Of a stretch of 64,000 bases of DNA, positions 1 through 64,000 are shown one piece after another (position 1 is the first letter of the stretch; each line of letters begins with the position of its first letter). Below the pieces are notes generated by a model. The model had not been told where the DNA came from, made no database searches, and saw nothing but the letters and a program-made list of their open reading frames with translations. This DNA comes from an uncultured Eubacterium sp. (GTDB lineage: Bacteria; Bacillota; Clostridia; Lachnospirales; Lachnospiraceae): contig CAMUHY010000005.1 of the NCBI GenBank assembly GCA_947088865.1, positions 1 to 64,000 on the forward strand, written 5' to 3'. The position numbers and the translations under genes were made by a program.

Positions 1-92
1 CTTGAACAAGGCTTTCATGTATGGTATAGTTAATATGCAGTTTTGATGGAACAATTTTTTGTTTGGATTTTAATTTAATTTGTTTATTTAGA

Positions 93-126
93 TGGACATT
101 GTTTATACAAGCAATGTTCATTTTTT
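93..126 (+). terminator. Rho-independent terminator of an upstream gene outside the window
   Basis: A 9-bp stem (93-101 with 112-120, one G-T pair) is followed by a T run from 121. It lies before the cheV promoter, so it probably ends a transcript entering from the left edge. Confidence 0.7.
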
Positions 127-142
127 ATTTTTATAATTTTCA

Positions 143-171
143 TTGAAATGCCATATAAAATTTGTTATAAT
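143..171 (+). promoter_or_regulatory. SigA-type promoter of cheV
   Basis: TTGAAA at 143-148 and TATAAT at 166-171 are separated by 17 nt, 44 nt upstream of the cheV start codon. Confidence 0.75.
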
Positions 172-214
172 CAGATAAGACTATAACGTACATGGTGATT
201 TGGAGGGTATAATT

Positions 215-1108
215 ATGGAAACGAACATTTTGATGGAGAGTGGAACAAATGAGTTGGAGGTTCTTGAGTTTATAGTAGGTAATAATCATTATGGGATTAA
301 TGTTGCTAAGATAAAAGAGATTGTACCTTTTAATGTTGTTACTCCAGTTCCCAATTCACATCCAAGTGTGGAAGGCATTTTTATGCCTAGAGATTTGATG
401 ATTACAGTTATTGATTTGGCAAGCGTTATTAATGTTGCGCCTTCGGCTGATGTGAAGAAAGATATGTTTATTATAACCAATTTTAATAAGTTAAATGTTG
501 CATTTCATGTTCATGCTGTTGTTGGAATACATAGAGTTTCTTGGGCTGATATTATTACACCAGATGTCACTGTAAGTTCAGCTGATAGTGGAATTGCAAC
601 AGGTATTGTTAAGATTAATGGACAATTAATTATTATTTTAGATTTTGAGAGGATTGTTTCAGATATTAGTCCTGAGACAGGATTAAAAGTTTCAGATATT
701 GAAGCGTTAGAAGGAAGAAGAAAAAATGAATCTCATATTCTTATTGCAGAAGATTCTCCATTGTTGATGACATTAATAAGTGATTCACTTAAAAAAGCGG
801 GATACACCAATCTTACAACATGTCCTAATGGGCAGACAGCGTGGGATTATATGTGTGATGTTAAGAAAGGTGCGGCTGCAGAAGTAAAGTGTATTATTAC
901 CGATATAGAGATGCCATTAATGGACGGGCATCGTCTAACCAAACTGGTAAAATCAGATGATGCTTTGAAGGGTATACCAATTATTATCTTTTCTTCTTTA
1001 ATTAATGAACAGATGCGTATAAAAGGTGAATCTTTAGGAGCGGATGTGCAGTTGTCAAAACCAGAAATTGGTTCCTTAGTCTATGAGATTGATAAATTAT
1101 TGATGTAA
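215..1108 (+). CDS. cheV: Chemotaxis coupling protein CheV (CheW domain plus receiver)
   Basis: CheV couples chemoreceptors to the CheA kinase and can be phosphorylated on its receiver domain, which is thought to adapt signalling. The first ~160 residues have the CheW pattern (EFIVGNNHYGINVAKIKEIV). The last ~120 form a receiver domain: an acidic pair in AEDSP, the phospho-acceptor Asp in TDIEMP, a Ser in FSS and the conserved Lys in LSKPE. The ATG at 215 is chosen because GGAGGG lies 7 nt upstream; an in-frame TTG at 200 falls in that ribosome site. It is a single-gene unit, and the matching chemoreceptor of this window lies far away at 41.8-43.9 kb. Confidence 0.95.
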   Translation: METNILMESGTNELEVLEFIVGNNHYGINVAKIKEIVPFNVVTPVPNSHPSVEGIFMPRDLMITVIDLASVINVAPSADVKKDMFIITNFNKLNVAFHVHAVVGIHRVSWADIITPDVTVSSADSGIATGIVKINGQLIIILDFERIVSDISPETGLKVSDIEALEGRRKNESHILIAEDSPLLMTLISDSLKKAGYTNLTTCPNGQTAWDYMCDVKKGAAAEVKCIITDIEMPLMDGHRLTKLVKSDDALKGIPIIIFSSLINEQMRIKGESLGADVQLSKPEIGSLVYEIDKLLM

Positions 1109-1164
1109 TTATTTTATAGTATAGGATAAGTTATAAAGTAAAATTTTTGATACAGGTGATTTTG

Positions 1165-1192
1165 ATACTCCGTAGATACTGCGGAGTATTTT
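1165..1192 (+). terminator. Hairpin terminator after cheV
   Basis: Perfect 8-bp inverted repeat ATACTCCG / CGGAGTAT (1165-1172 with 1182-1189) followed by a short T run. Confidence 0.65.
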
Positions 1193-1277
1193 ACATAATA
1201 GAATAGTCTTTTAAAATTGGATTATTGAAGAACAATAAGATATATTTTTACTAAATTTTACTGGAGTAGAGTTTATA

Positions 1278-1781
1278 ATGGATTTATACAAAGAAATAGC
1301 AGAATCATTTGTTAATGCAGATAAAGTATTGATAGGCATAGGTGCAGGGCTTAGTAAACCAGATGCAAAAATAATTGATTTTTATAATGCGTATTTAGAA
1401 AAAAAAGATTGTTTTATTATTACTTCAAGAACAGATAATCTTTTTTTTGATGTATCAATAGGTGAAAAAAGAGTGTGCAATGCACTGTTGGAAGATAATG
1501 AAAAACAGTGGACATTATATAATAAATGGTTATCAGCTACCTTAAATAAAAAGTTGTTAATAATTGAGCTTGGTGAAGATTTTAGCAGACCACATATATT
1601 TAGATGGCCATTTGAAAAAATCGTTTTTATTAATAAATTATCAACATTATATAGAATTAATGAAACGTTTTATCAGTTGCCTGAAAACATTGGTGACAGG
1701 GCATATGGATATAAGATAAATGTTAATAATTTTATTGAGGAATTAATGAAAGTACTGAAAGAAAGAAATGTTATTTGTTAA
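1278..1781 (+). CDS. Minimal Sir2-like protein without zinc ribbon
   Basis: The N-terminus carries a Rossmann-type motif resembling the NAD-binding GAG-S loop of sirtuins (IGIGAGLSKP, residues ~19-28). TSRTDNLFF (~50-58) resembles the sirtuin T-N-D-x-x-F segment, and the last third (LLIIELGEDFSRPHIFRWPFE) resembles the C-terminal strand and loop of Sir2-family proteins. At 167 residues it is much shorter than a bacterial sirtuin (~240). The zinc-binding cysteines and an obvious catalytic His are missing, so deacylase activity is doubtful; it may be an NAD or ADP-ribose binding protein. It is followed at short distance by a promoter and the charged membrane protein gene. The family call is from motif reading only. 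Confidence 0.6.
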   Translation: MDLYKEIAESFVNADKVLIGIGAGLSKPDAKIIDFYNAYLEKKDCFIITSRTDNLFFDVSIGEKRVCNALLEDNEKQWTLYNKWLSATLNKKLLIIELGEDFSRPHIFRWPFEKIVFINKLSTLYRINETFYQLPENIGDRAYGYKINVNNFIEELMKVLKERNVIC

Positions 1782-1803
1782 ATTCAAATAAATATGTTAT
1801 AAT
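1775..1803 (+). promoter_or_regulatory. Probable promoter for the 1843-3399 gene and hisH
   Basis: TTGTTA (1775-1780), 17 nt spacer, TATAAT (1798-1803). The -35 box overlaps the stop codon of the Sir2-like gene. Confidence 0.5.
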
Positions 1804-1842
1804 TGTTCATATTATTTTACAAAAACGGGAGTAAATAAAATT

Positions 1843-3399
1843 ATGGCTGGTGCAGATGAAGAGAATTATCTGGATAATCTATTGAGTTCGGTTGGTGAGG
1901 AGGAGTCTAAGGAAAATGGCGAATCACCTACAAGTAATGAGAACGCTGATACATATAATGATAATAATATAAGTAAAGAAGAACAAAAAGAGGAAGATAC
2001 GAATCTGGATTTGAGTGAACCAGATTTATCAGAGAGTGATTTAGAACGATTAGAAAGTATGAAATTAGATTCTATCATTGAACAAGTTACATCCGATGAT
2101 ATATCTGTTGAGGAGTTATTAAGCGATAATGTAAATAATGTTGCTAAAGAATTGAAGGAATCGAAAGAGTCAAAGGAAAATAGTGAAAATGTTGCTAAAG
2201 CAGACAATGAGAACGTTCATGCTGTCAATAACGAAAATGTTAATAATACAAGCGATGTACCAATAGATGTTATGGAAGATATTGATAATAAAGGGAAGAA
2301 GCGTGGCAAGAAAAAAAAGAAAAAAGGATTGATGGCTGCGCTTAAAAATATTTTCTTTGAAGATGTTGACGAAGAGATTAAAGCTTCTATTGAGGGGGCA
2401 AATACAGAAACCAATTCCAGTGATGACAAAAAGAGCAAAAAGGATAAAAAATCAAAGAAAGAAAGCAAGAAAGCTCAGCAAGAAAAGAAAGTAGATAATG
2501 ATGTAGTTGGTTTGGAGGAAGAGTCGAATAAGCCAATTGATGAGAATCAGCAATTATTAGATGAAATGTATGGTGACAAGGATAATTTAGATGAAAATAT
2601 TGCACCAAAAAAAGGATTGTTTGCAAAGATTCGATATAGAATGCAACAGTATAAGCAAAAAAGTGAGGAAGAAGAACGACTAGAAGAAGAAGCTGAAATT
2701 GCAGACCAAAATGAGAGGAAAAAGCTCAAAGAGGAAAAGTCAAAAGAAAAAGCAGATAAAAAGGAAGAAGCTAAAAAGGCAAAGGAAGAAAAAGCAAAAG
2801 AAAAGGCTGAAAAAGAGAAAAAACCCAAAAAGGAAAAGCCTAAGAAAGAAAAGAAACCAAAACCAGCGCCAAAGCCAGGTGATATATTAAAGATTAAGCC
2901 AAAATCAATGATACTTTTTGTGTTGTTTATCGCTAGTGTTGTTGTTTTAATTATACTTTTTAATTCTGCATTTCATTATAGTAAAAATGTAAGTGAGGCA
3001 AAAGGTTATATTGAATCGGGAAATTATGCAAAAGCATATCAAAAACTTGCTGGATTGTCTGTCCGAAAGAATGATGAACCATTATTAAGACAAGTGTCTG
3101 TTATTATGTTTGTTCAAAGACAGACAGAATCCTATAATAATTATATGCAGCTTGATATGAAAGACCAAGCTTTAAATGCTTTGGTAAAAGGTCTTGAGCG
3201 ATATAATGAATATTACAGGGAAGCAGAGGAATTGGGTATCACATCACATCTTGATTCTGAAAAAGAAAAGATTTTAGAATGTTTTAAGGATACCTATCAT
3301 ATGTCAGAAGAGGATGCAAATAAACTTGTACAGCTTAAAAAGGATGATTTTGTATCATATTATGCTACTTTAGTAAAGTATAGAAAGGCAAAAGAATGA
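1843..3399 (+). CDS. Charged single-pass membrane protein of unknown function
   Basis: No family is recognised with confidence. Residues ~1-140 are strongly acidic and Asn-rich, with repeats such as SEPDLSESDLE. Residues ~150-345 are rich in Lys and Glu, including long EEKAKEKAEK-type heptad-like runs expected to be helical or disordered. One membrane segment follows at ~355-378 (MILFVLFIASVVVLIILF). The last ~140 residues are helical and resemble a TPR-like repeat (AKGYIESGNYAKAYQKLAGL). The N-terminal part is probably cytoplasmic and the C-terminal helical domain external. The stop overlaps the hisH start by 4 nt, so the two are translationally coupled, although no functional link to histidine synthesis is apparent. 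Confidence 0.75.
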   Translation: MAGADEENYLDNLLSSVGEEESKENGESPTSNENADTYNDNNISKEEQKEEDTNLDLSEPDLSESDLERLESMKLDSIIEQVTSDDISVEELLSDNVNNVAKELKESKESKENSENVAKADNENVHAVNNENVNNTSDVPIDVMEDIDNKGKKRGKKKKKKGLMAALKNIFFEDVDEEIKASIEGANTETNSSDDKKSKKDKKSKKESKKAQQEKKVDNDVVGLEEESNKPIDENQQLLDEMYGDKDNLDENIAPKKGLFAKIRYRMQQYKQKSEEEERLEEEAEIADQNERKKLKEEKSKEKADKKEEAKKAKEEKAKEKAEKEKKPKKEKPKKEKKPKPAPKPGDILKIKPKSMILFVLFIASVVVLIILFNSAFHYSKNVSEAKGYIESGNYAKAYQKLAGLSVRKNDEPLLRQVSVIMFVQRQTESYNNYMQLDMKDQALNALVKGLERYNEYYREAEELGITSHLDSEKEKILECFKDTYHMSEEDANKLVQLKKDDFVSYYATLVKYRKAKE

Positions 3400-4001
3400 T
3401 AGCAATAATTGATTACGATGCAGGCAATTTGAAAAGTGTTGAAAAGGCTTTTATTTCTTTAGGACAGGAGATACTAGTGACAAGGGATTCCAGTGAAATT
3501 GTAGAAGCTGAAAAGATTGTTTTGCCAGGTGTTGGCTCGTTTGGAGATGCAATGAATCATTTAGACCATTTAGGATTGATTGATACAATTAAGATGGCAG
3601 TACATAAGGGGACGCCTTTTTTGGGAATTTGTTTGGGATTACAGCTTCTTTTTGAGAAAAGCGAAGAAGCACCAGGTGTTGAAGGGCTTTCTTTACTGGA
3701 AGGTGAAATTTTAAAAATCCCTGCACAGGAGGGACTTAAAATTCCTCATATGGGCTGGAATTCATTGGATATAAAGCAAGGCGCTAGGTTATTTCATGGA
3801 ATTGAAAAGTCGCCATATGTTTATTTTGTTCATTCGTATTATTTGAAGGCGGCTGATGAAAATATTGTTTCTGCTTCAACAGAATATTCGACACATATTC
3901 ATGCTTCCGTTGAGAAAGATAATGTATTTGCTTGTCAGTTCCATTTAGAAAAGAGCAGTACAGTAGGATTAAAGATGCTTTCAAATTTTGCTGATTTATA
4001 A
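3396..4001 (+). CDS. hisH: Imidazole glycerol phosphate synthase, glutaminase subunit HisH
   Basis: HisH releases ammonia from glutamine and channels it to HisF, which makes IGP and AICAR in histidine biosynthesis. The class I amidotransferase nucleophile is Cys79 in GICLGLQLLF, the N-terminus is the typical IDYDAGNLKSVEKA, and the His/Glu of the triad are in FHLEKS (His183, Glu185). Most relatives have Pro rather than Leu between those two residues. Length (201 aa) is normal. It starts inside the end of the preceding membrane-protein gene (ATGA overlap) and is separated from hisF by 163 bp. Confidence 0.95.
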   Translation: MIAIIDYDAGNLKSVEKAFISLGQEILVTRDSSEIVEAEKIVLPGVGSFGDAMNHLDHLGLIDTIKMAVHKGTPFLGICLGLQLLFEKSEEAPGVEGLSLLEGEILKIPAQEGLKIPHMGWNSLDIKQGARLFHGIEKSPYVYFVHSYYLKAADENIVSASTEYSTHIHASVEKDNVFACQFHLEKSSTVGLKMLSNFADL

Positions 4002-4164
4002 TGTCTAAATTATAAAGTTATTGTTTAACCTTATCACAAAAGTTTTACTTTTTAAGTAGAGTTAGACTTATCTGTTTTGGCAAAAGTTTGACTAACAAAT
4101 TTATATTTGCATATACAACATCAAGCTGTTTATGAGCTTGTGAGTTCAAAAATGGGAGATTAAT

Positions 4165-4929
4165 ATGTTTACAAAAAGAATTATACCATGTCTGGATTGC
4201 AAAGATGGAAGAGTGGTAAAAGGAACAAGCTTTTTAAATTTGCGCGATGCCGGAGACCCTATTGAAGTTGCTACCATGTATGACAAAGCAGGAGCGGATG
4301 AAGTTGTGTTTTTGGATATTACTGCTTCTAGTGATGGAAGAAATACAACGGTAGATTTAGTTAGAAAAGTTGCCGAAAAGTTATTTATTCCATTTACGGT
4401 TGGCGGCGGGATAAGGTCTGTTGATGATTTTAAGGCGTTGCTTCGAGAAGGAGCAGACAAGATTTCTGTTAATTCGGCTGCTATTATGAATCCAACTTTA
4501 ATTAGTGAAGCTGCCGATAAGTTTGGAAGTCAATGTGTTGTTGTAGCCATTGATGCAAAAAGACGTGATGATGGAAGTGGCTGGAGTGTATATAAAAATG
4601 GCGGAAGAGTTGATATGTGTATGGATGCCATTGAATGGGCAATGAAAGCAGAAAAACTTGGAGCTGGCGAGATACTTTTGACAAGTATGGATTGTGATGG
4701 AAATAAATCAGGATATGATATTGAATTAACTAGAATGGTTGCCGAACATGTTTCAATACCCGTTATTGCATCAGGTGGTGCTGGCAATAAACAACATTTT
4801 TATGATGTATTTACTGAGGGAAAAGCGGATGCAGCTCTTGCCGCCTCCTTATTTCATTACAAAGAGCTTGATATTATGGATTTAAAGCACTATTTAAAAG
4901 AAAAAAATATTTCAATGAGGATGATTTAA
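4165..4929 (+). CDS. hisF: Imidazole glycerol phosphate synthase, cyclase subunit HisF
   Basis: The (beta/alpha)8-barrel cyclase partner of HisH converts PRFAR and ammonia to imidazole glycerol phosphate and AICAR. The N-terminus [16 protein letters not shown] contains catalytic Asp11; the second acidic residue is expected in VVVAIDAKR. Phosphate-binding loops FTVGGGIRS and VIASGGAG are present. Full length (254 aa), ATG after GGGAG. It stands after an unusually long 163-bp gap from hisH and only 2 bp before ung. Confidence 0.96.
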
Positions 4930-4931
4930 TT

Positions 4932-5612
4932 ATGACAATGATTGACAATGATTGGCTTGAAGCCATTGGAGATGAATTTAAAAAAAATTACTACAAGGAG
5001 TTATACGAATTTGTAAAAGAAGAGTATAACACAAACACAGTTTATCCATTACCAGATGATATTTTTAATGCGTTTCATTTAACGCCGCTGAGTGAAGTAA
5101 AAGTATTAATATTGGGACAAGACCCATACCATGAAGAAAATCAAGCACATGGTCTAAGTTTTTCCGTTCCTGAAAATCAAAAAGTAATTCCACCTTCACT
5201 TAAAAACATTTATAAGGAATTAAAGGATGATTGCGGATGTTATGTGCCAGACAACGGCAATTTAGTAAAATGGGCTAAACAAGGTGTTTTATTGCTCAAT
5301 ACAGTGTTGACTGTTCGCGCACATGCGGCATTTTCGCATAAAGATAAAGGTTGGGAACAATTTACCGATGCCGTTATTCAGGCTGTCAATGACCAAGACA
5401 GACCAATTGTGTATATGTTGTGGGGAACACCTGCACAAAAGAAAAAATCAATGTTAAACAATCCAAAGCATTTGGTTTTGACAGCACCACATCCAAGTCC
5501 ATTATCGGCACATAGAGGATTTTTTGGCTGCAAGCATTTTAGTAAGACCAATGAATTTTTAAAGAATAATGGGTTAGAAGAAATTGATTGGCAGATAGAA
5601 AATATCAGGTAA
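4932..5612 (+). CDS. ung: Uracil-DNA glycosylase (family 1)
   Basis: Removes uracil from DNA as the first step of base excision repair. The water-activating motif GQDPYH and the downstream HPSPLSAHRGFFGCKHF minor-groove loop with the catalytic His are intact. Length 226 aa is normal. The ATG at 4932 lies 2 bp after the hisF stop; a second in-frame ATG at 4938 is possible. Probably co-transcribed with hisF, which looks like a chance grouping. Confidence 0.96.
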   Translation: MTMIDNDWLEAIGDEFKKNYYKELYEFVKEEYNTNTVYPLPDDIFNAFHLTPLSEVKVLILGQDPYHEENQAHGLSFSVPENQKVIPPSLKNIYKELKDDCGCYVPDNGNLVKWAKQGVLLLNTVLTVRAHAAFSHKDKGWEQFTDAVIQAVNDQDRPIVYMLWGTPAQKKKSMLNNPKHLVLTAPHPSPLSAHRGFFGCKHFSKTNEFLKNNGLEEIDWQIENIR

Positions 5613-5626
5613 CGGAGTGTATTTTT

Positions 5627-6169
5627 ATGGGGTGTTTAGCTGTTTTGTTTGCTTTAAATGAGCAGGAAGTAGAACAATTACGATTGGTAAAAAGACAAGA
5701 CCGTTCCGATTATATGCACGAAGAAATTGAAGAGGTATTTTTTGATGACTATCCAGAATATACATGCGAATTAGATAAGTCATGGGATGCTATGCATCGA
5801 ATGTTGACGGATGGCAATCTTAATTTTGAAAATACATTTCAACCACTGTGCAATGTGATTTTTGGCGGAGAATTTTTATATGGACTTGTGCGTGAATCTT
5901 CAGGAGAAGTTATAACGCCTGAAACAGAAGATGATGAGTTTATGATTTTGAAAACGCCAGAACAGGTAGCCGAGATAGCAAAAGTACTTCCAGAACGAAC
6001 GAAAGCCGAATGTCGTGAATGTTATAATAAAATTGATGAAGACGATTATGGTTTTCCGTTAGATGATGAAGATTTTGAATACACATGGGAATATCTCCAA
6101 GAAAGTTTAGCGTTTTGGAAAAAAGCGGCAGAAGAAAAGAGATATGTATTGTTTACAGTTGATAGATAA
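5627..6169 (+). CDS. DUF1877 (YfbM-like) protein
   Basis: A 180-residue acidic soluble protein that resembles the DUF1877/YfbM family: an N-terminal FALNEQEVEQL-type helix, a D-K-S-W-D-A-M-H-R segment, an IFGG loop and a C-terminal YYxxxxEDDY-like acidic helix region followed by YLQESLAFWKKA. The biochemical function of this family is unknown. The ATG at 5627 with GGAG 9 nt upstream is preferred to upstream in-frame TTG codons lying inside ung. It is the last gene before a strong terminator. Confidence 0.75.
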   Translation: MGCLAVLFALNEQEVEQLRLVKRQDRSDYMHEEIEEVFFDDYPEYTCELDKSWDAMHRMLTDGNLNFENTFQPLCNVIFGGEFLYGLVRESSGEVITPETEDDEFMILKTPEQVAEIAKVLPERTKAECRECYNKIDEDDYGFPLDDEDFEYTWEYLQESLAFWKKAAEEKRYVLFTVDR

Positions 6170-6219
6170 GTGTTGTAAAAGTATTTAAAGTTAAAAAATA
6201 AGCAGTTTTTAAAAAGATT

Positions 6220-6249
6220 CCTATACCAATAAATGGTATAGGTTTTTTT
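6220..6249 (+). terminator. Strong Rho-independent terminator
   Basis: CCTATACCA / TGGTATAGG perfect 9-bp stem (6220-6228, 6234-6242) with a 5-nt loop and seven T residues. Ends the hisF-ung-DUF1877 unit. Confidence 0.9.
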
Positions 6250-6263
6250 AATTAATGCACATG

Positions 6264-6302
6264 GGCGTCCAAATGAAATATGTCAACAAGCTGACGGACG
6301 CC
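6264..6302. repeat. Inverted repeat between convergent genes
   Basis: GGCGTCC (6264-6270) and GGACGCC (6296-6302) are perfect complements around a 25-nt loop. No T run follows on either strand, so a terminator role is uncertain. Confidence 0.4.
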
Positions 6303-6366
6303 TAGCGCATGAGTAGGGGAGGATAAATATTTTCTACTTGATTACAGACATCCAAAGAAAAAATAA

Positions 6367-7161
6367 TTATATTGAGGATTTTTTATTTTTGAACAAATTT
6401 GTAAATAGTGCAAAAATAAAAAGAATAATGATTAACAGAATAATATTCCATTCCACAGGAGCAAGAAAGCAAGTATTGAAAATGGTATGCAGAAATGCCA
6501 GTATAAATATATTTTGATAGTTATAATAGGCAAAACCAATAACAAGTGATAAAAGGATAGTCCATATAAAGAAAAAAAGAATTTCTTTTATAGTCAATGA
6601 ATTTCGGATATACCACATTGGAATATGCCATAGTCCCCAAATGATTCCTGTACAGAGTATATAATGAATTTTTGTTGTTTGATTGGATATTCGTTTAAGA
6701 AAAAATCCTCTCCATGCTGCTTCTTCCAATAATGCCATAATAAAAAGGTAAATGCCATTTATGATGACAAAAGAAATGGATGGATATATATTATAAAATA
6801 AATGTTGATTACCTTTGGTGATAGAATATATATAAGAAGTCATTAATCCAACAATAATAAATAATATACATATTAAAATTGAGTGAAAAATTTTTTTGCT
6901 TGTAAATAAGTCCAAAAACCATTGTTTTAGTGTATGTTCACTTATTTCAACAATAATGGAACAAGCCAATGGAGTAAGAACAAATAAATATTTGGCGTTT
7001 AACAATGCGGCAGGAATATGTAAGCCTTGTTTTTGTAATAACATGGGCAGATAACAAAGAAAGGATAGGAATAATACGATTAGAATCCAGCAAATCGTTT
7101 TTGTTTTCGTTTTTATTTTAGAAGAATGTACTTTTGTATTATCATGCTTTTTTGTTGGCAT
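6367..7161 (-). CDS. CPBP family intramembrane metalloprotease
   Basis: Polytopic membrane protein (about 7-8 hydrophobic segments) with the CPBP/Abi (CAAX protease-like) signature: the EE-x3-R motif in LLEEAAWRGFF, His in GLWHIPMW and a further His in FLHTIFN. These residues bind the catalytic metal inside the membrane in characterised relatives. The substrate is unknown; relatives process prenylated proteins, peptides or sporulation and competence factors. The N-terminus is short and basic. AAAGGA lies 8 nt upstream of the ATG. Encoded just downstream of the 153-aa protein gene on the same strand. Confidence 0.85.
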   Translation of the reverse strand: MPTKKHDNTKVHSSKIKTKTKTICWILIVLFLSFLCYLPMLLQKQGLHIPAALLNAKYLFVLTPLACSIIVEISEHTLKQWFLDLFTSKKIFHSILICILFIIVGLMTSYIYSITKGNQHLFYNIYPSISFVIINGIYLFIMALLEEAAWRGFFLKRISNQTTKIHYILCTGIIWGLWHIPMWYIRNSLTIKEILFFFIWTILLSLVIGFAYYNYQNIFILAFLHTIFNTCFLAPVEWNIILLIIILFIFALFTNLFKNKKSSI

Positions 7162-7186
7162 ATTGATTGTCCTTTATTTTAAATTT

Positions 7187-7648
7187 TTAAAGCTTTGTGC
7201 AGTCCTGTGCAAGCCAAAAATCATATCCTTTTGAATATGTTAAAATTTTTTGGTAATATTCTTTAGAATGTGCATCGGAATAAATCACAGCATCGATAAA
7301 TTCTTGCGGCGGTTTGTAATGATGTTGTAAAATATAGTGAATAATTAAGCTGGGAGCGGCATATACTTTTTCATCTTGTCCCCAGACACGAATTTCATAG
7401 TAGCCAACATTTCGCGTTTCACCCTTAAACGTAACTGTTGGCACACCTGTTTTTGCATTTTTACAAAAGTCGCATGTGTGAAATCCTCTGCATACTTGTA
7501 CAGGATATCTTAAGTAATGCCAAAGTTTTTCTATAAATTCTTCAGGGACATCACCTGTCTTGAAAAAATGTCCTTTCTTTAACCAGCCAATATTAAGAGT
7601 TTCTTCTTTATCCATATATTTATATGTTGTTAAATCTTTAAAGTACAT
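7187..7648 (-). CDS. Small soluble protein of unknown function with a C-x-x-C pair
   Basis: Not recognised. It is a 153-residue protein with a CDFC pair (~64-67) preceded by another Cys and His (CRGFHTCDFC), suggesting a small metal or redox site, and a Trp-rich start (IGWLKKGHFF, LWHYLRYP). The ATG at 7648 is used because GAGGA precedes it by 5 nt; the upstream in-frame TTG at 7660 overlaps that ribosome site. It precedes the CPBP protease gene by 25 bp and may share its transcript. Confidence 0.65.
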   Translation of the reverse strand: MYFKDLTTYKYMDKEETLNIGWLKKGHFFKTGDVPEEFIEKLWHYLRYPVQVCRGFHTCDFCKNAKTGVPTVTFKGETRNVGYYEIRVWGQDEKVYAAPSLIIHYILQHHYKPPQEFIDAVIYSDAHSKEYYQKILTYSKGYDFWLAQDCTKL

Positions 7649-7763
7649 GTTTATCCTCAATAAGATTATAATTTATTATTGTTATAAGTAATTTGTTAAA
7701 AAAATAGATTTTTATATTGCAATTGACGTCTATGTGTTGTTTGGAACAACGTTACTAAAATAT

Positions 7764-7787
7764 AAAAACGACACGCAAGCGTGCCGT
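7764..7787 (-). terminator. Terminator on the minus strand
   Basis: Stem ACGACACGC / GCGTGCCGT with one mismatch (7768-7787), followed on the minus strand by a T run (A run 7764-7768 on the plus strand). It ends the unit carrying the 38-aa peptide and perhaps the 1408-aa activase. Confidence 0.75.
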
Positions 7788-7795
7788 CCCTATAT

Positions 7796-7912
7796 TTATT
7801 CTTCCTCTTCCAATTCGTCGCCAGCAATTGCGCCGACAGATGATACAATAACAACAGTTGCTATAATAGAAATGGCAACGCCAATGATTGGACCAATAAA
7901 TAATAAAAACAT
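7796..7912 (-). CDS. Small hydrophobic membrane peptide, 38 aa
   Basis: An open frame of 38 codons: a hydrophobic helix (FLLFIGPIIGVAISIIATVV) followed by a short acidic tail ending in ELEEEE. It lies 42 bp downstream of the large activase gene on the same strand and directly before a terminator. A GGTG-type ribosome site is weak (AAAGGTCGGTGA, 3-15 nt upstream). The clean membrane-helix-plus-acidic-tail design and placement support a real gene; function unknown. Confidence 0.5.
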   Translation of the reverse strand: MFLLFIGPIIGVAISIIATVVIVSSVGAIAGDELEEEE

Positions 7913-7954
7913 AATGTCACCGACCTTTCTTAAGCTAGTCTTATTATAATCTTA

Positions 7955-10900
7955 TTACATTATTTTTTCAAGATTTTTATTTGCTGTTGCCAGCATTAAT
8001 TTAATTCGGTTTAACTGATTGACTTCAGAAGCGCCAGGGTCATAATCCACAGCAATAATATTGGATTCTGGAAATGTTGTTCTAAGCTCTTTAATAACGC
8101 CTTTTCCTACAATATGATTTGGAAGGCAGGCAAATGGCTGACAGCATACAATATTGTTGACACCATTGTGCATAAGTTCAATCATTTCTCCAGTAAGAAG
8201 CCAGCCTTCACCTGTTTGATTGCCCAGTGAAACCAAATCTTTTGCCAAGTCTGCTGTTTCCTTAATATTGGATGGAGGCGTAAATCGCTTGCTGTTTTTC
8301 AGTGCATTGTTTCCTGCTTTTCTAAACCACTCAATAATTTTTATAATGGAATTGTTGACAAATGCGGATTTTTTGGAAGCGCCAAGATACTTCTTTTTAA
8401 AGTTGGCATTTTCTGCACAATACAAAAGAAATCCCATTAAATCAGGAACAACTGCTTCCGCACCTTCCGATTCCAATAAATCGACAATATAATTATTGGC
8501 AGATGGAAGAAATTTAACAAGAATTTCACCAACAATGCCCACACGTGGTTTTTTAATATCTAAAAGTTCAATCGAGTCAAAGTCATTTACAATAGCTTGG
8601 CAATTTTTATTAAATTCACTCATGGATACTTTATTTTCTTGCAGTTGTTTGATAATGATATCTTTCCATTTTTCATGAAGTGCATTGACAGAACCAGCAA
8701 CTTTTTCATAAGGTCTTGTTCGGTATACGACATTCATAAAAATATCACCATATTCAATTGCCATCATTGCTTTTTTTAGCATCGTTAAGTCATACTTAAA
8801 TCCAGAGTTGGATTCAAGTCCTTGTGCGCTTAAAGAAATGACAGGAATATAAGATAAACCAGCTTTTCCAAGCGCTCTACGTATAAAGCCGATATAGTTG
8901 GAAGCTCTGCATCCACCTCCCGTTTGTGTGATAATAATGGCGGTTCTATGTAAGTCATATTTTCCAGATAAAACGGCATTCATAATCTGTCCAACAACCA
9001 TAAGCGAAGGATAGCAGGCATCATTGTTGACATATTTTAAACCGACATCAACAGACGACTTATTATCATTGTCAAGGACTTCAAAATTATATCCACATGA
9101 ATTGAGTGCTGGTTCTAATAAATCAAAATGAATCGGTGACATTTGAGGACACAATATCGTATAATTTTTTCGCATTTCCGGTGTAAATTCAACACGTTCA
9201 TAAGCAGAACTGGTAATCGTTCTCTTTAAGTGATGTTTGTCACGCACTTTTAATGCGGCGATTAACGAGCGTACTCGTATTCTTGCGGCGCCAAGATTAT
9301 TGACTTCATCAATTTTTAAAACGGTATAAATCTTGCCCGCTTTTACTAAAATATCATTAACCGCATCGGTTGTTACGGCATCAAGACCACAGCCAAAGGA
9401 ATTAAGCTGAATTAAATCCAGATTTTCCTTTGTCTTAACAAAACTTGCCGCCGCATAGAGTCTTGAATGATACATCCATTGGTCCATTACAATCAAAGGT
9501 CGCTCCACTGTCCCTAAATGGGATACAGCATCCTCTGTAAGTACAGCAATTCCATAAGAATTGATTAATTCCGGGATACCATGATTAATTTCAGGGTCTA
9601 CATGGTATGGTCGTCCAGCTAAGACGATGCCTCGCTTTCCATGTTCATCAAGATAGGAAAGGACTTCCTCGCCTTTTTTTTGGACGTCAAGTCGAAATTG
9701 AATCAACTCATTCCAAGCGTATATAACTGCATTTTTAACCTCTTTTGAAGGAATATCTGAAAATTCTTCAATCAGTCGTTTGGATAGAATACTAGCATTT
9801 TCAAAGGATAAAAATGGATTTCTAAAATCAATATGGTGCGTTTTTAATTCTTCTACATTATTTTTAATATTTTCAGCATACGATGTCACAATAGGGCAGT
9901 TGTAGTGATTATTTGCCTTGTCAATCTCCTTATGTTCATAAGGAACACAAGGATAAAATATAAATTGAACGCCCTGTTTAATAAGCCATGATATATGACC
10001 ATGTGCAAGTTTGGCAGGGTAACATTCCGATTCCGAAGGTATGGATTCAATGCCCAGTTCATATATTTTTCGATTGGATTGCGGCGACAGCAAAACACGA
10101 TATCCTAATTTTGTAAAAAATGTAAACCAAAAAGGATAATTTTCATACATATTAAGGACGCGAGGTATACCAACAATGCCTCTTGTAGCTTCATGTGCTT
10201 CCAATGGTTCATAGTCAAATAGTCGGTGCAGTTTATAATCAAATAAGTTTGGAAGTTTTTTGGTACTTTTTTCTTTGCCAAGACCTCGTTCGCAGCGATT
10301 GCCAGTAATAAACTGTCTGCCTCCAGAAAACTTATTGATGGTAAGATGACAGTTGTTTGTACAGCCTTTACATCGTGCAATTGTTGTGTCAAAGGTTAAA
10401 GCATTGATTTTATCAATGCCAAGCATAGACGATTCCGATATGCCATCATAGCGCTCACGGGCGATAAGGGCGGCGCCAAATGCTCCCATAATACCTGCAA
10501 TATCAGGTCTTATAGCATGGACACCCGTTATTTTTTCAAAACTTCTAAGCACAGCATTATTGTAGAATGTTCCGCCTTGAACAACAATATGTGTACCTAA
10601 ATCTTTTGGTTCTGAAATTTTTATAACTTTGTACAGTGCATTTTTAATAACAGAATATGCAAGTCCGGCAGAAATATCGGCAACTTCTGCCCCTTCTTTT
10701 TGTGCCTGTTTTACTTTAGAATTCATAAATACCGTACAGCGTGTTCCTAAATCAATTGGATTAGAGGCAAACAATGCTTCTTTTGCAAATTCTTGAACGG
10801 TAAAGTTTAACGATTTTGCAAAGGTTTCAATAAAGGAACCACAGCCAGAAGAACAAGCTTCATTTAGTAAAACAGAATCAACGGTCTGATTTTTAATCTT

Positions 10901-12181
10901 GATGCATTTCATATCTTGACCGCCAATATCAATAATGCAATCTACATCGGGGTCAAAAAAGGCAGCAGCATAAAAATGAGAAACGGTCTCAACTTCTCCC
11001 TCATCAATCATCAACGCTGCCTTAATTAAAGCTTCACCATATCCAGTAGAGCAGGAATGAACAATTTTGGCGTTAGAAGGCAACAGAGAATAAATTTCCT
11101 TTAGTGATTTGATGGTCGTAGCAAGCGGAGAACCATTGTTGCTTGAATAAAAGGAATATAATAATTTGCCGTTTTCATCGACCAATGCCACTTTTGTTGT
11201 CGTGGAACCTGCATCGATTCCAAGATAGCAATTTCCTTCATATTCTTTGATGTCCGCCGTCTCTACTTTGGCATGTGCATGCCGATTGATAAATGCATCG
11301 TAGACGAGTTGGTTTTCAAAAAGCGGCTGCATACGTTCCACTTCAAAGTCTAGTTTAATTTTGCCCTGTAATTTTTCAATCATGGCAGAAATAGGAATAT
11401 GTACCTCTTCTTTATAATTCATAGCAGCGCCGATAGCAGCAAAAAGATGTGAATGCGTTGGAGCAATAATCTGTTCTGGAGCAAGGCTTAATGTTCGTAT
11501 AAAACAATTTCTTAACTCTGAAAGGAAATGAAGCGGTCCGCCTAAAAAGGCAACGTTTCCACGAATAGGCTTGCCGCAGGCAAGACCAGAAATCGTTTGA
11601 TTGACAACAGCCTGAAATATAGAAGCAGATAAATCGGGTTTTGTAGCTCCTTCATTAATTAATGGCTGGATGTCGGATTTGGCAAATACGCCGCAGCGGG
11701 CAGCAATAGGGTATATAGATTGATAATTTTTGGCATACTCATTAAGACCGAGCGCATCGGTCTGCAAAAGAGTTGCCATCTGGTCTATAAAAGAACCTGT
11801 ACCACCTGCACAGATACCATTCATACGTTGGTCGATACCATTTGTAAAGTAGATAATTTTGGCATCTTCTCCACCCAATTCAATAGCAACATCACATTGT
11901 GGAGCTTCCGCCTGAAGTGTCGTTGAAACAGCAATAACTTCTTGAGTAAAAGGCACTTCAAGATGTTTTGCAAGAGTTAATCCGCCAGAGCCAGTAATAA
12001 CAGGAAAACAATCAAATGTTCCCAATTGTTCAACCGACTTTTCAAGCAATAATTGTAATGTTTCCTGTATATTTGCAAAATGTCTTTCATAATCTGAGAA
12101 TACTACGTTGTCTTGATTATCAATTAAGGCAATCTTAACAGTAGTAGAACCAATATCAATACCTAACTTAAATGAATTCAT
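7955..12181 (-). CDS. Acyl-CoA dehydratase activase-type double ATPase fused to dehydratase-like domains
   Basis: A 1408-residue member of the BadF/HgdC-type activase superfamily. Relatives couple ATP hydrolysis to single-electron transfer into 2-hydroxyacyl-CoA dehydratases. Two ASKHA ATPase domains are visible: [10 protein letters not shown] near residue 7 and [10 protein letters not shown] near 320, each followed by a Cys-containing loop ([19 protein letters not shown]) that could hold an iron-sulfur cluster. A CKGCTNNC segment (~625) starts a DUF2229-like region, and the C-terminal ~400 residues resemble the HgdB-type dehydratase fold. The true substrate of these large fused proteins is not known. 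GGAGG lies 19 nt upstream of the ATG with a tiny hairpin in between. Confidence 0.85.
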
Positions 12182-12319
12182 ATATCTTAGCCAAAGGCTG
12201 CCTCCTTTTAAAATCTCTAGTTCCTGTCGAAAAAGGTCGAAACCGTAATAGGGATATTATATTACGAATAAAATTTTTTTTCAACATTAGTTTAAACAAA
12301 CAGTTCTGTCATGTAATTG

Positions 12320-12348
12320 TTGACAAAAAACATGCACTTCTTTATACT
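12320..12348 (+). promoter_or_regulatory. SigA-type promoter upstream of the rhomboid-like gene
   Basis: TTGACA (12320-12325), 17-nt spacer, TATACT (12343-12348), about 116 nt before the next start codon. Confidence 0.75.
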
Positions 12349-12464
12349 TTAAACTAATTACTTCAATTTTTATAGCGGTAAATTATAGAATTAAGTGAAA
12401 AATAAATGAGTAAAAACATCGTTTCATCATGGTGTAAAAAAATAAAGAAAGGATAATTAATTTA

Positions 12465-13445
12465 ATGAAATGGTTTGATAAATTAGAACGCAGATTTGGT
12501 AAATATGCCATACACAATCTGATGTATTATATCATAGGTATCTATGTACTTGGATTTGCGGTGGCTATGTTTTTTCCAGATGTATATAGTGCGTATTTAA
12601 GTCTTGATGTGGAAATGATACTAAGGGGGCAGGTATGGAGACTGCTTACATTTATGTTACAGCCTCCATCATACAGTTTGATTTTTATTTTGTTTACCTT
12701 GTATTTCTATTATATGATTGGTACAGTGCTTGAGCGAATATGGGGGGCTTTTCGATTTAATGTCTATTATTTTAGCGGGGTAATCCTGCATATTATTGCA
12801 GCGTTTATCATATATTTTATTTTTGGACAGTCCTTTTCAATGTCTACCTATTATATTAATTTAGCGCTTTTTATGGCGTTTGCGGTAGAACAGTCTGATA
12901 CACAGGTATTATTATTTTTTGTATTGCCTATCAAGATGAAATGGCTGGGTATTTTAGACGGCATTATTTTTGGGATTACGATTGTCGGCGGCTTTATGGT
13001 GACAATACTGCCAGAGACTGTCTGGTATGGATTATATAATATGGGGCTTTTAGCGGGTAGTGTATATTATTGTTATGTCAATGCAACCTGTGCGCTGGTA
13101 TCCATGTTAAATTTTCTTGTTTTTTTGCTGATTACATTTAAAAAGCCTGCTAGAACAGCAACGCAGCGCAATTATCAAAAAATGCAAAAAACGGCAAGGA
13201 AAGCACAAAAGAATCAACAGCGCCCAAGTTTTAATGAAAAATTTTACAATGCCAACAGTGAAAAATCAACGTGGGAGAGCGCCAATAAGCCTTATATAAA
13301 CAGGGGCGGTGCAAAACATCAGTGTGCTGTCTGCAAAAGAACAGAATTAGATGATGACAGTCTAGTTTTTCGATATTGTTCTAAATGTGTAGGCGGAAAA
13401 GAATATTGTAATGAACATCTTTATACGCATATTCATGTGAAATAA
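12465..13445 (+). CDS. Rhomboid-like membrane protein without catalytic Ser, with C-terminal zinc ribbon
   Basis: Residues ~18-225 form about six membrane segments with rhomboid-family landmarks: GQVWRLLTFML after the first helix and TLYFYYMIGTVLERIWG in the second. The protease motif GxSG is absent; the corresponding helix reads LALFMAFAVEQ, and no catalytic His is evident. A basic linker follows, and then a C-terminal metal site (CAVC, YCSKC, YCNEH and a final HIH). It is therefore probably a pseudoprotease that binds membrane proteins or partners. Promoter TTGACA-N17-TATACT lies upstream and AAAGGA precedes the ATG. It is 33 bp ahead of pyk. Confidence 0.75.
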   Translation: MKWFDKLERRFGKYAIHNLMYYIIGIYVLGFAVAMFFPDVYSAYLSLDVEMILRGQVWRLLTFMLQPPSYSLIFILFTLYFYYMIGTVLERIWGAFRFNVYYFSGVILHIIAAFIIYFIFGQSFSMSTYYINLALFMAFAVEQSDTQVLLFFVLPIKMKWLGILDGIIFGITIVGGFMVTILPETVWYGLYNMGLLAGSVYYCYVNATCALVSMLNFLVFLLITFKKPARTATQRNYQKMQKTARKAQKNQQRPSFNEKFYNANSEKSTWESANKPYINRGGAKHQCAVCKRTELDDDSLVFRYCSKCVGGKEYCNEHLYTHIHVK

Positions 13446-13478
13446 ATAATCAATATTTTTATAATGGAGGATAGTTTA

Positions 13479-14909
13479 ATGAAGAAAACAAAGATTATAT
13501 GTACAATGGGTCCTAATACAAATGACCGAGAGCTGATTAAACAGCTTGCGCTTGCTGGTATGGATATAGCAAGATTTAATTTTTCTCATGGAAATCAAGA
13601 AGAACAGGGAGGACGATTCAAACTTGTTGACAGTGTGAGAAGCGAGTTAAATATTCCTATTGCGACATTGCTTGACACAAAGGGTCCAGAGATTAGAACA
13701 GGTGTTATTAAGGATGGCAAAAAGATTACACTGAATGAAGGGCAAAAATATATATTGACAACAAGAGAGGTGGAGAGTGATGAAAATATCAACCATATCA
13801 CATATGCTGGACTGCCTAAGGATATTGCAGAGGGGAATCTTATATTAATTGATGATGGCTTGATTGAATTAAAAGTGACAAAGATTGTTGAAGATACCGA
13901 TATTGAATGTATTGTTGTCAATGGCGGAGAGCTTGGCTCTACAAAAGGAGTTAATGTGCCGAATGTCAGTATTCGTCTGCCTGGTATTACTGAAAAAGAT
14001 AAAGAAGATATTTTGTTTGGAATCGAGCAGGGATTTGATTTTATTGCGGCTTCATTTGTGCGCAATGCAGCATGTATTCAGGAGATAAAAGAAATTTTGT
14101 GGTCGCATGATGCCGATATTCCAGTAATTGCAAAGATTGAGAATGCGGAGGGGATTCGTAATATTGATGAAATTATCCGTGTGTCTGACGGCATTATGAT
14201 TGCAAGAGGTGATATGGGTGTTGAGATTCCATCAGAGGAAGTTCCACGTATTCAAAAGGATATTATTAGAAAATGCAATGAAGCCTACAAGCCTGTTATT
14301 ACAGCAACACAGATGTTAGATTCCATGATTCGCAATCCGCGTCCTACAAGAGCAGAAGTGACAGACGTTGCCAACGCTATATATGACGGTACCGATGTTG
14401 TTATGTTATCGGGTGAGACTGCCAATGGAAAATATCCGCTTGAAGCGTTAAAGATGATGGCTAAGATTGCTGAGTCCACAGAAAAAGACTGTGTGAGCAG
14501 AAGAATTGACAATACGCAAGTGCATACCAAAAGGAGTATTTCAAGCGCTGTTGCCAATGCATCCGTACAGACGGCCGATATTTTAAATGCCAAAGCAATT
14601 GTATGTCCAACAATTTCTGGTTTTACAGCAAGATTGACTTCAAAGTTAAAACCAGAAGCATTGATTATCGGCTGTTCACCATATGAGAATGTACTTCGCA
14701 AGATGCAGATATATTGGGGCGTAAAACCTTTAAAGACAGCCGTTGAAAAATCGACGGACAAAATTGTAGACCATGCGATTGAGGTTGCAGAAAATGCAGG
14801 ATATATCGGTGAGGGGGATGTTGTTATTGTATCGGCAGGTATTGCCACTAATTCAGCGCCAACTTCAAAGAGAGGTCTGACAAATACTATGAGAGTCGTT
14901 ACGATTTAA
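13479..14909 (+). CDS. pyk: Pyruvate kinase
   Basis: Last step of glycolysis: phosphoenolpyruvate plus ADP to pyruvate plus ATP. Visible landmarks are MDIARFNFSHG, LLDTKGPEIRTG, the active-site Lys in VIAKIENAEG and the metal-binding MIARGDMGVEIP. At 476 aa this is the classical form lacking the extra PEP-utiliser-like C-terminal domain found in Bacillus enzymes. The ATG at 13479 follows GGAGG by 8 nt; an earlier in-frame ATG at 13464 overlaps that site. Confidence 0.97.
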   Translation: MKKTKIICTMGPNTNDRELIKQLALAGMDIARFNFSHGNQEEQGGRFKLVDSVRSELNIPIATLLDTKGPEIRTGVIKDGKKITLNEGQKYILTTREVESDENINHITYAGLPKDIAEGNLILIDDGLIELKVTKIVEDTDIECIVVNGGELGSTKGVNVPNVSIRLPGITEKDKEDILFGIEQGFDFIAASFVRNAACIQEIKEILWSHDADIPVIAKIENAEGIRNIDEIIRVSDGIMIARGDMGVEIPSEEVPRIQKDIIRKCNEAYKPVITATQMLDSMIRNPRPTRAEVTDVANAIYDGTDVVMLSGETANGKYPLEALKMMAKIAESTEKDCVSRRIDNTQVHTKRSISSAVANASVQTADILNAKAIVCPTISGFTARLTSKLKPEALIIGCSPYENVLRKMQIYWGVKPLKTAVEKSTDKIVDHAIEVAENAGYIGEGDVVIVSAGIATNSAPTSKRGLTNTMRVVTI

Positions 14910-14924
14910 CCTTTGGAGAAAGTA

Positions 14925-15398
14925 ATGGATAAAGCAAAAAAAATATTGATATGGATTCCAGCAGTGATAGTAGCCTTTATCATATTTGGATTTTCAGGTC
15001 AAAATGGGGAACAATCCAAAGGATTAAGCTATAAAGTAGCAGAGGTGCTGGTAGATGGAGCGGATGCGCTGCACTTGATTGATATAAAATATATTGGAAG
15101 AGAACATGCGATTGAGCAGATGCAAACCCCTGTGAGAAAAATTGCACATATGACAGAGTACGCGCTTTTTGCGTTAAGTGTATATATTGCACTTGCCGTT
15201 GATGGAATAAAGTGGCGTTGGACAAAATATGCAGCCTTTTTGATTGTTGTTGCATATGCTTGTACCGATGAACTGCACCAGTTATTTATTTCGGGCAGAA
15301 GTGCTTCGATTATTGATGTGCTTATTGATGCAACAGGTGGATTTATAGCCATATTCATATGTATGATGTGTGATAAGAGGCGAAAAGTTGTTATATAA
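14925..15398 (+). CDS. VanZ-like family membrane protein
   Basis: A 157-residue protein with about four hydrophobic segments and the VanZ-family pattern: FSGQNGEQS after the first helix, RKIAHMTEYALFAL and YACTDELHQLFISGRSASIIDVLIDATGG. VanZ homologues are widespread in Firmicutes; roles in glycopeptide tolerance and surface biology have been suggested but the biochemical role is open. The ATG at 14925 follows GGAGAAA; in-frame TTG 14913 overlaps the ribosome site. It is 15 nt after pyk, so likely co-transcribed. Confidence 0.85.
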   Translation: MDKAKKILIWIPAVIVAFIIFGFSGQNGEQSKGLSYKVAEVLVDGADALHLIDIKYIGREHAIEQMQTPVRKIAHMTEYALFALSVYIALAVDGIKWRWTKYAAFLIVVAYACTDELHQLFISGRSASIIDVLIDATGGFIAIFICMMCDKRRKVVI

Positions 15399-15445
15399 AT
15401 TGAACGTATATTTACGGCATGAGAAAGAGAAGGGAAAGGATAAAA

Positions 15446-16669
15446 ATGAAAGTATATGATGAACTGATAGCCAGAGGTTTAATTGCTCAGGTTACAGACG
15501 AGGACGTAATTAAAGATTTAATCAATAATGGAAAGGCAACGTTTTATATTGGTTTTGACCCTACGGCAGATAGTCTTCATGTTGGACACTTTATGGCATT
15601 GTGTTTGATGAAACGACTTCAGATGGCAGGCAATAAGCCTATCGTGCTTATTGGAGGCGGTACGGCGATGATTGGCGACCCTTCTGGCAGAACGGATATG
15701 CGTCAGATGATGACGCCTGAAATGATACAACACAATGTGGACTGTTTTAAAAAGCAAATGGAAAAATTTATTGATTTTTCAGCCGGAAAGGCTATTATTG
15801 TGAATAATGCAGATTGGCTTTTAAAGCTTAATTATGTTGAATTGTTAAGGGAAGTTGGCGCTTGTTTTTCAGTCAATAATATGTTAAGGGCAGAATGTTA
15901 TAAGCAGAGAATGGAAAAAGGATTAAGCTTTTTAGAGTTTAACTATATGATTATGCAGTCTTATGATTTCTTGATGCTGTATCAAAAATATGGCTGTACG
16001 CTTCAATTTGGCGGCGATGACCAATGGAGCAATATGCTTGGCGGAACAGAGCTTATCCGAAGAAAGTTAGGCAAAGATGCCAGTGCAATGACCATTACAT
16101 TATTGTTAAATTCAGAAGGCAAAAAAATGGGAAAGACACAAAAAGGAGCAGTGTGGCTTGACCCAGAAAAAACGACGCCTTATGAATTTTATCAATATTG
16201 GAGAAATGTAGATGATGCCGATGTGCTTAAATGTATTCGTTTGCTTACATTTTTGCCAATAGAAGAAATCGAAGCCATGAACGATTGGGAAGGCGCACAG
16301 CTTAATAAGGCAAAAGAGATACTGGCGTATGAGCTTACAAAACTGGTTCACAGTGAGGAGGAAGCAAAAAAAGCAGAGCAGACTGCAAAATCCATTTTTA
16401 CGGGAGGCGATTCAGAAAATATGCCGTCCGTTGAGATTGATTTGGATGTATTTAAAGAAGGCAATATTGATATTATATCCATTGTACATTTAGCGGGCTT
16501 GGTTTCTTCACGTTCAGAAGCTAGAAGAGCAATAGAACAAGGCGGCGTCAGTATTAATGGAGAGCGAGTAAATTCAATAGAAGAAACGTTTCCTTTAGAG
16601 CTTTTTAAAGATGGGGTTGTTGTTAAAAAAGGTAAAAAAAGTTTTAAAAAGGTTACTGTGAAAAAATAG
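15446..16669 (+). CDS. tyrS: Tyrosyl-tRNA synthetase
   Basis: Charges tRNA-Tyr. Class I signature HVGH in FDPTADSLHVGH and the second signature KMGKT in GKKMGKTQKG are present, together with GGDDQWSN and a C-terminal S4-like RNA-binding domain (SSRSEARRAIEQGGVSING). The ATG at 15446 with AAAGGA upstream is preferred over the ATG at 15419. Full length, 407 aa. The space before it (47 bp) is too short for a T-box leader. Confidence 0.97.
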   Translation: MKVYDELIARGLIAQVTDEDVIKDLINNGKATFYIGFDPTADSLHVGHFMALCLMKRLQMAGNKPIVLIGGGTAMIGDPSGRTDMRQMMTPEMIQHNVDCFKKQMEKFIDFSAGKAIIVNNADWLLKLNYVELLREVGACFSVNNMLRAECYKQRMEKGLSFLEFNYMIMQSYDFLMLYQKYGCTLQFGGDDQWSNMLGGTELIRRKLGKDASAMTITLLLNSEGKKMGKTQKGAVWLDPEKTTPYEFYQYWRNVDDADVLKCIRLLTFLPIEEIEAMNDWEGAQLNKAKEILAYELTKLVHSEEEAKKAEQTAKSIFTGGDSENMPSVEIDLDVFKEGNIDIISIVHLAGLVSSRSEARRAIEQGGVSINGERVNSIEETFPLELFKDGVVVKKGKKSFKKVTVKK

Positions 16670-16677
16670 GAATATTT

Positions 16678-17847
16678 ATGAAAAAAGAAGATATTATCAT
16701 TATAAGAATAACAAGCGCAGCAGTGTTGCTTGCTGCGCTGGCATTAATTTTATTATTGGGCGCACAGTCAGGATTGTTTCAGTATTATATAGATATGATA
16801 AATAATAATGAATACAGTCATATGGCGGGTTCCGCTTATAATGCTGCATTTTTTAATGGAGCAAATACGATTTATACCTTTTTATTTGATTTGACACTCT
16901 ATACAACTATTATCGGTGCAATAGGCTTATTACTAAAATTAAAAGGCGTTTCTTCTATCGCTTTATGCGGCGCTGTCAGCAGTATTGTAACAGGTGTTTA
17001 TATTATATTGGTATATATATTAGAAAATAATGTTTTATTACATAAGGCGGCATCTTATATCTATCTGCATGAAACGGGCAATTATGCTGATGGGGACAGA
17101 ATACTTCATATAAAAGTTGTAATTATGGGAATTGTTCTTATTGCTATTGGTATTTTAGCTATTTTAATTATTAAGAGCAGCAATGTGAAAAAGATGTATT
17201 CCTATAACAGTTCCTATAAACATACAGGGCTGATTGCTATGCTTCCTGTATTTTATGGCTGTATTTTTATGGAAATAGTAAAAAATATATTATTGGAATC
17301 CGTCACAAACATTCAGGAACAAGATGGACAAGTGTATACGATTTTGACAGAACATTATTTTGATGGTATGCCATTATTTCATATAAAATTAATAGGCGTT
17401 GTATTAATCTCTGCTGTTTTGATTGTATTTGTCAATCGATTTATCCGCAAATTTCAGATTGATAAAACAATTATAGGCATTGTTTTTGGGTTGGCGTATG
17501 TTGTACAGATTGTTTTTATTATGGTAAATCCGCCTCGATTGTTTGGCTATTTATCTTTTGATGAACATATTTGTGATATGGTGGACGCTTCCAATGTGGT
17601 CTATATGATTATGTATGCGCTTGATGTTGTGTTTGTCAGTATATTGACAGCAGTATGTTTAAAAGATGATTACAGTCATAAAAAAATACTGATAACACTC
17701 AGTATACATTTTGTTATCAGCATTTTAGCTATTATAGGACTTCATTTTATTAGTCTTTCTGCAATATTTGCAGGTTGTGCAGCAGCCGATTTGGTTGCGT
17801 TAATCAGCTTCTTTTATACATCGAATATCCGTGCTGGCAACCATTGA
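16678..17847 (+). CDS. Polytopic membrane protein of unknown function
   Basis: A 389-residue hydrophobic protein with about ten predicted membrane helices and no recognised domain. The first helix is TSAAVLLAALALILLLGA, followed by a short external loop. It is 8 bp downstream of tyrS, so probably in the same transcript. Its last 48 bp overlap the 3' end of the convergent rqcH gene, and there is no terminator between the two. Confidence 0.75.
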   Translation: MKKEDIIIIRITSAAVLLAALALILLLGAQSGLFQYYIDMINNNEYSHMAGSAYNAAFFNGANTIYTFLFDLTLYTTIIGAIGLLLKLKGVSSIALCGAVSSIVTGVYIILVYILENNVLLHKAASYIYLHETGNYADGDRILHIKVVIMGIVLIAIGILAILIIKSSNVKKMYSYNSSYKHTGLIAMLPVFYGCIFMEIVKNILLESVTNIQEQDGQVYTILTEHYFDGMPLFHIKLIGVVLISAVLIVFVNRFIRKFQIDKTIIGIVFGLAYVVQIVFIMVNPPRLFGYLSFDEHICDMVDASNVVYMIMYALDVVFVSILTAVCLKDDYSHKKILITLSIHFVISILAIIGLHFISLSAIFAGCAAADLVALISFFYTSNIRAGNH

Positions 17848-19530
17848 AAAGTTGGTGTAATAGACCACAAATCCAGGTTTTGCGGCAGCAGGTTTTTTAA
17901 CTTCTTTTTTTAAAACATAATCAACTTCGACTTTTTCCTGATTTTGTCCTTTTGAGTAGTAGGCGGCTAAAGCGGCTGCTTCCTCAAAGGTCTTGTCAGG
18001 AATTTCTTTTCCTTCCGATTTTAAGATAACATGCGAACCTGCCATTTGTTTTGCGTGAAACCACCAGTCGTCATTTTTGGCAAATTTAAACGTTAGTTCA
18101 TCATTTTGATAATTATTTTTTCCAACATAAATATCAAAACCATCCGAAGAAATATAATGAAATGGTTTACTTGTTATTTTTTCTTTTTTCTTGTTATTTG
18201 TTTTTTTATGAATATAACCAGAGTCCATCAATTCTTGCTTTAATTGAATGAGGTCTTCTTCCGATGTGGCGATATCAAGAGAAGTAGCAATAGACTCTAA
18301 GTGTATGATTTCATTTTTAGTGTCTTGTAACTGTTTGCTTCCTGCTTCATAGGTTCGCTTTAATTTATTGTATTTATTAAAGTATTGAATCGCATTTTCT
18401 TTAGCGCTCAAGGTAGCATCAAGCGGAATTTCAATTTCTTCGTTGGTGTAATAGTTGAGGGCTTTAAACGATGTACTTCCCTCAGGGATATGATATCCGT
18501 AAGTGTTAATCAATTCCCCATAAACTTTAAATTTATCACGCTTTTTGGTATCTTTTATCTGTTTTTCCTGAATGTTTTGTTTTTTGTAGGAGCGCTCAAG
18601 AGCGTTGGATACAATTCTTCTCAAATCTGACGACTTTTGGCGTATTCTAGTAATGGTCTCTTTTTTAGAATAAAAATCAACAATCAGTTCACTGATAGAA
18701 TGATATGATACCGTTTTATCAAACATACTTAATGGAATAGAGGCAAAGTCTTTTGGCGCATCGTTTTCAAAACATATATTGGGTGTATATTGATTGGATT
18801 TTACACAGTCCATTACATGGGAAAATAGATGAAACAGATGGATTTGTTCTTTTTCATCAAGCGTATTTGCAGAATGTTCTGGATTGACAGCAGCATCATA
18901 ACATATCTGTTGTGAGACAAGAGGACTGATGCCCGTATATTTTTGATAGAGCGTTTTAAAAATGCTGTTTGGTGATGTCTTTAATATCGTACAAAATGAT
19001 TGCAAATCGGCTTCAAGAGGATTTAATTTATCCGTTGTATTGGGGATAAAATAGGGTTTGCCCGGCAGCACTTCACGCACAGAGCTCATCTGTGCAGATA
19101 CATGTTTTATACTGTCAAGAATAATATCATTGTCACAAAATATAATGTTGCTATGTTTTCCCATCAGTTCAACAATTAAATGTTTGCTGCACAAATCACC
19201 CATTTCATTGAGATGTTCGACTTCCATATCAAGGATTCGTTCTAATCCAGGCTGCGTTATTGATAATACACGTCCATTGTTTAGATGCTTTCTTAAAAGC
19301 ATACAAAAATTAGGCGCCGTCATAGGGCTTGGTTTATTGTGCTTTGTAAGACATACCAACGGCAGGCTGGCATTGGCAGATAAAGTCAATCGATACTGAC
19401 CTTCTTTTGTCTTAAATGTTATCAATAATTCATCCGTTTCAGGCTGTGCAATTTTATATATTCTGCTGCCAAGCAGCACATCCTTTAATTCTTTTGCAAT
19501 ATTAGCAATTACAATTCCGTCAAGTGCCAT
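17800..19530 (-). CDS. rqcH: Ribosome quality control factor RqcH (NFACT family)
   Basis: RqcH binds stalled 50S-peptidyl-tRNA and adds C-terminal alanine tails that target incomplete proteins for decay. The N-terminal NFACT domain begins MALDGIVIANIAKEL and continues to about residue 250. A coiled-coil middle (~280-425) and the NFACT-R domain (DDWWFHAKQMAGSHVILK, ~470-490) are visible. GGAGG precedes the ATG at 19530; the in-frame ATG 12 nt earlier overlaps that site. Older annotations call this fibronectin-binding protein. Convergent with the upstream membrane protein gene. Confidence 0.92.
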   Translation of the reverse strand: MALDGIVIANIAKELKDVLLGSRIYKIAQPETDELLITFKTKEGQYRLTLSANASLPLVCLTKHNKPSPMTAPNFCMLLRKHLNNGRVLSITQPGLERILDMEVEHLNEMGDLCSKHLIVELMGKHSNIIFCDNDIILDSIKHVSAQMSSVREVLPGKPYFIPNTTDKLNPLEADLQSFCTILKTSPNSIFKTLYQKYTGISPLVSQQICYDAAVNPEHSANTLDEKEQIHLFHLFSHVMDCVKSNQYTPNICFENDAPKDFASIPLSMFDKTVSYHSISELIVDFYSKKETITRIRQKSSDLRRIVSNALERSYKKQNIQEKQIKDTKKRDKFKVYGELINTYGYHIPEGSTSFKALNYYTNEEIEIPLDATLSAKENAIQYFNKYNKLKRTYEAGSKQLQDTKNEIIHLESIATSLDIATSEEDLIQLKQELMDSGYIHKKTNNKKKEKITSKPFHYISSDGFDIYVGKNNYQNDELTFKFAKNDDWWFHAKQMAGSHVILKSEGKEIPDKTFEEAAALAAYYSKGQNQEKVEVDYVLKKEVKKPAAAKPGFVVYYTNFSMVASTDIRCIKEAD

Positions 19531-19779
19531 AAGTACCTCCATCAGACATAAAGCTGCAATTAATTGTAGCTTATTTTAGCATAAATTTTAGAATATGTCT
19601 TGTACTTTATACAAAATATTGATATACTGCTTAAATATAAGGTGTAAAATAATTTCTTATAATATTTAAAATATATTGAAAATATATAACTTTGTAAAGG
19701 ATTATAAAGAGTAAGTGTAGAAGCGTTGCAAATTCGATAAAGTTATTTTTATATAAAACGTTTCAGAATGGAAGGCAAT

Positions 19780-20658
19780 ATGATAAAAAGTATGACAGGC
19801 TTTGGTCGATGTGAATGTATTGAGGGGCAGAAAAAAATTATTATAGAGATTAAATCGGTGAATCATCGCTATTTGGAAACCAGTATTAAGATGCCCAAAA
19901 AGCTCAATGTGTTTGAGGGAAGGATTCGCGATGTGTTAAAGAAATATATCAGCAGAGGAAAAATAGATATATTTATTATCTACGAGGATTTGACAGAAAA
20001 TCAAGTGAGCTTAAAATACAACAGTGATTTGGCAAAAGAATATATGCGAATATTTGATGAAATTTCACAGCAGTTTCAGAAAGTAAATGATGTAACCGTA
20101 GGCGCCTTATCAAGGTATCCAGAGGTGATTACGATGGAGGAAGCTTCCATTGATGAGGAAGCATTGTGGAATTTTATTAAAAATGCAGTTGAAAGCGCAT
20201 GTAAACAGCTTGTTGATACAAGAATATCAGAGGGAAATAATCTAAAGAACGACTTAATTGGAAAGCTTGACCATATGCAGGTGATTGTTGACTACATAAA
20301 GGAACGAAGCCCTCAGATTATGAAAGAGTACCGAAGCAAACTTGAAAATAAAGTAAAAGAACTGCTTAGTGATACACATATTGACGAGAGCAGAATTGCC
20401 ACAGAAGTGATTATCTATGCCGATAAGATATGTGTTGATGAGGAGACCGTTCGGTTGGAAAGCCATATTGCACATGCCAAAGGTTGTTTAAATGAGGACG
20501 GCGGAATAGGTCGAAAGATGGATTTTATCGCACAGGAGATGAACAGAGAAGCAAATACAATATTGTCAAAAGCCAATGATATTGATATTTCCAACCATGC
20601 GATTGAATTAAAGACAGAGATTGAAAAGGTAAGAGAGCAGATACAAAATATTGAATAA
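19780..20658 (+). CDS. yicC: YicC/YloC family endoribonuclease
   Basis: Begins with the family hallmark MIKSMTGFGR and ends with the conserved KTEIEKVREQIQNIE helix; between them are IEIKSVNHRYLE and GGIGRKMDFIAQEMNREANT. Members act as endoribonucleases in E. coli and B. subtilis. Length 292 aa is normal. The ATG at 19780 follows GAAGG; the ATG 12 nt earlier is less likely. It begins the conserved yicC-gmk-rpoZ block; the usual small remA (DUF370) gene between yicC and gmk is not present here. Confidence 0.93.
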   Translation: MIKSMTGFGRCECIEGQKKIIIEIKSVNHRYLETSIKMPKKLNVFEGRIRDVLKKYISRGKIDIFIIYEDLTENQVSLKYNSDLAKEYMRIFDEISQQFQKVNDVTVGALSRYPEVITMEEASIDEEALWNFIKNAVESACKQLVDTRISEGNNLKNDLIGKLDHMQVIVDYIKERSPQIMKEYRSKLENKVKELLSDTHIDESRIATEVIIYADKICVDEETVRLESHIAHAKGCLNEDGGIGRKMDFIAQEMNREANTILSKANDIDISNHAIELKTEIEKVREQIQNIE

Positions 20659-20789
20659 GAAATGCAGTCAAGTTATGGTATTTGCTTGACGCGTTTTATT
20701 GTAGTTTGTGCTTGATTGTTTGTGTTTAATTCGATATAATTACTTGTAATATGAAAATGTACAAGTCAGAAAGAAGGACTGATGAAACA

Positions 20790-21437
20790 ATGGATAAACG
20801 TGGAAAATTACTGATTATTTCAGGCTTTTCTGGAGTTGGAAAAGGAACCGTAGTCAAGGGATTGCTTGATATGTATAAAAATTATGCCATATCGGTGTCA
20901 GCGACGACAAGAAAGCCTCGTGAGGGAGAGATTGACGGCAAGTCTTATTTTTTTAAAACAGTCGATGAGTTTAAGACCATGATTGATAAAAATGAGTTTT
21001 TAGAATATGCGCAGTATGTCAATAATTATTACGGAACACCAAAAGCATATGTAGAACAACAGCTTTCTAAAGGCAATAATGTGATTCTTGAAATCGAGGT
21101 TGTTGGAGCTTGTAATGTCAAAAAAATTTATTCGGATGCCGTGATGATATTTATTGTGCCTCCAAATGCAAAAGAATTATGTGATAGACTTACGTTTCGA
21201 GGTACAGAGGCGACCGATGTCATTCGCGAACGATTGACGAGAGCTGTTGATGAAGCTGACGATGTAGAAAAATATGATTATGTTGTGGTTAATGATACAA
21301 TAGAAAACTGTGTTGACACAATAAATGACATTGCAAATGATAACAGTGCCGTTATGGAACGCTGCAAAATTTCAGCAAATTTACCATTTATTAAGGTTAT
21401 AAAAAATGATTTGAAGAATATATTGAAGGGAGAATAA
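20790..21437 (+). CDS. gmk: Guanylate kinase
   Basis: Phosphorylates GMP to GDP. P-loop SGFSGVGKGTVVKG, GMP-binding TTRKPREGEIDGKSYFF and EFLEYAQYVNNYYGT are intact. Start ATG 20790 gives 215 residues, the usual size; earlier in-frame ATG codons at 20751 would add an unconserved basic stretch. It is 131 bp after yicC and 6 bp before rpoZ. Confidence 0.96.
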   Translation: MDKRGKLLIISGFSGVGKGTVVKGLLDMYKNYAISVSATTRKPREGEIDGKSYFFKTVDEFKTMIDKNEFLEYAQYVNNYYGTPKAYVEQQLSKGNNVILEIEVVGACNVKKIYSDAVMIFIVPPNAKELCDRLTFRGTEATDVIRERLTRAVDEADDVEKYDYVVVNDTIENCVDTINDIANDNSAVMERCKISANLPFIKVIKNDLKNILKGE

Positions 21438-21443
21438 TTTTAT

Positions 21444-21791
21444 ATGTTACATCCATCATATTCCGAGTTAATGGAAGTTGTTAATAGTGAGGTTGAGGAG
21501 GGAGAACAGCCAATTGTACAAAGTCGTTATTCAATTGTAAAAGCGACTGCTGCAAGAGCAAAACAGATTATTGATGCGAGATATCTCGAGGAAAAATATG
21601 ATAAGCTTAAATTAGCAGAAAAAGATAGCAAAGACGGAGAACCTAAAAAGACGGCTGAAGATAAGAGAAAAATTGCACTAGGACAGGAATTGATTGATAA
21701 TGCCTCAGGTATTAAGCCATTGTTAGTTGCTGTCAGAGAACTCCATGAAGGTAAGATTAAAATTGTTGGAAATGGTTTAGAAAATATTTAA
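21444..21791 (+). CDS. rpoZ: RNA polymerase omega subunit
   Basis: Contains the omega core: SRYSIVKATAARAKQI followed by the helix with KIALGQELIDNASGIKPLL near residues 78-98. At 115 residues it is longer than the Bacillus protein because of a charged insertion (KLAEKDSKDGEPKKTAEDKRK). The last two codons and stop (ATT TAA) merge with the TTAAC end of a dispersed repeat element. Confidence 0.9.
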   Translation: MLHPSYSELMEVVNSEVEEGEQPIVQSRYSIVKATAARAKQIIDARYLEEKYDKLKLAEKDSKDGEPKKTAEDKRKIALGQELIDNASGIKPLLVAVRELHEGKIKIVGNGLENI

Positions 21792-21948
21792 CCTCATCAA
21801 GGAAGTCTCCCACTTCAATGCTGCAAAGGCATAAGTGGAGGTGGGAACTTGCTTGTTTCAGTGGGAGTATAAGCTCCCACTGAAAAGCTACGATAGTAGC
21901 TATGAGGTTATGAGCAAGTAGCGTAGCGGATTCGAATATCCGTTTAAC
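21788..21948 (+). repeat. Dispersed TTAAC-ended element, full copy A (161 bp)
   Basis: Starts with TTAACCTCATCAAGGAAGTC and ends with TTTAAC. Four hairpins are visible: 21804-21844 region (CCCACTT with AAGTGG), 21857-21882 (TTCAGTGGGAG with CTCCCACTGAA), 21887-21902 (AGCTAC with GTAGCT) and the terminal GGAT / ATCC stem near 21928-21942. AACCTCAT at 21790 also pairs perfectly with ATGAGGTT at 21902, closing the whole structure. It shares its layout with the copies at 24714, 28602, 32081, 41768 and 60982. Confidence 0.9.
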
Positions 21949-21986
21949 TTTCGGGATTATTGATAATACCGCGTAGGTACAATGAT

Positions 21987-22069
21987 GGGGCTGTCGCACT
22001 AAGTAATAAAACACAAAATGTATATACATTTTGCCGTGATTTTTCTTAATGCGATAGTCTCATTTTTTA
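21987..22069 (+). terminator. Long terminator-like hairpin before rimO
   Basis: GGGGCTGTCGCACTAAG (from 21987) pairs imperfectly with CTTAATGCGATAGTCTC (ending 22061), with an inner AAAATGTA / TACATTTT palindrome at 22016-22032, followed by six T residues. It probably separates the gmk-rpoZ transcript from rimO. This hairpin and repeat copy A fill the 327 bp between rpoZ and rimO. Confidence 0.65.
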
Positions 22070-22118
22070 ACAATATAATGGATTGTTTAATGTACAAAAA
22101 TATGTGGAGGAATATATT

Positions 22119-23480
22119 TTGAAAATAATGTTTATTTCGCTGGGGTGCGATAAAAATCTTGTCGATACAGAATATATGCTTGGTATACTGAAAGATAAAG
22201 GTTTTGAATTTACAGATGATGAGATGGAAGCGGAAATTATTGTTGTTAATACGTGTTGTTTTATTCATGATGCTAAGCAGGAAAGCATCAATACCATTAT
22301 AGAGATGGCAGAACATAAACAAGATGCCTGTTGCAAATTACTGATTGTTTCGGGCTGTCTGGCACAGCGGTATCAAGATGAAATTATCAAAGAAATACCA
22401 GAAGTGGACGCTATTATTGGAACATCAAGTTATGATAAGATTGCAGAAGTGATTTTATCAAAGTTGCCTGTTGACAGCCCATTATCAAAAGAGGACGTTT
22501 CATTTAATAAAAACAATGTTTTAGAAAATGTTAATAGACTTGTTGAGGTATCTAGTGATAGAATTATTACAACAGGCGGGTATTATGAATATTTAAAAAT
22601 TGCGGAAGGCTGTGACAAACACTGCACATACTGTATTATTCCTAAGATTAGAGGATGTTATAGAAGTTATAGCATGGAATATCTTATCAAAGAAGCATGG
22701 ATGCTTTCTCAAAATGGCGTTAAGGAACTGATACTTGTAGCTCAGGAAACAACCATGTATGGCGTTGATTTATATGGAAAAAAGTCTTTGTCGAAATTAT
22801 TGTATAAACTTTCTGAAATTGATGGAATAGAATGGATTAGAATATTATATTGTTATCCAGAAGAGATTGACAAAGAATTGATTGCTGCTATTAAAAATAT
22901 ATCTAAAGTAGTGAAATATTTAGATATGCCAATACAACATGCCAGTGATACCATTTTAAAAAAGATGGGGAGACGTACTTCAAAACAAGAATTGATTACT
23001 GTTATTAACCAACTTCGGGAGGAGATTCCAGATATAGCATTGAGAACAACATTGATTACGGGATTTCCGGGAGAGACAAAGGAAGAACATGAAGAACTGC
23101 TTGATTTTGTCAATGAGATGGAATTTGATAGACTGGGTGTTTTTACGTATTCTGCTGAGGAAGATACACCTGCCGCCAAGATGAAAAATCAAATTAGTGA
23201 GTCTGTTAAAGAAAAACGCCGAGATGAAATTATGATGTTGCAGCAAGAAATTTCTTTAGACAAATCATCACAGCTTATTGGCAGTATTCTTTCTTGTATG
23301 GTGGAAGGAAAGATGATAGATGATGATGTCTATGTGGCTCGTTCTTACAAAGATGCACCAAACGTAGATGGATATGTGTTTATTCATACCGATGAAAATC
23401 TGTTGTCAGGCGACATGGTTAAAGTGAAGATTGAAAGTGCATATGAATATGATTTGATGGGAAGCCTGGTTCATGAATAA
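22119..23480 (+). CDS. rimO: Ribosomal protein S12 methylthiotransferase RimO
   Basis: Radical SAM enzyme adding a methylthio group to the conserved Asp of ribosomal protein S12. The N-terminal MTTase domain has three cluster Cys (SLGCDKN, NTCCF, SGCLAQRY). The radical SAM motif is CDKHCTYC, and a TRAM domain closes the protein (~390-453). The TTG at 22119 is favoured because GGAGG lies 8 nt upstream; the ATG at 22128 would have a 17-nt spacer, and the ATG at 22083 has no ribosome site. Followed closely by pgsA. Confidence 0.95.
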   Translation: MKIMFISLGCDKNLVDTEYMLGILKDKGFEFTDDEMEAEIIVVNTCCFIHDAKQESINTIIEMAEHKQDACCKLLIVSGCLAQRYQDEIIKEIPEVDAIIGTSSYDKIAEVILSKLPVDSPLSKEDVSFNKNNVLENVNRLVEVSSDRIITTGGYYEYLKIAEGCDKHCTYCIIPKIRGCYRSYSMEYLIKEAWMLSQNGVKELILVAQETTMYGVDLYGKKSLSKLLYKLSEIDGIEWIRILYCYPEEIDKELIAAIKNISKVVKYLDMPIQHASDTILKKMGRRTSKQELITVINQLREEIPDIALRTTLITGFPGETKEEHEELLDFVNEMEFDRLGVFTYSAEEDTPAAKMKNQISESVKEKRRDEIMMLQQEISLDKSSQLIGSILSCMVEGKMIDDDVYVARSYKDAPNVDGYVFIHTDENLLSGDMVKVKIESAYEYDLMGSLVHE

Positions 23481-23505
23481 TTGTGTAAAATGGAGGTTAG
23501 AGGAT

Positions 23506-24057
23506 ATGAATCTGCCCAATAAACTGACAATACTTAGAATTGTGATAATACCACTTTTTGTTTTATTTTTATATGTCGATATTGGGGATAATATAAACTT
23601 ATATATTGCAGCATTATTATTTATAGCAGCCAGTCTTACGGATTTATTAGATGGAAAGATTGCTCGTAAATATAATCTTGTGACGAATTTTGGCAAGTTT
23701 ATGGACCCTTTGGCTGATAAACTTTTAGTTTGTTCGGCATTGATAGCGCTTGTTGATATAGAAAAACTTGCAGGTTGGATTGTTATTATCATTATTTCAA
23801 GAGATTTTATTATGAATGGACTACGCGTGTTGGCTGCTGATAATGGTATTGTGATAGCCGCTAGTTATTGGGGAAAGCTTAAAACCACCTGTCAGATGAT
23901 AATGATTGTATTATTGATTGTGGATTTGGATATGCCTTATATGTATATAATAAACAACTTTTTTGTGTATGCCGCATTAATTTTAACAATTATTTCTTTA
24001 TTTGATTACATATATAAAAATTATAAAGTACTTATGAAAAGCACCAATAATGTATAA
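23506..24057 (+). CDS. pgsA: CDP-diacylglycerol-glycerol-3-phosphate 3-phosphatidyltransferase
   Basis: Membrane enzyme committing CDP-diacylglycerol to phosphatidylglycerol. The CDP-alcohol phosphotransferase signature D-x2-D-G-x2-A-R-x8-G-x3-D-x3-D spans LLDGKIARKYNLV and GKFMDPLADK. Length 183 aa with about five membrane helices. The ATG at 23506 with GAGG upstream is preferred to the ATG at 23473 that overlaps rimO. Located in the conserved rimO-pgsA-cinA order. Confidence 0.94.
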   Translation: MNLPNKLTILRIVIIPLFVLFLYVDIGDNINLYIAALLFIAASLTDLLDGKIARKYNLVTNFGKFMDPLADKLLVCSALIALVDIEKLAGWIVIIIISRDFIMNGLRVLAADNGIVIAASYWGKLKTTCQMIMIVLLIVDLDMPYMYIINNFFVYAALILTIISLFDYIYKNYKVLMKSTNNV

Positions 24058-24095
24058 AATGGATTTTGTCATTTAAAATAGATAAATAGGGAGGA

Positions 24096-24177
24096 GCATA
24101 CTCAACAGTATTGATTGATGTAAACTATTTATTAAAAATATATAAAATAAAGAAAATGTGTTGAGTGTGCAATCAAT
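24096..24177 (+). promoter_or_regulatory. Competing inverted repeats abutting the cinA start
   Basis: GCATACTCAACA (24096-24107) complements TGTTGAGTGTGC (24159-24170) over 12 positions with one G-T pair. ATTGATT (24110-24116) complements AATCAAT (24171-24177), which touches the ATG at 24178. The arms interleave, so the two stems probably exclude each other. A GGGAGGAG at 24089-24096 is too far from cinA to serve it. Confidence 0.45.
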
Positions 24178-24666
24178 ATGAATAAAGAATTAAATGATAC
24201 ACCAATCGAATATAAAGTAGTCGAAGAATTAAAGAAAAGAAATTTAGTGATAAGTACAGCAGAATCCTGCACAGGCGGGCTGCTGTCTTCTTGTATTGTC
24301 AATGTTGCAGGAGCATCAAGCATTTTTAAAGAAGGGTATATAACATATTGTGACAATGCCAAAATTCATATGTTAGGCGTTCGCAAAGAGACGTTGCAGA
24401 CCTATTATGCAGTAAGCAGTCAGACTGCCATAGAGATGGCAGAGGGGTGTGCAAAAATATCAGGGGCGGATATTGCAGTATCTATTACGGGTGTGGCTGG
24501 TCCGGATATGGAGGACAATAAACCTGTGGGGTTAGTTTATATTGGCTGTTATTATAAACATCATAGTGCTGCGTATGCGTTTCATTTTTTGGGAGACCGT
24601 GCATCGATAAGAAATCAAGCAGTAGAAGCCGCATTTTCTATTATTCTTGATACGATTTGTAAATAA
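24178..24666 (+). CDS. pncC: CinA C-terminal domain protein, nicotinamide-nucleotide amidase type
   Basis: A stand-alone 162-residue CinA C-terminal domain. Members deamidate NMN to nicotinate mononucleotide in pyridine nucleotide recycling. The motif STAESCTGGLLSSCI with the catalytic Ser, and SITGVAGPDM and GLVYIG, are present. The N-terminal MoCF-like domain found in full CinA is missing, as in the E. coli PncC type. It sits just upstream of recA as in many Firmicutes (cinA-recA) but is separated from it by a repeat and an SOS promoter. The ribosome site is weak and may be enclosed in the upstream inverted repeats. Confidence 0.88.
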   Translation: MNKELNDTPIEYKVVEELKKRNLVISTAESCTGGLLSSCIVNVAGASSIFKEGYITYCDNAKIHMLGVRKETLQTYYAVSSQTAIEMAEGCAKISGADIAVSITGVAGPDMEDNKPVGLVYIGCYYKHHSAAYAFHFLGDRASIRNQAVEAAFSIILDTICK

Positions 24667-24713
24667 AGTATTGATAATGTATATAGAACGTGGTATTATT
24701 ATATTATAAGTAT

Positions 24714-24871
24714 TTAACCTTATCAAGGAAGTCCCCCACTTCAATGCTGCAAAGGCATAAGTGGGAGGGACTTGCTTGTTTCAGTGGGAGTATAAGCTCC
24801 CACTGAAAAGCTACAATAGTAGCTAGAGGTTATGAGCAAGCAGCGTAGTGGATTGCGAATATCCGCTTAAC
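24714..24871 (+). repeat. Dispersed TTAAC-ended element, full copy B (158 bp)
   Basis: About 90 percent identical by eye to copy A at 21788, with TTAACC at the left end and CGCTTAAC at the right. All four hairpins are retained, including GCGTAGTGGATTGCGAATATCCGC at the right end. It lies 47 bp after the cinA-like gene and before the recA promoter; with that promoter it accounts for most of the 455 bp between the two genes. Confidence 0.9.
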
Positions 24872-24903
24872 GATGCCTGAGAGATGGATGGTTGTTAGAA
24901 ATG

Positions 24904-24974
24904 CGAACAAATATTCGTTTTTCTATTGACATTTTATTTCTATTGTTGTATGATAAGAAACGAACAGATGTTCA
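24904..24974 (+). promoter_or_regulatory. recA promoter with two LexA (SOS) boxes
   Basis: TTGACA (24926-24931), 17-nt spacer, TATGAT (24949-24954). A LexA-type box CGAACAGATGTTCA at 24961-24974 covers the expected transcription start and fits the Firmicute consensus CGAAC-N4-GTTC. A weaker match CGAACAAATATTCG lies at 24904-24917, upstream of the -35. Confidence 0.85.
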
Positions 24975-25090
24975 TAAATATTTATGAAATGCAATATTAA
25001 AAAATTAAATAGTATTATCAATCTTGCATTTGTGCGTTGTTGGGTACAAGATTGTTTTAAGATTATTGTAAGAGTAATCCTTTATTAAAC

Positions 25091-25115
25091 TATAAAAAGC
25101 AGCGCAGAAATGAGG
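25091..25115 (+). repeat. 25-nt leader block shared with spoIIIAF
   Basis: TATAAAAAGCAGCGCAGAAA then TGAGG; differs at two positions from 56759-56783. It contains the recA ribosome site. Confidence 0.55.
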
Positions 25116-25121
25116 TTAAAA

Positions 25122-26222
25122 ATGATTAGTGATGAGAAATTAAAAGCGTTGGATGCGGCTCTTGCCAATATAGAGAAGCAGTTTGGAAAAGGCTCTGTTA
25201 TGAAGCTGGGAGAATCCAATGTCAATTTTAATGTAGAGACGATTCCAACAGGTTCATTGAGCTTAGATGTCGCATTAGGTCTTGGTGGTGTTCCAAGAGG
25301 ACGTGTTGTTGAAATATATGGTCCAGAATCGAGTGGTAAGACAACCGTAGCACTTCATATGGTAGCAGAGGTTCAAAGACAGGGAGGCATTGCTGGATTT
25401 ATTGATGCAGAACATGCCCTAGACCCTGTATATGCTAAAAATATAGGGGTTGATATTGATAATTTATATATATCACAGCCAGACAGCGGAGAACAGGCAT
25501 TAGAAATTACAGAGACAATGGTACGTTCAGGTGCTGTGGATATTATTATTGTGGATTCCGTTGCAGCTCTTGTGCCAAAAGCTGAAATTGATGGAGATAT
25601 GGGGGACTCTCATGTTGGACTTCAGGCAAGATTGATGTCTCAGGCTTTAAGAAAGTTGACGCCTGTTGTCAGCAAAAATGACTGTATCGTAATTTTTATC
25701 AATCAGCTTCGAGAAAAGGTTGGCGTTATGTTTGGCAATCCAGAGACAACGACTGGCGGACGTGCTTTAAAGTTTTATGCATCTGTTCGTATGGATGTAA
25801 GAAGAATTGAGACATTAAAGCAAGGCGGCGAAGTGATAGGCAATCGAACAAGGGTGAAGGTGGTTAAAAACAAGATTGCTCCTCCATTTAAAGAAGCAGA
25901 ATTTGATATTATGTTTGGAAAGGGAATTTCCAGTGAGGGCGATGTTCTTGATTTGGGCGTCAATGTTGGAATTGTACAAAAAAGCGGAGCATGGTTTTCA
26001 TATAATGGAGAAAAAATTGGACAAGGCAGAGAAAATGCTAAGCAATTTTTGATGGAACATAGAGACATTTATAATGAGATAGATAGTAAAGTTCGTGAAC
26101 ATTACTTTAATAAAGAAGAAAAAAAGGAAGACCCTTCACAAGATACCGCACTTCCAGCATCAGAAGATGAAGGTGATGCAAAGACAGCAAAGAAAAGGTC
26201 GGCTAAGGCAAAGGAAGAATAA
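25122..26222 (+). CDS. recA: Recombinase RecA
   Basis: Strand-exchange ATPase for homologous recombination and co-protease of LexA. Walker A is GPESSGKTT, Walker B lies in [12 protein letters not shown], and the DNA-binding loops include the [20 protein letters not shown] segment. The protein is 366 aa with a Lys/Glu-rich tail. The ATG at 25122 follows GAGG; the earlier ATG at 25110 overlaps that site. Upstream LexA boxes indicate SOS control. A long leader (~160 nt) precedes it, carrying a 25-nt block also seen before spoIIIAF. Confidence 0.98.
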
Positions 26223-26230
26223 GGGCAAGT

Positions 26231-26872
26231 ATGGATTATATTGTTACTTCTATTGCGGATATAAAGCATTCTTATTCCAATAAAAAAAAGCTGGTTTATA
26301 TTAATTATGAACCAGCTTTTGCGCTTTATAATAAAGAATTAAAAACATATAACGTAAAAGAAAATGAGGCGATTTCAGAACAAAATTATAGTGATATTGT
26401 TCAGATGTTATCAAAAAGAGCTACGGTTCGAGCAATGAATCTCTTAAAAACGAAAGATTATACCCAAAAAGAACTGATAAATAAATTAGAGTTGTCCTAT
26501 TATCCAAAGAAAAGTATTGATGATGCACTAACATATGTAGAGCGTTATGGATATATCAATGATAAGCGTTATGTAGAAAATTATATAGCATTTAAAGCGA
26601 GTAAAAAGAGCAGAAAACAGATAGAACAGTTGTTAAAAGAAAAAGGGATTGATTCTGATATTATTGAGAGTGCATTAGAAGCTTATTATGGCGATTCGTC
26701 GGAATGTGAAGAGAGTCTTATTTTAAGTATGCTCAAAAAGAAATATGGAAATATTCCTATGGAAGAATTAGATTATAAACAAAAACAAAAGATGATGGCA
26801 TACATGTATAGGAAGGGATTTAGCATGGATACAATTCGTAAGGCTATTGATGTATTTCTTGACAATGTATGA
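26231..26872 (+). CDS. recX: Regulatory protein RecX
   Basis: Modulates RecA filaments. Three-helix RecX repeats are seen in RAMNLLKTKDYTQKELINKL, DALTYVERYGYINDKRYVEN and QIEQLLKEKGIDSDII. The protein is 213 aa, with an ~60-residue N-terminal extension typical of Firmicute RecX. It begins 9 bp after recA, so it should be on the SOS transcript. An 11-bp hairpin with flanking A and T tracts lies within codons ~18-30. Confidence 0.9.
   Translation: MDYIVTSIADIKHSYSNKKKLVYINYEPAFALYNKELKTYNVKENEAISEQNYSDIVQMLSKRATVRAMNLLKTKDYTQKELINKLELSYYPKKSIDDALTYVERYGYINDKRYVENYIAFKASKKSRKQIEQLLKEKGIDSDIIESALEAYYGDSSECEESLILSMLKKKYGNIPMEELDYKQKQKMMAYMYRKGFSMDTIRKAIDVFLDNV
26286..26320. terminator. Terminator-like hairpin inside the start of recX
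   Basis: AAAAGCTGGTT (26286-26296) pairs perfectly with AACCAGCTTTT (26310-26320). On the plus strand only four T residues follow; on the minus strand eight follow. It could attenuate recA read-through into recX or stop antisense transcription. Confidence 0.4.
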
Positions 26873-26937
26873 AATTCAGTATAAAATTAGAGCATTGTAT
26901 GTTTTGTACAATGAAAACTAAATAAGGAGGTGCTCCT

Positions 26938-28482
26938 GTGCTAGTTGTTATCGCTATAATTGCTACATTGATTATAGTCGCACCTATTACTTGGCTTATT
27001 GCATCCAATGCCCAGAAAAAGTCTTATGAAACGACTGTTGGCAACGCTAAAGATAAGGCAAGAGAAATAATAGATGAAGCATTAAAAACGGCTGAAGCAA
27101 AGAAAAAAGAATCTTTGTTAGAAATTAAGGAAGAATCTTTAAGGACAAAGAATGAGCTTGACAAGGAAACGAAAGAAAGACGTGCTGAATTACAAAAGTA
27201 TGAAAGACGTGTGCTTTCTAAAGAAGAATCACTTGACAAGAAGATAGAGGCTGTTGAAAAACGCGACACCAATCTTACCAGGAAAGAGGAAGAGCTTGGT
27301 AAAAGAAAGCAAGAAGTTGATGAACTTGAACAGAAGAGACAACAGGAACTCGAAAGAATCTCAGGATTAACCTCCGAACAGGCAAAGGAATATCTATTAA
27401 AGACTGTTGAAGATGAAGTAAAACATGAAACTGCTGTTATGATTAAGGCCTATGAGAGTAGAGCCAAAGAGGAAGCTGAAAAGAAGGCGAGAGACTGTAT
27501 TGTCTCTGCTATTCAAAGGTGTTCGGCTGACCATGTTGCAGAAATGACGATTTCTGTGGTACAGCTTCCAAATGATGAGATGAAAGGTAGAATTATAGGC
27601 AGAGAAGGTCGTAATATTCGTACATTAGAGACGCTTACAGGTGTCGAATTGATTATTGATGATACACCAGATGCTGTTGTTTTATCTGGATTTGACCCAG
27701 TTAGAAGAGAAGTTGCCAGAATTGCCCTTGAAAAGCTTATTCTTGATGGACGTATTCATCCTGCCAGAATCGAAGAGATGGTTGAAAAGGCTCAAAGGGA
27801 AGTGGAGACGGTTATTAAGGAAGAAGGCGAAGCAGCTACTCTTGAAGTTGGCGTACATGGTATTCATCCAGAGTTAGTGAAGCTTCTTGGCAGAATGTAT
27901 TTTAGGACAAGCTATGGTCAAAACGTCTTGAAACATTCCATTGAAGTTGCTCAGTTAGCAGGATTGCTGGCTGAAGAGGTGGGCTGTGATGTCAAGACTG
28001 CCAAAAGAGCAGGATTGTTACATGATATTGGCAAGTCCATTGACAGAGAAATGGAAGGTACACATGTACAGATAGGTGTTGATTTATGTCGAAGATATAA
28101 AGAATCACCTGTTGTTATTAACGCAGTTGAGGCTCATCATGGAGATGTTGAGCCAGAGTCGCTTATTGCATGTCTTGTACAAGCCGCTGATACAATATCA
28201 GCAGCAAGACCAGGTGCAAGAAGGGAAACATTAGAAACATATACAAACAGACTTAAACAATTAGAAGATATTACAAACTCCTTTAAAGGAGTTGAAAAAT
28301 CATTTGCCATTCAGGCGGGTAGAGAGATTCGAGTTATGGTTGTTCCTGAAGTTGTCAGTGATTCAGATATGATACTTATGGCAAGGGATATTTCTAAACA
28401 GATTGAAGACCAGATGGAATATCCAGGACAGATTAAGATTAGTGTTATTCGTGAGTCGAGAGTTGTCGATTACGCCAAGTAG
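26938..28482 (+). CDS. rny: Ribonuclease Y
   Basis: Membrane-anchored endoribonuclease that initiates mRNA decay. An N-terminal membrane helix ([20 protein letters not shown]) is followed by a long coiled coil (~25-190), a KH RNA-binding domain with [15 protein letters not shown] (~215-235) and an HD domain with metal-binding [10 protein letters not shown] (~360). Length 514 aa is typical. It starts with GTG at 26938, with GGAGG 7 nt upstream. Encoded right after recX, a common arrangement in clostridia. Confidence 0.97.
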
Positions 28483-28501
28483 AATAATTAGAGTTCATAG
28501 G

Positions 28502-28541
28502 GACTTGCAAGTTGTGTTATACACATTTGCAAGTCTTTTTT
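28502..28541 (+). terminator. Terminator after rny
   Basis: Perfect 9-bp stem GACTTGCAA / TTGCAAGTC (28502-28510, 28527-28535) followed by six T residues. Confidence 0.9.
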
Positions 28542-28601
28542 AGTATTGCAAAATAAAAATGAAAGGAGTATAATATTTCAGGTTTATATATTATGTATAT
28601 T

Positions 28602-28650
28602 TTAACTTCATCAAGGAAGTTCCTCACTTCAATGTCATAGAGGTATATAA
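28602..28650 (+). repeat. Dispersed element, truncated left-end copy C
   Basis: TTAACTTCATCAAGGAAGTTCC matches the left end of copies A and B, continuing with CACTTCAATG; similarity fades after about 28650 and no right end is visible. It lies in the leader of the aminotransferase gene. Confidence 0.7.
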
Positions 28651-28741
28651 GAACAGCATTCTGTGATGGATAGTTGTTTTTTATTTAAAATATACAGGTT
28701 AGAAAATGAGAAAAGAAGGATACAAACAGGAGGATTATGAT

Positions 28742-30025
28742 ATGCAATATAGCCAGATGAGTACGGAAGAGTTGCAGGAGTTAAAAAAGAAAATAAGTGA
28801 ACAGTATAAAGAGTCTAAGTCAAAAGGCTTAAATCTTAATATGGCAAGGGGTAAGCCTGCCACAGCTCAACTTGATGTTTCAATGGATATGTTAGATGTT
28901 GTGAACAGTTCGTCTGATATGATGGCAGAAGATGGTACAGACTGTCGAAATTATGGTTTGCTTGACGGTTTGCCAGAAGCTAAAAAATTGATGGCAGATA
29001 TGATAGATACAACACCTGAACATGTGATTGTTTATGGTAATTCAAGTCTAAGCGTTATGTATGACCAGATATCAAGAGGATATTCGCAGGGGTATTTAGG
29101 CAATCCAGCTTGGTGTAAGCTGGATAAAGTAAAATTTCTTTGTCCAGTTCCAGGATATGACAGACATTTTGCAATTACAGAAATTTTTGGAATAGAAATG
29201 ATTAATATTCCAATGACGCAGGATGGTCCAGATATGGATTTGGTAGAACAGTATGTTCAAAATGATGCGTGCGTAAAAGGAATATGGTGTGTGCCAAAAT
29301 ATTCAAATCCGCAGGGTTATACGTATTCGGATGAGACGGTGAAACGATTTGCAAACTTAAAACCAGCCGCTAAAGATTTTAGAATTTTTTGGGATAATGC
29401 GTATGCAATCCACCATTTGTATGAAGATAGACAAGATAAAATTTTAGATATTTTATCCGAATGTGAAAAAGCAGGAAATGCCGATATAGTATTTGAGTTT
29501 GCCTCAACTTCTAAAGTGTGTTTTGCAGGAGGCGGAATAGCTGCATTGGCAGCCTCAAAGAATAATTTAGAGGATATTAAAAAGAATCTTACCGTGCAGA
29601 CCATTGGTTATGATAAGATTAATCAATTAAGACATGTGCGATATTTTAAGGATTTGAATGGTTTAAATGCGCATATGATGAAGCAGGCAGCTTTGATAAG
29701 ACCTAAATTTGAGGCAACAATTAAGGTGCTTGAAGAGGAATTGTCTGGTTTAGGAATCGGCTCATGGGATACGCCTAGAGGAGGTTATTTTATATCTTTT
29801 GATGCGATGGAAGGTTGTGCAAAAGCCATCGTTGCCAAGTGTAAAGAGGCTGGTGTGATATTAACCAACGCTGGCGCAACATTTCCATATGGAAAGGATG
29901 TCAAGGATAGCAATATAAGAATTGCCCCTTCTTTTCCATCAATTGAAGAGATGTTAGAGGCTGCTAAAATCTTTGCTATTTGCGTAAAATTGGTAAGCAT
30001 TGAAAAAATATTAGAGACGAGATAA
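28742..30025 (+). CDS. PLP-dependent aminotransferase, aspartate aminotransferase Ic-like
   Basis: A fold-type I aminotransferase (427 aa) resembling the bacterial type Ic aspartate aminotransferases: NMARGKPATAQLDVS near the start, NYGLLDGLPEAKKLMADM, YGNSSLSVMYD for phosphate contacts, the WCVPKYSNPQGYTYS loop, and Schiff-base Lys in FASTSKVCFAGGG. It probably interconverts oxaloacetate and aspartate; other amino donors cannot be excluded. The ATG at 28742 follows AGGAGG by 8 nt, and in-frame ATG at 28706 lacks one. proC follows 14 bp later. Confidence 0.85.
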   Translation: MQYSQMSTEELQELKKKISEQYKESKSKGLNLNMARGKPATAQLDVSMDMLDVVNSSSDMMAEDGTDCRNYGLLDGLPEAKKLMADMIDTTPEHVIVYGNSSLSVMYDQISRGYSQGYLGNPAWCKLDKVKFLCPVPGYDRHFAITEIFGIEMINIPMTQDGPDMDLVEQYVQNDACVKGIWCVPKYSNPQGYTYSDETVKRFANLKPAAKDFRIFWDNAYAIHHLYEDRQDKILDILSECEKAGNADIVFEFASTSKVCFAGGGIAALAASKNNLEDIKKNLTVQTIGYDKINQLRHVRYFKDLNGLNAHMMKQAALIRPKFEATIKVLEEELSGLGIGSWDTPRGGYFISFDAMEGCAKAIVAKCKEAGVILTNAGATFPYGKDVKDSNIRIAPSFPSIEEMLEAAKIFAICVKLVSIEKILETR

Positions 30026-30039
30026 TCAGGTGAGTGCGT

Positions 30040-30840
30040 ATGTTTAAATTTGGATTTATAGGAATGGGAAACATGGGGTATGCCATGTTAAAAAGCGCAG
30101 TCAAGGCATTTCATGCAAAGGATTTTATGTTTACTTGTCCAAGCAGCGAGCGAAGAGAACAAGTAAGCAAAGAGACAGGTGTCCAATATGCAGAGAGCAA
30201 TGCAGAATGTGCCAATAATTGTAAAATGCTTATTCTTGCTGTAAAACCTCAAGTGTATGATGTTGTTCTTAAAAACATTCACGATATTGTTACAGATGAG
30301 ACGATTATTATTTCATTGGCGCCTAATATATCGACGGATTATATCAAAGTAAAATTGGGACGCGATATAAGGATTGTTAGAGCTATGCCAAATACACCTG
30401 CATTAATTGGAGAAGGCATGACTGGAATTAGTTATGATATAAAAGAATTTTCATTTGAGGAACGCGATTTGTTGGAACAATTTTTTAATTCATTTGGCAA
30501 GGTTGTTACGGTTTCTGAAAATTTAATGAGTTCTGTTGTATGTGCAAGCGGCAGTTCTCCAGCTTATGTGTATATGTTTATTGAAGCGTTAGCAGACAGT
30601 GTTGTCAAATATGGCATTCCAAGACAAGAAGCCTATAAGCTGGTTGCACAGACGGTAATGGGTTCTGCCAAAATGGTTCTTGAGACAATGGAACATCCCG
30701 GAAAGTTAAAAGATGATGTCTGTTCACCAGGAGGAACAACAATTAAAGGTGTCGCTGCTTTAGAAGAGTATGGATTTAGAAATGCTCTTATCAAAGCAAC
30801 CGATGCCTGTTATGCTGCTTGTAATCCAAAAAATCAATAG
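30040..30840 (+). CDS. proC: Pyrroline-5-carboxylate reductase
   Basis: Final NAD(P)H-dependent step of proline synthesis. Rossmann motif FGFIGMGNMGYAML at the N-terminus, RAMPNTPALIGEGM, and the C-terminal signature including CSPGGTTIKGVAALEE. Length 266 aa. The ATG at 30040 has AGGTGAG upstream; the in-frame GTG at 30034 overlaps it. Its genes for glutamate kinase and GSA dehydrogenase are not in the window. Confidence 0.95.
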   Translation: MFKFGFIGMGNMGYAMLKSAVKAFHAKDFMFTCPSSERREQVSKETGVQYAESNAECANNCKMLILAVKPQVYDVVLKNIHDIVTDETIIISLAPNISTDYIKVKLGRDIRIVRAMPNTPALIGEGMTGISYDIKEFSFEERDLLEQFFNSFGKVVTVSENLMSSVVCASGSSPAYVYMFIEALADSVVKYGIPRQEAYKLVAQTVMGSAKMVLETMEHPGKLKDDVCSPGGTTIKGVAALEEYGFRNALIKATDACYAACNPKNQ

Positions 30841-30897
30841 AATATATCAGGTTGTAAATAAAATTAGGTGTGAAATGGTGTAGAGATAGGAAGTTGT

Positions 30898-31440
30898 ATG
30901 AATCATATAAAACGAGTAGGAAGAGAATTAAAATATAAGGGGTCTATATTAAATATCTATGCGGATAGTATCAAGCTTCCTAATGGAAATATAGAACAGT
31001 GGGACCATATTGACCATAAAAGTGCTGCTGCTGTTGTTCCCGTATTGCCTGACGGGCGGATTATATTAGTTCGCCAGTTTAGAAATTCACTGGATAGATA
31101 TACATTGGAAATCCCTGCTGGTGGAGTAGAACCCAATGAGTCTACAATGACGGCAGCAAAGAGAGAGCTAGAAGAAGAGACAGGATATAAAAGTAGTACT
31201 GTTGAATCTTTGATAAATATTGTTACTGCCATTGCTTATTGCAATGAAATTGTGGATATTTATGTTGCAAAAGATTTAGTGAAAAGTGAGCAGCACTTAG
31301 ATGCGGGAGAAGATATTGATGTTGAAGCATATACAGTAGAAGAATTGCAGCATATGATATATACAGGTGTTATTATGGACTCAAAAACCATTTCAGCAGT
31401 TTTAGCATATATCTGTAAGTATGTACATAAAATGAAGTAA
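30898..31440 (+). CDS. Nudix hydrolase, ADP-ribose pyrophosphatase type
   Basis: Nudix box G-x5-E-x7-R-E-x2-E-E-x-G is complete in GGVEPNESTMTAAKRELEEE followed by TGY. The upstream QFRNSLDRYTLEIPAG is typical of ADP-ribose pyrophosphatases (NudF). Length 180 aa. AGGAAG precedes the ATG. It lies 21 bp before the SpoIIM-like gene; this pairing (nudF-spoIIM) recurs in clostridia. Confidence 0.9.
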   Translation: MNHIKRVGRELKYKGSILNIYADSIKLPNGNIEQWDHIDHKSAAAVVPVLPDGRIILVRQFRNSLDRYTLEIPAGGVEPNESTMTAAKRELEEETGYKSSTVESLINIVTAIAYCNEIVDIYVAKDLVKSEQHLDAGEDIDVEAYTVEELQHMIYTGVIMDSKTISAVLAYICKYVHKMK

Positions 31441-31461
31441 ATCATTACAGAAAAAGGTGTT

Positions 31462-32037
31462 TTGTTGTATATATCCAATGTTTTATCACGATATAGATTT
31501 GTTGTATTGTTATTTATTGGCATGTTGATTGGAACAATACTATTTAATGTAGGTGCTTCCATAGATGCTGCATTTTTAACAAAAGATAGCATTACATTTT
31601 TTGCAGAAGATTACATGTCCATGTTTCAAACCGTCAGTATCAATAATGAATTGCTTTTTAGACATGTGGCATTTTCCAGAATAAAGCTGATTATTTTTTT
31701 AATGTGTGGCTGTATGACGCGCTACTACAATGTATGGATTAGAATTGCTATTGCTTTTATGGGCATTACAAGCGGAATTATTATAAGCTGTTGTGCATAT
31801 TCCTATGGCATTGTTGGGGTACTTATTTATGTTGCCTCCATATTTCCACAATGGATAGCATATGTTTTGGCATTTGTAGTACTTGTTAAAATGTTAAATC
31901 AGTATAGAAGAGATTATAGACAAATGGTTAGCAACTTGGCTGTTATTGTTGTGTTGGTAGCTGTGGGAATATATATGGAAACCATGATAAATCCGTTTAT
32001 TATAAAATGGGTTTATAGCTTGTGTTCGTTTGTGTAA
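31462..32037 (+). CDS. SpoIIM-like membrane protein
   Basis: A 191-residue protein with about five membrane segments. The position right after a Nudix gene, a first helix RFVVLLFIGMLIGTILFN, and an IFPQW element resembling the conserved FPH(G) of SpoIIM suggest the stage II sporulation protein M family, which forms the engulfment peptidoglycan hydrolase complex with SpoIID and SpoIIP. Sequence similarity is weak, so the call is partly contextual. Start is TTG at 31462 (or 31465) after AAAGG. Followed by a strong terminator. Confidence 0.6.
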   Translation: MLYISNVLSRYRFVVLLFIGMLIGTILFNVGASIDAAFLTKDSITFFAEDYMSMFQTVSINNELLFRHVAFSRIKLIIFLMCGCMTRYYNVWIRIAIAFMGITSGIIISCCAYSYGIVGVLIYVASIFPQWIAYVLAFVVLVKMLNQYRRDYRQMVSNLAVIVVLVAVGIYMETMINPFIIKWVYSLCSFV

Positions 32038-32052
32038 AAGGATATTTGGACT

Positions 32053-32082
32053 ATCGGCAGGGGAAACTCTGCCGATTTTTTT
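32053..32082 (+). terminator. Terminator after the spoIIM-like gene
   Basis: Perfect 8-bp stem ATCGGCAG / CTGCCGAT (32053-32060, 32069-32076) followed by T residues 76-82, which run straight into a repeat element. Confidence 0.9.
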
Positions 32083-32219
32083 AACCTTATCGAGGATGTC
32101 CCCACTTCAATGTTGCGAAGGCATAAGTTGGGGAGGGTGGACTTGCGTTGCGATAGGGGCTAGGGGGGGTTAAGCAAGTAGCGTAGTGGATTGCGAATAT
32201 CCACTTAACTTCTTATCAC
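32081..32219 (+). repeat. Dispersed TTAAC-ended element, diverged copy D (139 bp)
   Basis: TTAACCTTATCGAGGATGTCCCC at the left and GCGTAGTGGATTGCGAATATCC followed by ACTTAAC at the right. The middle hairpin CAGTGGGAG / CTCCCACTG is degraded to a G-rich stretch (AGGGGCTAGGGGGGG). It starts in the T run of the preceding terminator. This copy, the terminator and a probable -10 (TATAAT near 32286) occupy the 323 bp before the Rpn gene. Confidence 0.85.
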
Positions 32220-32360
32220 CAATTTATATAGAATTGCAGAGATAAAATTTTATTAAATTTTTATTGTAAATAAAATAAATTTTTGATATAATTAAAATGT
32301 GACAGGAAGAGTTTGTATAATGATTTTTGTTGAAACAATTATAAGTGAGGTGATATAATA

Positions 32361-33221
32361 GTGGAAAATATACCAAAGCGCAAGATAAAAGATAGTGTAT
32401 TTACAAATTTGTTTCAGGATAAAAAATATCTGCTTCAATTATATAAAGCACTTCATCCTGAAGATTGCAATGTAACAGAAGATGAAATTGAAGATATTAC
32501 AATTAAACATATATTGATTGATGCAGATTATAATGATTTAGGCTTTTCTGTTGGCAATCGACTTATGATATTAGTGGAAAGTCAGTCAACCTGGACATAT
32601 AATATCATTATTCGTGCATTGATGTATTTGGTACAGACTTATCATGATTATTTTAAACGTACTAATCAAAATTTATATGGAAGCAAAAAGGTAAATATGC
32701 CAATACCAGAATTATATGTTATATTTACAGGGGATAGGAAAAATATTCCAGATAAAATATCACTTTCAAAAGCATTTTTTAAAGGAGCAAAGATTGCTAT
32801 TGATGTAGATGTAAAAGTTTTATATCAAGAAAACGAAAAGGATATCATTGGACAGTATATAATTTTTTCTAAAGTATATGATAAACAGAGAAAATTATAT
32901 GGAAATACAAAACAAGCAATAACAGAAACAATTAATATTTGCAAGGATAGAAATATATTAAAAGAATATCTTGAAAATAAAGAACAGGAAGTGGTGGATA
33001 TTATGATGACGTTATTTGATGATGAGCAAATTTTAAAGGCTTATATAAAAGATGTTAAGGAAAATACAGCAAAAGAAACAGAGAAAGAAAGTGCAAAAGA
33101 AACCGCAGAACGATTGATTAAGAAAGGTAAAATGTCCCTTGAGGAGATTGCAGATTGCGTTCCTGCATTATCACTTGATGAATTAAAGGAACTTGAAGCT
33201 AAGGTTATGCAGTTTATGTGA
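32361..33221 (+). CDS. Rpn family PD-(D/E)xK nuclease-like protein
   Basis: A 286-residue protein similar to the Rpn/YhgA-like (recombination-promoting nuclease, putative transposase) group. It begins RKIKDSVFTNLFQDKKYLLQLYKALHP and has the nuclease core DADYNDLGFSVGNRLMILVE with the E-S-Q variant of the usual E-x-Q. The C-terminal 60 residues are a charged helix (EKESAKETAERLIKKGKMS) ending in the small domain seen in many Rpn proteins. Rpn proteins cut DNA and have been linked to recombination and, recently, phage defence; the role here is unknown. GTG start with GAGGTGAT 7 nt upstream. It is a lone gene bounded by terminators, next to repeat copy D. Confidence 0.75.
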   Translation: MENIPKRKIKDSVFTNLFQDKKYLLQLYKALHPEDCNVTEDEIEDITIKHILIDADYNDLGFSVGNRLMILVESQSTWTYNIIIRALMYLVQTYHDYFKRTNQNLYGSKKVNMPIPELYVIFTGDRKNIPDKISLSKAFFKGAKIAIDVDVKVLYQENEKDIIGQYIIFSKVYDKQRKLYGNTKQAITETINICKDRNILKEYLENKEQEVVDIMMTLFDDEQILKAYIKDVKENTAKETEKESAKETAERLIKKGKMSLEEIADCVPALSLDELKELEAKVMQFM

Positions 33222-33267
33222 AACAACAACTAATTTTAAACAAGAACAATTGAGAAATAAAAGTAAG

Positions 33268-33299
33268 GCTGACAAGGATAAAATCTTGTCAGCTTTTTA
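33268..33299 (+). terminator. Terminator after the Rpn gene
   Basis: Perfect 9-bp stem GCTGACAAG / CTTGTCAGC (33268-33276, 33285-33293) followed by five T residues. Confidence 0.9.
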
Positions 33300-33316
33300 T
33301 ATGCAGCTTTTTTTTA

Positions 33317-33378
33317 TTGACAACAAGGACTGTTTTTAATATAATCTATTTATATAAAATGTTTATATAAATAGATTA
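33317..33378 (+). promoter_or_regulatory. Consensus promoter overlapped by a 17-bp palindromic operator
   Basis: TTGACA (33317-33322), 17-nt spacer, TATAAT (33340-33345). A perfect inverted repeat TAATCTATTTATATAAA / complement occupies 33342-33358 and 33362-33378, covering the -10 and the transcription start. This is the expected place for TetR autorepression. Confidence 0.9.
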
Positions 33379-33392
33379 TGTGGAGGGTCAAC

Positions 33393-33950
33393 ATGCCAAA
33401 ACAAAAAATAACAAAAGAAATGGTTGTTCAAGCTGCTTTTGAATTAGCAAGAGTAGGTGGTATGGAGCAGGTTATAGTAAAAAATATTGCCCAAAAACTG
33501 AATTGCTCAGTACAGCCTATTTACAGTTATTGCAATAATATGGATGGATTAAGAAATGATGTTGCCAAGCAGGCAAAACAGTTTGTACAAGAATATGTAG
33601 CAGCTCATATTGATAAAAAAGATTTATTTCGCAGCACAGGAAGGGCATATATACAGATTGCAAAAAATGAACCGCATATTTTTAAACTTTTTATCTTTCA
33701 AGAACGAAAAAATGTTTCTTCTCTGGAGGAATTATATCAATCCGAAACCAATCCGCAAGTAGCGCAAAAAATTGCAGAAGAGTTAAAGATTAGTGTAGAA
33801 CAAGCAAAAAAGTTACATTTAAATATGTTGATTTATACCATAGGAATTGGCACCATTTTTTCAGTAACTACACCAGGAATATCGGCTGATGAAATTTATT
33901 TACAGCAAGAACAAGCCTATGAAGTATTTTTAAAAGCAGCGTTGAAGTAA
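33393..33950 (+). CDS. TetR family transcriptional regulator
   Basis: A 185-residue TetR-type repressor: N-terminal helix-turn-helix with ITKEMVVQAAFELARVGG and VKNIAQKLNCSVQPIYSYCNN, and a C-terminal all-helical ligand domain without a recognised subclass. The ATG at 33393 has GGAGG 5 nt upstream. It lies 15 bp after the right arm of a perfect 37-bp palindrome, strongly suggesting autorepression, and probably controls the flavodoxin gene 41 bp downstream. Confidence 0.88.
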   Translation: MPKQKITKEMVVQAAFELARVGGMEQVIVKNIAQKLNCSVQPIYSYCNNMDGLRNDVAKQAKQFVQEYVAAHIDKKDLFRSTGRAYIQIAKNEPHIFKLFIFQERKNVSSLEELYQSETNPQVAQKIAEELKISVEQAKKLHLNMLIYTIGIGTIFSVTTPGISADEIYLQQEQAYEVFLKAALK

Positions 33951-33991
33951 AATGGGTGATAAGTAGTACAAAAACGAGGTCAAGGTTGAAA

Positions 33992-34522
33992 ATGAGTAAA
34001 AAGATAATAATTGTATATAAGAGTGTAACAGGATTTACAAAAGAATATGCAGAAATGATAGCGCAAGAGATGGATTGTTTATTGATAGATTTAAAGAAGG
34101 TTACAGCACAGATGATGTCGGAAGTTGATATTGTTGTTTTTGGCAGCAGAATGCACGCAGGGATGGTTGACGAACTAAAAAAAGCAAAGCAATTATTTGC
34201 GCAGAGCAAAGCTTCACAGTTTATTGTTTTTGCAACAGGCGCTATGCCTAATGAAGAAAAAGAGACCATCGATGAAATGTGGAAGAATAATTTTTCTTCT
34301 GAAGAATTACAAAATATTCCGCATTTTTATATGCAGAGTGGTTTGCGCTATGAGAAGATGTCTTTTTTTGATAAGATGATGATGAAGGTATTTTGCAGAA
34401 TGATGAAAAAGAAGAAAAATAAAAGCGAGAAGGAACAACAGCTTGCTGATATTATTGGAACATCTTATGATATTTCTTCAAAGTTGTATATTATGCCATT
34501 GGTTGCATTTTTAAAATCATAA
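33992..34522 (+). CDS. Flavodoxin-domain protein
   Basis: The N-terminus IIIVYKSVTGFTKEYAEMIA is a flavodoxin-like FMN phosphate loop (T/S-x-T-G-x-T). Further FMN-site segments are DIVVFGSRMHAG and FIVFATGAMP. Length 176 aa, with a Lys-rich segment (MMKKKKNKSEKE) near residue 140. Related proteins include protoporphyrinogen oxidase HemG-like and other small flavoproteins. The partner is unknown. Probably co-transcribed with and regulated by the TetR gene. Confidence 0.75.
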   Translation: MSKKIIIVYKSVTGFTKEYAEMIAQEMDCLLIDLKKVTAQMMSEVDIVVFGSRMHAGMVDELKKAKQLFAQSKASQFIVFATGAMPNEEKETIDEMWKNNFSSEELQNIPHFYMQSGLRYEKMSFFDKMMMKVFCRMMKKKKNKSEKEQQLADIIGTSYDISSKLYIMPLVAFLKS

Positions 34523-34593
34523 GGAGTATATTATATGTTTATGTAGCAAGTGTATAAATATTGTATGATGTGTAAAATTGATAAATCAAATAG

Positions 34594-34635
34594 CAGGCAA
34601 GTTTATCTTCTGTTTAAGAAGAAAAAACTTGCCTG
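34594..34635. terminator. Bidirectional terminator between convergent genes
   Basis: CAGGCAAGTTT (34594-34604) pairs perfectly with AAACTTGCCTG (34625-34635); A/T-rich flanks lie on both sides. Serves the flavodoxin gene and the convergent DAHP synthase. Confidence 0.7.
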
Positions 34636-34652
34636 ATAATTTTAATATAGTT

Positions 34653-35681
34653 TTATAACAGCTCTGCAATATCATATAATAATTTTTCCGATTCATTCCA
34701 GCCTAAGCATGGGTCTGTGATGGATTTTCCATAAACTCCCTCGCCGACTTTTTGACAGCCAGATTCAATATAGCTTTCAATCATAACACCTTTAACAAGA
34801 CTGTTTACCTCGCTAGAATGTCTCATACTGTGTAAAATTTCTTTGGTGATTCGTATTTGTTCCAGATACATTTTTCCAGAATTAGAATGATTGGTGTCAA
34901 TAACACAAGCTGGGTTGACAAGGTCTGTTGAATGATACATATCAACAAGACGTATTAAGTCTTCATAATGGTAGTTTGGTATATTTTGTCCATGTTTGTT
35001 GACCGCGCCGCGAAGGACGGTATGTGTCAATGGATTTCCGTTGGTTGAAACCTCCCAGTTACGATAGATAAAAGTTTGTTTTGCCTGTGCGGCAATAACA
35101 GAATTAAGCATAACGCTAAAATCCCCGCTTGTGGGATTTTTCATGCCAGCAGGCACATCAACGCCGCTGATTGTAAGTCGATGCTGTTGGTCTTCGACAG
35201 AGCGTGCGCCAACGGCAATGTAAGAAAGAACATCGGATAAAAACCAGTAATTTTCAGGGTAGAGCATCTCATCGGCAGGCATTAATTCAGTTTCTTCCAT
35301 CACACGGATGTGCATTTTTCGGATAGCAATCAGACCTGCTAATAAATCAGGTTTCTTTTCAGGGTTTGGCTGATGAAGCATTCCCTTGTAGCCCATTCCA
35401 GTTGTACGTGGTTTATTGGTGTATACTCTTGGTATAATAATAATTTTATCTTGTACTTTTTCCTGTACTTTTTTCAATCGAAGCGTATAATCTAAAACAG
35501 CATCTTCATTGTCGGCAGAACAAGGTCCAATAATTGCTAAAAATTTATTGGATTTTCCAGTGATAACATCGGCAATGTCATTGTCGCGCTCTGCCTTTAA
35601 CTGAGCAATATGTTTCGGCACAGGGTATTGTTCCTTAATTTCTGAAGGGGTTGGTAATTTTCTTATAAATTCAAAACTCAT
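34653..35681 (-). CDS. aroF: 3-Deoxy-7-phosphoheptulonate (DAHP) synthase, class I AroFGH type
   Basis: First step of aromatic amino acid synthesis, condensing PEP and erythrose-4-phosphate. Diagnostic segments are IIGPCSADN, PRVYTNKPRTTGMGYKG, GARSVEDQQHR, SGVDVPAGMKNPTSGD and DTNHSNSGK. Length 342 aa corresponds to the E. coli-like type I-alpha enzymes, which are feedback inhibited by single aromatic amino acids; which one applies cannot be told. The ATG at 35681 with GAGGA upstream is preferred over the frame extension to 35741. Confidence 0.94.
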   Translation of the reverse strand: MSFEFIRKLPTPSEIKEQYPVPKHIAQLKAERDNDIADVITGKSNKFLAIIGPCSADNEDAVLDYTLRLKKVQEKVQDKIIIIPRVYTNKPRTTGMGYKGMLHQPNPEKKPDLLAGLIAIRKMHIRVMEETELMPADEMLYPENYWFLSDVLSYIAVGARSVEDQQHRLTISGVDVPAGMKNPTSGDFSVMLNSVIAAQAKQTFIYRNWEVSTNGNPLTHTVLRGAVNKHGQNIPNYHYEDLIRLVDMYHSTDLVNPACVIDTNHSNSGKMYLEQIRITKEILHSMRHSSEVNSLVKGVMIESYIESGCQKVGEGVYGKSITDPCLGWNESEKLLYDIAELL

Positions 35682-35859
35682 GGTAATCCTCTTTTCTGTG
35701 TTACTTTTGCGTATGATTATAGCATGGCTGAACTTTAACACAATCTATAAAAAATGTAAAGATGATAATATACAAATAGGTTGAGTTAATGTTATAATAA
35801 TTATAGGAACAATATGGTAAATGGTTATTTGTAAACAGAGCAATGATAGGAGGACTTCT

Positions 35860-37164
35860 ATGAGAATGTATGACATCATCCTCAAAAAAAGAGATGGAGG
35901 AACACTCACAAAAGAAGAAATTGAATATTTTGTTAAAGGTTTTACAGATGGAACAATACCAGATTATCAGGTGTCTGCCTTATTGATGGCAATTTATTAC
36001 CAACATATGAATTATGAGGAGACTTTAAACTTGACATTAGAAATGGCTAAGAGCGGCGATATTCTTGATTTGTCATCCATTCAAGGAATCAAGGCAGATA
36101 AACATTCCACAGGAGGCGTTGGTGATAAAACGACGTTGGTGTTAGGTCCTATGGTGGCAGCAGTGGGCGTAAAAACGGCAAAGATGAGCGGCAGAGGACT
36201 AGGCTATACGGGCGGTACGATTGATAAATTGGAAAGCATACCCGGATTTAGTACTTCATTGGATGTACAAACATTTATGAAAAACGTATCTGAAATTGGA
36301 ATTGCAGTCACAGGACAGACAGGTAATTTAGCTCCTGCTGACAAAAAAATGTACGCTTTAAGAGATGTGACAGCGACGGTGGATAATATTGCGCTGATAA
36401 CGAGCAGTATTATGAGCAAAAAACTGGCTTCAGGTGCCGATATTATTGTACTTGATGTCAAGGTGGGCAGTGGTGCATTTATGAAGACAGAACAAAAAGC
36501 TTATGAATTGGCTAGAGAGATGGTGCGGATTGGAACAGGAGCAGGCAGAAAAGTATCCGCCGTTATTTCAGAGATGGACCAGCCGTTAGGTCTTGCGGTT
36601 GGCAATGCGCTTGAAGTGATTGAAGCGATTGATACTTTAAAGGGAAACGGACCAAAAGACTTACTGGAGTTATGTGTGGCATTAGGCTCTCATATGGTGG
36701 TTTCGGCAGGTATAACAGAGTGTTTATCGGAGGCGGAAAATTTATTGAAAGATACGATAACAAATCAGACTGCCTATAAAAAATTTTGTGAATTTGTAAA
36801 GGCGCAAGGTGGAGATACGCGCGTGCTGGAATCGCCACAAAGCCTGATTCATGCAAGTATTATAAAAAATATCGTATCGGATAAATCGGGATATATTAGT
36901 CATATTAAATCGGATGATATTGGAAAAGCGGTTATGCTGCTTGGCGGCGGACGGCAGACAAAAGAGTCTGCAATTGATTTTTCAGTTGGCTTTGTACTTC
37001 GCAAAAAGGTGGGAGATTACGTTTCACAAGGGGAATCATTAGGTGTGATGTTTGCGAATCAAGAGATGTTGGCAGAGCAGGTCAATCCAATATTAAAAGA
37101 AGCCTTCTCTTTTTCAGATAAGAAAGTAGAAAAAACTCCATTAATAAAAGGAATCGTTATTTAA
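35860..37164 (+). CDS. pdp: Pyrimidine-nucleoside phosphorylase
   Basis: Phosphorolysis of uridine, thymidine and deoxyuridine in pyrimidine salvage. Contains GIKADKHSTGGVGDKTT, the family signature SGRGLGYTGGTIDKLESIPGF, and the phosphate-binding LITSSIMSKKLASG. Length 434 aa, including the C-terminal alpha/beta domain. The ATG at 35860 follows AGGAGG; upstream in-frame ATG at 35821 has none. Thymidine phosphorylase (deoA) is the closest alternative name; the Firmicute context favours Pdp. Confidence 0.92.
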   Translation: MRMYDIILKKRDGGTLTKEEIEYFVKGFTDGTIPDYQVSALLMAIYYQHMNYEETLNLTLEMAKSGDILDLSSIQGIKADKHSTGGVGDKTTLVLGPMVAAVGVKTAKMSGRGLGYTGGTIDKLESIPGFSTSLDVQTFMKNVSEIGIAVTGQTGNLAPADKKMYALRDVTATVDNIALITSSIMSKKLASGADIIVLDVKVGSGAFMKTEQKAYELAREMVRIGTGAGRKVSAVISEMDQPLGLAVGNALEVIEAIDTLKGNGPKDLLELCVALGSHMVVSAGITECLSEAENLLKDTITNQTAYKKFCEFVKAQGGDTRVLESPQSLIHASIIKNIVSDKSGYISHIKSDDIGKAVMLLGGGRQTKESAIDFSVGFVLRKKVGDYVSQGESLGVMFANQEMLAEQVNPILKEAFSFSDKKVEKTPLIKGIVI

Positions 37165-37179
37165 CCTTTTAACTAACTG

Positions 37180-37208
37180 TTGAATTAATTTGTAAATTAT
37201 GGTATAAC
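37180..37208 (+). promoter_or_regulatory. Promoter upstream of kduI
   Basis: TTGAAT (37180-37185), 17-nt spacer, TATAAC (37203-37208), 46 nt before the kduI start. Confidence 0.6.
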
Positions 37209-37253
37209 TAGTATAGTTAGCCATTGGGCAATAATAAAAACAAGGAGAGTACT

Positions 37254-38096
37254 ATGGAAGTAAGACCAGGAGCAAATCCAGTAGATGTAAAAAATTATGA
37301 CACAGACCGATTAAGACATGATTTTCTTATACAAGATTTATTTGTAGTAAATGAGATTAAGACAATATACAGCCAGATTGACAGAATTATAGTAGGTTCT
37401 GCCACACCAGCGGACAAGACGCTTACATTGGAGGCAGGCGCTGAGCTTCGAGCAAATTATTTTCTTGAGAGACGAGAGATGGGCATTATCAATATTGGCG
37501 GTAATGGAACGGTTACAGTGGACGGAACAGAGTACAAGTTTAAGTATAAAGATGGAATGTATATAGGTATGGGAGCAAAGGATATCAAGTTTTCAAGTGA
37601 CGACGCAGCCAATCCAGCGAAGTTTTATTTTAACAGCGCGCCTGCTCATATGACTTATCCAACCGTATTTATTGACCCAGACAAAGATATTTTGCCAGAA
37701 AATAAAAAAGAGCTTGGCTGTCTTGAGAGTGCAAACCATCGAACCATTAACAAATATATATTACCAGGACAAGTAGAGAGCTGTCAGCTTGAGATGGGTA
37801 TGACTTGTCTGGAACCAGGCAGTGTTTGGAATACGATGCCATGTCATACACATGACCGAAGAATGGAAGTATATCTGTACTTTGAAGTACCAGAAGATGC
37901 CGTCGTGTTCCATTATATGGGTGAGCCAACACAGACACGTCATATTGTTATGAGAAATGAGGAGGCTGTTATCTCACCAAGCTGGTCTATTCACTCTGCT
38001 TCAGCAACACACGCATATACCTTTATATGGGGTATGGTTGGTGAAAATCAAGATTTTGATGATATGGACGATGTAGATATGAAAGATTTAAGATAA
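37254..38096 (+). CDS. kduI: 5-Dehydro-4-deoxy-D-glucuronate isomerase (DKI isomerase)
   Basis: Converts 5-keto-4-deoxyuronate, the product of pectin or glycan unsaturated uronides, to 2,5-diketo-3-deoxygluconate. The cupin metal site is visible in MPCHTHDRRMEVYLYF (His, His, Glu) and SWSIHSASATHAY (His). Length 280 aa matches the family. The ATG at 37254 has AAGGAG upstream. It acts immediately before KduD, encoded 321 bp downstream; the transporters and lyases of the pathway are not in this window. Confidence 0.95.
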   Translation: MEVRPGANPVDVKNYDTDRLRHDFLIQDLFVVNEIKTIYSQIDRIIVGSATPADKTLTLEAGAELRANYFLERREMGIINIGGNGTVTVDGTEYKFKYKDGMYIGMGAKDIKFSSDDAANPAKFYFNSAPAHMTYPTVFIDPDKDILPENKKELGCLESANHRTINKYILPGQVESCQLEMGMTCLEPGSVWNTMPCHTHDRRMEVYLYFEVPEDAVVFHYMGEPTQTRHIVMRNEEAVISPSWSIHSASATHAYTFIWGMVGENQDFDDMDDVDMKDLR

Positions 38097-38417
38097 AAAA
38101 ATCTTTTTGTATTGGTGTCTGCTGCAAACCATAAGGACTTTTAGTTATTGGTGTAAAAAGCAGCATATAAATAAGAAAATGAAAGATTAAGACATTTATA
38201 GTAGCCTTAATCTGCTCATAAATTAACATTAGGGTTAGAACGTCCAAAGTTATAAAAAATGCTTAAAGATAGTGCAGGAAATTGTTTTTATATGCAAATT
38301 GCTTGCTCTTTTCCAACAGTCCAATGGAACAAGTTTGGAGAGAATATCAAATAAGAATTTCATCGTTTTATATTTTGTGATGAGAGGTTCAAAAATTTAT
38401 AAAAAGGAGAGGTAAAC
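38097..38417. other. Intergenic stretch kduI-kduD, no gene seen
   Basis: 321 bp without a convincing open frame or strong terminator. It must contain the kduD leader: AAAAAGGAGAGG lies just before the ATG. No clear catabolite-response (cre) site was found by eye. Confidence 0.5.
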
Positions 38418-39215
38418 ATGTCAGTAAATTTTTCACTTGAAGGTAAAATTGCTTTAGTTACGGGTGCTTCTTATGGTATCGGTTTCGCAATCGCATCTGG
38501 AATGGCTAAAGCTGGTGCAACAATCGTTTTCAACGATATTAAGCAAGAATTGGTAGATAAGGGTATAGCTGCTTATAAGGAGGCTGGTATTGACGCACAT
38601 GGTTATGTATGTAATGTATGCGACGAGGCTGGCGTTAATGCTATGGTAGAGACTATCACGAAAGAAGTAGGTCCTATTGATATTCTTGTCAACAATGCTG
38701 GTATTATTAAGAGGATTCCTATGTGTGATATGACAGCAGAAGAATTTAGACAAGTTATTGATGTTGACTTGAATGCGCCATTTATCGTATCAAAGGCTGT
38801 TATTCCTTCAATGATTGAAAGAGGTCATGGTAAGATTATTAATATCTGTTCAATGATGTCTGAACTTGGACGTGAGACAGTTTCTGCATATGCAGCAGCA
38901 AAGGGCGGTTTGAAGATGCTTACAAGAAATATTTGTTCAGAATATGGCAAATATAATATTCAATGTAATGGTATTGGACCAGGTTATATTGAGACACCTC
39001 AAACAGCTCCACTTAGAGAGCGTCAGCCAGACGGTTCAAGACATCCATTTGATTCTTTCATTGTTGCTAAGACTCCAGCTGAGAGATGGTTAAAGCCAGA
39101 AGAATTAGCAGGTCCAGCTGTATTCCTTGCTTCAGAGGCATCGGATGCGGTCAATGGACATATCCTTTATGTTGATGGCGGTATCCTTGCATATATTGGC
39201 AAGCAGCCAGAATAA
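38418..39215 (+). CDS. kduD: 2-Dehydro-3-deoxy-D-gluconate 5-dehydrogenase
   Basis: Short-chain dehydrogenase reducing 2,5-diketo-3-deoxygluconate to KDG. NAD-binding TGASYGIGFAIA, the NNAG motif, catalytic Ser in ICSMMSELGRE and YAAAKGG (Tyr and Lys) are complete. Length 265 aa. Neighbouring kduI gives the substrate assignment; SDRs are otherwise hard to tell apart. The gene uses more GGT, GCT and C-ending codons (ATC, TTC) than its neighbours, which suggests high expression. Ends before a G-run/C-run terminator. Confidence 0.92.
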   Translation: MSVNFSLEGKIALVTGASYGIGFAIASGMAKAGATIVFNDIKQELVDKGIAAYKEAGIDAHGYVCNVCDEAGVNAMVETITKEVGPIDILVNNAGIIKRIPMCDMTAEEFRQVIDVDLNAPFIVSKAVIPSMIERGHGKIINICSMMSELGRETVSAYAAAKGGLKMLTRNICSEYGKYNIQCNGIGPGYIETPQTAPLRERQPDGSRHPFDSFIVAKTPAERWLKPEELAGPAVFLASEASDAVNGHILYVDGGILAYIGKQPE

Positions 39216-39253
39216 TAGGCATTTTAAAAAAGTTTTTAAAATATGAAATTTTT

Positions 39254-39290
39254 AAGGGGGGGGGTATAACAAAATCCCTCCCTTATTTTT
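39254..39290 (+). terminator. Terminator after kduD with a G9 run
   Basis: AAGGGGGGGGG (39254-39264) pairs with CCCTCCCTT (39276-39284) and is followed by T residues. The G run is unusual in this AT-rich sequence. Confidence 0.75.
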
Positions 39291-39419
39291 ATGCAATAAA
39301 AAAATAACTTTACTTTACAAATGGAAAGTAATTGTTTAATATTAATAATGGCTTGCAAAAAGCAACGCTATTGTTTTATTATGGTAAAAGAAAGAGAAAG
39401 GAGTATTGAACGAATTACA

Positions 39420-40376
39420 ATGAGACTTGAAGTAAAGAATATTAAAAAGACATTTGGTGATACAGAAGTTTTGCATGATATTTCGTTTGAGGTGTCCAAT
39501 GGAAAAGCATTGGGATTGCTTGGTCGAAATGGCGCAGGTAAGACAACGACAATACGAGTTATCATGGATGTGTTCCATGCGGATTCTGGAGAATTGCTGT
39601 TAGATGGAAAAAAATTCACACAAAAAGAGCATTTAATTGGTTATTTGCCGGAAGAAAGAGGATTATATCCGAAAAAAACGGTTATTGAACAGCTTGTATA
39701 TTTAGGGAGGCTTCGCGGTATAAGCAAATCCGTAGCAATTAATAATTCAAAAAAATGGTTAAGGCGACTTGAAGTAGACCAATATGAAAATAGAAAACTT
39801 GAGACGCTCTCAAAGGGTAATGCACAAAAAGTTCAATTGGCGTCAACGTTAGTGTGCGACCCAGATATTGTTATTCTTGATGAGCCTTTTAGCGGTCTTG
39901 ACCCTGTCAATTCAAAAATTCTTCAAGATGTTGTGCAGGAACTGATTGACAGTGATAAGTTGGTTATTTTTTCAAGCCATCAGATGAGTTATGTTGAAAA
40001 TTTTTGTAGGGATATTGCTATTATTGACAACGGAAATATTGTTTTGTCTGGAAATTTGATTGAGATAAAGAAAAAGTTTGGTGAAAAGCAGCTTGTTTTA
40101 TCTCCAATGGATGGCAATTTAGATAAATTAGAGCAAATGATTCATACAAGATTGTCTGATATTATTGTTCCAACAGGCAGAACAAAAGAAGATATCATTA
40201 TAAAATGTGTAAAAGATATATCCAGAAAAGAATTATTATCTCAAATTCTTGAATGCAATATTGAGATAGAACATTTTGAGACGTATAAGCCAAGTTTAAA
40301 TGATATCTTTGTTGCAACAGTAGGCGATGAGGAAAATGATACAAAGGAAACAAAAATGACAGGAGGTGCAGTTTAA
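39420..40376 (+). CDS. ABC transporter ATP-binding protein (NatA-like)
   Basis: ATPase subunit of an export-type ABC system. Walker A GLLGRNGAGKTTT, Q-loop region LPEERGLYPKKT, signature LSKGNAQKVQLA (variant of LSGGQ), Walker B PDIVILDEPFSGLD and H-loop SSHQM. A C-terminal ~90-residue extension resembles the domain found in NatA-type proteins. Start chosen at ATG 39420 where similarity begins; AAAGGAG is 14 nt away, so the exact start is uncertain. The stop overlaps the permease start by 1 nt (TAATG). Confidence 0.88.
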   Translation: MRLEVKNIKKTFGDTEVLHDISFEVSNGKALGLLGRNGAGKTTTIRVIMDVFHADSGELLLDGKKFTQKEHLIGYLPEERGLYPKKTVIEQLVYLGRLRGISKSVAINNSKKWLRRLEVDQYENRKLETLSKGNAQKVQLASTLVCDPDIVILDEPFSGLDPVNSKILQDVVQELIDSDKLVIFSSHQMSYVENFCRDIAIIDNGNIVLSGNLIEIKKKFGEKQLVLSPMDGNLDKLEQMIHTRLSDIIVPTGRTKEDIIIKCVKDISRKELLSQILECNIEIEHFETYKPSLNDIFVATVGDEENDTKETKMTGGAV

Positions 40377-41656
40377 TGAAGAAATTTTCAGTCGTTTTTA
40401 TGTATGAGCTTAAAAATTACATACAAAATAAATCCTATATGGTTTCAACGATAGTCATAGCTCTTTTGCTTGCTGCAATTATGTTTTTGCCAAGAGTGAT
40501 TGATATGTCTAGTATGTTAGGTGGCAGCTCAACGTCTTCATCGCAAGATTCTGTGGGAGATGTGGAAGGAAATGAGGATTCCAATCAAAGCAGTGAAGAT
40601 ACAGGAAATTTGCTGATATATGATAAGAGTGGTGTATTTGGTGATTTATCCTTCGTTAAAAATGCTTTTTACAATTATAATGTCCAGACAAAGACTTCAA
40701 AAGAAGATATTGAGGAAGCTGTAAAAAGTAGCGATGACACCATTGGATTTGTTGTCAATTCATTGACAGAGTATGAGTATTATGTGAATAACAGCAGCAT
40801 GTATGACAGCAATTGTGATATTTTTAACAATCTTTTAACAACAGTAAATCAGATGAAATTTTGTCAGGATAATGGCTTAAATTATGAACAATCAATACCA
40901 TATTTTTACCCGGAAATTAAGAGTAATAAAAATGTGTTAGGAAAAGATATGAGCAATAATTATATGTATTGCTATATTTTAATTATCTTTATCTTTATGA
41001 TTATTATTTTATATGGTGTAATGGTTGCAACATCAGTTACTCAAGAAAAGAGCAACCGAACCATTGAAGTGTTAGTTACATCGTCAAACACGAATGTGTT
41101 GTTTTTTGGCAAAGTATTTGCAGGCGCTGTTGCAGCATTATTTCAGACTGCACTTATATTGGGCGCTACAATAATATCGTATCAGATTAACCGTGATGCA
41201 TGGAATGGCATTTTAGATTTTGTGCTTGATATACCTTCAGAAGTGCTTATTACTTTTGCATTTTTTGGACTTGGAGGATTTTTATTTTATACCTTTATCT
41301 ATGGAGCTGTCGGTGCGCTTGTCTCTAAGACGGAAGATATTAACAAGAGTGCAGGCGGTATTCAGATGATTATTATGATTGTTTATTTTGCTGTATTAGT
41401 GCAGCTTAGCAATATTGACGGCATTGTTATGAAAGTGGCTTCATGGCTTCCAATTAGTTCTTATAGCGCTATGTTTGCAAGAGTTGCGATGGGCAATGTT
41501 GCCATGTGGGAAGTAGTGCTTTCATTTGTTATTTTAGCAGCAAGTATTGTGGGCGTTGGTTTTCTTGGAGCAGCAATTTATAGAATGGGAACATTGCGAT
41601 ATGGCAATCCAATTAAATTGTCCAATGCAATTAAAGCGATAAGAAATAATAAATAA
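40376..41656 (+). CDS. ABC transporter permease (NatB-like, ABC-2 type)
   Basis: A 426-residue membrane subunit: helix 1 at ~20-40 (YMVSTIVIALLLAAIMFLP), a ~150-residue external domain starting with a Ser-rich segment, then five helices including IIFIFMIIILYGVMVATSVTQEKSNRTIEVL, a segment typical of ABC-2 Na+/drug exporters. It is coupled to the ATPase gene by TAATG, with AGGAGG upstream. Substrate unknown; NatAB exports sodium in Bacillus. Confidence 0.87.
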   Translation: MKKFSVVFMYELKNYIQNKSYMVSTIVIALLLAAIMFLPRVIDMSSMLGGSSTSSSQDSVGDVEGNEDSNQSSEDTGNLLIYDKSGVFGDLSFVKNAFYNYNVQTKTSKEDIEEAVKSSDDTIGFVVNSLTEYEYYVNNSSMYDSNCDIFNNLLTTVNQMKFCQDNGLNYEQSIPYFYPEIKSNKNVLGKDMSNNYMYCYILIIFIFMIIILYGVMVATSVTQEKSNRTIEVLVTSSNTNVLFFGKVFAGAVAALFQTALILGATIISYQINRDAWNGILDFVLDIPSEVLITFAFFGLGGFLFYTFIYGAVGALVSKTEDINKSAGGIQMIIMIVYFAVLVQLSNIDGIVMKVASWLPISSYSAMFARVAMGNVAMWEVVLSFVILAASIVGVGFLGAAIYRMGTLRYGNPIKLSNAIKAIRNNK

Positions 41657-41767
41657 AAAAGGATATATTTATAAATAAAAAGTTGTTGCTGGTAAAGCAA
41701 TAATAGAATAACCCTATATAAGGTTAATATATATTAGAACAATCAAGAGGCTGTTGCAAAAAGAATT

Positions 41768-41829
41768 TTAACCTCATTAAGGAAGTCCCCCACTTCAATG
41801 CTGCAAAGGCATAAGTGGGGGACTTCCTT
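41768..41829 (+). repeat. Dispersed element, left-end copy E forming a perfect 17-bp hairpin
   Basis: TTAACCTCATTAAGGAAGTCCC matches the left end of copies A and B. AAGGAAGTCCCCCACTT (41779-41795) and its exact complement (41813-41829) form a 17-bp stem. There is no right end. The hairpin sits between the convergent ABC permease and chemoreceptor genes and touches the chemoreceptor stop codon, so it probably works as a two-way terminator. Confidence 0.85.
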
Positions 41830-43856
41830 TATTTAATGCGAAATTGATTAATTAGATGATTCAGTGTTTTTGCCTGTTCAGACAGTTCGTTAGAAATAAT
41901 TGCGCTGTCCACAGCAGCAGAGGAGTTATTTTCAATAACCTTAGAAACTTCTTTAATTCGAGTCTCTATGGAAGTAATCATTTCTGATTGCTGAACACTG
42001 GCAAGTGAAATTTCATCCATCAGTACTTTAATAGATTGGATACATTCACTAATAACTTGCATGGCAGACATCGCGACACTTGAAGATTCTGTACCTGTTT
42101 TTACATCTTGGATAGAACGACCAATCAATTCACCTGTGTTTCTTGCAGCTTCAGCAGATTTTGTTGCAAGATTTCGGACTTCACCAGATACAACCGAAAA
42201 TCCTTTTCCAGCTTCGCCAGCCCGCGAAGCTTCAACAGAAGCATTTAATGCAAGGATATTCGTCTGAAAAGCGATATCTTCAATGGTTTTTACAATACTG
42301 CCAATTTGTGCTGAAGATTGGTCAATATTTTTTGTGGCAATAATTAATTGTTCCATTTTTGTGTCGGCTTCTGAAGTGTACCCCGTAGCCTTATCAACTA
42401 AATCACTTGCATTGCTGCAACGAATAGTGCTGTTTTGAATTTGGGCAGTAATTTCAGCGACATTGGATATCAGTTCGTCAATCGAAAGATTTTGTTGTAT
42501 AGCTCCATCGGATAATTCTTGTGCTCCATGAGATACCTTATTGGCGCTATGGTCTACTTGTTGGGCGATATGGGTAATATCACGTATTACATTTATTAAA
42601 TGTGTACGAATATTTTTTAGACTTTCCGCTAAAACTTTAAAATCACCAACATAATAAGCTTCATTTTGTTCAACATCTACGGCAATATTACCGTTTGCCA
42701 TTTCACCTAAAATTCGACCAATATCATCAATGGTTTTTCTCAGGCAGTCACAGACATGGTGGATGGTCTGTGCAATCATACCAATTTCATCTTTTCGACC
42801 ATAAAATGATTTTAATTCAATGTCCGCAGAAAGTTCCAAATTGCCAAGTCGTCGGATAGCGCGTTCCATAACCATCAGTTCCCTGCCTTCACGATATAAA
42901 ATCAATAAGGTTGCAAGAATAATAACAACAGCTACGCCAGCGCATAAAATACCTACGGAAACACGTACAGTTTCTACCTTTTCATAGACTTCTGCCACAT
43001 TGTCACGAACCATAAAAACCCAGTCTCTATCTTCTAAATATTTGTATACAACCAGTTGGTCAACACCATTTTCGTCTTGATAAGAATATGTACCTGCCTG
43101 TGTATTGCCATCCATTTTAATTTGTTTTAGAATCTCCTGATAACCTATATCCGTTGTCTGTGTATTGAGCAAAGATTCATCTTGGTGATATAAATAGGTA
43201 GCAGTCTCTACATTTAAAAATACATACTCACTGTTTGGCAAGCCTTCAATATCTAAATCTAACAATGCATCCATCAACTGATTAGCATAAACACCAGCGC
43301 CTACATAACCAATACAGGTTTGTTCTTCAAAAATGGGATAGTACATAGAAATAATCATACTGCCTGTTCCTGGAGATTCCATAATTCCCAGATTTGTTAA
43401 TTGCGGCTGAGCTAAAATCGTATTGCGAAATACATCTAAGGATTCCCCTGTACGGGTAGTCATTCCAATAGCGCTAGAAGACGTGTGTGTTAAGATATAG
43501 GTAGAGGGGGTGCCAATATATAAACCTTCAAAAATACCTTTAATCTTGGCAAAACCTTCTGTATATTGCTGTCCTTTTTGTAATAGTTCAGGGTCTTCTG
43601 GGTTTGCAAGAAGCTCTCGAACTTCACTGCTTAAAGCAAAAGCCATCATATATTCTTCTGCGGAAGTTACATAATCATTAATAATAGCGGCTCTAGAATC
43701 CACAGCATCGGTCATTTGATTGGTTATATCATTTTTAACCATAGAAGAGACACGATTAGAAACAATAAACCAAAGCAACAACATTCCTATAAAAGTAATC
43801 ATCGTAGTAATAATACTAATACGAGTGGCAAGTTTTCGATTTGTTAAAAATTTCAT
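41829..43856 (-). CDS. Methyl-accepting chemotaxis protein
   Basis: Transmembrane chemoreceptor. From the ATG at 43856: first membrane helix ~15-35 (ISIITTMITFIGMLLLWFIV), an external sensor domain ~36-300 of the Cache type (IGMTTRTGESLDVFRN, YPIFEEQTCIGYVGAGVYA), second helix ~310-330, HAMP, and a signalling domain with the hairpin tip FQTNILALNASVEASRAG. Length 675 aa. GGAGGA precedes this ATG by 5 nt. A GTG at 44012 with AGGAGG at 6 nt is in frame and would add 52 residues including another hydrophobic segment; that extension would disturb topology and is considered a leader. Confidence 0.9.
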   Translation of the reverse strand: MKFLTNRKLATRISIITTMITFIGMLLLWFIVSNRVSSMVKNDITNQMTDAVDSRAAIINDYVTSAEEYMMAFALSSEVRELLANPEDPELLQKGQQYTEGFAKIKGIFEGLYIGTPSTYILTHTSSSAIGMTTRTGESLDVFRNTILAQPQLTNLGIMESPGTGSMIISMYYPIFEEQTCIGYVGAGVYANQLMDALLDLDIEGLPNSEYVFLNVETATYLYHQDESLLNTQTTDIGYQEILKQIKMDGNTQAGTYSYQDENGVDQLVVYKYLEDRDWVFMVRDNVAEVYEKVETVRVSVGILCAGVAVVIILATLLILYREGRELMVMERAIRRLGNLELSADIELKSFYGRKDEIGMIAQTIHHVCDCLRKTIDDIGRILGEMANGNIAVDVEQNEAYYVGDFKVLAESLKNIRTHLINVIRDITHIAQQVDHSANKVSHGAQELSDGAIQQNLSIDELISNVAEITAQIQNSTIRCSNASDLVDKATGYTSEADTKMEQLIIATKNIDQSSAQIGSIVKTIEDIAFQTNILALNASVEASRAGEAGKGFSVVSGEVRNLATKSAEAARNTGELIGRSIQDVKTGTESSSVAMSAMQVISECIQSIKVLMDEISLASVQQSEMITSIETRIKEVSKVIENNSSAAVDSAIISNELSEQAKTLNHLINQFRIK

Positions 43857-43860
43857 AAAA

Positions 43861-44024
43861 TTCCTCCATTCCGAAGCGTAGCGTAGGAATTGTGCAATAG
43901 AAAAAACTGCTAAAGCAGTTGCAAAGGCGATTTCTATTGTCACATCAAGTACTATTTGTGTTTCGGCACAAATAGGTGTGTGGAAAATAAGTGTATCAGC
44001 ATTATTTTTCACACTATTCCTCCT
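43861..44024 (-). promoter_or_regulatory. Structured, in-frame translated leader of the chemoreceptor gene
   Basis: Read on the minus strand: AGGAGG (44019-44024) and GTG (44012), then a run of hairpins. Arms are 43978-43990 with 44002-44014; 43952-43960 with 43967-43975 (CTATTTGTG / CACAAATAG); 43895-43903 with 43931-43939 (CAATAGAAA / TTTCTATTG) enclosing AACTGC / GCAGTT; and ATTCC / GGAAT at 43868-43890. The frame stays open for 52 codons into the receptor gene. Confidence 0.6.
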
Positions 44025-44072
44025 GCGATAAAAAGTTTCATAAATTATTGATGTTGGCAGATATATAAAATT

Positions 44073-44942
44073 TTAAAATCGATACAGTTCTCCTCCTTTT
44101 ATTTCAATAATATCGCTGTCATTTAATTGAACCCACGCTGAAGAAGCGCTTGGATTATAGACAAAACTGTTATCAGCAGCAAATTTAAGGTTATCATATA
44201 TTTGATTGTAATGTACAATATCAATATTGGTAGCATACCAAATATCATCTTGGTTAGCCATCAATTCACAAAATTCTTCGATAATATTCCAATTGTGATT
44301 TCGCTCAAATTCAAAACTATGTCCCCATACATACATCATATACAAATATTGTGTCTTTTTTAAATTGAGAAATTTTTGTCCAAATTGTAGTAAGTGATGA
44401 TTATGGTGACAGGTAGGACACCAGCGCATATAGTCGTTTGGCAAATCAAAACCATTGGCGTCGCCTATAAGAATAGGTCCTTCTGCCTCATTTGCATAGG
44501 TCGTGGCACTGCATACATCAACGTATTTGTCGTTGACAATTCGGGCGTATTCGATGCCAAGCGTTTTTGCAATATGAATACAACGCTCGTCATAAGAACC
44601 ATTTGGATAAGCCAATCCTCGTATAGGATAACCCATAACGTGTTCTAGATTTTTTTTATCATCAAGAATTTGACTGATGATTTCTAAATCAGAGCATCGT
44701 GCAAGTGTTGGGTGTGTACAAGTGTGAACCGCGACTTCATGTCCTTTGTACAGTTCGGTCCATTCTTGTTCTGGAATCCTGTTATCCATATAGGTAAGAC
44801 CAGAATTAAGATTAAAAGTTGCTTTGATATTATATTGATTCAATATTTTTACAAGACGGCGGTCTTCTACTTTTCCGTCATCATAACTTAATGTTAAGAC
44901 TTTGTGTTTTCCGCCGGGAAACGTTTTATATATCATATTCAT
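44073..44942 (-). CDS. Polysaccharide deacetylase-like (NodB homology) protein
   Basis: A 289-residue carbohydrate esterase 4-like protein. The first metal/catalytic motif is LTLSYDDGKVEDRR, the second is VAVHTCTHPTL (H-x3-H), and RGLAYPNGSYDE corresponds to motif 3. No signal peptide or membrane anchor is seen, so it may act in the cytoplasm, unlike peptidoglycan deacetylases. A CPTCHHNHH stretch near residue 175 could be an added metal site. AGGAGA lies 8 nt before the ATG. Convergent genes are absent; the chemoreceptor gene is downstream on the same strand. Confidence 0.8.
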   Translation of the reverse strand: MNMIYKTFPGGKHKVLTLSYDDGKVEDRRLVKILNQYNIKATFNLNSGLTYMDNRIPEQEWTELYKGHEVAVHTCTHPTLARCSDLEIISQILDDKKNLEHVMGYPIRGLAYPNGSYDERCIHIAKTLGIEYARIVNDKYVDVCSATTYANEAEGPILIGDANGFDLPNDYMRWCPTCHHNHHLLQFGQKFLNLKKTQYLYMMYVWGHSFEFERNHNWNIIEEFCELMANQDDIWYATNIDIVHYNQIYDNLKFAADNSFVYNPSASSAWVQLNDSDIIEIKGGELYRF

Positions 44943-45201
44943 TGTAGTTTTCTCCTGTATTTTATTAATATAAATTTAATTTTAATATTATAAAAATATA
45001 TTTTATCCAAAATGCTGCCAAGTGACCATAAAAACATAGATAAACAGCAAAAAGGATTACGAATATTTATCGTATTAAGAATAGCAGATATAGGGTAAAA
45101 ACGCAATATTCTTTGAAACAGCATTTTTTATTAAGACAGCAAAAATATACTTTGTTATAATAAAAATAGTAATGAATAAAACAGAATGAGGAGGTGTGCA
45201 T

Positions 45202-45624
45202 TTGAAGTTTAAAAAAGAGATTATAAAAAAAGTCATTGATTATATTGAAAATAATCTTGAGCAAGAGATAGACTTAGATAATATTGCAAAAACAATAGGG
45301 TATTCTAAATTTCATCTAAATCGAATGTTTACAGAAGAAACAAATATGACAATACATAAATATGTGCAGATTCGCAGACTTACAGTAGCGGCAGAAAAGT
45401 TGGTAAAGACTGACATGCCAATTGTGCAGATTGCCTATGAAGCAGGGTATCATTCACAGCAAGCGTTTTCATTGGCTTTTAAACAAATTTATTTGTACCC
45501 GCCAAAGATTTATAGAAATAGGGGCATTTTTGTTCCCAAACAACAACAAATTTCAATGGGTGGGCTTGTTTATTCTAATACAATTTATTTGTTTACAAAA
45601 AGAATGGAAAGGAGGGCGGCATGA
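45202..45624 (+). CDS. AraC-type DNA-binding protein lacking a sensor domain
   Basis: A 140-residue protein consisting of the double helix-turn-helix of AraC/XylS regulators ([21 protein letters not shown] and [20 protein letters not shown]) plus a short tail. There is no ligand-binding domain. The TTG at 45202 is preferred, with GAGGAGG 7 nt upstream; a GTG at 45196 is too close to that site. The end overlaps the clpP-like gene by 4 nt, so the two are translationally coupled. Confidence 0.85.
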
Positions 45625-46205
45625 GTACCATTCCTTATGTTATTGAACAGACTAGTCGAGGGGAGAGAAGTTATGATATTTTTTCTCGTTTGCTGTCGGA
45701 TCGAATTGTGTTTTTAGGGGAGGAAGTAAGCAATGATTGCGCCAATTTAATTATTGCACAAATGCTTTTTTTAGAATCACAAGACCCCAATAAGGATATT
45801 CAATTTTATATTCATAGTCCAGGTGGTTCGGTAACAGCTGGATTTGCAATTTATGATACCATGCAATATATTCAATGTGATGTCTCAACAATTTGTGTGG
45901 GACTTGCGGCAAGTTTTGGGGCTTTTTTGTTGGCGGGCGGCACGCATGGAAAACGGTTTGCTCTGCCCAATGCTGAAATAATGATACATCAGCCGGCTAT
46001 CAGTGGAGGTATTAAGGGACCTGCAAGTGATATAAAGATTATGTCGGATTATATGCAAAAAAGTAAACGCCGATTAAATCAGATTTTAGCGCACAATACA
46101 GGACATACGATTGAGGAAATAGAAAAAGATACAGACAGAGATAACTTTATGAGTGCAGAGGAAGCATTGCATTATGGGTTGATTGATTCTATTATTTTAA
46201 GGTGA
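45621..46205 (+). CDS. clpP: ATP-dependent Clp protease proteolytic subunit, ClpP paralogue
   Basis: Serine protease chamber subunit. The catalytic Ser lies in [11 protein letters not shown] (usual MAASMGA), His in EIMIHQPA, and an Asp is expected near [35 protein letters not shown] matches ClpP. Length 194 aa. It is coupled to a stand-alone AraC-type regulator instead of clpX or tig, suggesting a specialised second ClpP; the housekeeping copy is presumably elsewhere. Confidence 0.9.
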
Positions 46206-46237
46206 AAAATAAAAAAGGGTTGCAACAAAAAGAAAGC

Positions 46238-46273
46238 AGAAGGAAACAGTTTTTTGAAAGACTGTTTCCTTCT
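46238..46273. terminator. Two-way terminator between clpP and tetR
   Basis: AGAAGGAAACAGT (46238-46250) and ACTGTTTCCTTCT (46261-46273) form a perfect 13-bp stem with a T-rich loop. Confidence 0.8.
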
Positions 46274-46296
46274 GTGATGGTATTCATATCTGCCGA

Positions 46297-46830
46297 TTAT
46301 AGCCCTTGATTTTGGAATAACTGCTTCATTTCTTCTGCGGATTCCTGCATTCCCCTTTGAAACCATACCTCAATCCAGCCATACAGACTGTATGCTACAA
46401 ATGCTTTTGCATAAGCTTCGCCTTTTGGCAAATCTGGTTTTAATTCCATAGTCTCTAAAATGACATCTTTTAACAAATAAATAAGATGCCGTTCATTTAA
46501 GAGATGGTAAAAGGCTCTATGTTGTTCAAAATGTTCAAAAATCATTCCAATAGCCAAACTGAGGGGAATGCTGTTATTTTTCTCCCAATCGCTTTTCCAT
46601 CCGTTAAATAGTTTATTGATATATGCCCTTAAAATATCTTCCTTGCTGTTGTAATTGCGATAAAAAGAAGCCCGTCCAATGCCTGCATTGTCGCATAATT
46701 CGCTGATAGAAATATCTTCAATCGCTTTATCTTTCAATAGTGTTAGGAGAGATTCCGTAATATGCTCTATCACATAAATATTTCTTCCTTCATTGCTCAT
46801 CGGTGATACAATTTCCCTGTTTTGTTTCAT
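46297..46830 (-). CDS. TetR/AcrR family transcriptional regulator
   Basis: A 177-residue regulator: N-terminal helix-turn-helix (ISISELCDNAGIGRASFYRNYNSKEDIL) and a C-terminal helical domain of the type common in Firmicute TetR proteins (FEHFEQHRAFYHLL, YSLYGWIEVWFQRG). The ATG at 46830 follows AGGAGG. Divergent to a small membrane peptide and an alpha/beta hydrolase, which it may repress from the shared 121-bp region. Composition is somewhat richer in GC than neighbours. Confidence 0.88.
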   Translation of the reverse strand: MKQNREIVSPMSNEGRNIYVIEHITESLLTLLKDKAIEDISISELCDNAGIGRASFYRNYNSKEDILRAYINKLFNGWKSDWEKNNSIPLSLAIGMIFEHFEQHRAFYHLLNERHLIYLLKDVILETMELKPDLPKGEAYAKAFVAYSLYGWIEVWFQRGMQESAEEMKQLFQNQGL

Positions 46831-46951
46831 TTTTTCTCCTCCTATTGACATTAAAGAAAACGCTGATACAATTATATCGACGATACAAATGTTTTAAAGA
46901 ATAGTAGCACACTATAATTAAAAAATCAAGTGGGCAGAAAGGAAAGATAAC
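46831..46951. promoter_or_regulatory. Divergent control region tetR / hydrolase unit
   Basis: Contains TTGACA at ~46845 followed at 16 nt by TACAAT on the plus strand, and a small palindrome TATCGACGATA near 46876. A possible TetR operator, by position. Confidence 0.4.
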
Positions 46952-47086
46952 ATGACACTTACACAAAAACGTATTTTTATTTTATGCATCATTGTTGTCG
47001 TAGCAGTAATTTTAGGGAGGCTCGCCGTAAGAGCGGTTATGAACCTTCTGCTTGGCGGCACTATGTTTGGAGGGAATTTTCTATGA
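46952..47086 (+). CDS. Small membrane peptide, 44 aa, coupled to the hydrolase
   Basis: Open frame MTLTQKRIFILCIIVVVAVI, then a basic-amphipathic half with GRLAVRAVMNLLLGG. One membrane helix is evident at ~8-22. AAAGGA lies upstream of the ATG, and the TGA stop overlaps the ATG of the next gene (ATGA), so translation of the two is probably coupled. Function unknown. Confidence 0.65.
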   Translation: MTLTQKRIFILCIIVVVAVILGRLAVRAVMNLLLGGTMFGGNFL

Positions 47087-48090
47087 GCAAAAAAAAGAAA
47101 ATAAAAAAGAAAGGCAGAGTTATGTGGGGATTTATCTATGTTTTTACGTTTATCATTGCTTTTAGTGGGGCGGTCGCATTTAAGATGAAATATAATCCGT
47201 TTAGCAAAGAATTTTCAGTTGACTGGAATGATTCGGTTGGTATGGTACATACGGATATTTCTTATGGCAGCGGCGAAGCGAACAAATTTGACCTTTATGT
47301 TCCAGCAGACAATTCTAGGAAAAGTTATGGTTTGATTGTATATCTCCATGCAGGTGGTTTTACAGGTGGGGATAAATCGGGCGATGTCGAGATACTTGAA
47401 TGGTTCTGCTCTAAGGGATATGTGACAGCAGGCATCAATTATACTTTGTTTAGTGAGAAAAATCCCGATGCAAACGTGTATAAGCAGTCAGTGGAAATCA
47501 GAGAGAGTATGCCCTATGTGATTGCGGAAGCAGAAAAGCTTGGCTATCATATTAATGAAATGTCAATCGGCGGCGGCTCGGCAGGTCATGCTCTGGCAAT
47601 GATATATGCCTATCGTGATGCAGATAAATCTCCTGTGCCAGTAAAAATGACATTTGGGGCAGTCGGACCCTCTTGTTTTTATGTGGAAGATTGGATTAAC
47701 ATGGGGGCAAATCCTAATAAGCCTATCCCATTTGACCAAAACGGGGATTATCAGGGTATTGCTGATTTATTTTATGTAATGTCGGGAAATAAAATTACAA
47801 ACGATATGTTTAAAACTGGTGAATATAAAGAGTTAGTGAAAAATATTTCCGCTGAAATGTGGATAAATGAAAATTCAGTCCCTACTGTTGTGGCATATGG
47901 TTCATGGGATAGGGTACAGCCATTCAGAGCCTCCCTTAAATTGAAGCAGACAATGGAAAATAATGGCATAGACTATCAATATTTCGAGATGAAGCATTCG
48001 GGACACGGCTTACAAAATGACAGTAAGATGTATGCGGAATATATGCGGAAGGTACTCGAATACCTTGATATTTATATGCCTGTAAAATAA
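47083..48090 (+). CDS. Membrane-anchored alpha/beta hydrolase (esterase/lipase-like)
   Basis: A 335-residue protein with an N-terminal Lys-rich anchor and one membrane helix (WGFIYVFTFIIAFSGAVAF, ~14-33). The hydrolase domain has an oxyanion HAGGF motif (~95), the nucleophile elbow GGGSAGHA, an acidic residue in AYGSWDRV and a C-terminal His in MKHSGHG. Resembles hormone-sensitive-lipase/esterase-like enzymes; substrate unknown. Start at 47083 with GGAGGG upstream, overlapping the preceding peptide gene. Longer upstream frame to 46984 would run over that peptide. Confidence 0.85.
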   Translation: MSKKKKIKKKGRVMWGFIYVFTFIIAFSGAVAFKMKYNPFSKEFSVDWNDSVGMVHTDISYGSGEANKFDLYVPADNSRKSYGLIVYLHAGGFTGGDKSGDVEILEWFCSKGYVTAGINYTLFSEKNPDANVYKQSVEIRESMPYVIAEAEKLGYHINEMSIGGGSAGHALAMIYAYRDADKSPVPVKMTFGAVGPSCFYVEDWINMGANPNKPIPFDQNGDYQGIADLFYVMSGNKITNDMFKTGEYKELVKNISAEMWINENSVPTVVAYGSWDRVQPFRASLKLKQTMENNGIDYQYFEMKHSGHGLQNDSKMYAEYMRKVLEYLDIYMPVK

Positions 48091-48145
48091 TAAAATCAAT
48101 GGAAGAAAAAGGAATACAGATTTGAAAACAGAATGGATACTTTGA

Positions 48146-48400
48146 CCAGTTTGTGGCAATAAAACCTGTTTTCCTTACAGAGAGCGGTATTATCTCAATT
48201 ATTGCAAGGCGATAGCAGAAAAGGAACGTACCTATTATGAGGTTTACAGTTTGCAACAGGCAGATGAAAAACTCAACGATTTTAAGGTACTGTCCTTTGT
48301 CTGCTTAAAGCAAAATGACATATTTGTAAAAACGAGCGTAATGGGGATGGTTTGCTATTTCCTTTTATTTATCCAAGAAACGTATTTAAAATTTCTGTAA
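48146..48400 (+). pseudogene. Gene remnant without a start, with a probable frameshift
   Basis: A frame open from 48146 to the TAA at 48398 reads YRERYYLNYCKAIAEKERTY and then EVYSLQQADEKLNDFKVLSF, which looks like genuine protein, but it has no start codon. The segment just before it looks coding in another frame (GYFDQFVAIKPVF), consistent with a frameshift near 48165-48180. The 3' end overlaps the convergent carboxypeptidase gene. Family not recognised. Confidence 0.4.
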
Positions 48401-49658
48401 AATAGTCTATAAATTCTAATTTTTTAATATCTGTATCCGATTTAATATCAATAATATTCCATATTTTATCATTGATATAAATTTTTATATTACCAACAAT
48501 ATCATTTTTAGATATGGGCAATTGAACGTCATTATAATTGATGGTAACATTAACATTGTCTTTATCTGACAAAAGAAGCTGTAAATTTTCATTGATGTCT
48601 GCGTAGGGCATAAATTCATGGTATTTTAATCCATCCCACACAGACAAGGACTCTAGGGGAGAATCTTTATCATATATTGTTTGGATATTGTATTTTTCTC
48701 GTCCATAGTCCAATAATTTTTTTGAATCTTTCCATTTGTAAGTTTTATTATTTGGCCAGCCACAAGCCAGTAATGCTACAATAAATGTGCGATTATCATC
48801 TTTGTATGCACATACATAACAATATCCTGCATCGCATGTAAATCCTGTTTTTCCAGAGATAATATTGGTATACATGGACAAAAAAGCGTTGGCGTTGCCT
48901 ACGGAGAAACTTCTAAGAACAGATTGTTCTTTATTGTAAGAAGAAAAAGAGTGTGATTGTGTCTGGGTAATATCAAGAAATTTACTGTTGTTGATACAAT
49001 ATGACATAATAACCGCTAAATCTCTTGCTGTGGTAGAATGCACCCCCTGTTCATCGCTGGCGTCAAGACCGTTTGGCGTTATAAAATATGTATGTTCACA
49101 ACCAAGACTGGCGGCTTTTTTATTCATTAAGGCGGCAAATACATGAACCAATTTTTTGGAATCTTCTTTTGTCAATTCATTGATATGTCTGTCTGCAAGA
49201 GTGCCTGCCTCGACTGGAAATTCCTCAGGATTGGAGCGCAGAAAATGCTGTGCTACATTTTCTGCGATAACGACAGCCGCGTCATTGTGCGATTTTAACA
49301 TCAAAGAGTACAGTAAATCTTCTAGTTTAAAGTAATCTTTTTTATTGACATTTAATTTGACGTCAGGCATGGAAGCTGCATATGCTGAAGTTTCACAAAT
49401 TAAATCTAAATCGGCATATTCCAGAGCAATAATACAAGTCATAATTTTTGTGGTACTAGCCATAGGAACAGGGGTATTTTCATCTTTTCCATATAGCACG
49501 CGCCCCGATTCACCATCTAAAAGCGCAGCATATTTTGCAAATAAATCGATTTTTTCATTGTCGGCATATGCGTGTGTAGTGCAGAAAACGAAATTAAAAA
49601 TCAGTATCAATGTAACAATTTTTAATATTAAACTAACATTTTTTTTCAAATATTTCAT
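48369..49658 (-). CDS. dacF: D-alanyl-D-alanine carboxypeptidase (low-molecular-weight PBP)
   Basis: Trims the pentapeptide of peptidoglycan. Signal peptide at ~10-31 (IVTLILIFNFVFCTTHAYA). The three penicilloyl-serine motifs are present: STTK in PMASTTKIMT, SHN in LKSHNDAAVV and KTG in ISGKTGFTCDAG. Length 429 aa including a C-terminal beta domain. The ribosome site before the ATG is weak. A sporulation (DacF) or vegetative (DacA) role cannot be distinguished from sequence alone. Confidence 0.88.
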   Translation of the reverse strand: MKYLKKNVSLILKIVTLILIFNFVFCTTHAYADNEKIDLFAKYAALLDGESGRVLYGKDENTPVPMASTTKIMTCIIALEYADLDLICETSAYAASMPDVKLNVNKKDYFKLEDLLYSLMLKSHNDAAVVIAENVAQHFLRSNPEEFPVEAGTLADRHINELTKEDSKKLVHVFAALMNKKAASLGCEHTYFITPNGLDASDEQGVHSTTARDLAVIMSYCINNSKFLDITQTQSHSFSSYNKEQSVLRSFSVGNANAFLSMYTNIISGKTGFTCDAGYCYVCAYKDDNRTFIVALLACGWPNNKTYKWKDSKKLLDYGREKYNIQTIYDKDSPLESLSVWDGLKYHEFMPYADINENLQLLLSDKDNVNVTINYNDVQLPISKNDIVGNIKIYINDKIWNIIDIKSDTDIKKLEFIDYFTEILNTFLG

Positions 49659-49721
49659 ATTTTATTTTTACTTGCTATGATATAATGCTTATAATATGTT
49701 TATTTGAGAGGATAGGATTTT

Positions 49722-50423
49722 ATGAGTTATATTGAATTTGAAAATGTGCATAAAATATACAAGATGGGTGATGTGAAAATCAAAGCGCTAAACGGAGCTA
49801 GTTTTTCGATTGATAAAGGGGACTTTGCTGTTATAGCAGGACCAAGCGGAGCTGGAAAAAGTACGATATTAAACTTACTTGGAGGAATGGACTCTTCAAC
49901 AACCGGAAAAATTATTGTTGATTCACAGCGGGTGGACAAGTTTAATGCCAAAAAATTGACAACTTATAGAAGATATGATATAGGTTTTGTTTTTCAATTT
50001 TACAATTTAGTTCAAAATCTTACCGTCAAGGAAAATGTTGAGCTTGCCACGCAAATCTGTAAAAATCCTCTAAATATAGAAGAAACGATTGTGTCCGTTG
50101 GATTGGAGCATCGAATGAACAACTTTCCGTCGCAGTTATCTGGCGGAGAGCAGCAGCGTGTAGCGATTGCAAGAGCATTGGCAAAAAATCCCAAATTGCT
50201 TTTGTGTGATGAACCAACAGGTGCGCTTGATTATCAAACGGGAAAATCGGTATTAAAGCTTTTGCAAAATATGTGTATTAACAATGGGGTTACAGTGGTT
50301 GTAATTACGCACAATATGGCATTAACACCGATGGGAAATAAAGTGATTAAAGTAAAAAATGGCGCGATTAGCGATATATCGGTCAATGATAATCCAACGC
50401 CTGTTGAGGAGATTGAATGGTAA
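49722..50423 (+). CDS. ABC transporter ATP-binding protein (MacB/LolD type)
   Basis: ATPase for the FtsX-like permease downstream. Walker [10 protein letters not shown], signature [15 protein letters not shown], Walker [13 protein letters not shown] and H-loop ITHNM. Length 233 aa. MacB-type systems in Firmicutes often handle antimicrobial peptides or act in mechanotransmission; no adjacent two-component system is seen. It is 352 bp before the permease gene, an unusually long gap for such pairs. Confidence 0.92.
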
Positions 50424-50775
50424 AAACGAAAATAAAAATTCATGTTATGAATTTTTATTTTCGCACCAGTTTGCAAAGCAAACTGGTTATAGGCATGAAA
50501 GTTTTGTAAATACAAACTTGCTGTGGACAGGAAGAGTTTGCAAAGCAAACGGGTTACTTTTCTGTTTATGTACAATTTTATTGTCATTTTACGGTCTTTT
50601 TTAAACAGGAAAGTCGCATTTTTAACCAATGTGGCAAAAAAGAAAAGTGCAAGTTACAGCGCTGTATATGAAAAGTATACAATAAATTAAGAAAGGAGGA
50701 GGTTACAAAAAAACAAGTAACATTGTAAAGAGCAATGATGATATAAGCTTTTTATAAGTTTTTAGTAACAACTAT
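50424..50775. other. 352-bp spacer with three related palindromes
   Basis: Palindromes: ACCAGTTTGC-AAA-GCAAACTGGT (50465-50487), TTTGTA-AA-TACAAA (50503-50516) and GTTTGC-AAA-GCAAAC (50536-50550). A GGAGGAGG at ~50695 is about 75 nt before the permease ATG. No convincing gene. Confidence 0.5.
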
Positions 50776-53478
50776 ATGTTAAAGGATACATTGAGAGAGA
50801 TTAAGTCGTCGCTGGGACGATTTTTTGCTATATTTGCGATTACGATTGTAGGTGTAGCTTTTTTTGCGGGTGTTACCGCTTCTTCGGGTGATATGAAGTA
50901 TTCTTCGGATATGTATTATGATGATTATAATTTGTATGACTTAAGGATTGTTTCTAATGTTGGCTTTACGGAAGATGAGGTTCAAAAGATAAAAGAGGTT
51001 GATGGCATTGATGGATTTTTTGCAACACATACGACCGATGTTATATCCAATATAGATGGCACACAAAATACAGTGCGTGTTATGACCGTACCAGATGATA
51101 ATTTAAACAGTGACAATAAGGATTATATTAATCAGCTGCGAATAAAAGAAGGCAGACTGCCTCAAAAGTCAGGGGAGTGTGTAATACGATTTTCTGATTT
51201 TTATGAGGATAGTATTCATATTGGTGATAAATTAACGGTTTCAGCCGACAAAGATAAAGATATTTTGGATACATTAAAGGTGACAGAGTTTGAGATTGTG
51301 GGTATTGTCTATACACCTTACTATGTGAGTTATGATATTGGACAAAGCGATATTGGCAGCGGCAAAGTAAATTTTGCAATGATGATTCCAAACGGCGATT
51401 TTGTAGAAGAATATTATACGGAAATTTTTGCAACGGTTGATGGTGCAAAATCCTATAATACTTATTTGGACGAATATTTTGACTGTGTGGGTATTGTAAA
51501 AGAAAAGATTGAAAATATACATGATTCGGCAGTTGAGTTAAGAGTGAACGATAATCTTAAAGAGATTGACAGAAAAAAAGACGAGGCACTAGACGAGGCG
51601 CATCAGACCATACGCAAGAGAGTGGAGGAAGAAATTACAGGAAGATATCAGGCTTTTTATCCAGGTATCGATGTGTCTAGTATGGTTGAATCCATGATAG
51701 AAAGCGCTGTTGAGGAGAGTATTAAAAATTTTGATACCAGTGAAATTGATGAATATTTTGATGATTTGAAAAAGGATTTAAAAGAATCCAGCAAGGATTG
51801 GGAGTGGTATGTGCTAGACCGTGATTCTAATTACTCTTTTAGGGAGTATCAGTCAAGCGCTGACAGAATGAATAAAATAGCAATTGTATTCCCCATATTT
51901 TTTATTTTAGTAGCAGCGTTAGTTTGTCTTACAACAATGACAAGAATGGTTGATGAACAGCGTGAATTGATAGGAACATATAAGGCGTTGGGCTATTCTA
52001 AAAATACCATTGCGATGAAATATATTATCTATTCCTTTACAGCTTCGGCACTTGGCGGTGTAATAGGGTGTATTGCTGGACTAAAGCTGTTTCCATATAT
52101 TATTTATAATTGCTGGAATATCATTTATTATATGCCAGGCATACAGTATGGAGACCATTATATTTTATCTTTGGTAGCGATTCTTTCAATGATAGCGGTG
52201 ATTGTGCTTGCGACGATATATGCTTGTTATAGTGAATTGTCCGAAGTTCCGTCACAGCTTATGCGTCCAAAGGCGCCAAAAAAAGGAAAAAAGATAGTTC
52301 TTGAACATATTGGGTTTTTATGGAAGCATATGTCCTTTTCAAGCAAGGTTACAGCAAGAAATCTTTTTCGATATAAGAAACGCTTTTTTATGACTGTTGT
52401 CGGAGTAGCAGGCGGCTGTGCGCTGATGTATGCGGGATTTGGAATTAAGGATAGTATTTCCACGCTTATTGTAAAACAGTATGAGGAAATCTTAAAGTAT
52501 AATTTAACGATTATGTATAGTGATGATTCTATATACGATGCTGTAAAAAAGGATACCAGAATTAATGAATATTTGGCACAGTACAGTTATACAGCCAAAG
52601 TAAGCAATTTGGAACAGTTGAATAATAAAAATTTTGTTGAAAAAGAAAATATCAATATGAATGTGATTGATGATGTTTCTGCTTTTGAAAAATTTATACT
52701 GTTGAGAAAGCGCAATACCAATACCACATATCATCTTGATAATGGCGGAATATGTATAACAGAAAAACTTGCCAAAGATTTGGGCGCAAAAGAAGGGGAT
52801 ACAATTTATGTTACAGATGAGGACGAAAAACGCATACCAATGAAAATTTCTCATATTGTGGAAATGTATACATTTAATAGCATATATATAACAAAAGAGT
52901 ATTATCAAGAAGTGACAGGAGATGATTATAACAATAACTGCATTATTGCAAATGTTTTCGATTCTAATGAGGAACTGGAAAGTCAGATAGGAAGCGATTA
53001 TCTGGCAATGGAAGATGTGGACAGTATTACATTTTCAACGGCAAATATCACAAAATTTGAAAATATGATTCAGACGATGAATTTAGTAACCTATGTATTG
53101 ATATTGTCGGCTGCTATCTTATCTTTTATTGTGTTATACAATCTTACCAATGTGAATATATCCGAGAGAATCCGAGAAATTGCTACGATTAAAGTGCTTG
53201 GGTTCTATGATTTAGAAGTTGCATCCTATGTATATAGAGAGAATATATTAATATCCATCATTGGCGCTTTGGTTGGATTAGTGTTAGGGATGGCGCTGCA
53301 TAATTATATTATGACAACGGTTGAGATGGATAATATTATGTTTGGCAATGCAGTTAAACCTTTAAGTTTTATATATTCTGTTGTGTTGACTATTGTATTT
53401 TCAATGATTGTCAATATGGCGATGTATGGAAAGTTAAGGCGTGTTAAGATGGTTGAGTCATTAAAATCAATTGAGTAA
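50776..53478 (+). CDS. FtsX-like ABC transporter permease
   Basis: A 900-residue MacB/FtsX-type membrane protein. Helix 1 (~18-38), a large extracytoplasmic domain (~40-365) with a coiled-coil-like helix (REYQSSADRMN), three helices (~370-490), a cytoplasmic linker ending in RPKAPKKGKK, a second repeat with helix at ~545, a further external domain and three final helices (~765-890). Two FtsX domains are thus present. The ATG lacks a nearby ribosome site; the GGAGGAGG lies ~75 nt upstream. Confidence 0.88.
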   Translation: MLKDTLREIKSSLGRFFAIFAITIVGVAFFAGVTASSGDMKYSSDMYYDDYNLYDLRIVSNVGFTEDEVQKIKEVDGIDGFFATHTTDVISNIDGTQNTVRVMTVPDDNLNSDNKDYINQLRIKEGRLPQKSGECVIRFSDFYEDSIHIGDKLTVSADKDKDILDTLKVTEFEIVGIVYTPYYVSYDIGQSDIGSGKVNFAMMIPNGDFVEEYYTEIFATVDGAKSYNTYLDEYFDCVGIVKEKIENIHDSAVELRVNDNLKEIDRKKDEALDEAHQTIRKRVEEEITGRYQAFYPGIDVSSMVESMIESAVEESIKNFDTSEIDEYFDDLKKDLKESSKDWEWYVLDRDSNYSFREYQSSADRMNKIAIVFPIFFILVAALVCLTTMTRMVDEQRELIGTYKALGYSKNTIAMKYIIYSFTASALGGVIGCIAGLKLFPYIIYNCWNIIYYMPGIQYGDHYILSLVAILSMIAVIVLATIYACYSELSEVPSQLMRPKAPKKGKKIVLEHIGFLWKHMSFSSKVTARNLFRYKKRFFMTVVGVAGGCALMYAGFGIKDSISTLIVKQYEEILKYNLTIMYSDDSIYDAVKKDTRINEYLAQYSYTAKVSNLEQLNNKNFVEKENINMNVIDDVSAFEKFILLRKRNTNTTYHLDNGGICITEKLAKDLGAKEGDTIYVTDEDEKRIPMKISHIVEMYTFNSIYITKEYYQEVTGDDYNNNCIIANVFDSNEELESQIGSDYLAMEDVDSITFSTANITKFENMIQTMNLVTYVLILSAAILSFIVLYNLTNVNISERIREIATIKVLGFYDLEVASYVYRENILISIIGALVGLVLGMALHNYIMTTVEMDNIMFGNAVKPLSFIYSVVLTIVFSMIVNMAMYGKLRRVKMVESLKSIE

Positions 53479-53508
53479 AATATATGTGAAAAATTTTATA
53501 TTGGAATA

Positions 53509-53563
53509 AAAAAAACGGCTTGTTCATATATTGTGAAAAACAATAGAAACAAGCCGTTTTTTT
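53509..53563. terminator. 16-bp terminator-like stem ending at the spoIIIAA ATG
   Basis: AAAAAAACGGCTTGTT (53509-53524) and its exact complement (53548-53563) with a 23-nt loop and a T7 tail. It terminates the permease gene on the plus strand and is directly followed by the spoIIIAA start codon. Confidence 0.85.
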
Positions 53564-54466
53564 ATGGACAATATTGCACAAATATTACGTATATTACCAG
53601 AGAGAGTAAAATGTGAAGTGAACGATGTTATTAAGCGAAACGGTCTTGCTTACAGCAAGCTGACAGAAATACATTTGAGAATCAATCAGAGCGTGATAAT
53701 AAAATATGAATATGGAAAAGAGTATATTATTGGAAATATTCATATTACGTCAGAAGATATTAATTACTGTCTGCAAATGATAACAAAATATTCAATATAT
53801 GCCTATCAGGATAGCATTCGGATGGGATTTGTCACCGTGAAGGGCGGACACCGAGTCGGTGTTATGGGGCAGGCAATTGTTGAAAATGGTACGATTTCAG
53901 GACAGAAGAATATAACATTTGTCAATATAAGGGTGGCGCATCAAGTGCTTGGCTGTGCAAGGAATATGATACCTTTTATATGTGATGGCAGCGTGCATAA
54001 CACACTGATTATCTCTCCGCCGAACTGTGGAAAAACAACGTTGCTTCGAGATATTATAAGGAATATTTCAAATGGAATAGACTGTATGCCAAGAAAAGTG
54101 GCATTGATTGATGAACGTTCAGAAATAGCAGCAAGTTTTGAGGGGATTCCACAAAATGATGTGGGACAAAGAACCGATGTTTTAGACCTTGCTCCAAAAA
54201 GTGAAGGTATGATACTGGCATTAAGGGCGATGTCACCAGAAGTCATTGCTATTGATGAGTTGGGAGGCGTGCAGGATATCGAAGCCGTAAAACAAGTAAT
54301 TCACTGTGGGTGTAAAGTGATTGCAACAGTACATGGGTATGATTTGCAGGATTGCTGTAACAGAAAAGAGCTTAAAGAAATGATAGGACACAATGGGTTT
54401 ACAAAGATCATTGTTTTGTCTGGGAAAAAAGGTGTGGGAACAATAGAAAGTATGGTGAATACATAA
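53564..54466 (+). CDS. spoIIIAA: Stage III sporulation protein AA (secretion-type ATPase)
   Basis: Cytoplasmic P-loop ATPase of the SpoIIIA-SpoIIQ channel linking mother cell and forespore. The N-terminus MDNIAQILRILPERVK aligns with Bacillus SpoIIIAA, KGGHRVGVMG precedes Walker A ISPPNCGKTTLLRD, and Walker B is in SPEVIAIDELGG. Length 300 aa. There is no ribosome site before the ATG, which immediately follows a 16-bp inverted repeat. Confidence 0.93.
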   Translation: MDNIAQILRILPERVKCEVNDVIKRNGLAYSKLTEIHLRINQSVIIKYEYGKEYIIGNIHITSEDINYCLQMITKYSIYAYQDSIRMGFVTVKGGHRVGVMGQAIVENGTISGQKNITFVNIRVAHQVLGCARNMIPFICDGSVHNTLIISPPNCGKTTLLRDIIRNISNGIDCMPRKVALIDERSEIAASFEGIPQNDVGQRTDVLDLAPKSEGMILALRAMSPEVIAIDELGGVQDIEAVKQVIHCGCKVIATVHGYDLQDCCNRKELKEMIGHNGFTKIIVLSGKKGVGTIESMVNT

Positions 54467-54991
54467 ATGATTATTAGAATAGTTGGAGCAGTTATTATTT
54501 TATTGACGGCAGTGACAGCCGGAATTTGTCTTAGCTATGTGGCTAAGACAAGAATTAAGCGATTATGTGCAATGGTCTCTTCGCTTTATATTTTATCGGG
54601 AGATATACGTTATGGAATGACAAGCCTTCCTGCTGCATGTATGAATATTGCAAGAGGAAGCCATAACGATTATTTGAAAAATTTTTATCAAAGGCTTTCC
54701 ATTGATTTAAATAAAGACGAATTTATTGTTTTTTCTGAATTGTGGAAAAGGCTTATTTATACCTATGTAAAAGAAATTTATTTGACGGAAAGTGACTGTG
54801 AAGTTTTATGTGAAGTTGGCGAATTGCCGTTGCATCTGGATAAAGATATGCAGATTAAACATATAGAAAATATTTGCTGTCGTTTAAATGATATTATTGC
54901 TGAAGCCAAATCAGGTGTTAATAACAAATGCAGAATTTATCAATGTACCTCAATAGCAGCAGGGATAATTATTGTGATACTTTTATTATAA
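54467..54991 (+). CDS. spoIIIAB: Stage III sporulation protein AB
   Basis: A 174-residue protein with N- and C-terminal membrane helices (IRIVGAVIILLTAVTAGICLSYV and CTSIAAGIIIVILLL) around a helical GspF-like core (SSLYILSGDIRYGMTSLPAA). Part of the SpoIIIA channel. The ATG follows the spoIIIAA stop directly, implying translational coupling. Confidence 0.9.
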   Translation: MIIRIVGAVIILLTAVTAGICLSYVAKTRIKRLCAMVSSLYILSGDIRYGMTSLPAACMNIARGSHNDYLKNFYQRLSIDLNKDEFIVFSELWKRLIYTYVKEIYLTESDCEVLCEVGELPLHLDKDMQIKHIENICCRLNDIIAEAKSGVNNKCRIYQCTSIAAGIIIVILLL

Positions 54992-55010
54992 TACGGATTG
55001 GAGGCTTGAG

Positions 55011-55205
55011 ATGGAAGTGAGTATTATATTTAAAATAGCGGCGGTGGGTATACTTGTGTCGGTGTTAAGTCAAGTGCTAAAGCATAGCGGAAGAGAAGAA
55101 CATGCCTTTCTTACAAGCCTTGCAGGGCTGTTATTGGTATTATACTGGATTGTCCCATATATTGTTGAGCTGTTTGAAACGATGAAAAAAATGTTTCAAT
55201 TATAG
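55011..55205 (+). CDS. spoIIIAC: Stage III sporulation protein AC
   Basis: A 64-residue protein of two membrane helices with conserved LSQVLKHSGREEHAFLTSLAGL. Expected to form a membrane complex with SpoIIIAD. GGAGG precedes the ATG; 19 bp after spoIIIAB. Confidence 0.93.
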   Translation: MEVSIIFKIAAVGILVSVLSQVLKHSGREEHAFLTSLAGLLLVLYWIVPYIVELFETMKKMFQL

Positions 55206-55255
55206 CATAACAAGACAAAATTGTTCAGTTTTAAGACAGTAAGGCAGGTGGAATT

Positions 55256-56683
55256 TTGATAGAAATTATTAAAATTGCGGCATTGGCAATCAGTGTTGTC
55301 TATCTGATTTCCATTTTAAAAAGTGCAGGAAGTCAGTTGCATATCGTTCTTATTATGACTTTTTCCGTGCTGGTTATCTATATTTTATCAGGGCGTATAT
55401 CCGGAATTATTGCACAGCTCACAAGAATGCAGGCAATTGTAAATTATGGACAGGATTACATAGCGCTTTTAATTAAAATTATTGGTATTACCTATGTGAC
55501 GCAGTTTGCGTCGGATTTATGCAAAGACAGCGGATACAATGCGCTTGCAGGGCAGATTGAGCTGTTTTGCAAAATTACAATAGCGGCAATCAGTTTTCCT
55601 GTGATATGTAGTCTTTTTGATATGACCCTAATGACCGTAAGCGCTGCAACAACAGAAATTGAGGATTTAGACTTTTCAGAGATTGACCGCATACTTGAAA
55701 ATAGTAATTACAATGGATTTTCATTTAAAAACATTGTAAAGGATATATGCAATAATGATTTTGAGGCGCAAGGATTGATAAGACAGGCTATCCAATCCAT
55801 TTTTAATGAAATTATAAGCAATCAATCCTATATATTAAATATCTTATTTCTTGCTGTTTTTTCAGCTTCACTAAAGATTCTTTTACCTGATAACAACAAT
55901 AAACAGGTAAGCGATATCTCACTTTTTATCGTGTATGCCATAATGATAATTACCATCTATTCTATTTTTAAGTCCGCTGTATCAATCAGTTACAAAGCAA
56001 TTGATTCGACCGTTAATTTGTATATGGCGATTATTCCTGTTTTACTGCCGCTGATTGCGGCAGTTACAGGCAGTATCAGCAGCGGCATTTATTATGAAGT
56101 AGTAGTTATGATGGTTACGGCAGTCAATGTTTTATTTAAAGATATTTTAATTAATGTGGTGAGAGCTACTTATATGATATCAATGGTAAATATACTTACA
56201 GAGGGCGGACGATTTACAAAATTGGGAGAACTTTTGACGCGGGCTGTAAAATTTTGCTGTAAATTGGCATTGACGGTATTTTCAGGTTTGAGTTGTGTCA
56301 AGACCATTTTAGGTCAATCGACAGATGCAGTTAAGAAAAATTTGTTTTATAAATCCGCCAAATTAATTCCAGCGGTTGGCGATTCAATAGAAGCGGTTTC
56401 TCAGACGGTGGTATCAGCAGGAAATGTTATAAAAAATGCAGTGGGCATAGCTGGAATCCTTGTTCTTATCATAACCGTCAGCGCACCGCTTCTTCAGTTG
56501 ATATCCATTACTTGTATGTTAAAAATATTGGCGGCTGTAATTGAACCATTGGCAGACAAGCAATTTATTTCAATTATAGATACATCTGGAAATATATTAG
56601 GGTTGTTGTGTTTGATTGTCACCGTTCAATGTAGTTTGTTTATTATGGTGACGGCTATTATGATATGTTTATTAAAGCCATAA
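55256..56683 (+). CDS. spoIIIAD-spoIIIAE: Fused stage III sporulation proteins AD and AE
   Basis: One uninterrupted 475-codon frame. Residues ~1-128 match SpoIIIAD: four hydrophobic helices (IIKIAALAISVVYLISILKS through CKITIAAISFPVICSLFDM). Residues ~135-475 match mature SpoIIIAE: an amphipathic start (DLDFSEIDRILENSNYNGF) and about seven helices including the conserved AIDSTVNLYMAIIPVLLPL. The usual spoIIIAD stop and spoIIIAE start and signal peptide are missing. TTG start at 55256 with AGGTGG upstream. Both domains belong to the same membrane channel, so a fusion could be functional; a base error that removed a stop cannot be excluded but would not explain the missing signal peptide. Confidence 0.85.
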   Translation: MIEIIKIAALAISVVYLISILKSAGSQLHIVLIMTFSVLVIYILSGRISGIIAQLTRMQAIVNYGQDYIALLIKIIGITYVTQFASDLCKDSGYNALAGQIELFCKITIAAISFPVICSLFDMTLMTVSAATTEIEDLDFSEIDRILENSNYNGFSFKNIVKDICNNDFEAQGLIRQAIQSIFNEIISNQSYILNILFLAVFSASLKILLPDNNNKQVSDISLFIVYAIMIITIYSIFKSAVSISYKAIDSTVNLYMAIIPVLLPLIAAVTGSISSGIYYEVVVMMVTAVNVLFKDILINVVRATYMISMVNILTEGGRFTKLGELLTRAVKFCCKLALTVFSGLSCVKTILGQSTDAVKKNLFYKSAKLIPAVGDSIEAVSQTVVSAGNVIKNAVGIAGILVLIITVSAPLLQLISITCMLKILAAVIEPLADKQFISIIDTSGNILGLLCLIVTVQCSLFIMVTAIMICLLKP

Positions 56684-56758
56684 TGACGTCATATGCAATT
56701 GTTATGATTGTTGTCTGTGATTGTTAGGCACAAAAGGATTAAAAAATTGAGCTGTTCA

Positions 56759-56783
56759 TATAAAAAGCAGCACAGAAACGAGG
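56759..56783 (+). repeat. 25-nt leader block shared with recA
   Basis: TATAAAAAGCAGCACAGAAA then CGAGG; 23 of 25 positions equal the block at 25091-25115 in the recA leader. Includes the likely ribosome site GAGG of spoIIIAF. Confidence 0.55.
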
Positions 56784-56789
56784 GTTTTT

Positions 56790-57353
56790 ATGGAATGGGT
56801 AAAACGGATATTTGTCACAGGTATTATGACAGAATTAATACTGCATTTATTGCCCGATAAAAAATATGATAAATATGTGCGATTAATTTGCGGGGTAATA
56901 TTAACGATGGTATGTATTTCGCCCATATTGTCATTTTTTAATAATAAAAGTAATATAAAAAATTATATCAATATCTTTGAAAAAATTGGACAAAAGTATG
57001 ATTATCAAACCATGATAGGAAATATGCAGGGGGAAGACCAGTCCTATTACATACAAAATTACATAGATGTTAATTCCAAGTATATTAATGAGTTGGTTTT
57101 AGAGGAAGGCTTGAATCCAGTAGACTGTAAAATTGTTTTGGATATGGATGAAAAAAGCAAAACGTATGGAAGTATAGAAACGATTGCCCTAACGGTTGCG
57201 GATGGGAAAAATTCATGCTATGAAAAAAACGAGGGACGCATTGTCTATCAAGGCGGCGCCAAACAGTACAGTGAGGAGCTTTTGGCGCTTATAGAAACAA
57301 TTTGTGTAACTTATGAAATGGATAAGGATAGTATTCATGTGAAAATTACATAA
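56790..57353 (+). CDS. spoIIIAF: Stage III sporulation protein AF
   Basis: A 187-residue protein with two N-terminal membrane helices (WVKRIFVTGIMTELILHLL and LICGVILTMVCISPILSFF) and a C-terminal ring-building-type domain (~95-187). The family landmark LLPDKKYDKYVRLICG is clear. It lies 106 bp after the AD-AE fusion, an unusual gap within a spoIIIA operon. Confidence 0.9.
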   Translation: MEWVKRIFVTGIMTELILHLLPDKKYDKYVRLICGVILTMVCISPILSFFNNKSNIKNYINIFEKIGQKYDYQTMIGNMQGEDQSYYIQNYIDVNSKYINELVLEEGLNPVDCKIVLDMDEKSKTYGSIETIALTVADGKNSCYEKNEGRIVYQGGAKQYSEELLALIETICVTYEMDKDSIHVKIT

Positions 57354-57385
57354 ATTCATAGGCTGAGCAAGAATGGGGGACTTTT

Positions 57386-57823
57386 ATGAATAATAAAAAT
57401 GATTTCATAGAAAAAATATTGAATAAAAAGGGCAAGGAAAAAATATTAATAGTATTATTAATAGGGATTTTATTAATGGTTATCGCAATACCCGTAAAAG
57501 ATGAATCGAAAAATAACAATTCCTTCGTCGGTTTACAAGATACAAATAATGATATGTATACGAACTGGCTGAAGGATTACAATTCTGATATTACATCGTA
57601 CAGCACATTTATTGAACAAAAATTGAAAAATATTTTATCAAAAGTTGAAGGTGTTGGCGAGGTTAATGTAATGGTCAAAATTAATGAAGACGAGTCAATT
57701 GAGGGGGTGATAGTAGTTGCAGGAGGAGGTGGTAACGGAACGGTGTCAGCCAGTATTACATCTGCTATTGAAGCTTTGCTTGGAATACCAGCCCATAAGA
57801 TTAAAGTATTAAAAATGGTATAA
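57386..57823 (+). CDS. spoIIIAG: Stage III sporulation protein AG, short form
   Basis: One membrane helix (ILIVLLIGILLMVIAIPV, ~20-37) and a ring-building domain (~75-145) with YSTFIEQKLKNILSKVEGVG and the family signature EGVIVVAGGGGNGTVSASIT and ALLGIPAHKIKVLKM. Only 145 residues versus ~200-230 in Bacillus. The long insertion that lies before EGV(I/L)VVA in Bacillus is reduced to about six residues (INEDES). Function in the forespore-side ring is otherwise expected. Confidence 0.9.
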   Translation: MNNKNDFIEKILNKKGKEKILIVLLIGILLMVIAIPVKDESKNNNSFVGLQDTNNDMYTNWLKDYNSDITSYSTFIEQKLKNILSKVEGVGEVNVMVKINEDESIEGVIVVAGGGGNGTVSASITSAIEALLGIPAHKIKVLKMV

Positions 57824-57858
57824 CAATAAGCGTTTGTTGCGCAGAAATGGAGTAGTCA

Positions 57859-58503
57859 TTGAAAAAAATTAAAAAAAATCAAATTATCATAACAGCGTTG
57901 GCAATTATGATTGCCGTTGCAGGATATATTAATTATACAGGAAGTCTTGGCGATATTATATCAATTAAAAATAAAAAAGAAGATGCCCCTGTTACATCAG
58001 AATCCCTAGAAGAACCTGGAACAGTTGTTCTCACAGCAGGCGATAACGTGACAGATGGAGAAAAGTCGGACGGTGAAAATAATGAAAATTCAGGAAATTC
58101 AGATACAATCAGCGTCAATGGTGATGTGACAAGTGAAAAACCTGTTGTTGCGACATCGGTTATATCCGAAGCAAAGTTAAACCGTGAGCAAATGAGGGCA
58201 AAAAATAAAGAGATGCTGTTAGATATTATTAACAGTACAGAGTTAAATGAAGCAGCAAAGGCAGACGCAGTTGCACAGATAACGCAAATTAGTGAAAATT
58301 CACAGAAAGAAACAGCAGCAGAGCTGCTTCTTGAAGCCAAAGGATTAGGAAATTCCGTTGTGTCTATACAGGATGGAGAAGTGGATGTTGTCATTAACGC
58401 TGCTGGTATATCCGATACGCAAAGAGCGCAGATAGAAGATATTATTAAAAGAAAAACAGGAGTAACTGCGGATAAGATTACAATAAATGTTTGCAATAAC
58501 TAA
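57859..58503 (+). CDS. spoIIIAH: Stage III sporulation protein AH
   Basis: Mother-cell partner of SpoIIQ in the engulfment channel. N-terminal membrane helix (QIIITALAIMIAVAGYINY), an acidic Ser/Asn-rich linker (~30-95) and a C-terminal YscJ/FliF-like domain (~105-214) with REQMRAKNKEMLLDIINS and KRKTGVTADKITI. TTG start at 57859 with GGAG upstream; 214 aa. Confidence 0.9.
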   Translation: MKKIKKNQIIITALAIMIAVAGYINYTGSLGDIISIKNKKEDAPVTSESLEEPGTVVLTAGDNVTDGEKSDGENNENSGNSDTISVNGDVTSEKPVVATSVISEAKLNREQMRAKNKEMLLDIINSTELNEAAKADAVAQITQISENSQKETAAELLLEAKGLGNSVVSIQDGEVDVVINAAGISDTQRAQIEDIIKRKTGVTADKITINVCNN

Positions 58504-58595
58504 AAAAATCGATTATAATATATTCATTAACGCGAATGGCTCTAAAATTGTCTGGTTGCAGCCATGCGTGTGAAATATGACGCAGGAGGTCCGCA

Positions 58596-58985
58596 ATGAC
58601 TAAAGATTTTGAAAGCAAAGGAAATAGTTACTCTATACACGAGAGAGTTAATATTGGTGAGGTTCGTGTCGCAGATGAAGTTGTTGCTATTATTGCAGGA
58701 TTAGCTGCCACTGAAGTAGATGGTGTTGAATCAATGGCTGGCAATATAACCAATGAGCTTGTCAGCAAGTTAGGAATGAAAAATTTATCAAAAGGCGTTA
58801 AGGTGTACGTCAATGATAGAACCGTTGCCGTTGATTTAGCATTGAATATCAAATATGGTTTTGAGATTCCTAAAGTTTCTGCCAATGTGCAGGAAAAAGT
58901 AAAATCAGCAATTGAGACAATGACAGGTTTTGAAGTGACATCTGTTAATATTAAGATTGCCGGCGTGAACATTGAAGCTGAGTAA
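58596..58985 (+). CDS. Asp23/Gls24 family envelope stress protein
   Basis: A 129-residue Asp23 domain: GEVRVADEVVAIIAGLAATEVDGV near residues 19-42 and VNIKIAGVNIE at the end. Family members coat the inner membrane face and are linked to envelope stress. In Clostridia it regularly precedes nusB, as here. AGGAGG upstream. Confidence 0.92.
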   Translation: MTKDFESKGNSYSIHERVNIGEVRVADEVVAIIAGLAATEVDGVESMAGNITNELVSKLGMKNLSKGVKVYVNDRTVAVDLALNIKYGFEIPKVSANVQEKVKSAIETMTGFEVTSVNIKIAGVNIEAE

Positions 58986-59063
58986 GTAGCATAAGATTAA
59001 ATATTGAAAAGTCAAATAATTGGACTTTGTTGCTCTTACAAAAATATATTGCATTGTAGCTAG

Positions 59064-59096
59064 CGCCAGACTGAGGTTTCTCGGTCTGGCGATTTT
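59064..59096 (+). terminator. Terminator between asp23 and nusB
   Basis: CGCCAGACTGAG (59064-59075) pairs with CTCGGTCTGGCG (59080-59091) with one G-T pair, then ATTTT. Confidence 0.8.
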
Positions 59097-59122
59097 ACAC
59101 ATGTGCAGAAAGGTTGTAATCC

Positions 59123-59521
59123 ATGACAAGAACACAGATAAGAGAACATATCTTTATTATTTTATTTGGAGTAGAGTTTCATAAGGCAGAGGAACTAGAG
59201 GAACATATTGCTCTTTATATAGATAATATTGGCGCGATATCAAAAAAAGATTTAGATTATATTACAAAAAAATCAAGAGCGATTATTTCTAAAATAGAAG
59301 AAATTGATAATATGATAAATGAAACCTCAAATGGGTGGCCAACCAGCAGACTTGGCAAGGCAGAGCTTACGATTATGAGACTTGCCATCTTTGAGATTAA
59401 ATATGATGATGATATTCCAAATGGCGTTGCCATCAATGAAGCGGTTGAACTAGCTAAAAAATATGGCGCGGACAGCGCTTCTTCATTTATCAATGGCGTG
59501 CTGGCAAAGTTTATAAAGTAG
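59123..59521 (+). CDS. nusB: Transcription antitermination factor NusB
   Basis: Binds boxA RNA with NusE for rRNA antitermination. [18 protein letters not shown] at the start, [19 protein letters not shown] and the final [23 protein letters not shown] are diagnostic. Length 132 aa. It is 14 bp before xseA. Confidence 0.95.
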
Positions 59522-59535
59522 TAGAGGTTTTTTAT

Positions 59536-60750
59536 ATGGCAGGTTCCTTTACGGTTTCACAGATAAATAAATATATTAAAAATATGTTTCTTCAAGATTT
59601 TGTGTTAAATAAAGTTTCAGTTACCGGAGAATTATCAAACTGTAAATATCACCCTTCTGGACATTTATTTTTTACGCTAAAAGATGCAAATGGAACGTTG
59701 CCTGCCATTATGTATGCTAGTCAGGTGAAAAATTTAAATATACAGCTCAAAGATGGCATGAAAGTAATGGTACATGGGCGAATTGATATATTTGAGCGTG
59801 ATGGAAAGTATCAGCTTTATGCAAATCGTATAGAGATGAATGGTATAGGGGAATTATATAGACAGTTTGAAGCGTTAAAAGTACAGTTTGAGCAGATGGG
59901 ATATTTTAGCCCGCAATATAAACGTCCTATCCCTAAGTATTCAGGTAAAGTTGGTATTGTGACAGCTTCGAGCGGAGCGGCGATTCAGGATATTATCAAT
60001 ATTTCTCACAGGCGTAATCCATATGTTTCATTGATTCTTTATCCTGCGCTTGTTCAGGGGAGTGGAGCGGCTAAAAGTATTGTAAAAGGAATACAAAAAT
60101 TAGATTTGATGGAATTGGATGTTATTATAATAGGACGAGGCGGCGGTTCAATAGAAGATTTATGGGCATTTAATGAAGAAATAGTTGCAGAGGCAATCTT
60201 TAATTCCAAGACGCCAATTATTTCTGCTGTTGGGCATGAGACGGATTTTACAATAGCTGATTTTGTAGCAGATTTAAGAGCGCCTACGCCATCTGCTGCG
60301 GCTGAGTTGGCAGTAAGTGATATTCGTGTGGTAGAAGCAGATTTACAGAGATATTTGGATGCGTTAAAAAATGCCATGTATCAAAGAATAGAAAAATATT
60401 ATACCCGTCTTGAAGCCATATCAACCAAGTTGAAATATTTAAATCCACAGGCAATGGTTGATGAAAAAAGACATTATTTGTGTCTAATTCGAGAACAACT
60501 GGATAGGCTTATCACTTCGTACCTCGCAAAAAAAAGACATCAGCTAGAGCTTTATGCTTTTCGGTTGCAGGGTGTTTCGCCTTTGGAAAAATTGGGACAA
60601 GGATATTCTTATACAGAAACCACAGAGGGAACGATGGTAAAATCTGTAAAAGATATAAAAGTCTCGGATTGTGTCAATATTTATGTTAAAGATGGTTATT
60701 TTACAGCTACGATTCATAAAATCACAGAGAATGGAGGGAACAGTGGCTAA
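59536..60750 (+). CDS. xseA: Exodeoxyribonuclease VII large subunit
   Basis: Single-strand exonuclease. N-terminal OB-fold (VTGELSNCKYHPSGHLFFTLKD), catalytic region with GIVTASSGAAIQDII, GRGGGSIEDLWAFN and SAVGHETDFTIADFVADLRAPTP, and a coiled-coil C-terminus. Length 404 aa. Its end overlaps the xseB start. Confidence 0.96.
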   Translation: MAGSFTVSQINKYIKNMFLQDFVLNKVSVTGELSNCKYHPSGHLFFTLKDANGTLPAIMYASQVKNLNIQLKDGMKVMVHGRIDIFERDGKYQLYANRIEMNGIGELYRQFEALKVQFEQMGYFSPQYKRPIPKYSGKVGIVTASSGAAIQDIINISHRRNPYVSLILYPALVQGSGAAKSIVKGIQKLDLMELDVIIIGRGGGSIEDLWAFNEEIVAEAIFNSKTPIISAVGHETDFTIADFVADLRAPTPSAAAELAVSDIRVVEADLQRYLDALKNAMYQRIEKYYTRLEAISTKLKYLNPQAMVDEKRHYLCLIREQLDRLITSYLAKKRHQLELYAFRLQGVSPLEKLGQGYSYTETTEGTMVKSVKDIKVSDCVNIYVKDGYFTATIHKITENGGNSG

Positions 60751-60943
60751 AGGTTTTGATATAGAAGAGTCTTTTCAATTGCTTGATGATATTGTACAAA
60801 AATTAGAAGGTGGCGATTTGCCTATGAATGAAGCGTTGAAATTATATAAAGACGGTGTGAAATTAGTCGAAAAATGTAATATACAGATGGATAAAGTGGA
60901 AAAGCAAATTGTTGTTTTGGATGAAGAAGAGACATCATTGTAA
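60743..60943 (+). CDS. xseB: Exodeoxyribonuclease VII small subunit
   Basis: A 66-residue helical partner of XseA: FDIEESFQLLDDIVQKLEGGDLPMNEALKLYKDGVKLV is the family pattern. GTG at 60743 with GGAGG 5 nt upstream is chosen; the ATG at 60731 contains that ribosome site. It overlaps xseA by 8 nt. Confidence 0.92.
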   Translation: MAKGFDIEESFQLLDDIVQKLEGGDLPMNEALKLYKDGVKLVEKCNIQMDKVEKQIVVLDEEETSL

Positions 60944-60981
60944 CTTATCGGATAATTTTAAAGGTGCGTTTTGCAGCAATT

Positions 60982-61026
60982 TTAACTTCATCAAGCAGCA
61001 TAGCGGATTGCGAATATCCGCTTAAC
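60982..61026 (+). repeat. Dispersed element, internally deleted copy F (45 bp)
   Basis: TTAACTTCATCAAG (left end) joins directly to CAGCATAGCGGATTGCGAAT and then ATCCGCTTAAC (right end). All middle hairpins are lost while both TTAAC ends and the terminal hairpin remain. Confidence 0.85.
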
Positions 61027-61049
61027 TAAAAATATAAGGGAAAATAAAT

Positions 61050-61937
61050 ATGGGGTTTAATGAAGAATTAAAAGATAAAGTAGATAAAATAAATAATATT
61101 ATAATAGATAATCTTCCAGCGGTGCAAGGGGAACAAAAGCTTTTGCTGGAAGCGATAAATTATAGTGTTCGCGTTGGCGGTAAACGAGTAAGACCACTGC
61201 TTATGCTTGAGACATACAAGCTGTGCAACGGGCAAAATGAAAAAGAAGTCTATCCTTATATGGCAGCGTTGGAGTATATACACACCTATTCTTTGGTGCA
61301 TGATGATTTGCCGGCAATGGATAATGATGATTATCGAAGAGGCAATCTTACCACTCACAAAAAATTTGGTGAAGATTTTGGCATTCTTGCTGGAGATGGT
61401 TTGTTAAATTACGCTTATGAAGTGATGATGAATGCAATACTCCATTCAAAAGATATGGAAAAAAATGCAAAAGCAGGCAGTATTATTGCGCAAAAAGCGG
61501 GTATATACGGCATGGTGGGAGGACAATCTGTCGATGTATGGTTGACGGATAAACCAGTTAGTCAAAATGATTTGGAATTTATCTTTAACTGCAAGACAGG
61601 CGCTTTGATAGAAGCGGCTTTTATGGCGGGCGGCGTGCTTGCAGGAGCTTGTGACGATATAGTAAAACAGCTTGAGAAGGCAGGCAATTTAGTGGGTGTA
61701 GCGTTTCAAATTAAAGATGATATTTTGGATATTACAAGCACAAAAGAGCAGTTTGGAAAGCCTGTTTTCAGTGATGAGCGCAATAAAAAAACAACATATG
61801 TTACACTTTATGGCATGAAAAAAGCAAATGAAGATGTCATAAAAATGTCAAAAAAAGCAGAGGATATTGTAAGAAACATTGGTGACAATATATTTTTAGT
61901 AGAACTGATTAATAAGTTGATAAATAGGATAAATTAA
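61050..61937 (+). CDS. ispA: Farnesyl diphosphate synthase (short-chain polyprenyl synthase)
   Basis: Condenses IPP with DMAPP and GPP to farnesyl diphosphate. First Asp-rich motif LVHDDLPAMDNDD, second motif in QIKDDILDI, and GGKRVRPLL for IPP binding. Length 295 aa. It is 4 bp before dxs, coupling the isoprenoid pathway's first enzyme with a downstream one. Confidence 0.95.
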   Translation: MGFNEELKDKVDKINNIIIDNLPAVQGEQKLLLEAINYSVRVGGKRVRPLLMLETYKLCNGQNEKEVYPYMAALEYIHTYSLVHDDLPAMDNDDYRRGNLTTHKKFGEDFGILAGDGLLNYAYEVMMNAILHSKDMEKNAKAGSIIAQKAGIYGMVGGQSVDVWLTDKPVSQNDLEFIFNCKTGALIEAAFMAGGVLAGACDDIVKQLEKAGNLVGVAFQIKDDILDITSTKEQFGKPVFSDERNKKTTYVTLYGMKKANEDVIKMSKKAEDIVRNIGDNIFLVELINKLINRIN

Positions 61938-61941
61938 GATT

Positions 61942-63807
61942 ATGATTCTTGAAAAAATTAACAAACCAAACGATATAAAGAAGCTTGACCCAATTGAATA
62001 TAATCAGCTTGCAGAAGAGATACGAGAATTTTTAATTCAGACCATCAGTAAAACAGGAGGGCATCTTGCTTCAAATCTTGGTGTTGTTGAATTGACCATA
62101 GCACTCCATCTTGTATTTAATCTTCCGCAGGACAAGTTGATTTGGGATGTGGGACACCAGTCTTACACGCATAAGATTTTAACGGGAAGAAAAGCAGGAT
62201 TTGACGGACTTCGTAAATTTGGCGGCATGAGTGGATTTCCAAAAAGAAATGAGAGCCATTATGATGCTTTTGATACGGGGCATAGTTCAACTTCGATTTC
62301 AGCAGGGCTTGGGTATGTGTATGCAAGAGATATAAAAAAAGAGTATTACAATGTTATTTCGGTTATTGGAGACGGTGCATTGACAGGCGGTATGGCATAT
62401 GAGGCAATGAATAATGCAGCTAGGTTAAATACGAATTTTATTATTATATTAAATGATAACACCATGTCCATATCAAAAAATGTCGGCGGCGTTTCTAAGA
62501 TGTTAGACAATATTCGTTCATCGGATTCCTATTATGATTTAAAAGAAGGCGTTGCCAATACATTGTACAAACTTCCAAGAGGAAATAAACTGGTAGATTC
62601 TATAAAAAAGAAAAAGAGCAGTCTAAAACAGATTTTGTTTCCAGGACAAATGTTTGAGGCAATGGGGCTAAATTATTTAGGACCTGTGAATGGGCATGAT
62701 ATTCATAAGCTAATAAAAATTTTGCATGTTGCAAAACGTGTGGGCGGACCTGTTCTTGTTCATGTGGTTACGCAAAAAGGACATGGCTATAAGCCAGCAG
62801 AGCGCAATCCGAGCAAGTTTCATGGAATTGCACCATTTGATATAAAGACAGGAATTGTAAAATCATCATCAAAGAATGATTCGTATTCTAAAGTGTTTTC
62901 TAAAGCAATATGTTCTATTGCAAAACAAAATAACAAGGTGGTTGCTGTTACAGCTGCTATGCCTGAAGGAACAGGGCTTGAAAAATTTTCAAGATGGTTT
63001 CCCGAACGTTTTATGGATGTGGGGATTGCAGAAGAACATGCAGTGACATTTTGTGCAGGTTTGTCAGCAGGCGGTATGATTCCCGTATTTGCTGTATATT
63101 CATCTTTTTTACAGAGAGCCTATGACCAAATACTGCATGATGTGTGTATACAACAGCTTCATGTTGTATTTGCAATAGACCGAGCTGGTTTGGTTGGGAG
63201 TGACGGCGAGACGCATCAGGGGATATTTGATTTATCTTTTTTAAAAAGCATTCCAAATATGACCATATTTGCTCCTAAAAATGCGTGGGAATTAGAACGT
63301 GTTTTACACTATGCAGTCAATGAATATGATGGTCCGTTTGCGATACGATATCCAAGAGGGGAAGCTTGTGTAAGGTTTCAAGAATTTAAGCAGCCAATAG
63401 CCTATGCGAAATCAGAAATCATGTTTTGGGAGAAAGATATTGCACTTATTGCTGTTGGTTCAATGGTTGAAACCGCATATGATTTGCGTGAAAAATTAAA
63501 AGAAAAAGGGTATTATGTAACATTAATTAATGCACGGTTTATTAAGCCGTTGGACGTCATGTTATTCTATAAATTAAAACACACCCATCAGTTGATTGTC
63601 ACATTGGAAGAAAATGTTATAAAAGGCGGTTTTGGCGAGAGTGTATGCCAATATATCAGCGAGTCACAGCTTCATATGAATGTGCTTAATATTGCGCTGC
63701 CAGACGATTATGTGGAACATGGAAATGTGTCTATCTTAAAAGCAGAAGCAGGTATTGATGTCAATAGTTTGATAGAGCGCGTGACTTCTTTTTATAAAAA
63801 TTTATAG
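61942..63807 (+). CDS. dxs: 1-Deoxy-D-xylulose-5-phosphate synthase
   Basis: Thiamine diphosphate enzyme starting the MEP isoprenoid pathway. TPP motif GDGALTGGMAYEAMNNA, the catalytic Glu/His region GIAEEHAVTF and the transketolase-like DRAGLVGSDGETHQG are present. Length 621 aa. ATG follows the ispA stop closely. Confidence 0.97.
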   Translation: MILEKINKPNDIKKLDPIEYNQLAEEIREFLIQTISKTGGHLASNLGVVELTIALHLVFNLPQDKLIWDVGHQSYTHKILTGRKAGFDGLRKFGGMSGFPKRNESHYDAFDTGHSSTSISAGLGYVYARDIKKEYYNVISVIGDGALTGGMAYEAMNNAARLNTNFIIILNDNTMSISKNVGGVSKMLDNIRSSDSYYDLKEGVANTLYKLPRGNKLVDSIKKKKSSLKQILFPGQMFEAMGLNYLGPVNGHDIHKLIKILHVAKRVGGPVLVHVVTQKGHGYKPAERNPSKFHGIAPFDIKTGIVKSSSKNDSYSKVFSKAICSIAKQNNKVVAVTAAMPEGTGLEKFSRWFPERFMDVGIAEEHAVTFCAGLSAGGMIPVFAVYSSFLQRAYDQILHDVCIQQLHVVFAIDRAGLVGSDGETHQGIFDLSFLKSIPNMTIFAPKNAWELERVLHYAVNEYDGPFAIRYPRGEACVRFQEFKQPIAYAKSEIMFWEKDIALIAVGSMVETAYDLREKLKEKGYYVTLINARFIKPLDVMLFYKLKHTHQLIVTLEENVIKGGFGESVCQYISESQLHMNVLNIALPDDYVEHGNVSILKAEAGIDVNSLIERVTSFYKNL

Positions 63808-63875
63808 TTGCAAAAATTTATAACTATAAAGACTTATAATTATAAGAATTAATAGTTACAAAAATTTGTAATTAT
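63805..63875 (+). repeat. Imperfect tandem AT-rich repeat after dxs
   Basis: TAGTTGCAAAAATTTATAAC (63805) recurs as TAGTTACAAAAATTTGTAAT (63853), 48 bp apart. It lies in the 162-bp gap before tlyA and overlaps the last codons of dxs. Confidence 0.5.
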
Positions 63876-63969
63876 TAATGAACAATTTTTTTAATTTTTT
63901 GATGAAATAGGATAAGGTGTTATCAGCAGCAGAGTAATGAAATTTACAGATTAAAAGAAAGGCATGGTT

Positions 63970-64000
63970 ATGGCAAAAGAACGATTGGATATTTTGCTGG
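63970..64000 (+). CDS. tlyA: TlyA-type rRNA methyltransferase, 5' end only
   Basis: The window ends after ten codons, MAKERLDILL, which is the typical start of TlyA/hemolysin A family proteins. The dxs-tlyA order in clostridia supports it. Confidence 0.6.
   Translation, partial: MAKERLDILL

Follow-up and report, generated by a model that had tools for sequence, protein, structure and literature searches.

The window, i.e. the whole stretch of 64,000 nucleotides analysed here from an uncultured Eubacterium sp. (Lachnospiraceae), carries six short repeats starting with TTAAC, which raises the question of what they are and how they spread. A preliminary description regarded them as non-autonomous derivatives of IS200/IS605 transposons. 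All six copies that it listed are present in the sequence (starts at 21788, 24714, 28602, 32081, 41768 and 60982). Its own left-end motif, scanned with up to two mismatches tolerated, recovers these six loci on the + strand (five with no mismatch, one with a single mismatch) and one extra match on the - strand with two mismatches; 0.35 matches per window are expected by chance (60 Markov-1 resamplings, both strands). The same loci are the top-ranked ones in the window (E from 1.9e-46 to 3.3e-6) with a covariance model built from 33 sequences, including the window copies at 21788, 24714 and 32081. Both ends are found in these three copies, but the right end is missing from those at 28602 and 41768, and the one at 60982 is a terminal-only form, in which the left end is fused to the right-end hairpin and the core has been lost between CAAG repeats (Table 1). 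A T directly precedes TTAAC in 6/6 window copies and in 29/30 copies aligned across the window's genome. At copy 1, an Rpb6/rpoZ-like ORF (21444-21791) has its stop codon in the target, of which it uses the TAA. Copy 4 lies directly 3' of a hairpin and T-tract resembling an intrinsic terminator, as judged by eye.

Table 1. Coordinates of the six repeats and of the parts of copy 2 in the window
Feature	Position	Strand	Basis
Copy 1 with its TTTAA	21787..21948	+	motif, covariance model
Copy 2 (full element), located between cinA and recA	24718..24871	+	motif, covariance model
Copy 2, predicted target pentanucleotide TTTAA, outside the mobile unit	24713..24717	+	empty-site analogy
Copy 2, P1 5' arm (target and first element bases)	24715..24721	+	fold
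Copy 2, P2, left near-terminal hairpin	24724..24778	+	fold
Copy 2, P3 hairpin	24779..24808	+	fold
Copy 2, P4 hairpin	24809..24824	+	fold
Copy 2, P1 3' arm with guide GGTTA	24826..24832	+	fold, pairing counts
Copy 2, right-end hairpin	24847..24867	+	fold
Copy 2, right terminal TTAAC, the element's own	24867..24871	+	alignment, empty sites
Copy 3, left end only, decayed or truncated	28601..28650	+	motif, covariance model
Copy 4, without P3	32080..32209	+	motif, covariance model
Copy 5, left end and P2 only	41767..41829	+	motif, covariance model
Copy 6, terminal-only form	60981..61026	+	motif

The covariance search of the genome and its relatives revealed a large family that extends beyond one locus. 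Scoring of 40 of the 214 candidates gave a minimum of 36 near-full copies in the window's genome, where the covariance model has 129 matches when fragments are counted. The common orientation reported for the copies holds within the window but not genome-wide, where 30 copies divide into 11 + and 19 - on contigs. In Lachnospira pectinoschiza M83, 46 matches were counted, of which at least 32 are full-length. Related families extend to further Lachnospira, to additional genera of the Lachnospiraceae and to a second family of the same order. At the recA loci of congeners, 18/18 have no right-end-like match (up to four substitutions), some of these loci ending at contig edges. Copies truncated at the 5' side exist, as do 3'-truncated ones. 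No match was found in a plasmid collection; 10 unannotated faecal records of a phage collection have partial or full matches, and viral contigs gave one. The covariance model R1 served only as a sequence-driven finder, since misaligned distant copies from genome G027 made its structure poor.

The boundaries of the element were provided by five comparisons of occupied and empty sites. One copy of the target pentanucleotide is kept in the empty state, and neither target duplication nor terminal inverted repeats are found; subterminal hairpins are present at both ends. Insertion occurred directly 3' of TTGAA (four sites, one of whose empty versions reads TTGGA) or of TTTAA (one site). Three of the empty sites come from comparing L. 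multipara ATCC 19207 with L. pectinoschiza M83; all three insertions follow TTGAA, without duplication, and the empty version with TTGGA is one of them. In another case, a 94-nt copy lies within a tnpA ORF (TTTGAA-element-TGTGGT), and three homologues read TTTGAA-TGTGGT. The TTTAA-type site is occupied in genome G354, where the copy ends with CTTGAA, and empty in G447, the T-run differing by one T. As read from these sequences, the first base of the mobile unit is the C that follows TTNAA and its last bases are TTNAC. By comparison with the empty sites, TTTAA would be the target of the window copies, and the element would begin at the next C. Thus, of the TTAAC reported at both ends, the right one belongs to the element and the left one includes flanking target; the ends are identical in the window's genome but differ in sister families (TTGAA...TTTAC). 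At one tandem locus (L142), a full copy ending with CTTTAC is directly followed by a second left end, CGCAGTG, without TTGAA; this is the right end-left end junction that a circle would have.

The element, of about 159 nt, folds as a cloverleaf, i.e. three hairpins closed by a stem (P1) that includes the target. For copy 2, the DNA fold has a z-score of -9.3, and 0/200 shuffles are as good. Its guide, GGTTA, pairs with the TAACC that spans target and left end. Two such pairings exist, TTTAA with guide GTTA and TTGAA with guide GTTCA. Among 28 distinct elements, one for each P1 combination (length 140-172 nt, minimum score 3.5, L175 left out), 27 have a guide complementary to the variable base of the target (base 3), and none of 10000 permutations is as good. 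In a larger set, 94 of 98 distinct elements show this complementarity. The search behind the latter count demanded GTT at the guide and AA[CT] at the left, which fixes three P1 pairs in advance (except C6 where T was permitted). Its information comes from target base 3 and the outer pairs alone, the outer pairs having also guided the choice of left ends; 69 of 219 hits, having no left end, were excluded. P1 was counted by register in scripts and not from alignment A3, because in the latter the guide is displaced by one column from one type to the other. Changes are seen on both strands of P1, and the cloverleaf is conserved. These data suggest that the landing site is chosen by base pairing with the guide of the element.

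The preliminary description noted that no transposase lies in the window and proposed a search for a Y1 tnpA or tnpB gene flanked by the same ends. An IS605-type tnpA-tnpB element of L. multipara (L092), inserted after TTTAA, shares with three other loci (L377, L378 and L379) the TTTAA...AGCAAGAA left-end layout of the repeats; in the window's own genome, no matching transposase was found. L092 encodes a Y1_Tnp domain (E 5e-43) and TnpB domains, and the L. multipara TnpA matches transposases of the PDB, ISHp608 among them. The motif TT[TG]AAC..AGCAAGAA.TC occurs six times on both strands of 5.3 Mb of sampled DNA, a sample that is enriched because about 0.56 Mb consists of IS loci, nearly all chosen for Y1 or TnpB. 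Four occurrences precede Y1 tnpA ORFs that represent 4 of the 5 members of a single protein cluster, one is in a Y1-remnant locus and one elsewhere. When the left end of the L. multipara IS is folded, its target remains unpaired and the P1 pairs begin just inside it; L377 has no P1. IS605 ends in Lachnospira genomes read GAAG[hairpin]TAGTTCAC. The right-end hairpin of the repeats is unlike both their own left hairpin and the corresponding end of the L. multipara IS; the bulged form CTTCAA..TAAG, seen in the right hairpin of that IS, recurs in P2 (as a control, 2.1 Mb searched on both strands contained 10 such hairpins away from intact copies). In a related genus, strong Y1 genes are found in 10/11 element-rich genomes vs 5/30 others (Fisher, 2.5e-5) and, among good genomes, in 7/7 vs 2/13 (4.6e-4), with cut-offs hand-set on the tables ("rich", at least 8 matches, flank hits counted; "strong", E up to 1e-20).

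Other observations count against an element of the IS200/IS605 kind, as do the dissimilar right-end hairpin, the unpaired target of the L. multipara IS, the lack of P1 in L377 and the 5'-truncated copies mentioned above. L. pectinoschiza M83 has no Y1_Tnp match despite its numerous repeats, nor do genomes G001, G355 (one contig) and G404; in M83, a Y1 gene may be hidden by an assembly gap, as contig C11 starts inside a tnpB. The ends of the element flank none of the four Y1 loci in the window's genome, and the TnpA cluster with the matching left end includes none of the three proteins recovered in the clustering (L031, L033 and L034); the fourth, L032, is a near-copy of L033. The lagging-strand orientation bias expected of a single-strand mechanism is weak (by GC skew, 20/30 and 30/48, p ~0.1 each, not significant per genome). 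Two candidate partners were rejected. A right-end match about 170 bp behind tnpB on contig G000:C2 is an independent terminal-only copy, as this tnpB has a right end of its own, and a Y1 cluster whose left end reads TTTAGGA.. (the L310 group) was discarded after inspection.

Taken as a whole, the empty sites, the lack of duplication, a feature of the IS200/IS605 family, and the left-end layout shared with a tnpA-tnpB element of a congener support the initial assignment. The repeats are very probably (about 0.85) gene-less, non-autonomous elements of the IS200/IS605 kind, presumably moved in trans by a Y1 TnpA, and look like miniature passengers of a transposon that is intact in a sister species; the TnpA of L. 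multipara may be the one that transposes them. The following model can be drawn. A Y1 (HUH) TnpA supplied in trans would bind the folded single strand, cut it on the left 3' of TTNAA and on the right after TTNAC, and free a single-strand circle that would then integrate into single-stranded DNA, 3' of a new TTNAA. Recognition of the target would take place during cleavage, through its pairing with the guide that the 3' arm of P1 carries (GTTA or GTTCA), so that TTTAA- and TTGAA-type families would carry matching guides. As a candidate transposase is available in a sister species, this mobilization in trans is directly testable. It is conceivable, albeit unlikely, that the cloverleaf also acts as RNA, i.e. 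as an omega-RNA-like unit without tnpB within the read-through transcript of the upstream gene. A TnpB acting in trans would then take the right flank as guide and TTNAA as motif and would cut empty donor sites, so that the element would be kept and copied. The sense orientation behind genes and the conserved fold are compatible with this; if true, the element would be a miniature passenger of both TnpA and TnpB.

Several other origins can be envisaged. The repeats could be palindromes of the REP/RAYT type, spread by a domesticated TnpA_REP recognising GTAG and the right-end hairpin. GAAG or GTAG does occur just 5' of the CGGA..TCCG right-end hairpin, itself followed by TTNAC, in 19/28 sequences, the repeats are mostly intergenic (0/78 matches inside ORFs) and no coding copy with both ends was found. 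However, the left end is defined, has its own target and guide and is common to a tnpA-tnpB IS, the complete unit inserts precisely, paired inverted hairpins are absent, and, as judged by eye, no RAYT-like gene appears among the top 25 recurrent neighbour protein families, which look like ordinary insertion hosts; this origin is thus quite improbable. In line with this, right-end matches among the IS loci of the genus were limited to one (L038), a terminal-only copy behind a tnpB with a right end of its own, and among 26 Y1 loci of eight further genomes, a true copy was found in three locus rows (two places), one being an insertion inside tnpA. The TTAAC at both ends in the window's genome would also suit an inverted-repeat MITE moved by a DDE transposase, with TTAAC as a 5-bp target duplication. 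This is contradicted by the five occupied/empty comparisons (TTNAA is present once in empty sites and the right TTNAC is absent from them), by the differing ends of the TTGAA families and by the lack of terminal inverted repeat, which leaves it hardly any credit.

Two RNA-based explanations draw on the strong conserved fold and on the position of the elements, which follow genes in the sense orientation more frequently than background TTGAA sites do (50/67 vs 260/501, p = 4e-4) and more often behind terminator-like hairpins (12/67 vs 21/501). A mainly regulatory host RNA or 3'-UTR element with incidental mobility would fit these features as well as the changes on both strands of P1. It is very unlikely, as no Rfam family reaches its gathering score in the window, terminal-only and half copies have been retained, sites next to genes are found empty, and target recognition accounts for the pairing. 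Rfam hits with E up to 10 were far below gathering scores, and that to Clostridiales-1 is a chance match. A structured RNA copied via reverse transcription, SINE-like or by reverse splicing, could also explain the 5'-truncated copies; 3'-truncated ones occur as well, 11/13 element-bearing genomes have an RVT_1 match but L. pectinoschiza M83 and G015 have none, and the tandem junction and the shared IS left end indicate a DNA mechanism, so that copying from RNA appears exceedingly unlikely. Integron attC sites, group I/II introns and IS110 were set aside, being at odds with the base that directly follows TTNAA and with the TTNAC end.

These repeats thus apparently constitute an undescribed and abundant class of mobile DNA in gut Lachnospiraceae, filling some genomes; among the matches listed by literature searches on the host name with repeat or mobile-element terms, no title refers to such an element. 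The cloverleaf, the internal guide and the two natural target types are new relative to known kinds. The elements form a natural series in which guide and target changed together (TTTAA/GTTA and TTGAA/GTTCA), the counterpart in evolution of the target reprogramming reported for IS608 (PMC5934647).

As in IS608, ISDra2 and the L. multipara L092, insertion occurs 3' of a short target, hairpins are subterminal and a short guide interacts with the target, the guide rule being that described in PMC6006769. Unlike these, the repeats carry no gene, their right hairpin is different and their guide lies, unusually, behind the left hairpins rather than just 5' of a hairpin foot. They share with GTAG REPs and REPINs an intergenic location, a high copy number, a tetranucleotide 5' of a hairpin and a presumed mobilization in trans by Y1 proteins (PMC6006769), but are full elements with two distinct ends, a target and precise insertion; a term search of a GTAG REP paper (PMC3733652) finds no Clostridi-, Eubacterium, Lachnospir-, Roseburia or Firmicutes. 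The closest known kind is the PATEs (palindrome-associated transposable elements) of Haloquadratum walsbyi, which are too short to code and have near-terminal palindromes, IS605-related ends, a short targeting sequence external to the element and neither inverted terminal repeats nor target duplication; core deletion generates terminal-only 52-bp forms, and insertions are strain-specific though tnpA is mostly broken (PMC3119063). The Lachnospira element likewise is too short to code, has near-terminal palindromes, an external targeting sequence, terminal-only forms and strain-specific insertions, and lacks inverted terminal repeats and target duplication; its ends may be IS605-related, given the left-end layout and the form of P2. 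It differs from PATEs by its bacterial hosts, its ~159 nt with three hairpins and a closing stem that includes the target, its dissimilar left and right hairpins, the guide in the 3' arm of the closing stem and its two target types with matching guides. With it, the PATE concept reaches beyond an archaeon into common gut bacteria.

Occupied and empty insertion sites of the element could be compared between Lachnospira multipara and L. pectinoschiza, whose flanks are 83–99% identical. Of at least 56 full-length copies in the fetched stretches, 10 have counterparts of both flanks among the stretches from the other species: three face an empty site, four represent two shared insertions, each viewed from both species, one faces a terminal-only form and two are ambiguous. 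In the three empty sites, the right flank comes immediately after TTGAA, TTGAA and TTGGA, respectively; in their occupied counterparts, TTGAA and the right flank are separated by CGCAGTG...CTTTAC. In genome G134, a 94-nt copy interrupts a tnpA ORF (TTTGAA|CGCAGAG...CTTTAC|TGTGGT), and three homologues read TTTGAA|TGTGGT. A TTTAA-type pair was also found between what we take, from reading alone, to be cobalamin genes: G447 is empty (TTTTTAA|TGGATT), and G354 is occupied, with one T fewer and a copy ending in CTTGAA. Empty sites thus contain a single TTNAA followed by the right flank; the target is therefore external to the element and insertion leaves no duplication. C is the first base of the element and TTNAC its end, some copies having another final base. 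The preliminary description had assigned TTAAC to both ends; the right one does belong to the element, whereas the left one combines the end of the external target with the initial C. For the window copy located between cinA and recA, none of the 18 congener recA loci fetched has a right-end-like match.

The fold consists of an outer stem, P1, that encloses three hairpins (P2–P4) and is followed by a right-end hairpin and TTNAC. P1 includes the target, which pairs with the guide in the 3' arm of this stem (TTGAAC with GTTCA, TTTAAC with GTTA). In 98 distinct elements, the base at target position 3 and its guide counterpart form a G:C pair in 63 and a T:A pair in 31, and face each other as T:C in four, the left ends having been chosen regardless of this target base. 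In a set of one element per P1 type, these two bases are complementary in 27 of 28, which none of 10000 permutations equals; the 28 elements belong to two types and may not represent independent guide-target switches. Minimum-energy folds contain at least three of the four target-guide pairs in 28/28 elements, three of these pairs being favoured by the search pattern itself. At each of P1 positions 7–10, at least three Watson-Crick pair types occur over 36 P1 combinations; as left ends were picked by P1 score, counts for the outer P1 are biased towards pairing. Because TTNAA is flanking DNA, its complementarity to the guide is most simply explained by target recognition.

All six copies previously reported from the window were recovered at their positions. 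A left-end motif scan found the same six on the forward strand plus one weak reverse-strand match (0.35 expected), and they rank top in a covariance model search, three of them being among the 33 sequences used to build the model. Both ends are present in three copies, the left part alone in two, and one is a terminal-only 45-nt form. In the whole genome (3.29 Mb, 48 contigs), blastn with one copy as query gave at least 47 matches (40 of 214 candidates scored): 36 span at least some 150 of the 166 bases, four are partial and seven are short, mostly the other-strand reading of the P3 palindrome. At E <= 0.001, with scores for 135 of 1312 candidates, the covariance model gave at least 129 matches, a figure that includes fragments and palindromes matched on the reverse strand. 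Among the 30 best copies, the ends show few base changes and the flanks differ; T precedes TTAAC in 29 of them. The P3 loop is inverted in three copies (L014, L020 and L023; GTATAAGC versus GCTTATAC), as would be expected from template switching within the palindrome.

Among congeners of the source genome, the same model matches 46 times in L. pectinoschiza M83, 31 in L. multipara ATCC 19207 and 7 in L. multipara LB2003; these copies form a sister family of about 164 nt, and those read are nearly identical. In M83, one element has identical coordinates on two contigs, possibly reflecting a duplicated region or an anomaly of the assembly. The right-end pattern is present in 10 of 392 genomes sampled from the order, and a second family of the order has it too (G027); the reversed pattern, used as control, scored 0 in every row. 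In the named-genome collection, it occurs in at least 113 stretches, and the 80 matches listed belong to Lachnospira, Acetitomaculum, Blautia, Hespellia, Roseburia, Eubacterium, uncultured Lachnospiraceae and others, some being MAGs named at Eubacteriales or Bacillota level only. Ten unannotated human-faecal 'Bacteriophage sp.' records (H1–H10) also contain full or partial elements, through phage carriage or host contamination.

None of 78 element matches lies within the long ORFs of the fetched stretches. Of the 67 copies flanked by genes on either side, 50 have the same orientation as the upstream gene, compared with 260 of 501 intergenic TTGAA sites taken as background (p = 4e-4). A terminator-like hairpin lies before 12/67 copies, compared with 21/501 background sites (p = 1e-4). 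These biases could be due to a preference for single-stranded targets beside hairpins, to selection, or to dependence on transcription. Orientation relative to GC skew is only weakly biased (20/30 and 30/48).

Coordinates of the additional features
Feature	Sequence	Position
Leader motif	window	25094-25115
Leader motif	window	56762-56783
Repeat-like stretch with hairpin TCAGTCGGAGTATAAGCTCCGACTGA	L. pectinoschiza M83, locus L044	around 1501-1526
Repeat-like stretch with hairpin TCAGTCGGAGTATAAGCTCCGACTGA	L. multipara ATCC 19207, locus L045	around 1501-1526
Element	L. pectinoschiza M83, contig C2	31670-31832
Element	L. pectinoschiza M83, contig C6	31670-31832
Second IS605 element	genome of the window, contig C1 (L032)	280387
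Second IS605 element	genome of the window, contig C18 (L033)	33437

Other repeats were also seen. The hairpin stretch common to L044 and L045 has the P3 loop GTATAAGC and long G+C-rich hairpins downstream. Tandem 71-nt units, in which a new long P1 stem accompanies the right-end hairpin (L166, L175, L176, L183, L188; two units in G197, about four in G293), lie directly behind a gene whose last codons form part of the stem. In G015, a 29-nt right-end-like sequence is repeated (ATGAGCAAGGAGCGCAGCGGATTGCGAAT in L048) and, at L048, the sole place read, is without the usual right hairpin arm. The leader motif, AAAAAGCAGC(G/A)CAGAAA(T/C)GAGG, lies close to the start codon of recA and to that of one other gene, with similar matches in congeners.

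As to a Y1 tnpA or tnpB gene between the element's ends, a check proposed in the preliminary description, an L. multipara IS encoding TnpA (135 aa from ATG, no stop) and TnpB carries the left-end motif, with a right-end hairpin different from that of the element; none of the four Y1 genes in the genome of the window is bounded by these ends. This TnpA matches IS200-like transposases of the PDB, among them that of ISHp608. At the left end of the IS stands TTTAAC ACGCCGTG AGCAAGAAATCCCCC, and its right end has the bulged form of P2 (CTTCAA..TAAG). Three relatives start with TTTAAC...AGCAAGAA.TC, the left-end stretch being TTTAACCTTATTAAGCAAGAAGTC in one of them (L377) versus TTTAACCTTATCAAGGAAGTC in the window. 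In the DNA scanned (5.3 Mb, 0.56 of these Mb being IS loci), the shared motif occurs six times: four precede Y1 ORFs whose proteins fall in a single cluster of five members, one lies at a Y1-remnant locus and one elsewhere. Strong Y1 genes (E <= 1e-20) were found in 10/11 element-rich genomes (at least eight matches) of a related genus versus 5/30 others, both cut-offs being our own; incompleteness could inflate this contrast, yet it is kept among the 20 good genomes (7/7 versus 2/13). L. pectinoschiza M83 has neither a Y1 nor an RT match, an assembly gap being possible (contig C11 begins within tnpB). The genome of the window also harbours two copies of a second IS605 element whose left end likewise comes after TTGAA; in both copies the tnpA frame contains one TAG, and the frame of tnpB is open.

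Taken as a whole, the element resembles an IS200/IS605 passenger in its manner of working and is probably one, in agreement with the earlier reading from sequence. A guide rule is described for IS200/IS605 (PMC6006769), and the targets of IS608 are reported to have been reprogrammed (PMC5934647). The closest described kind are the PATEs of Haloquadratum (PMC3119063), which have IS605-like near-terminal palindromes, no inverted repeats and no duplication, include terminal-only forms and moved though the tnpA genes are broken.
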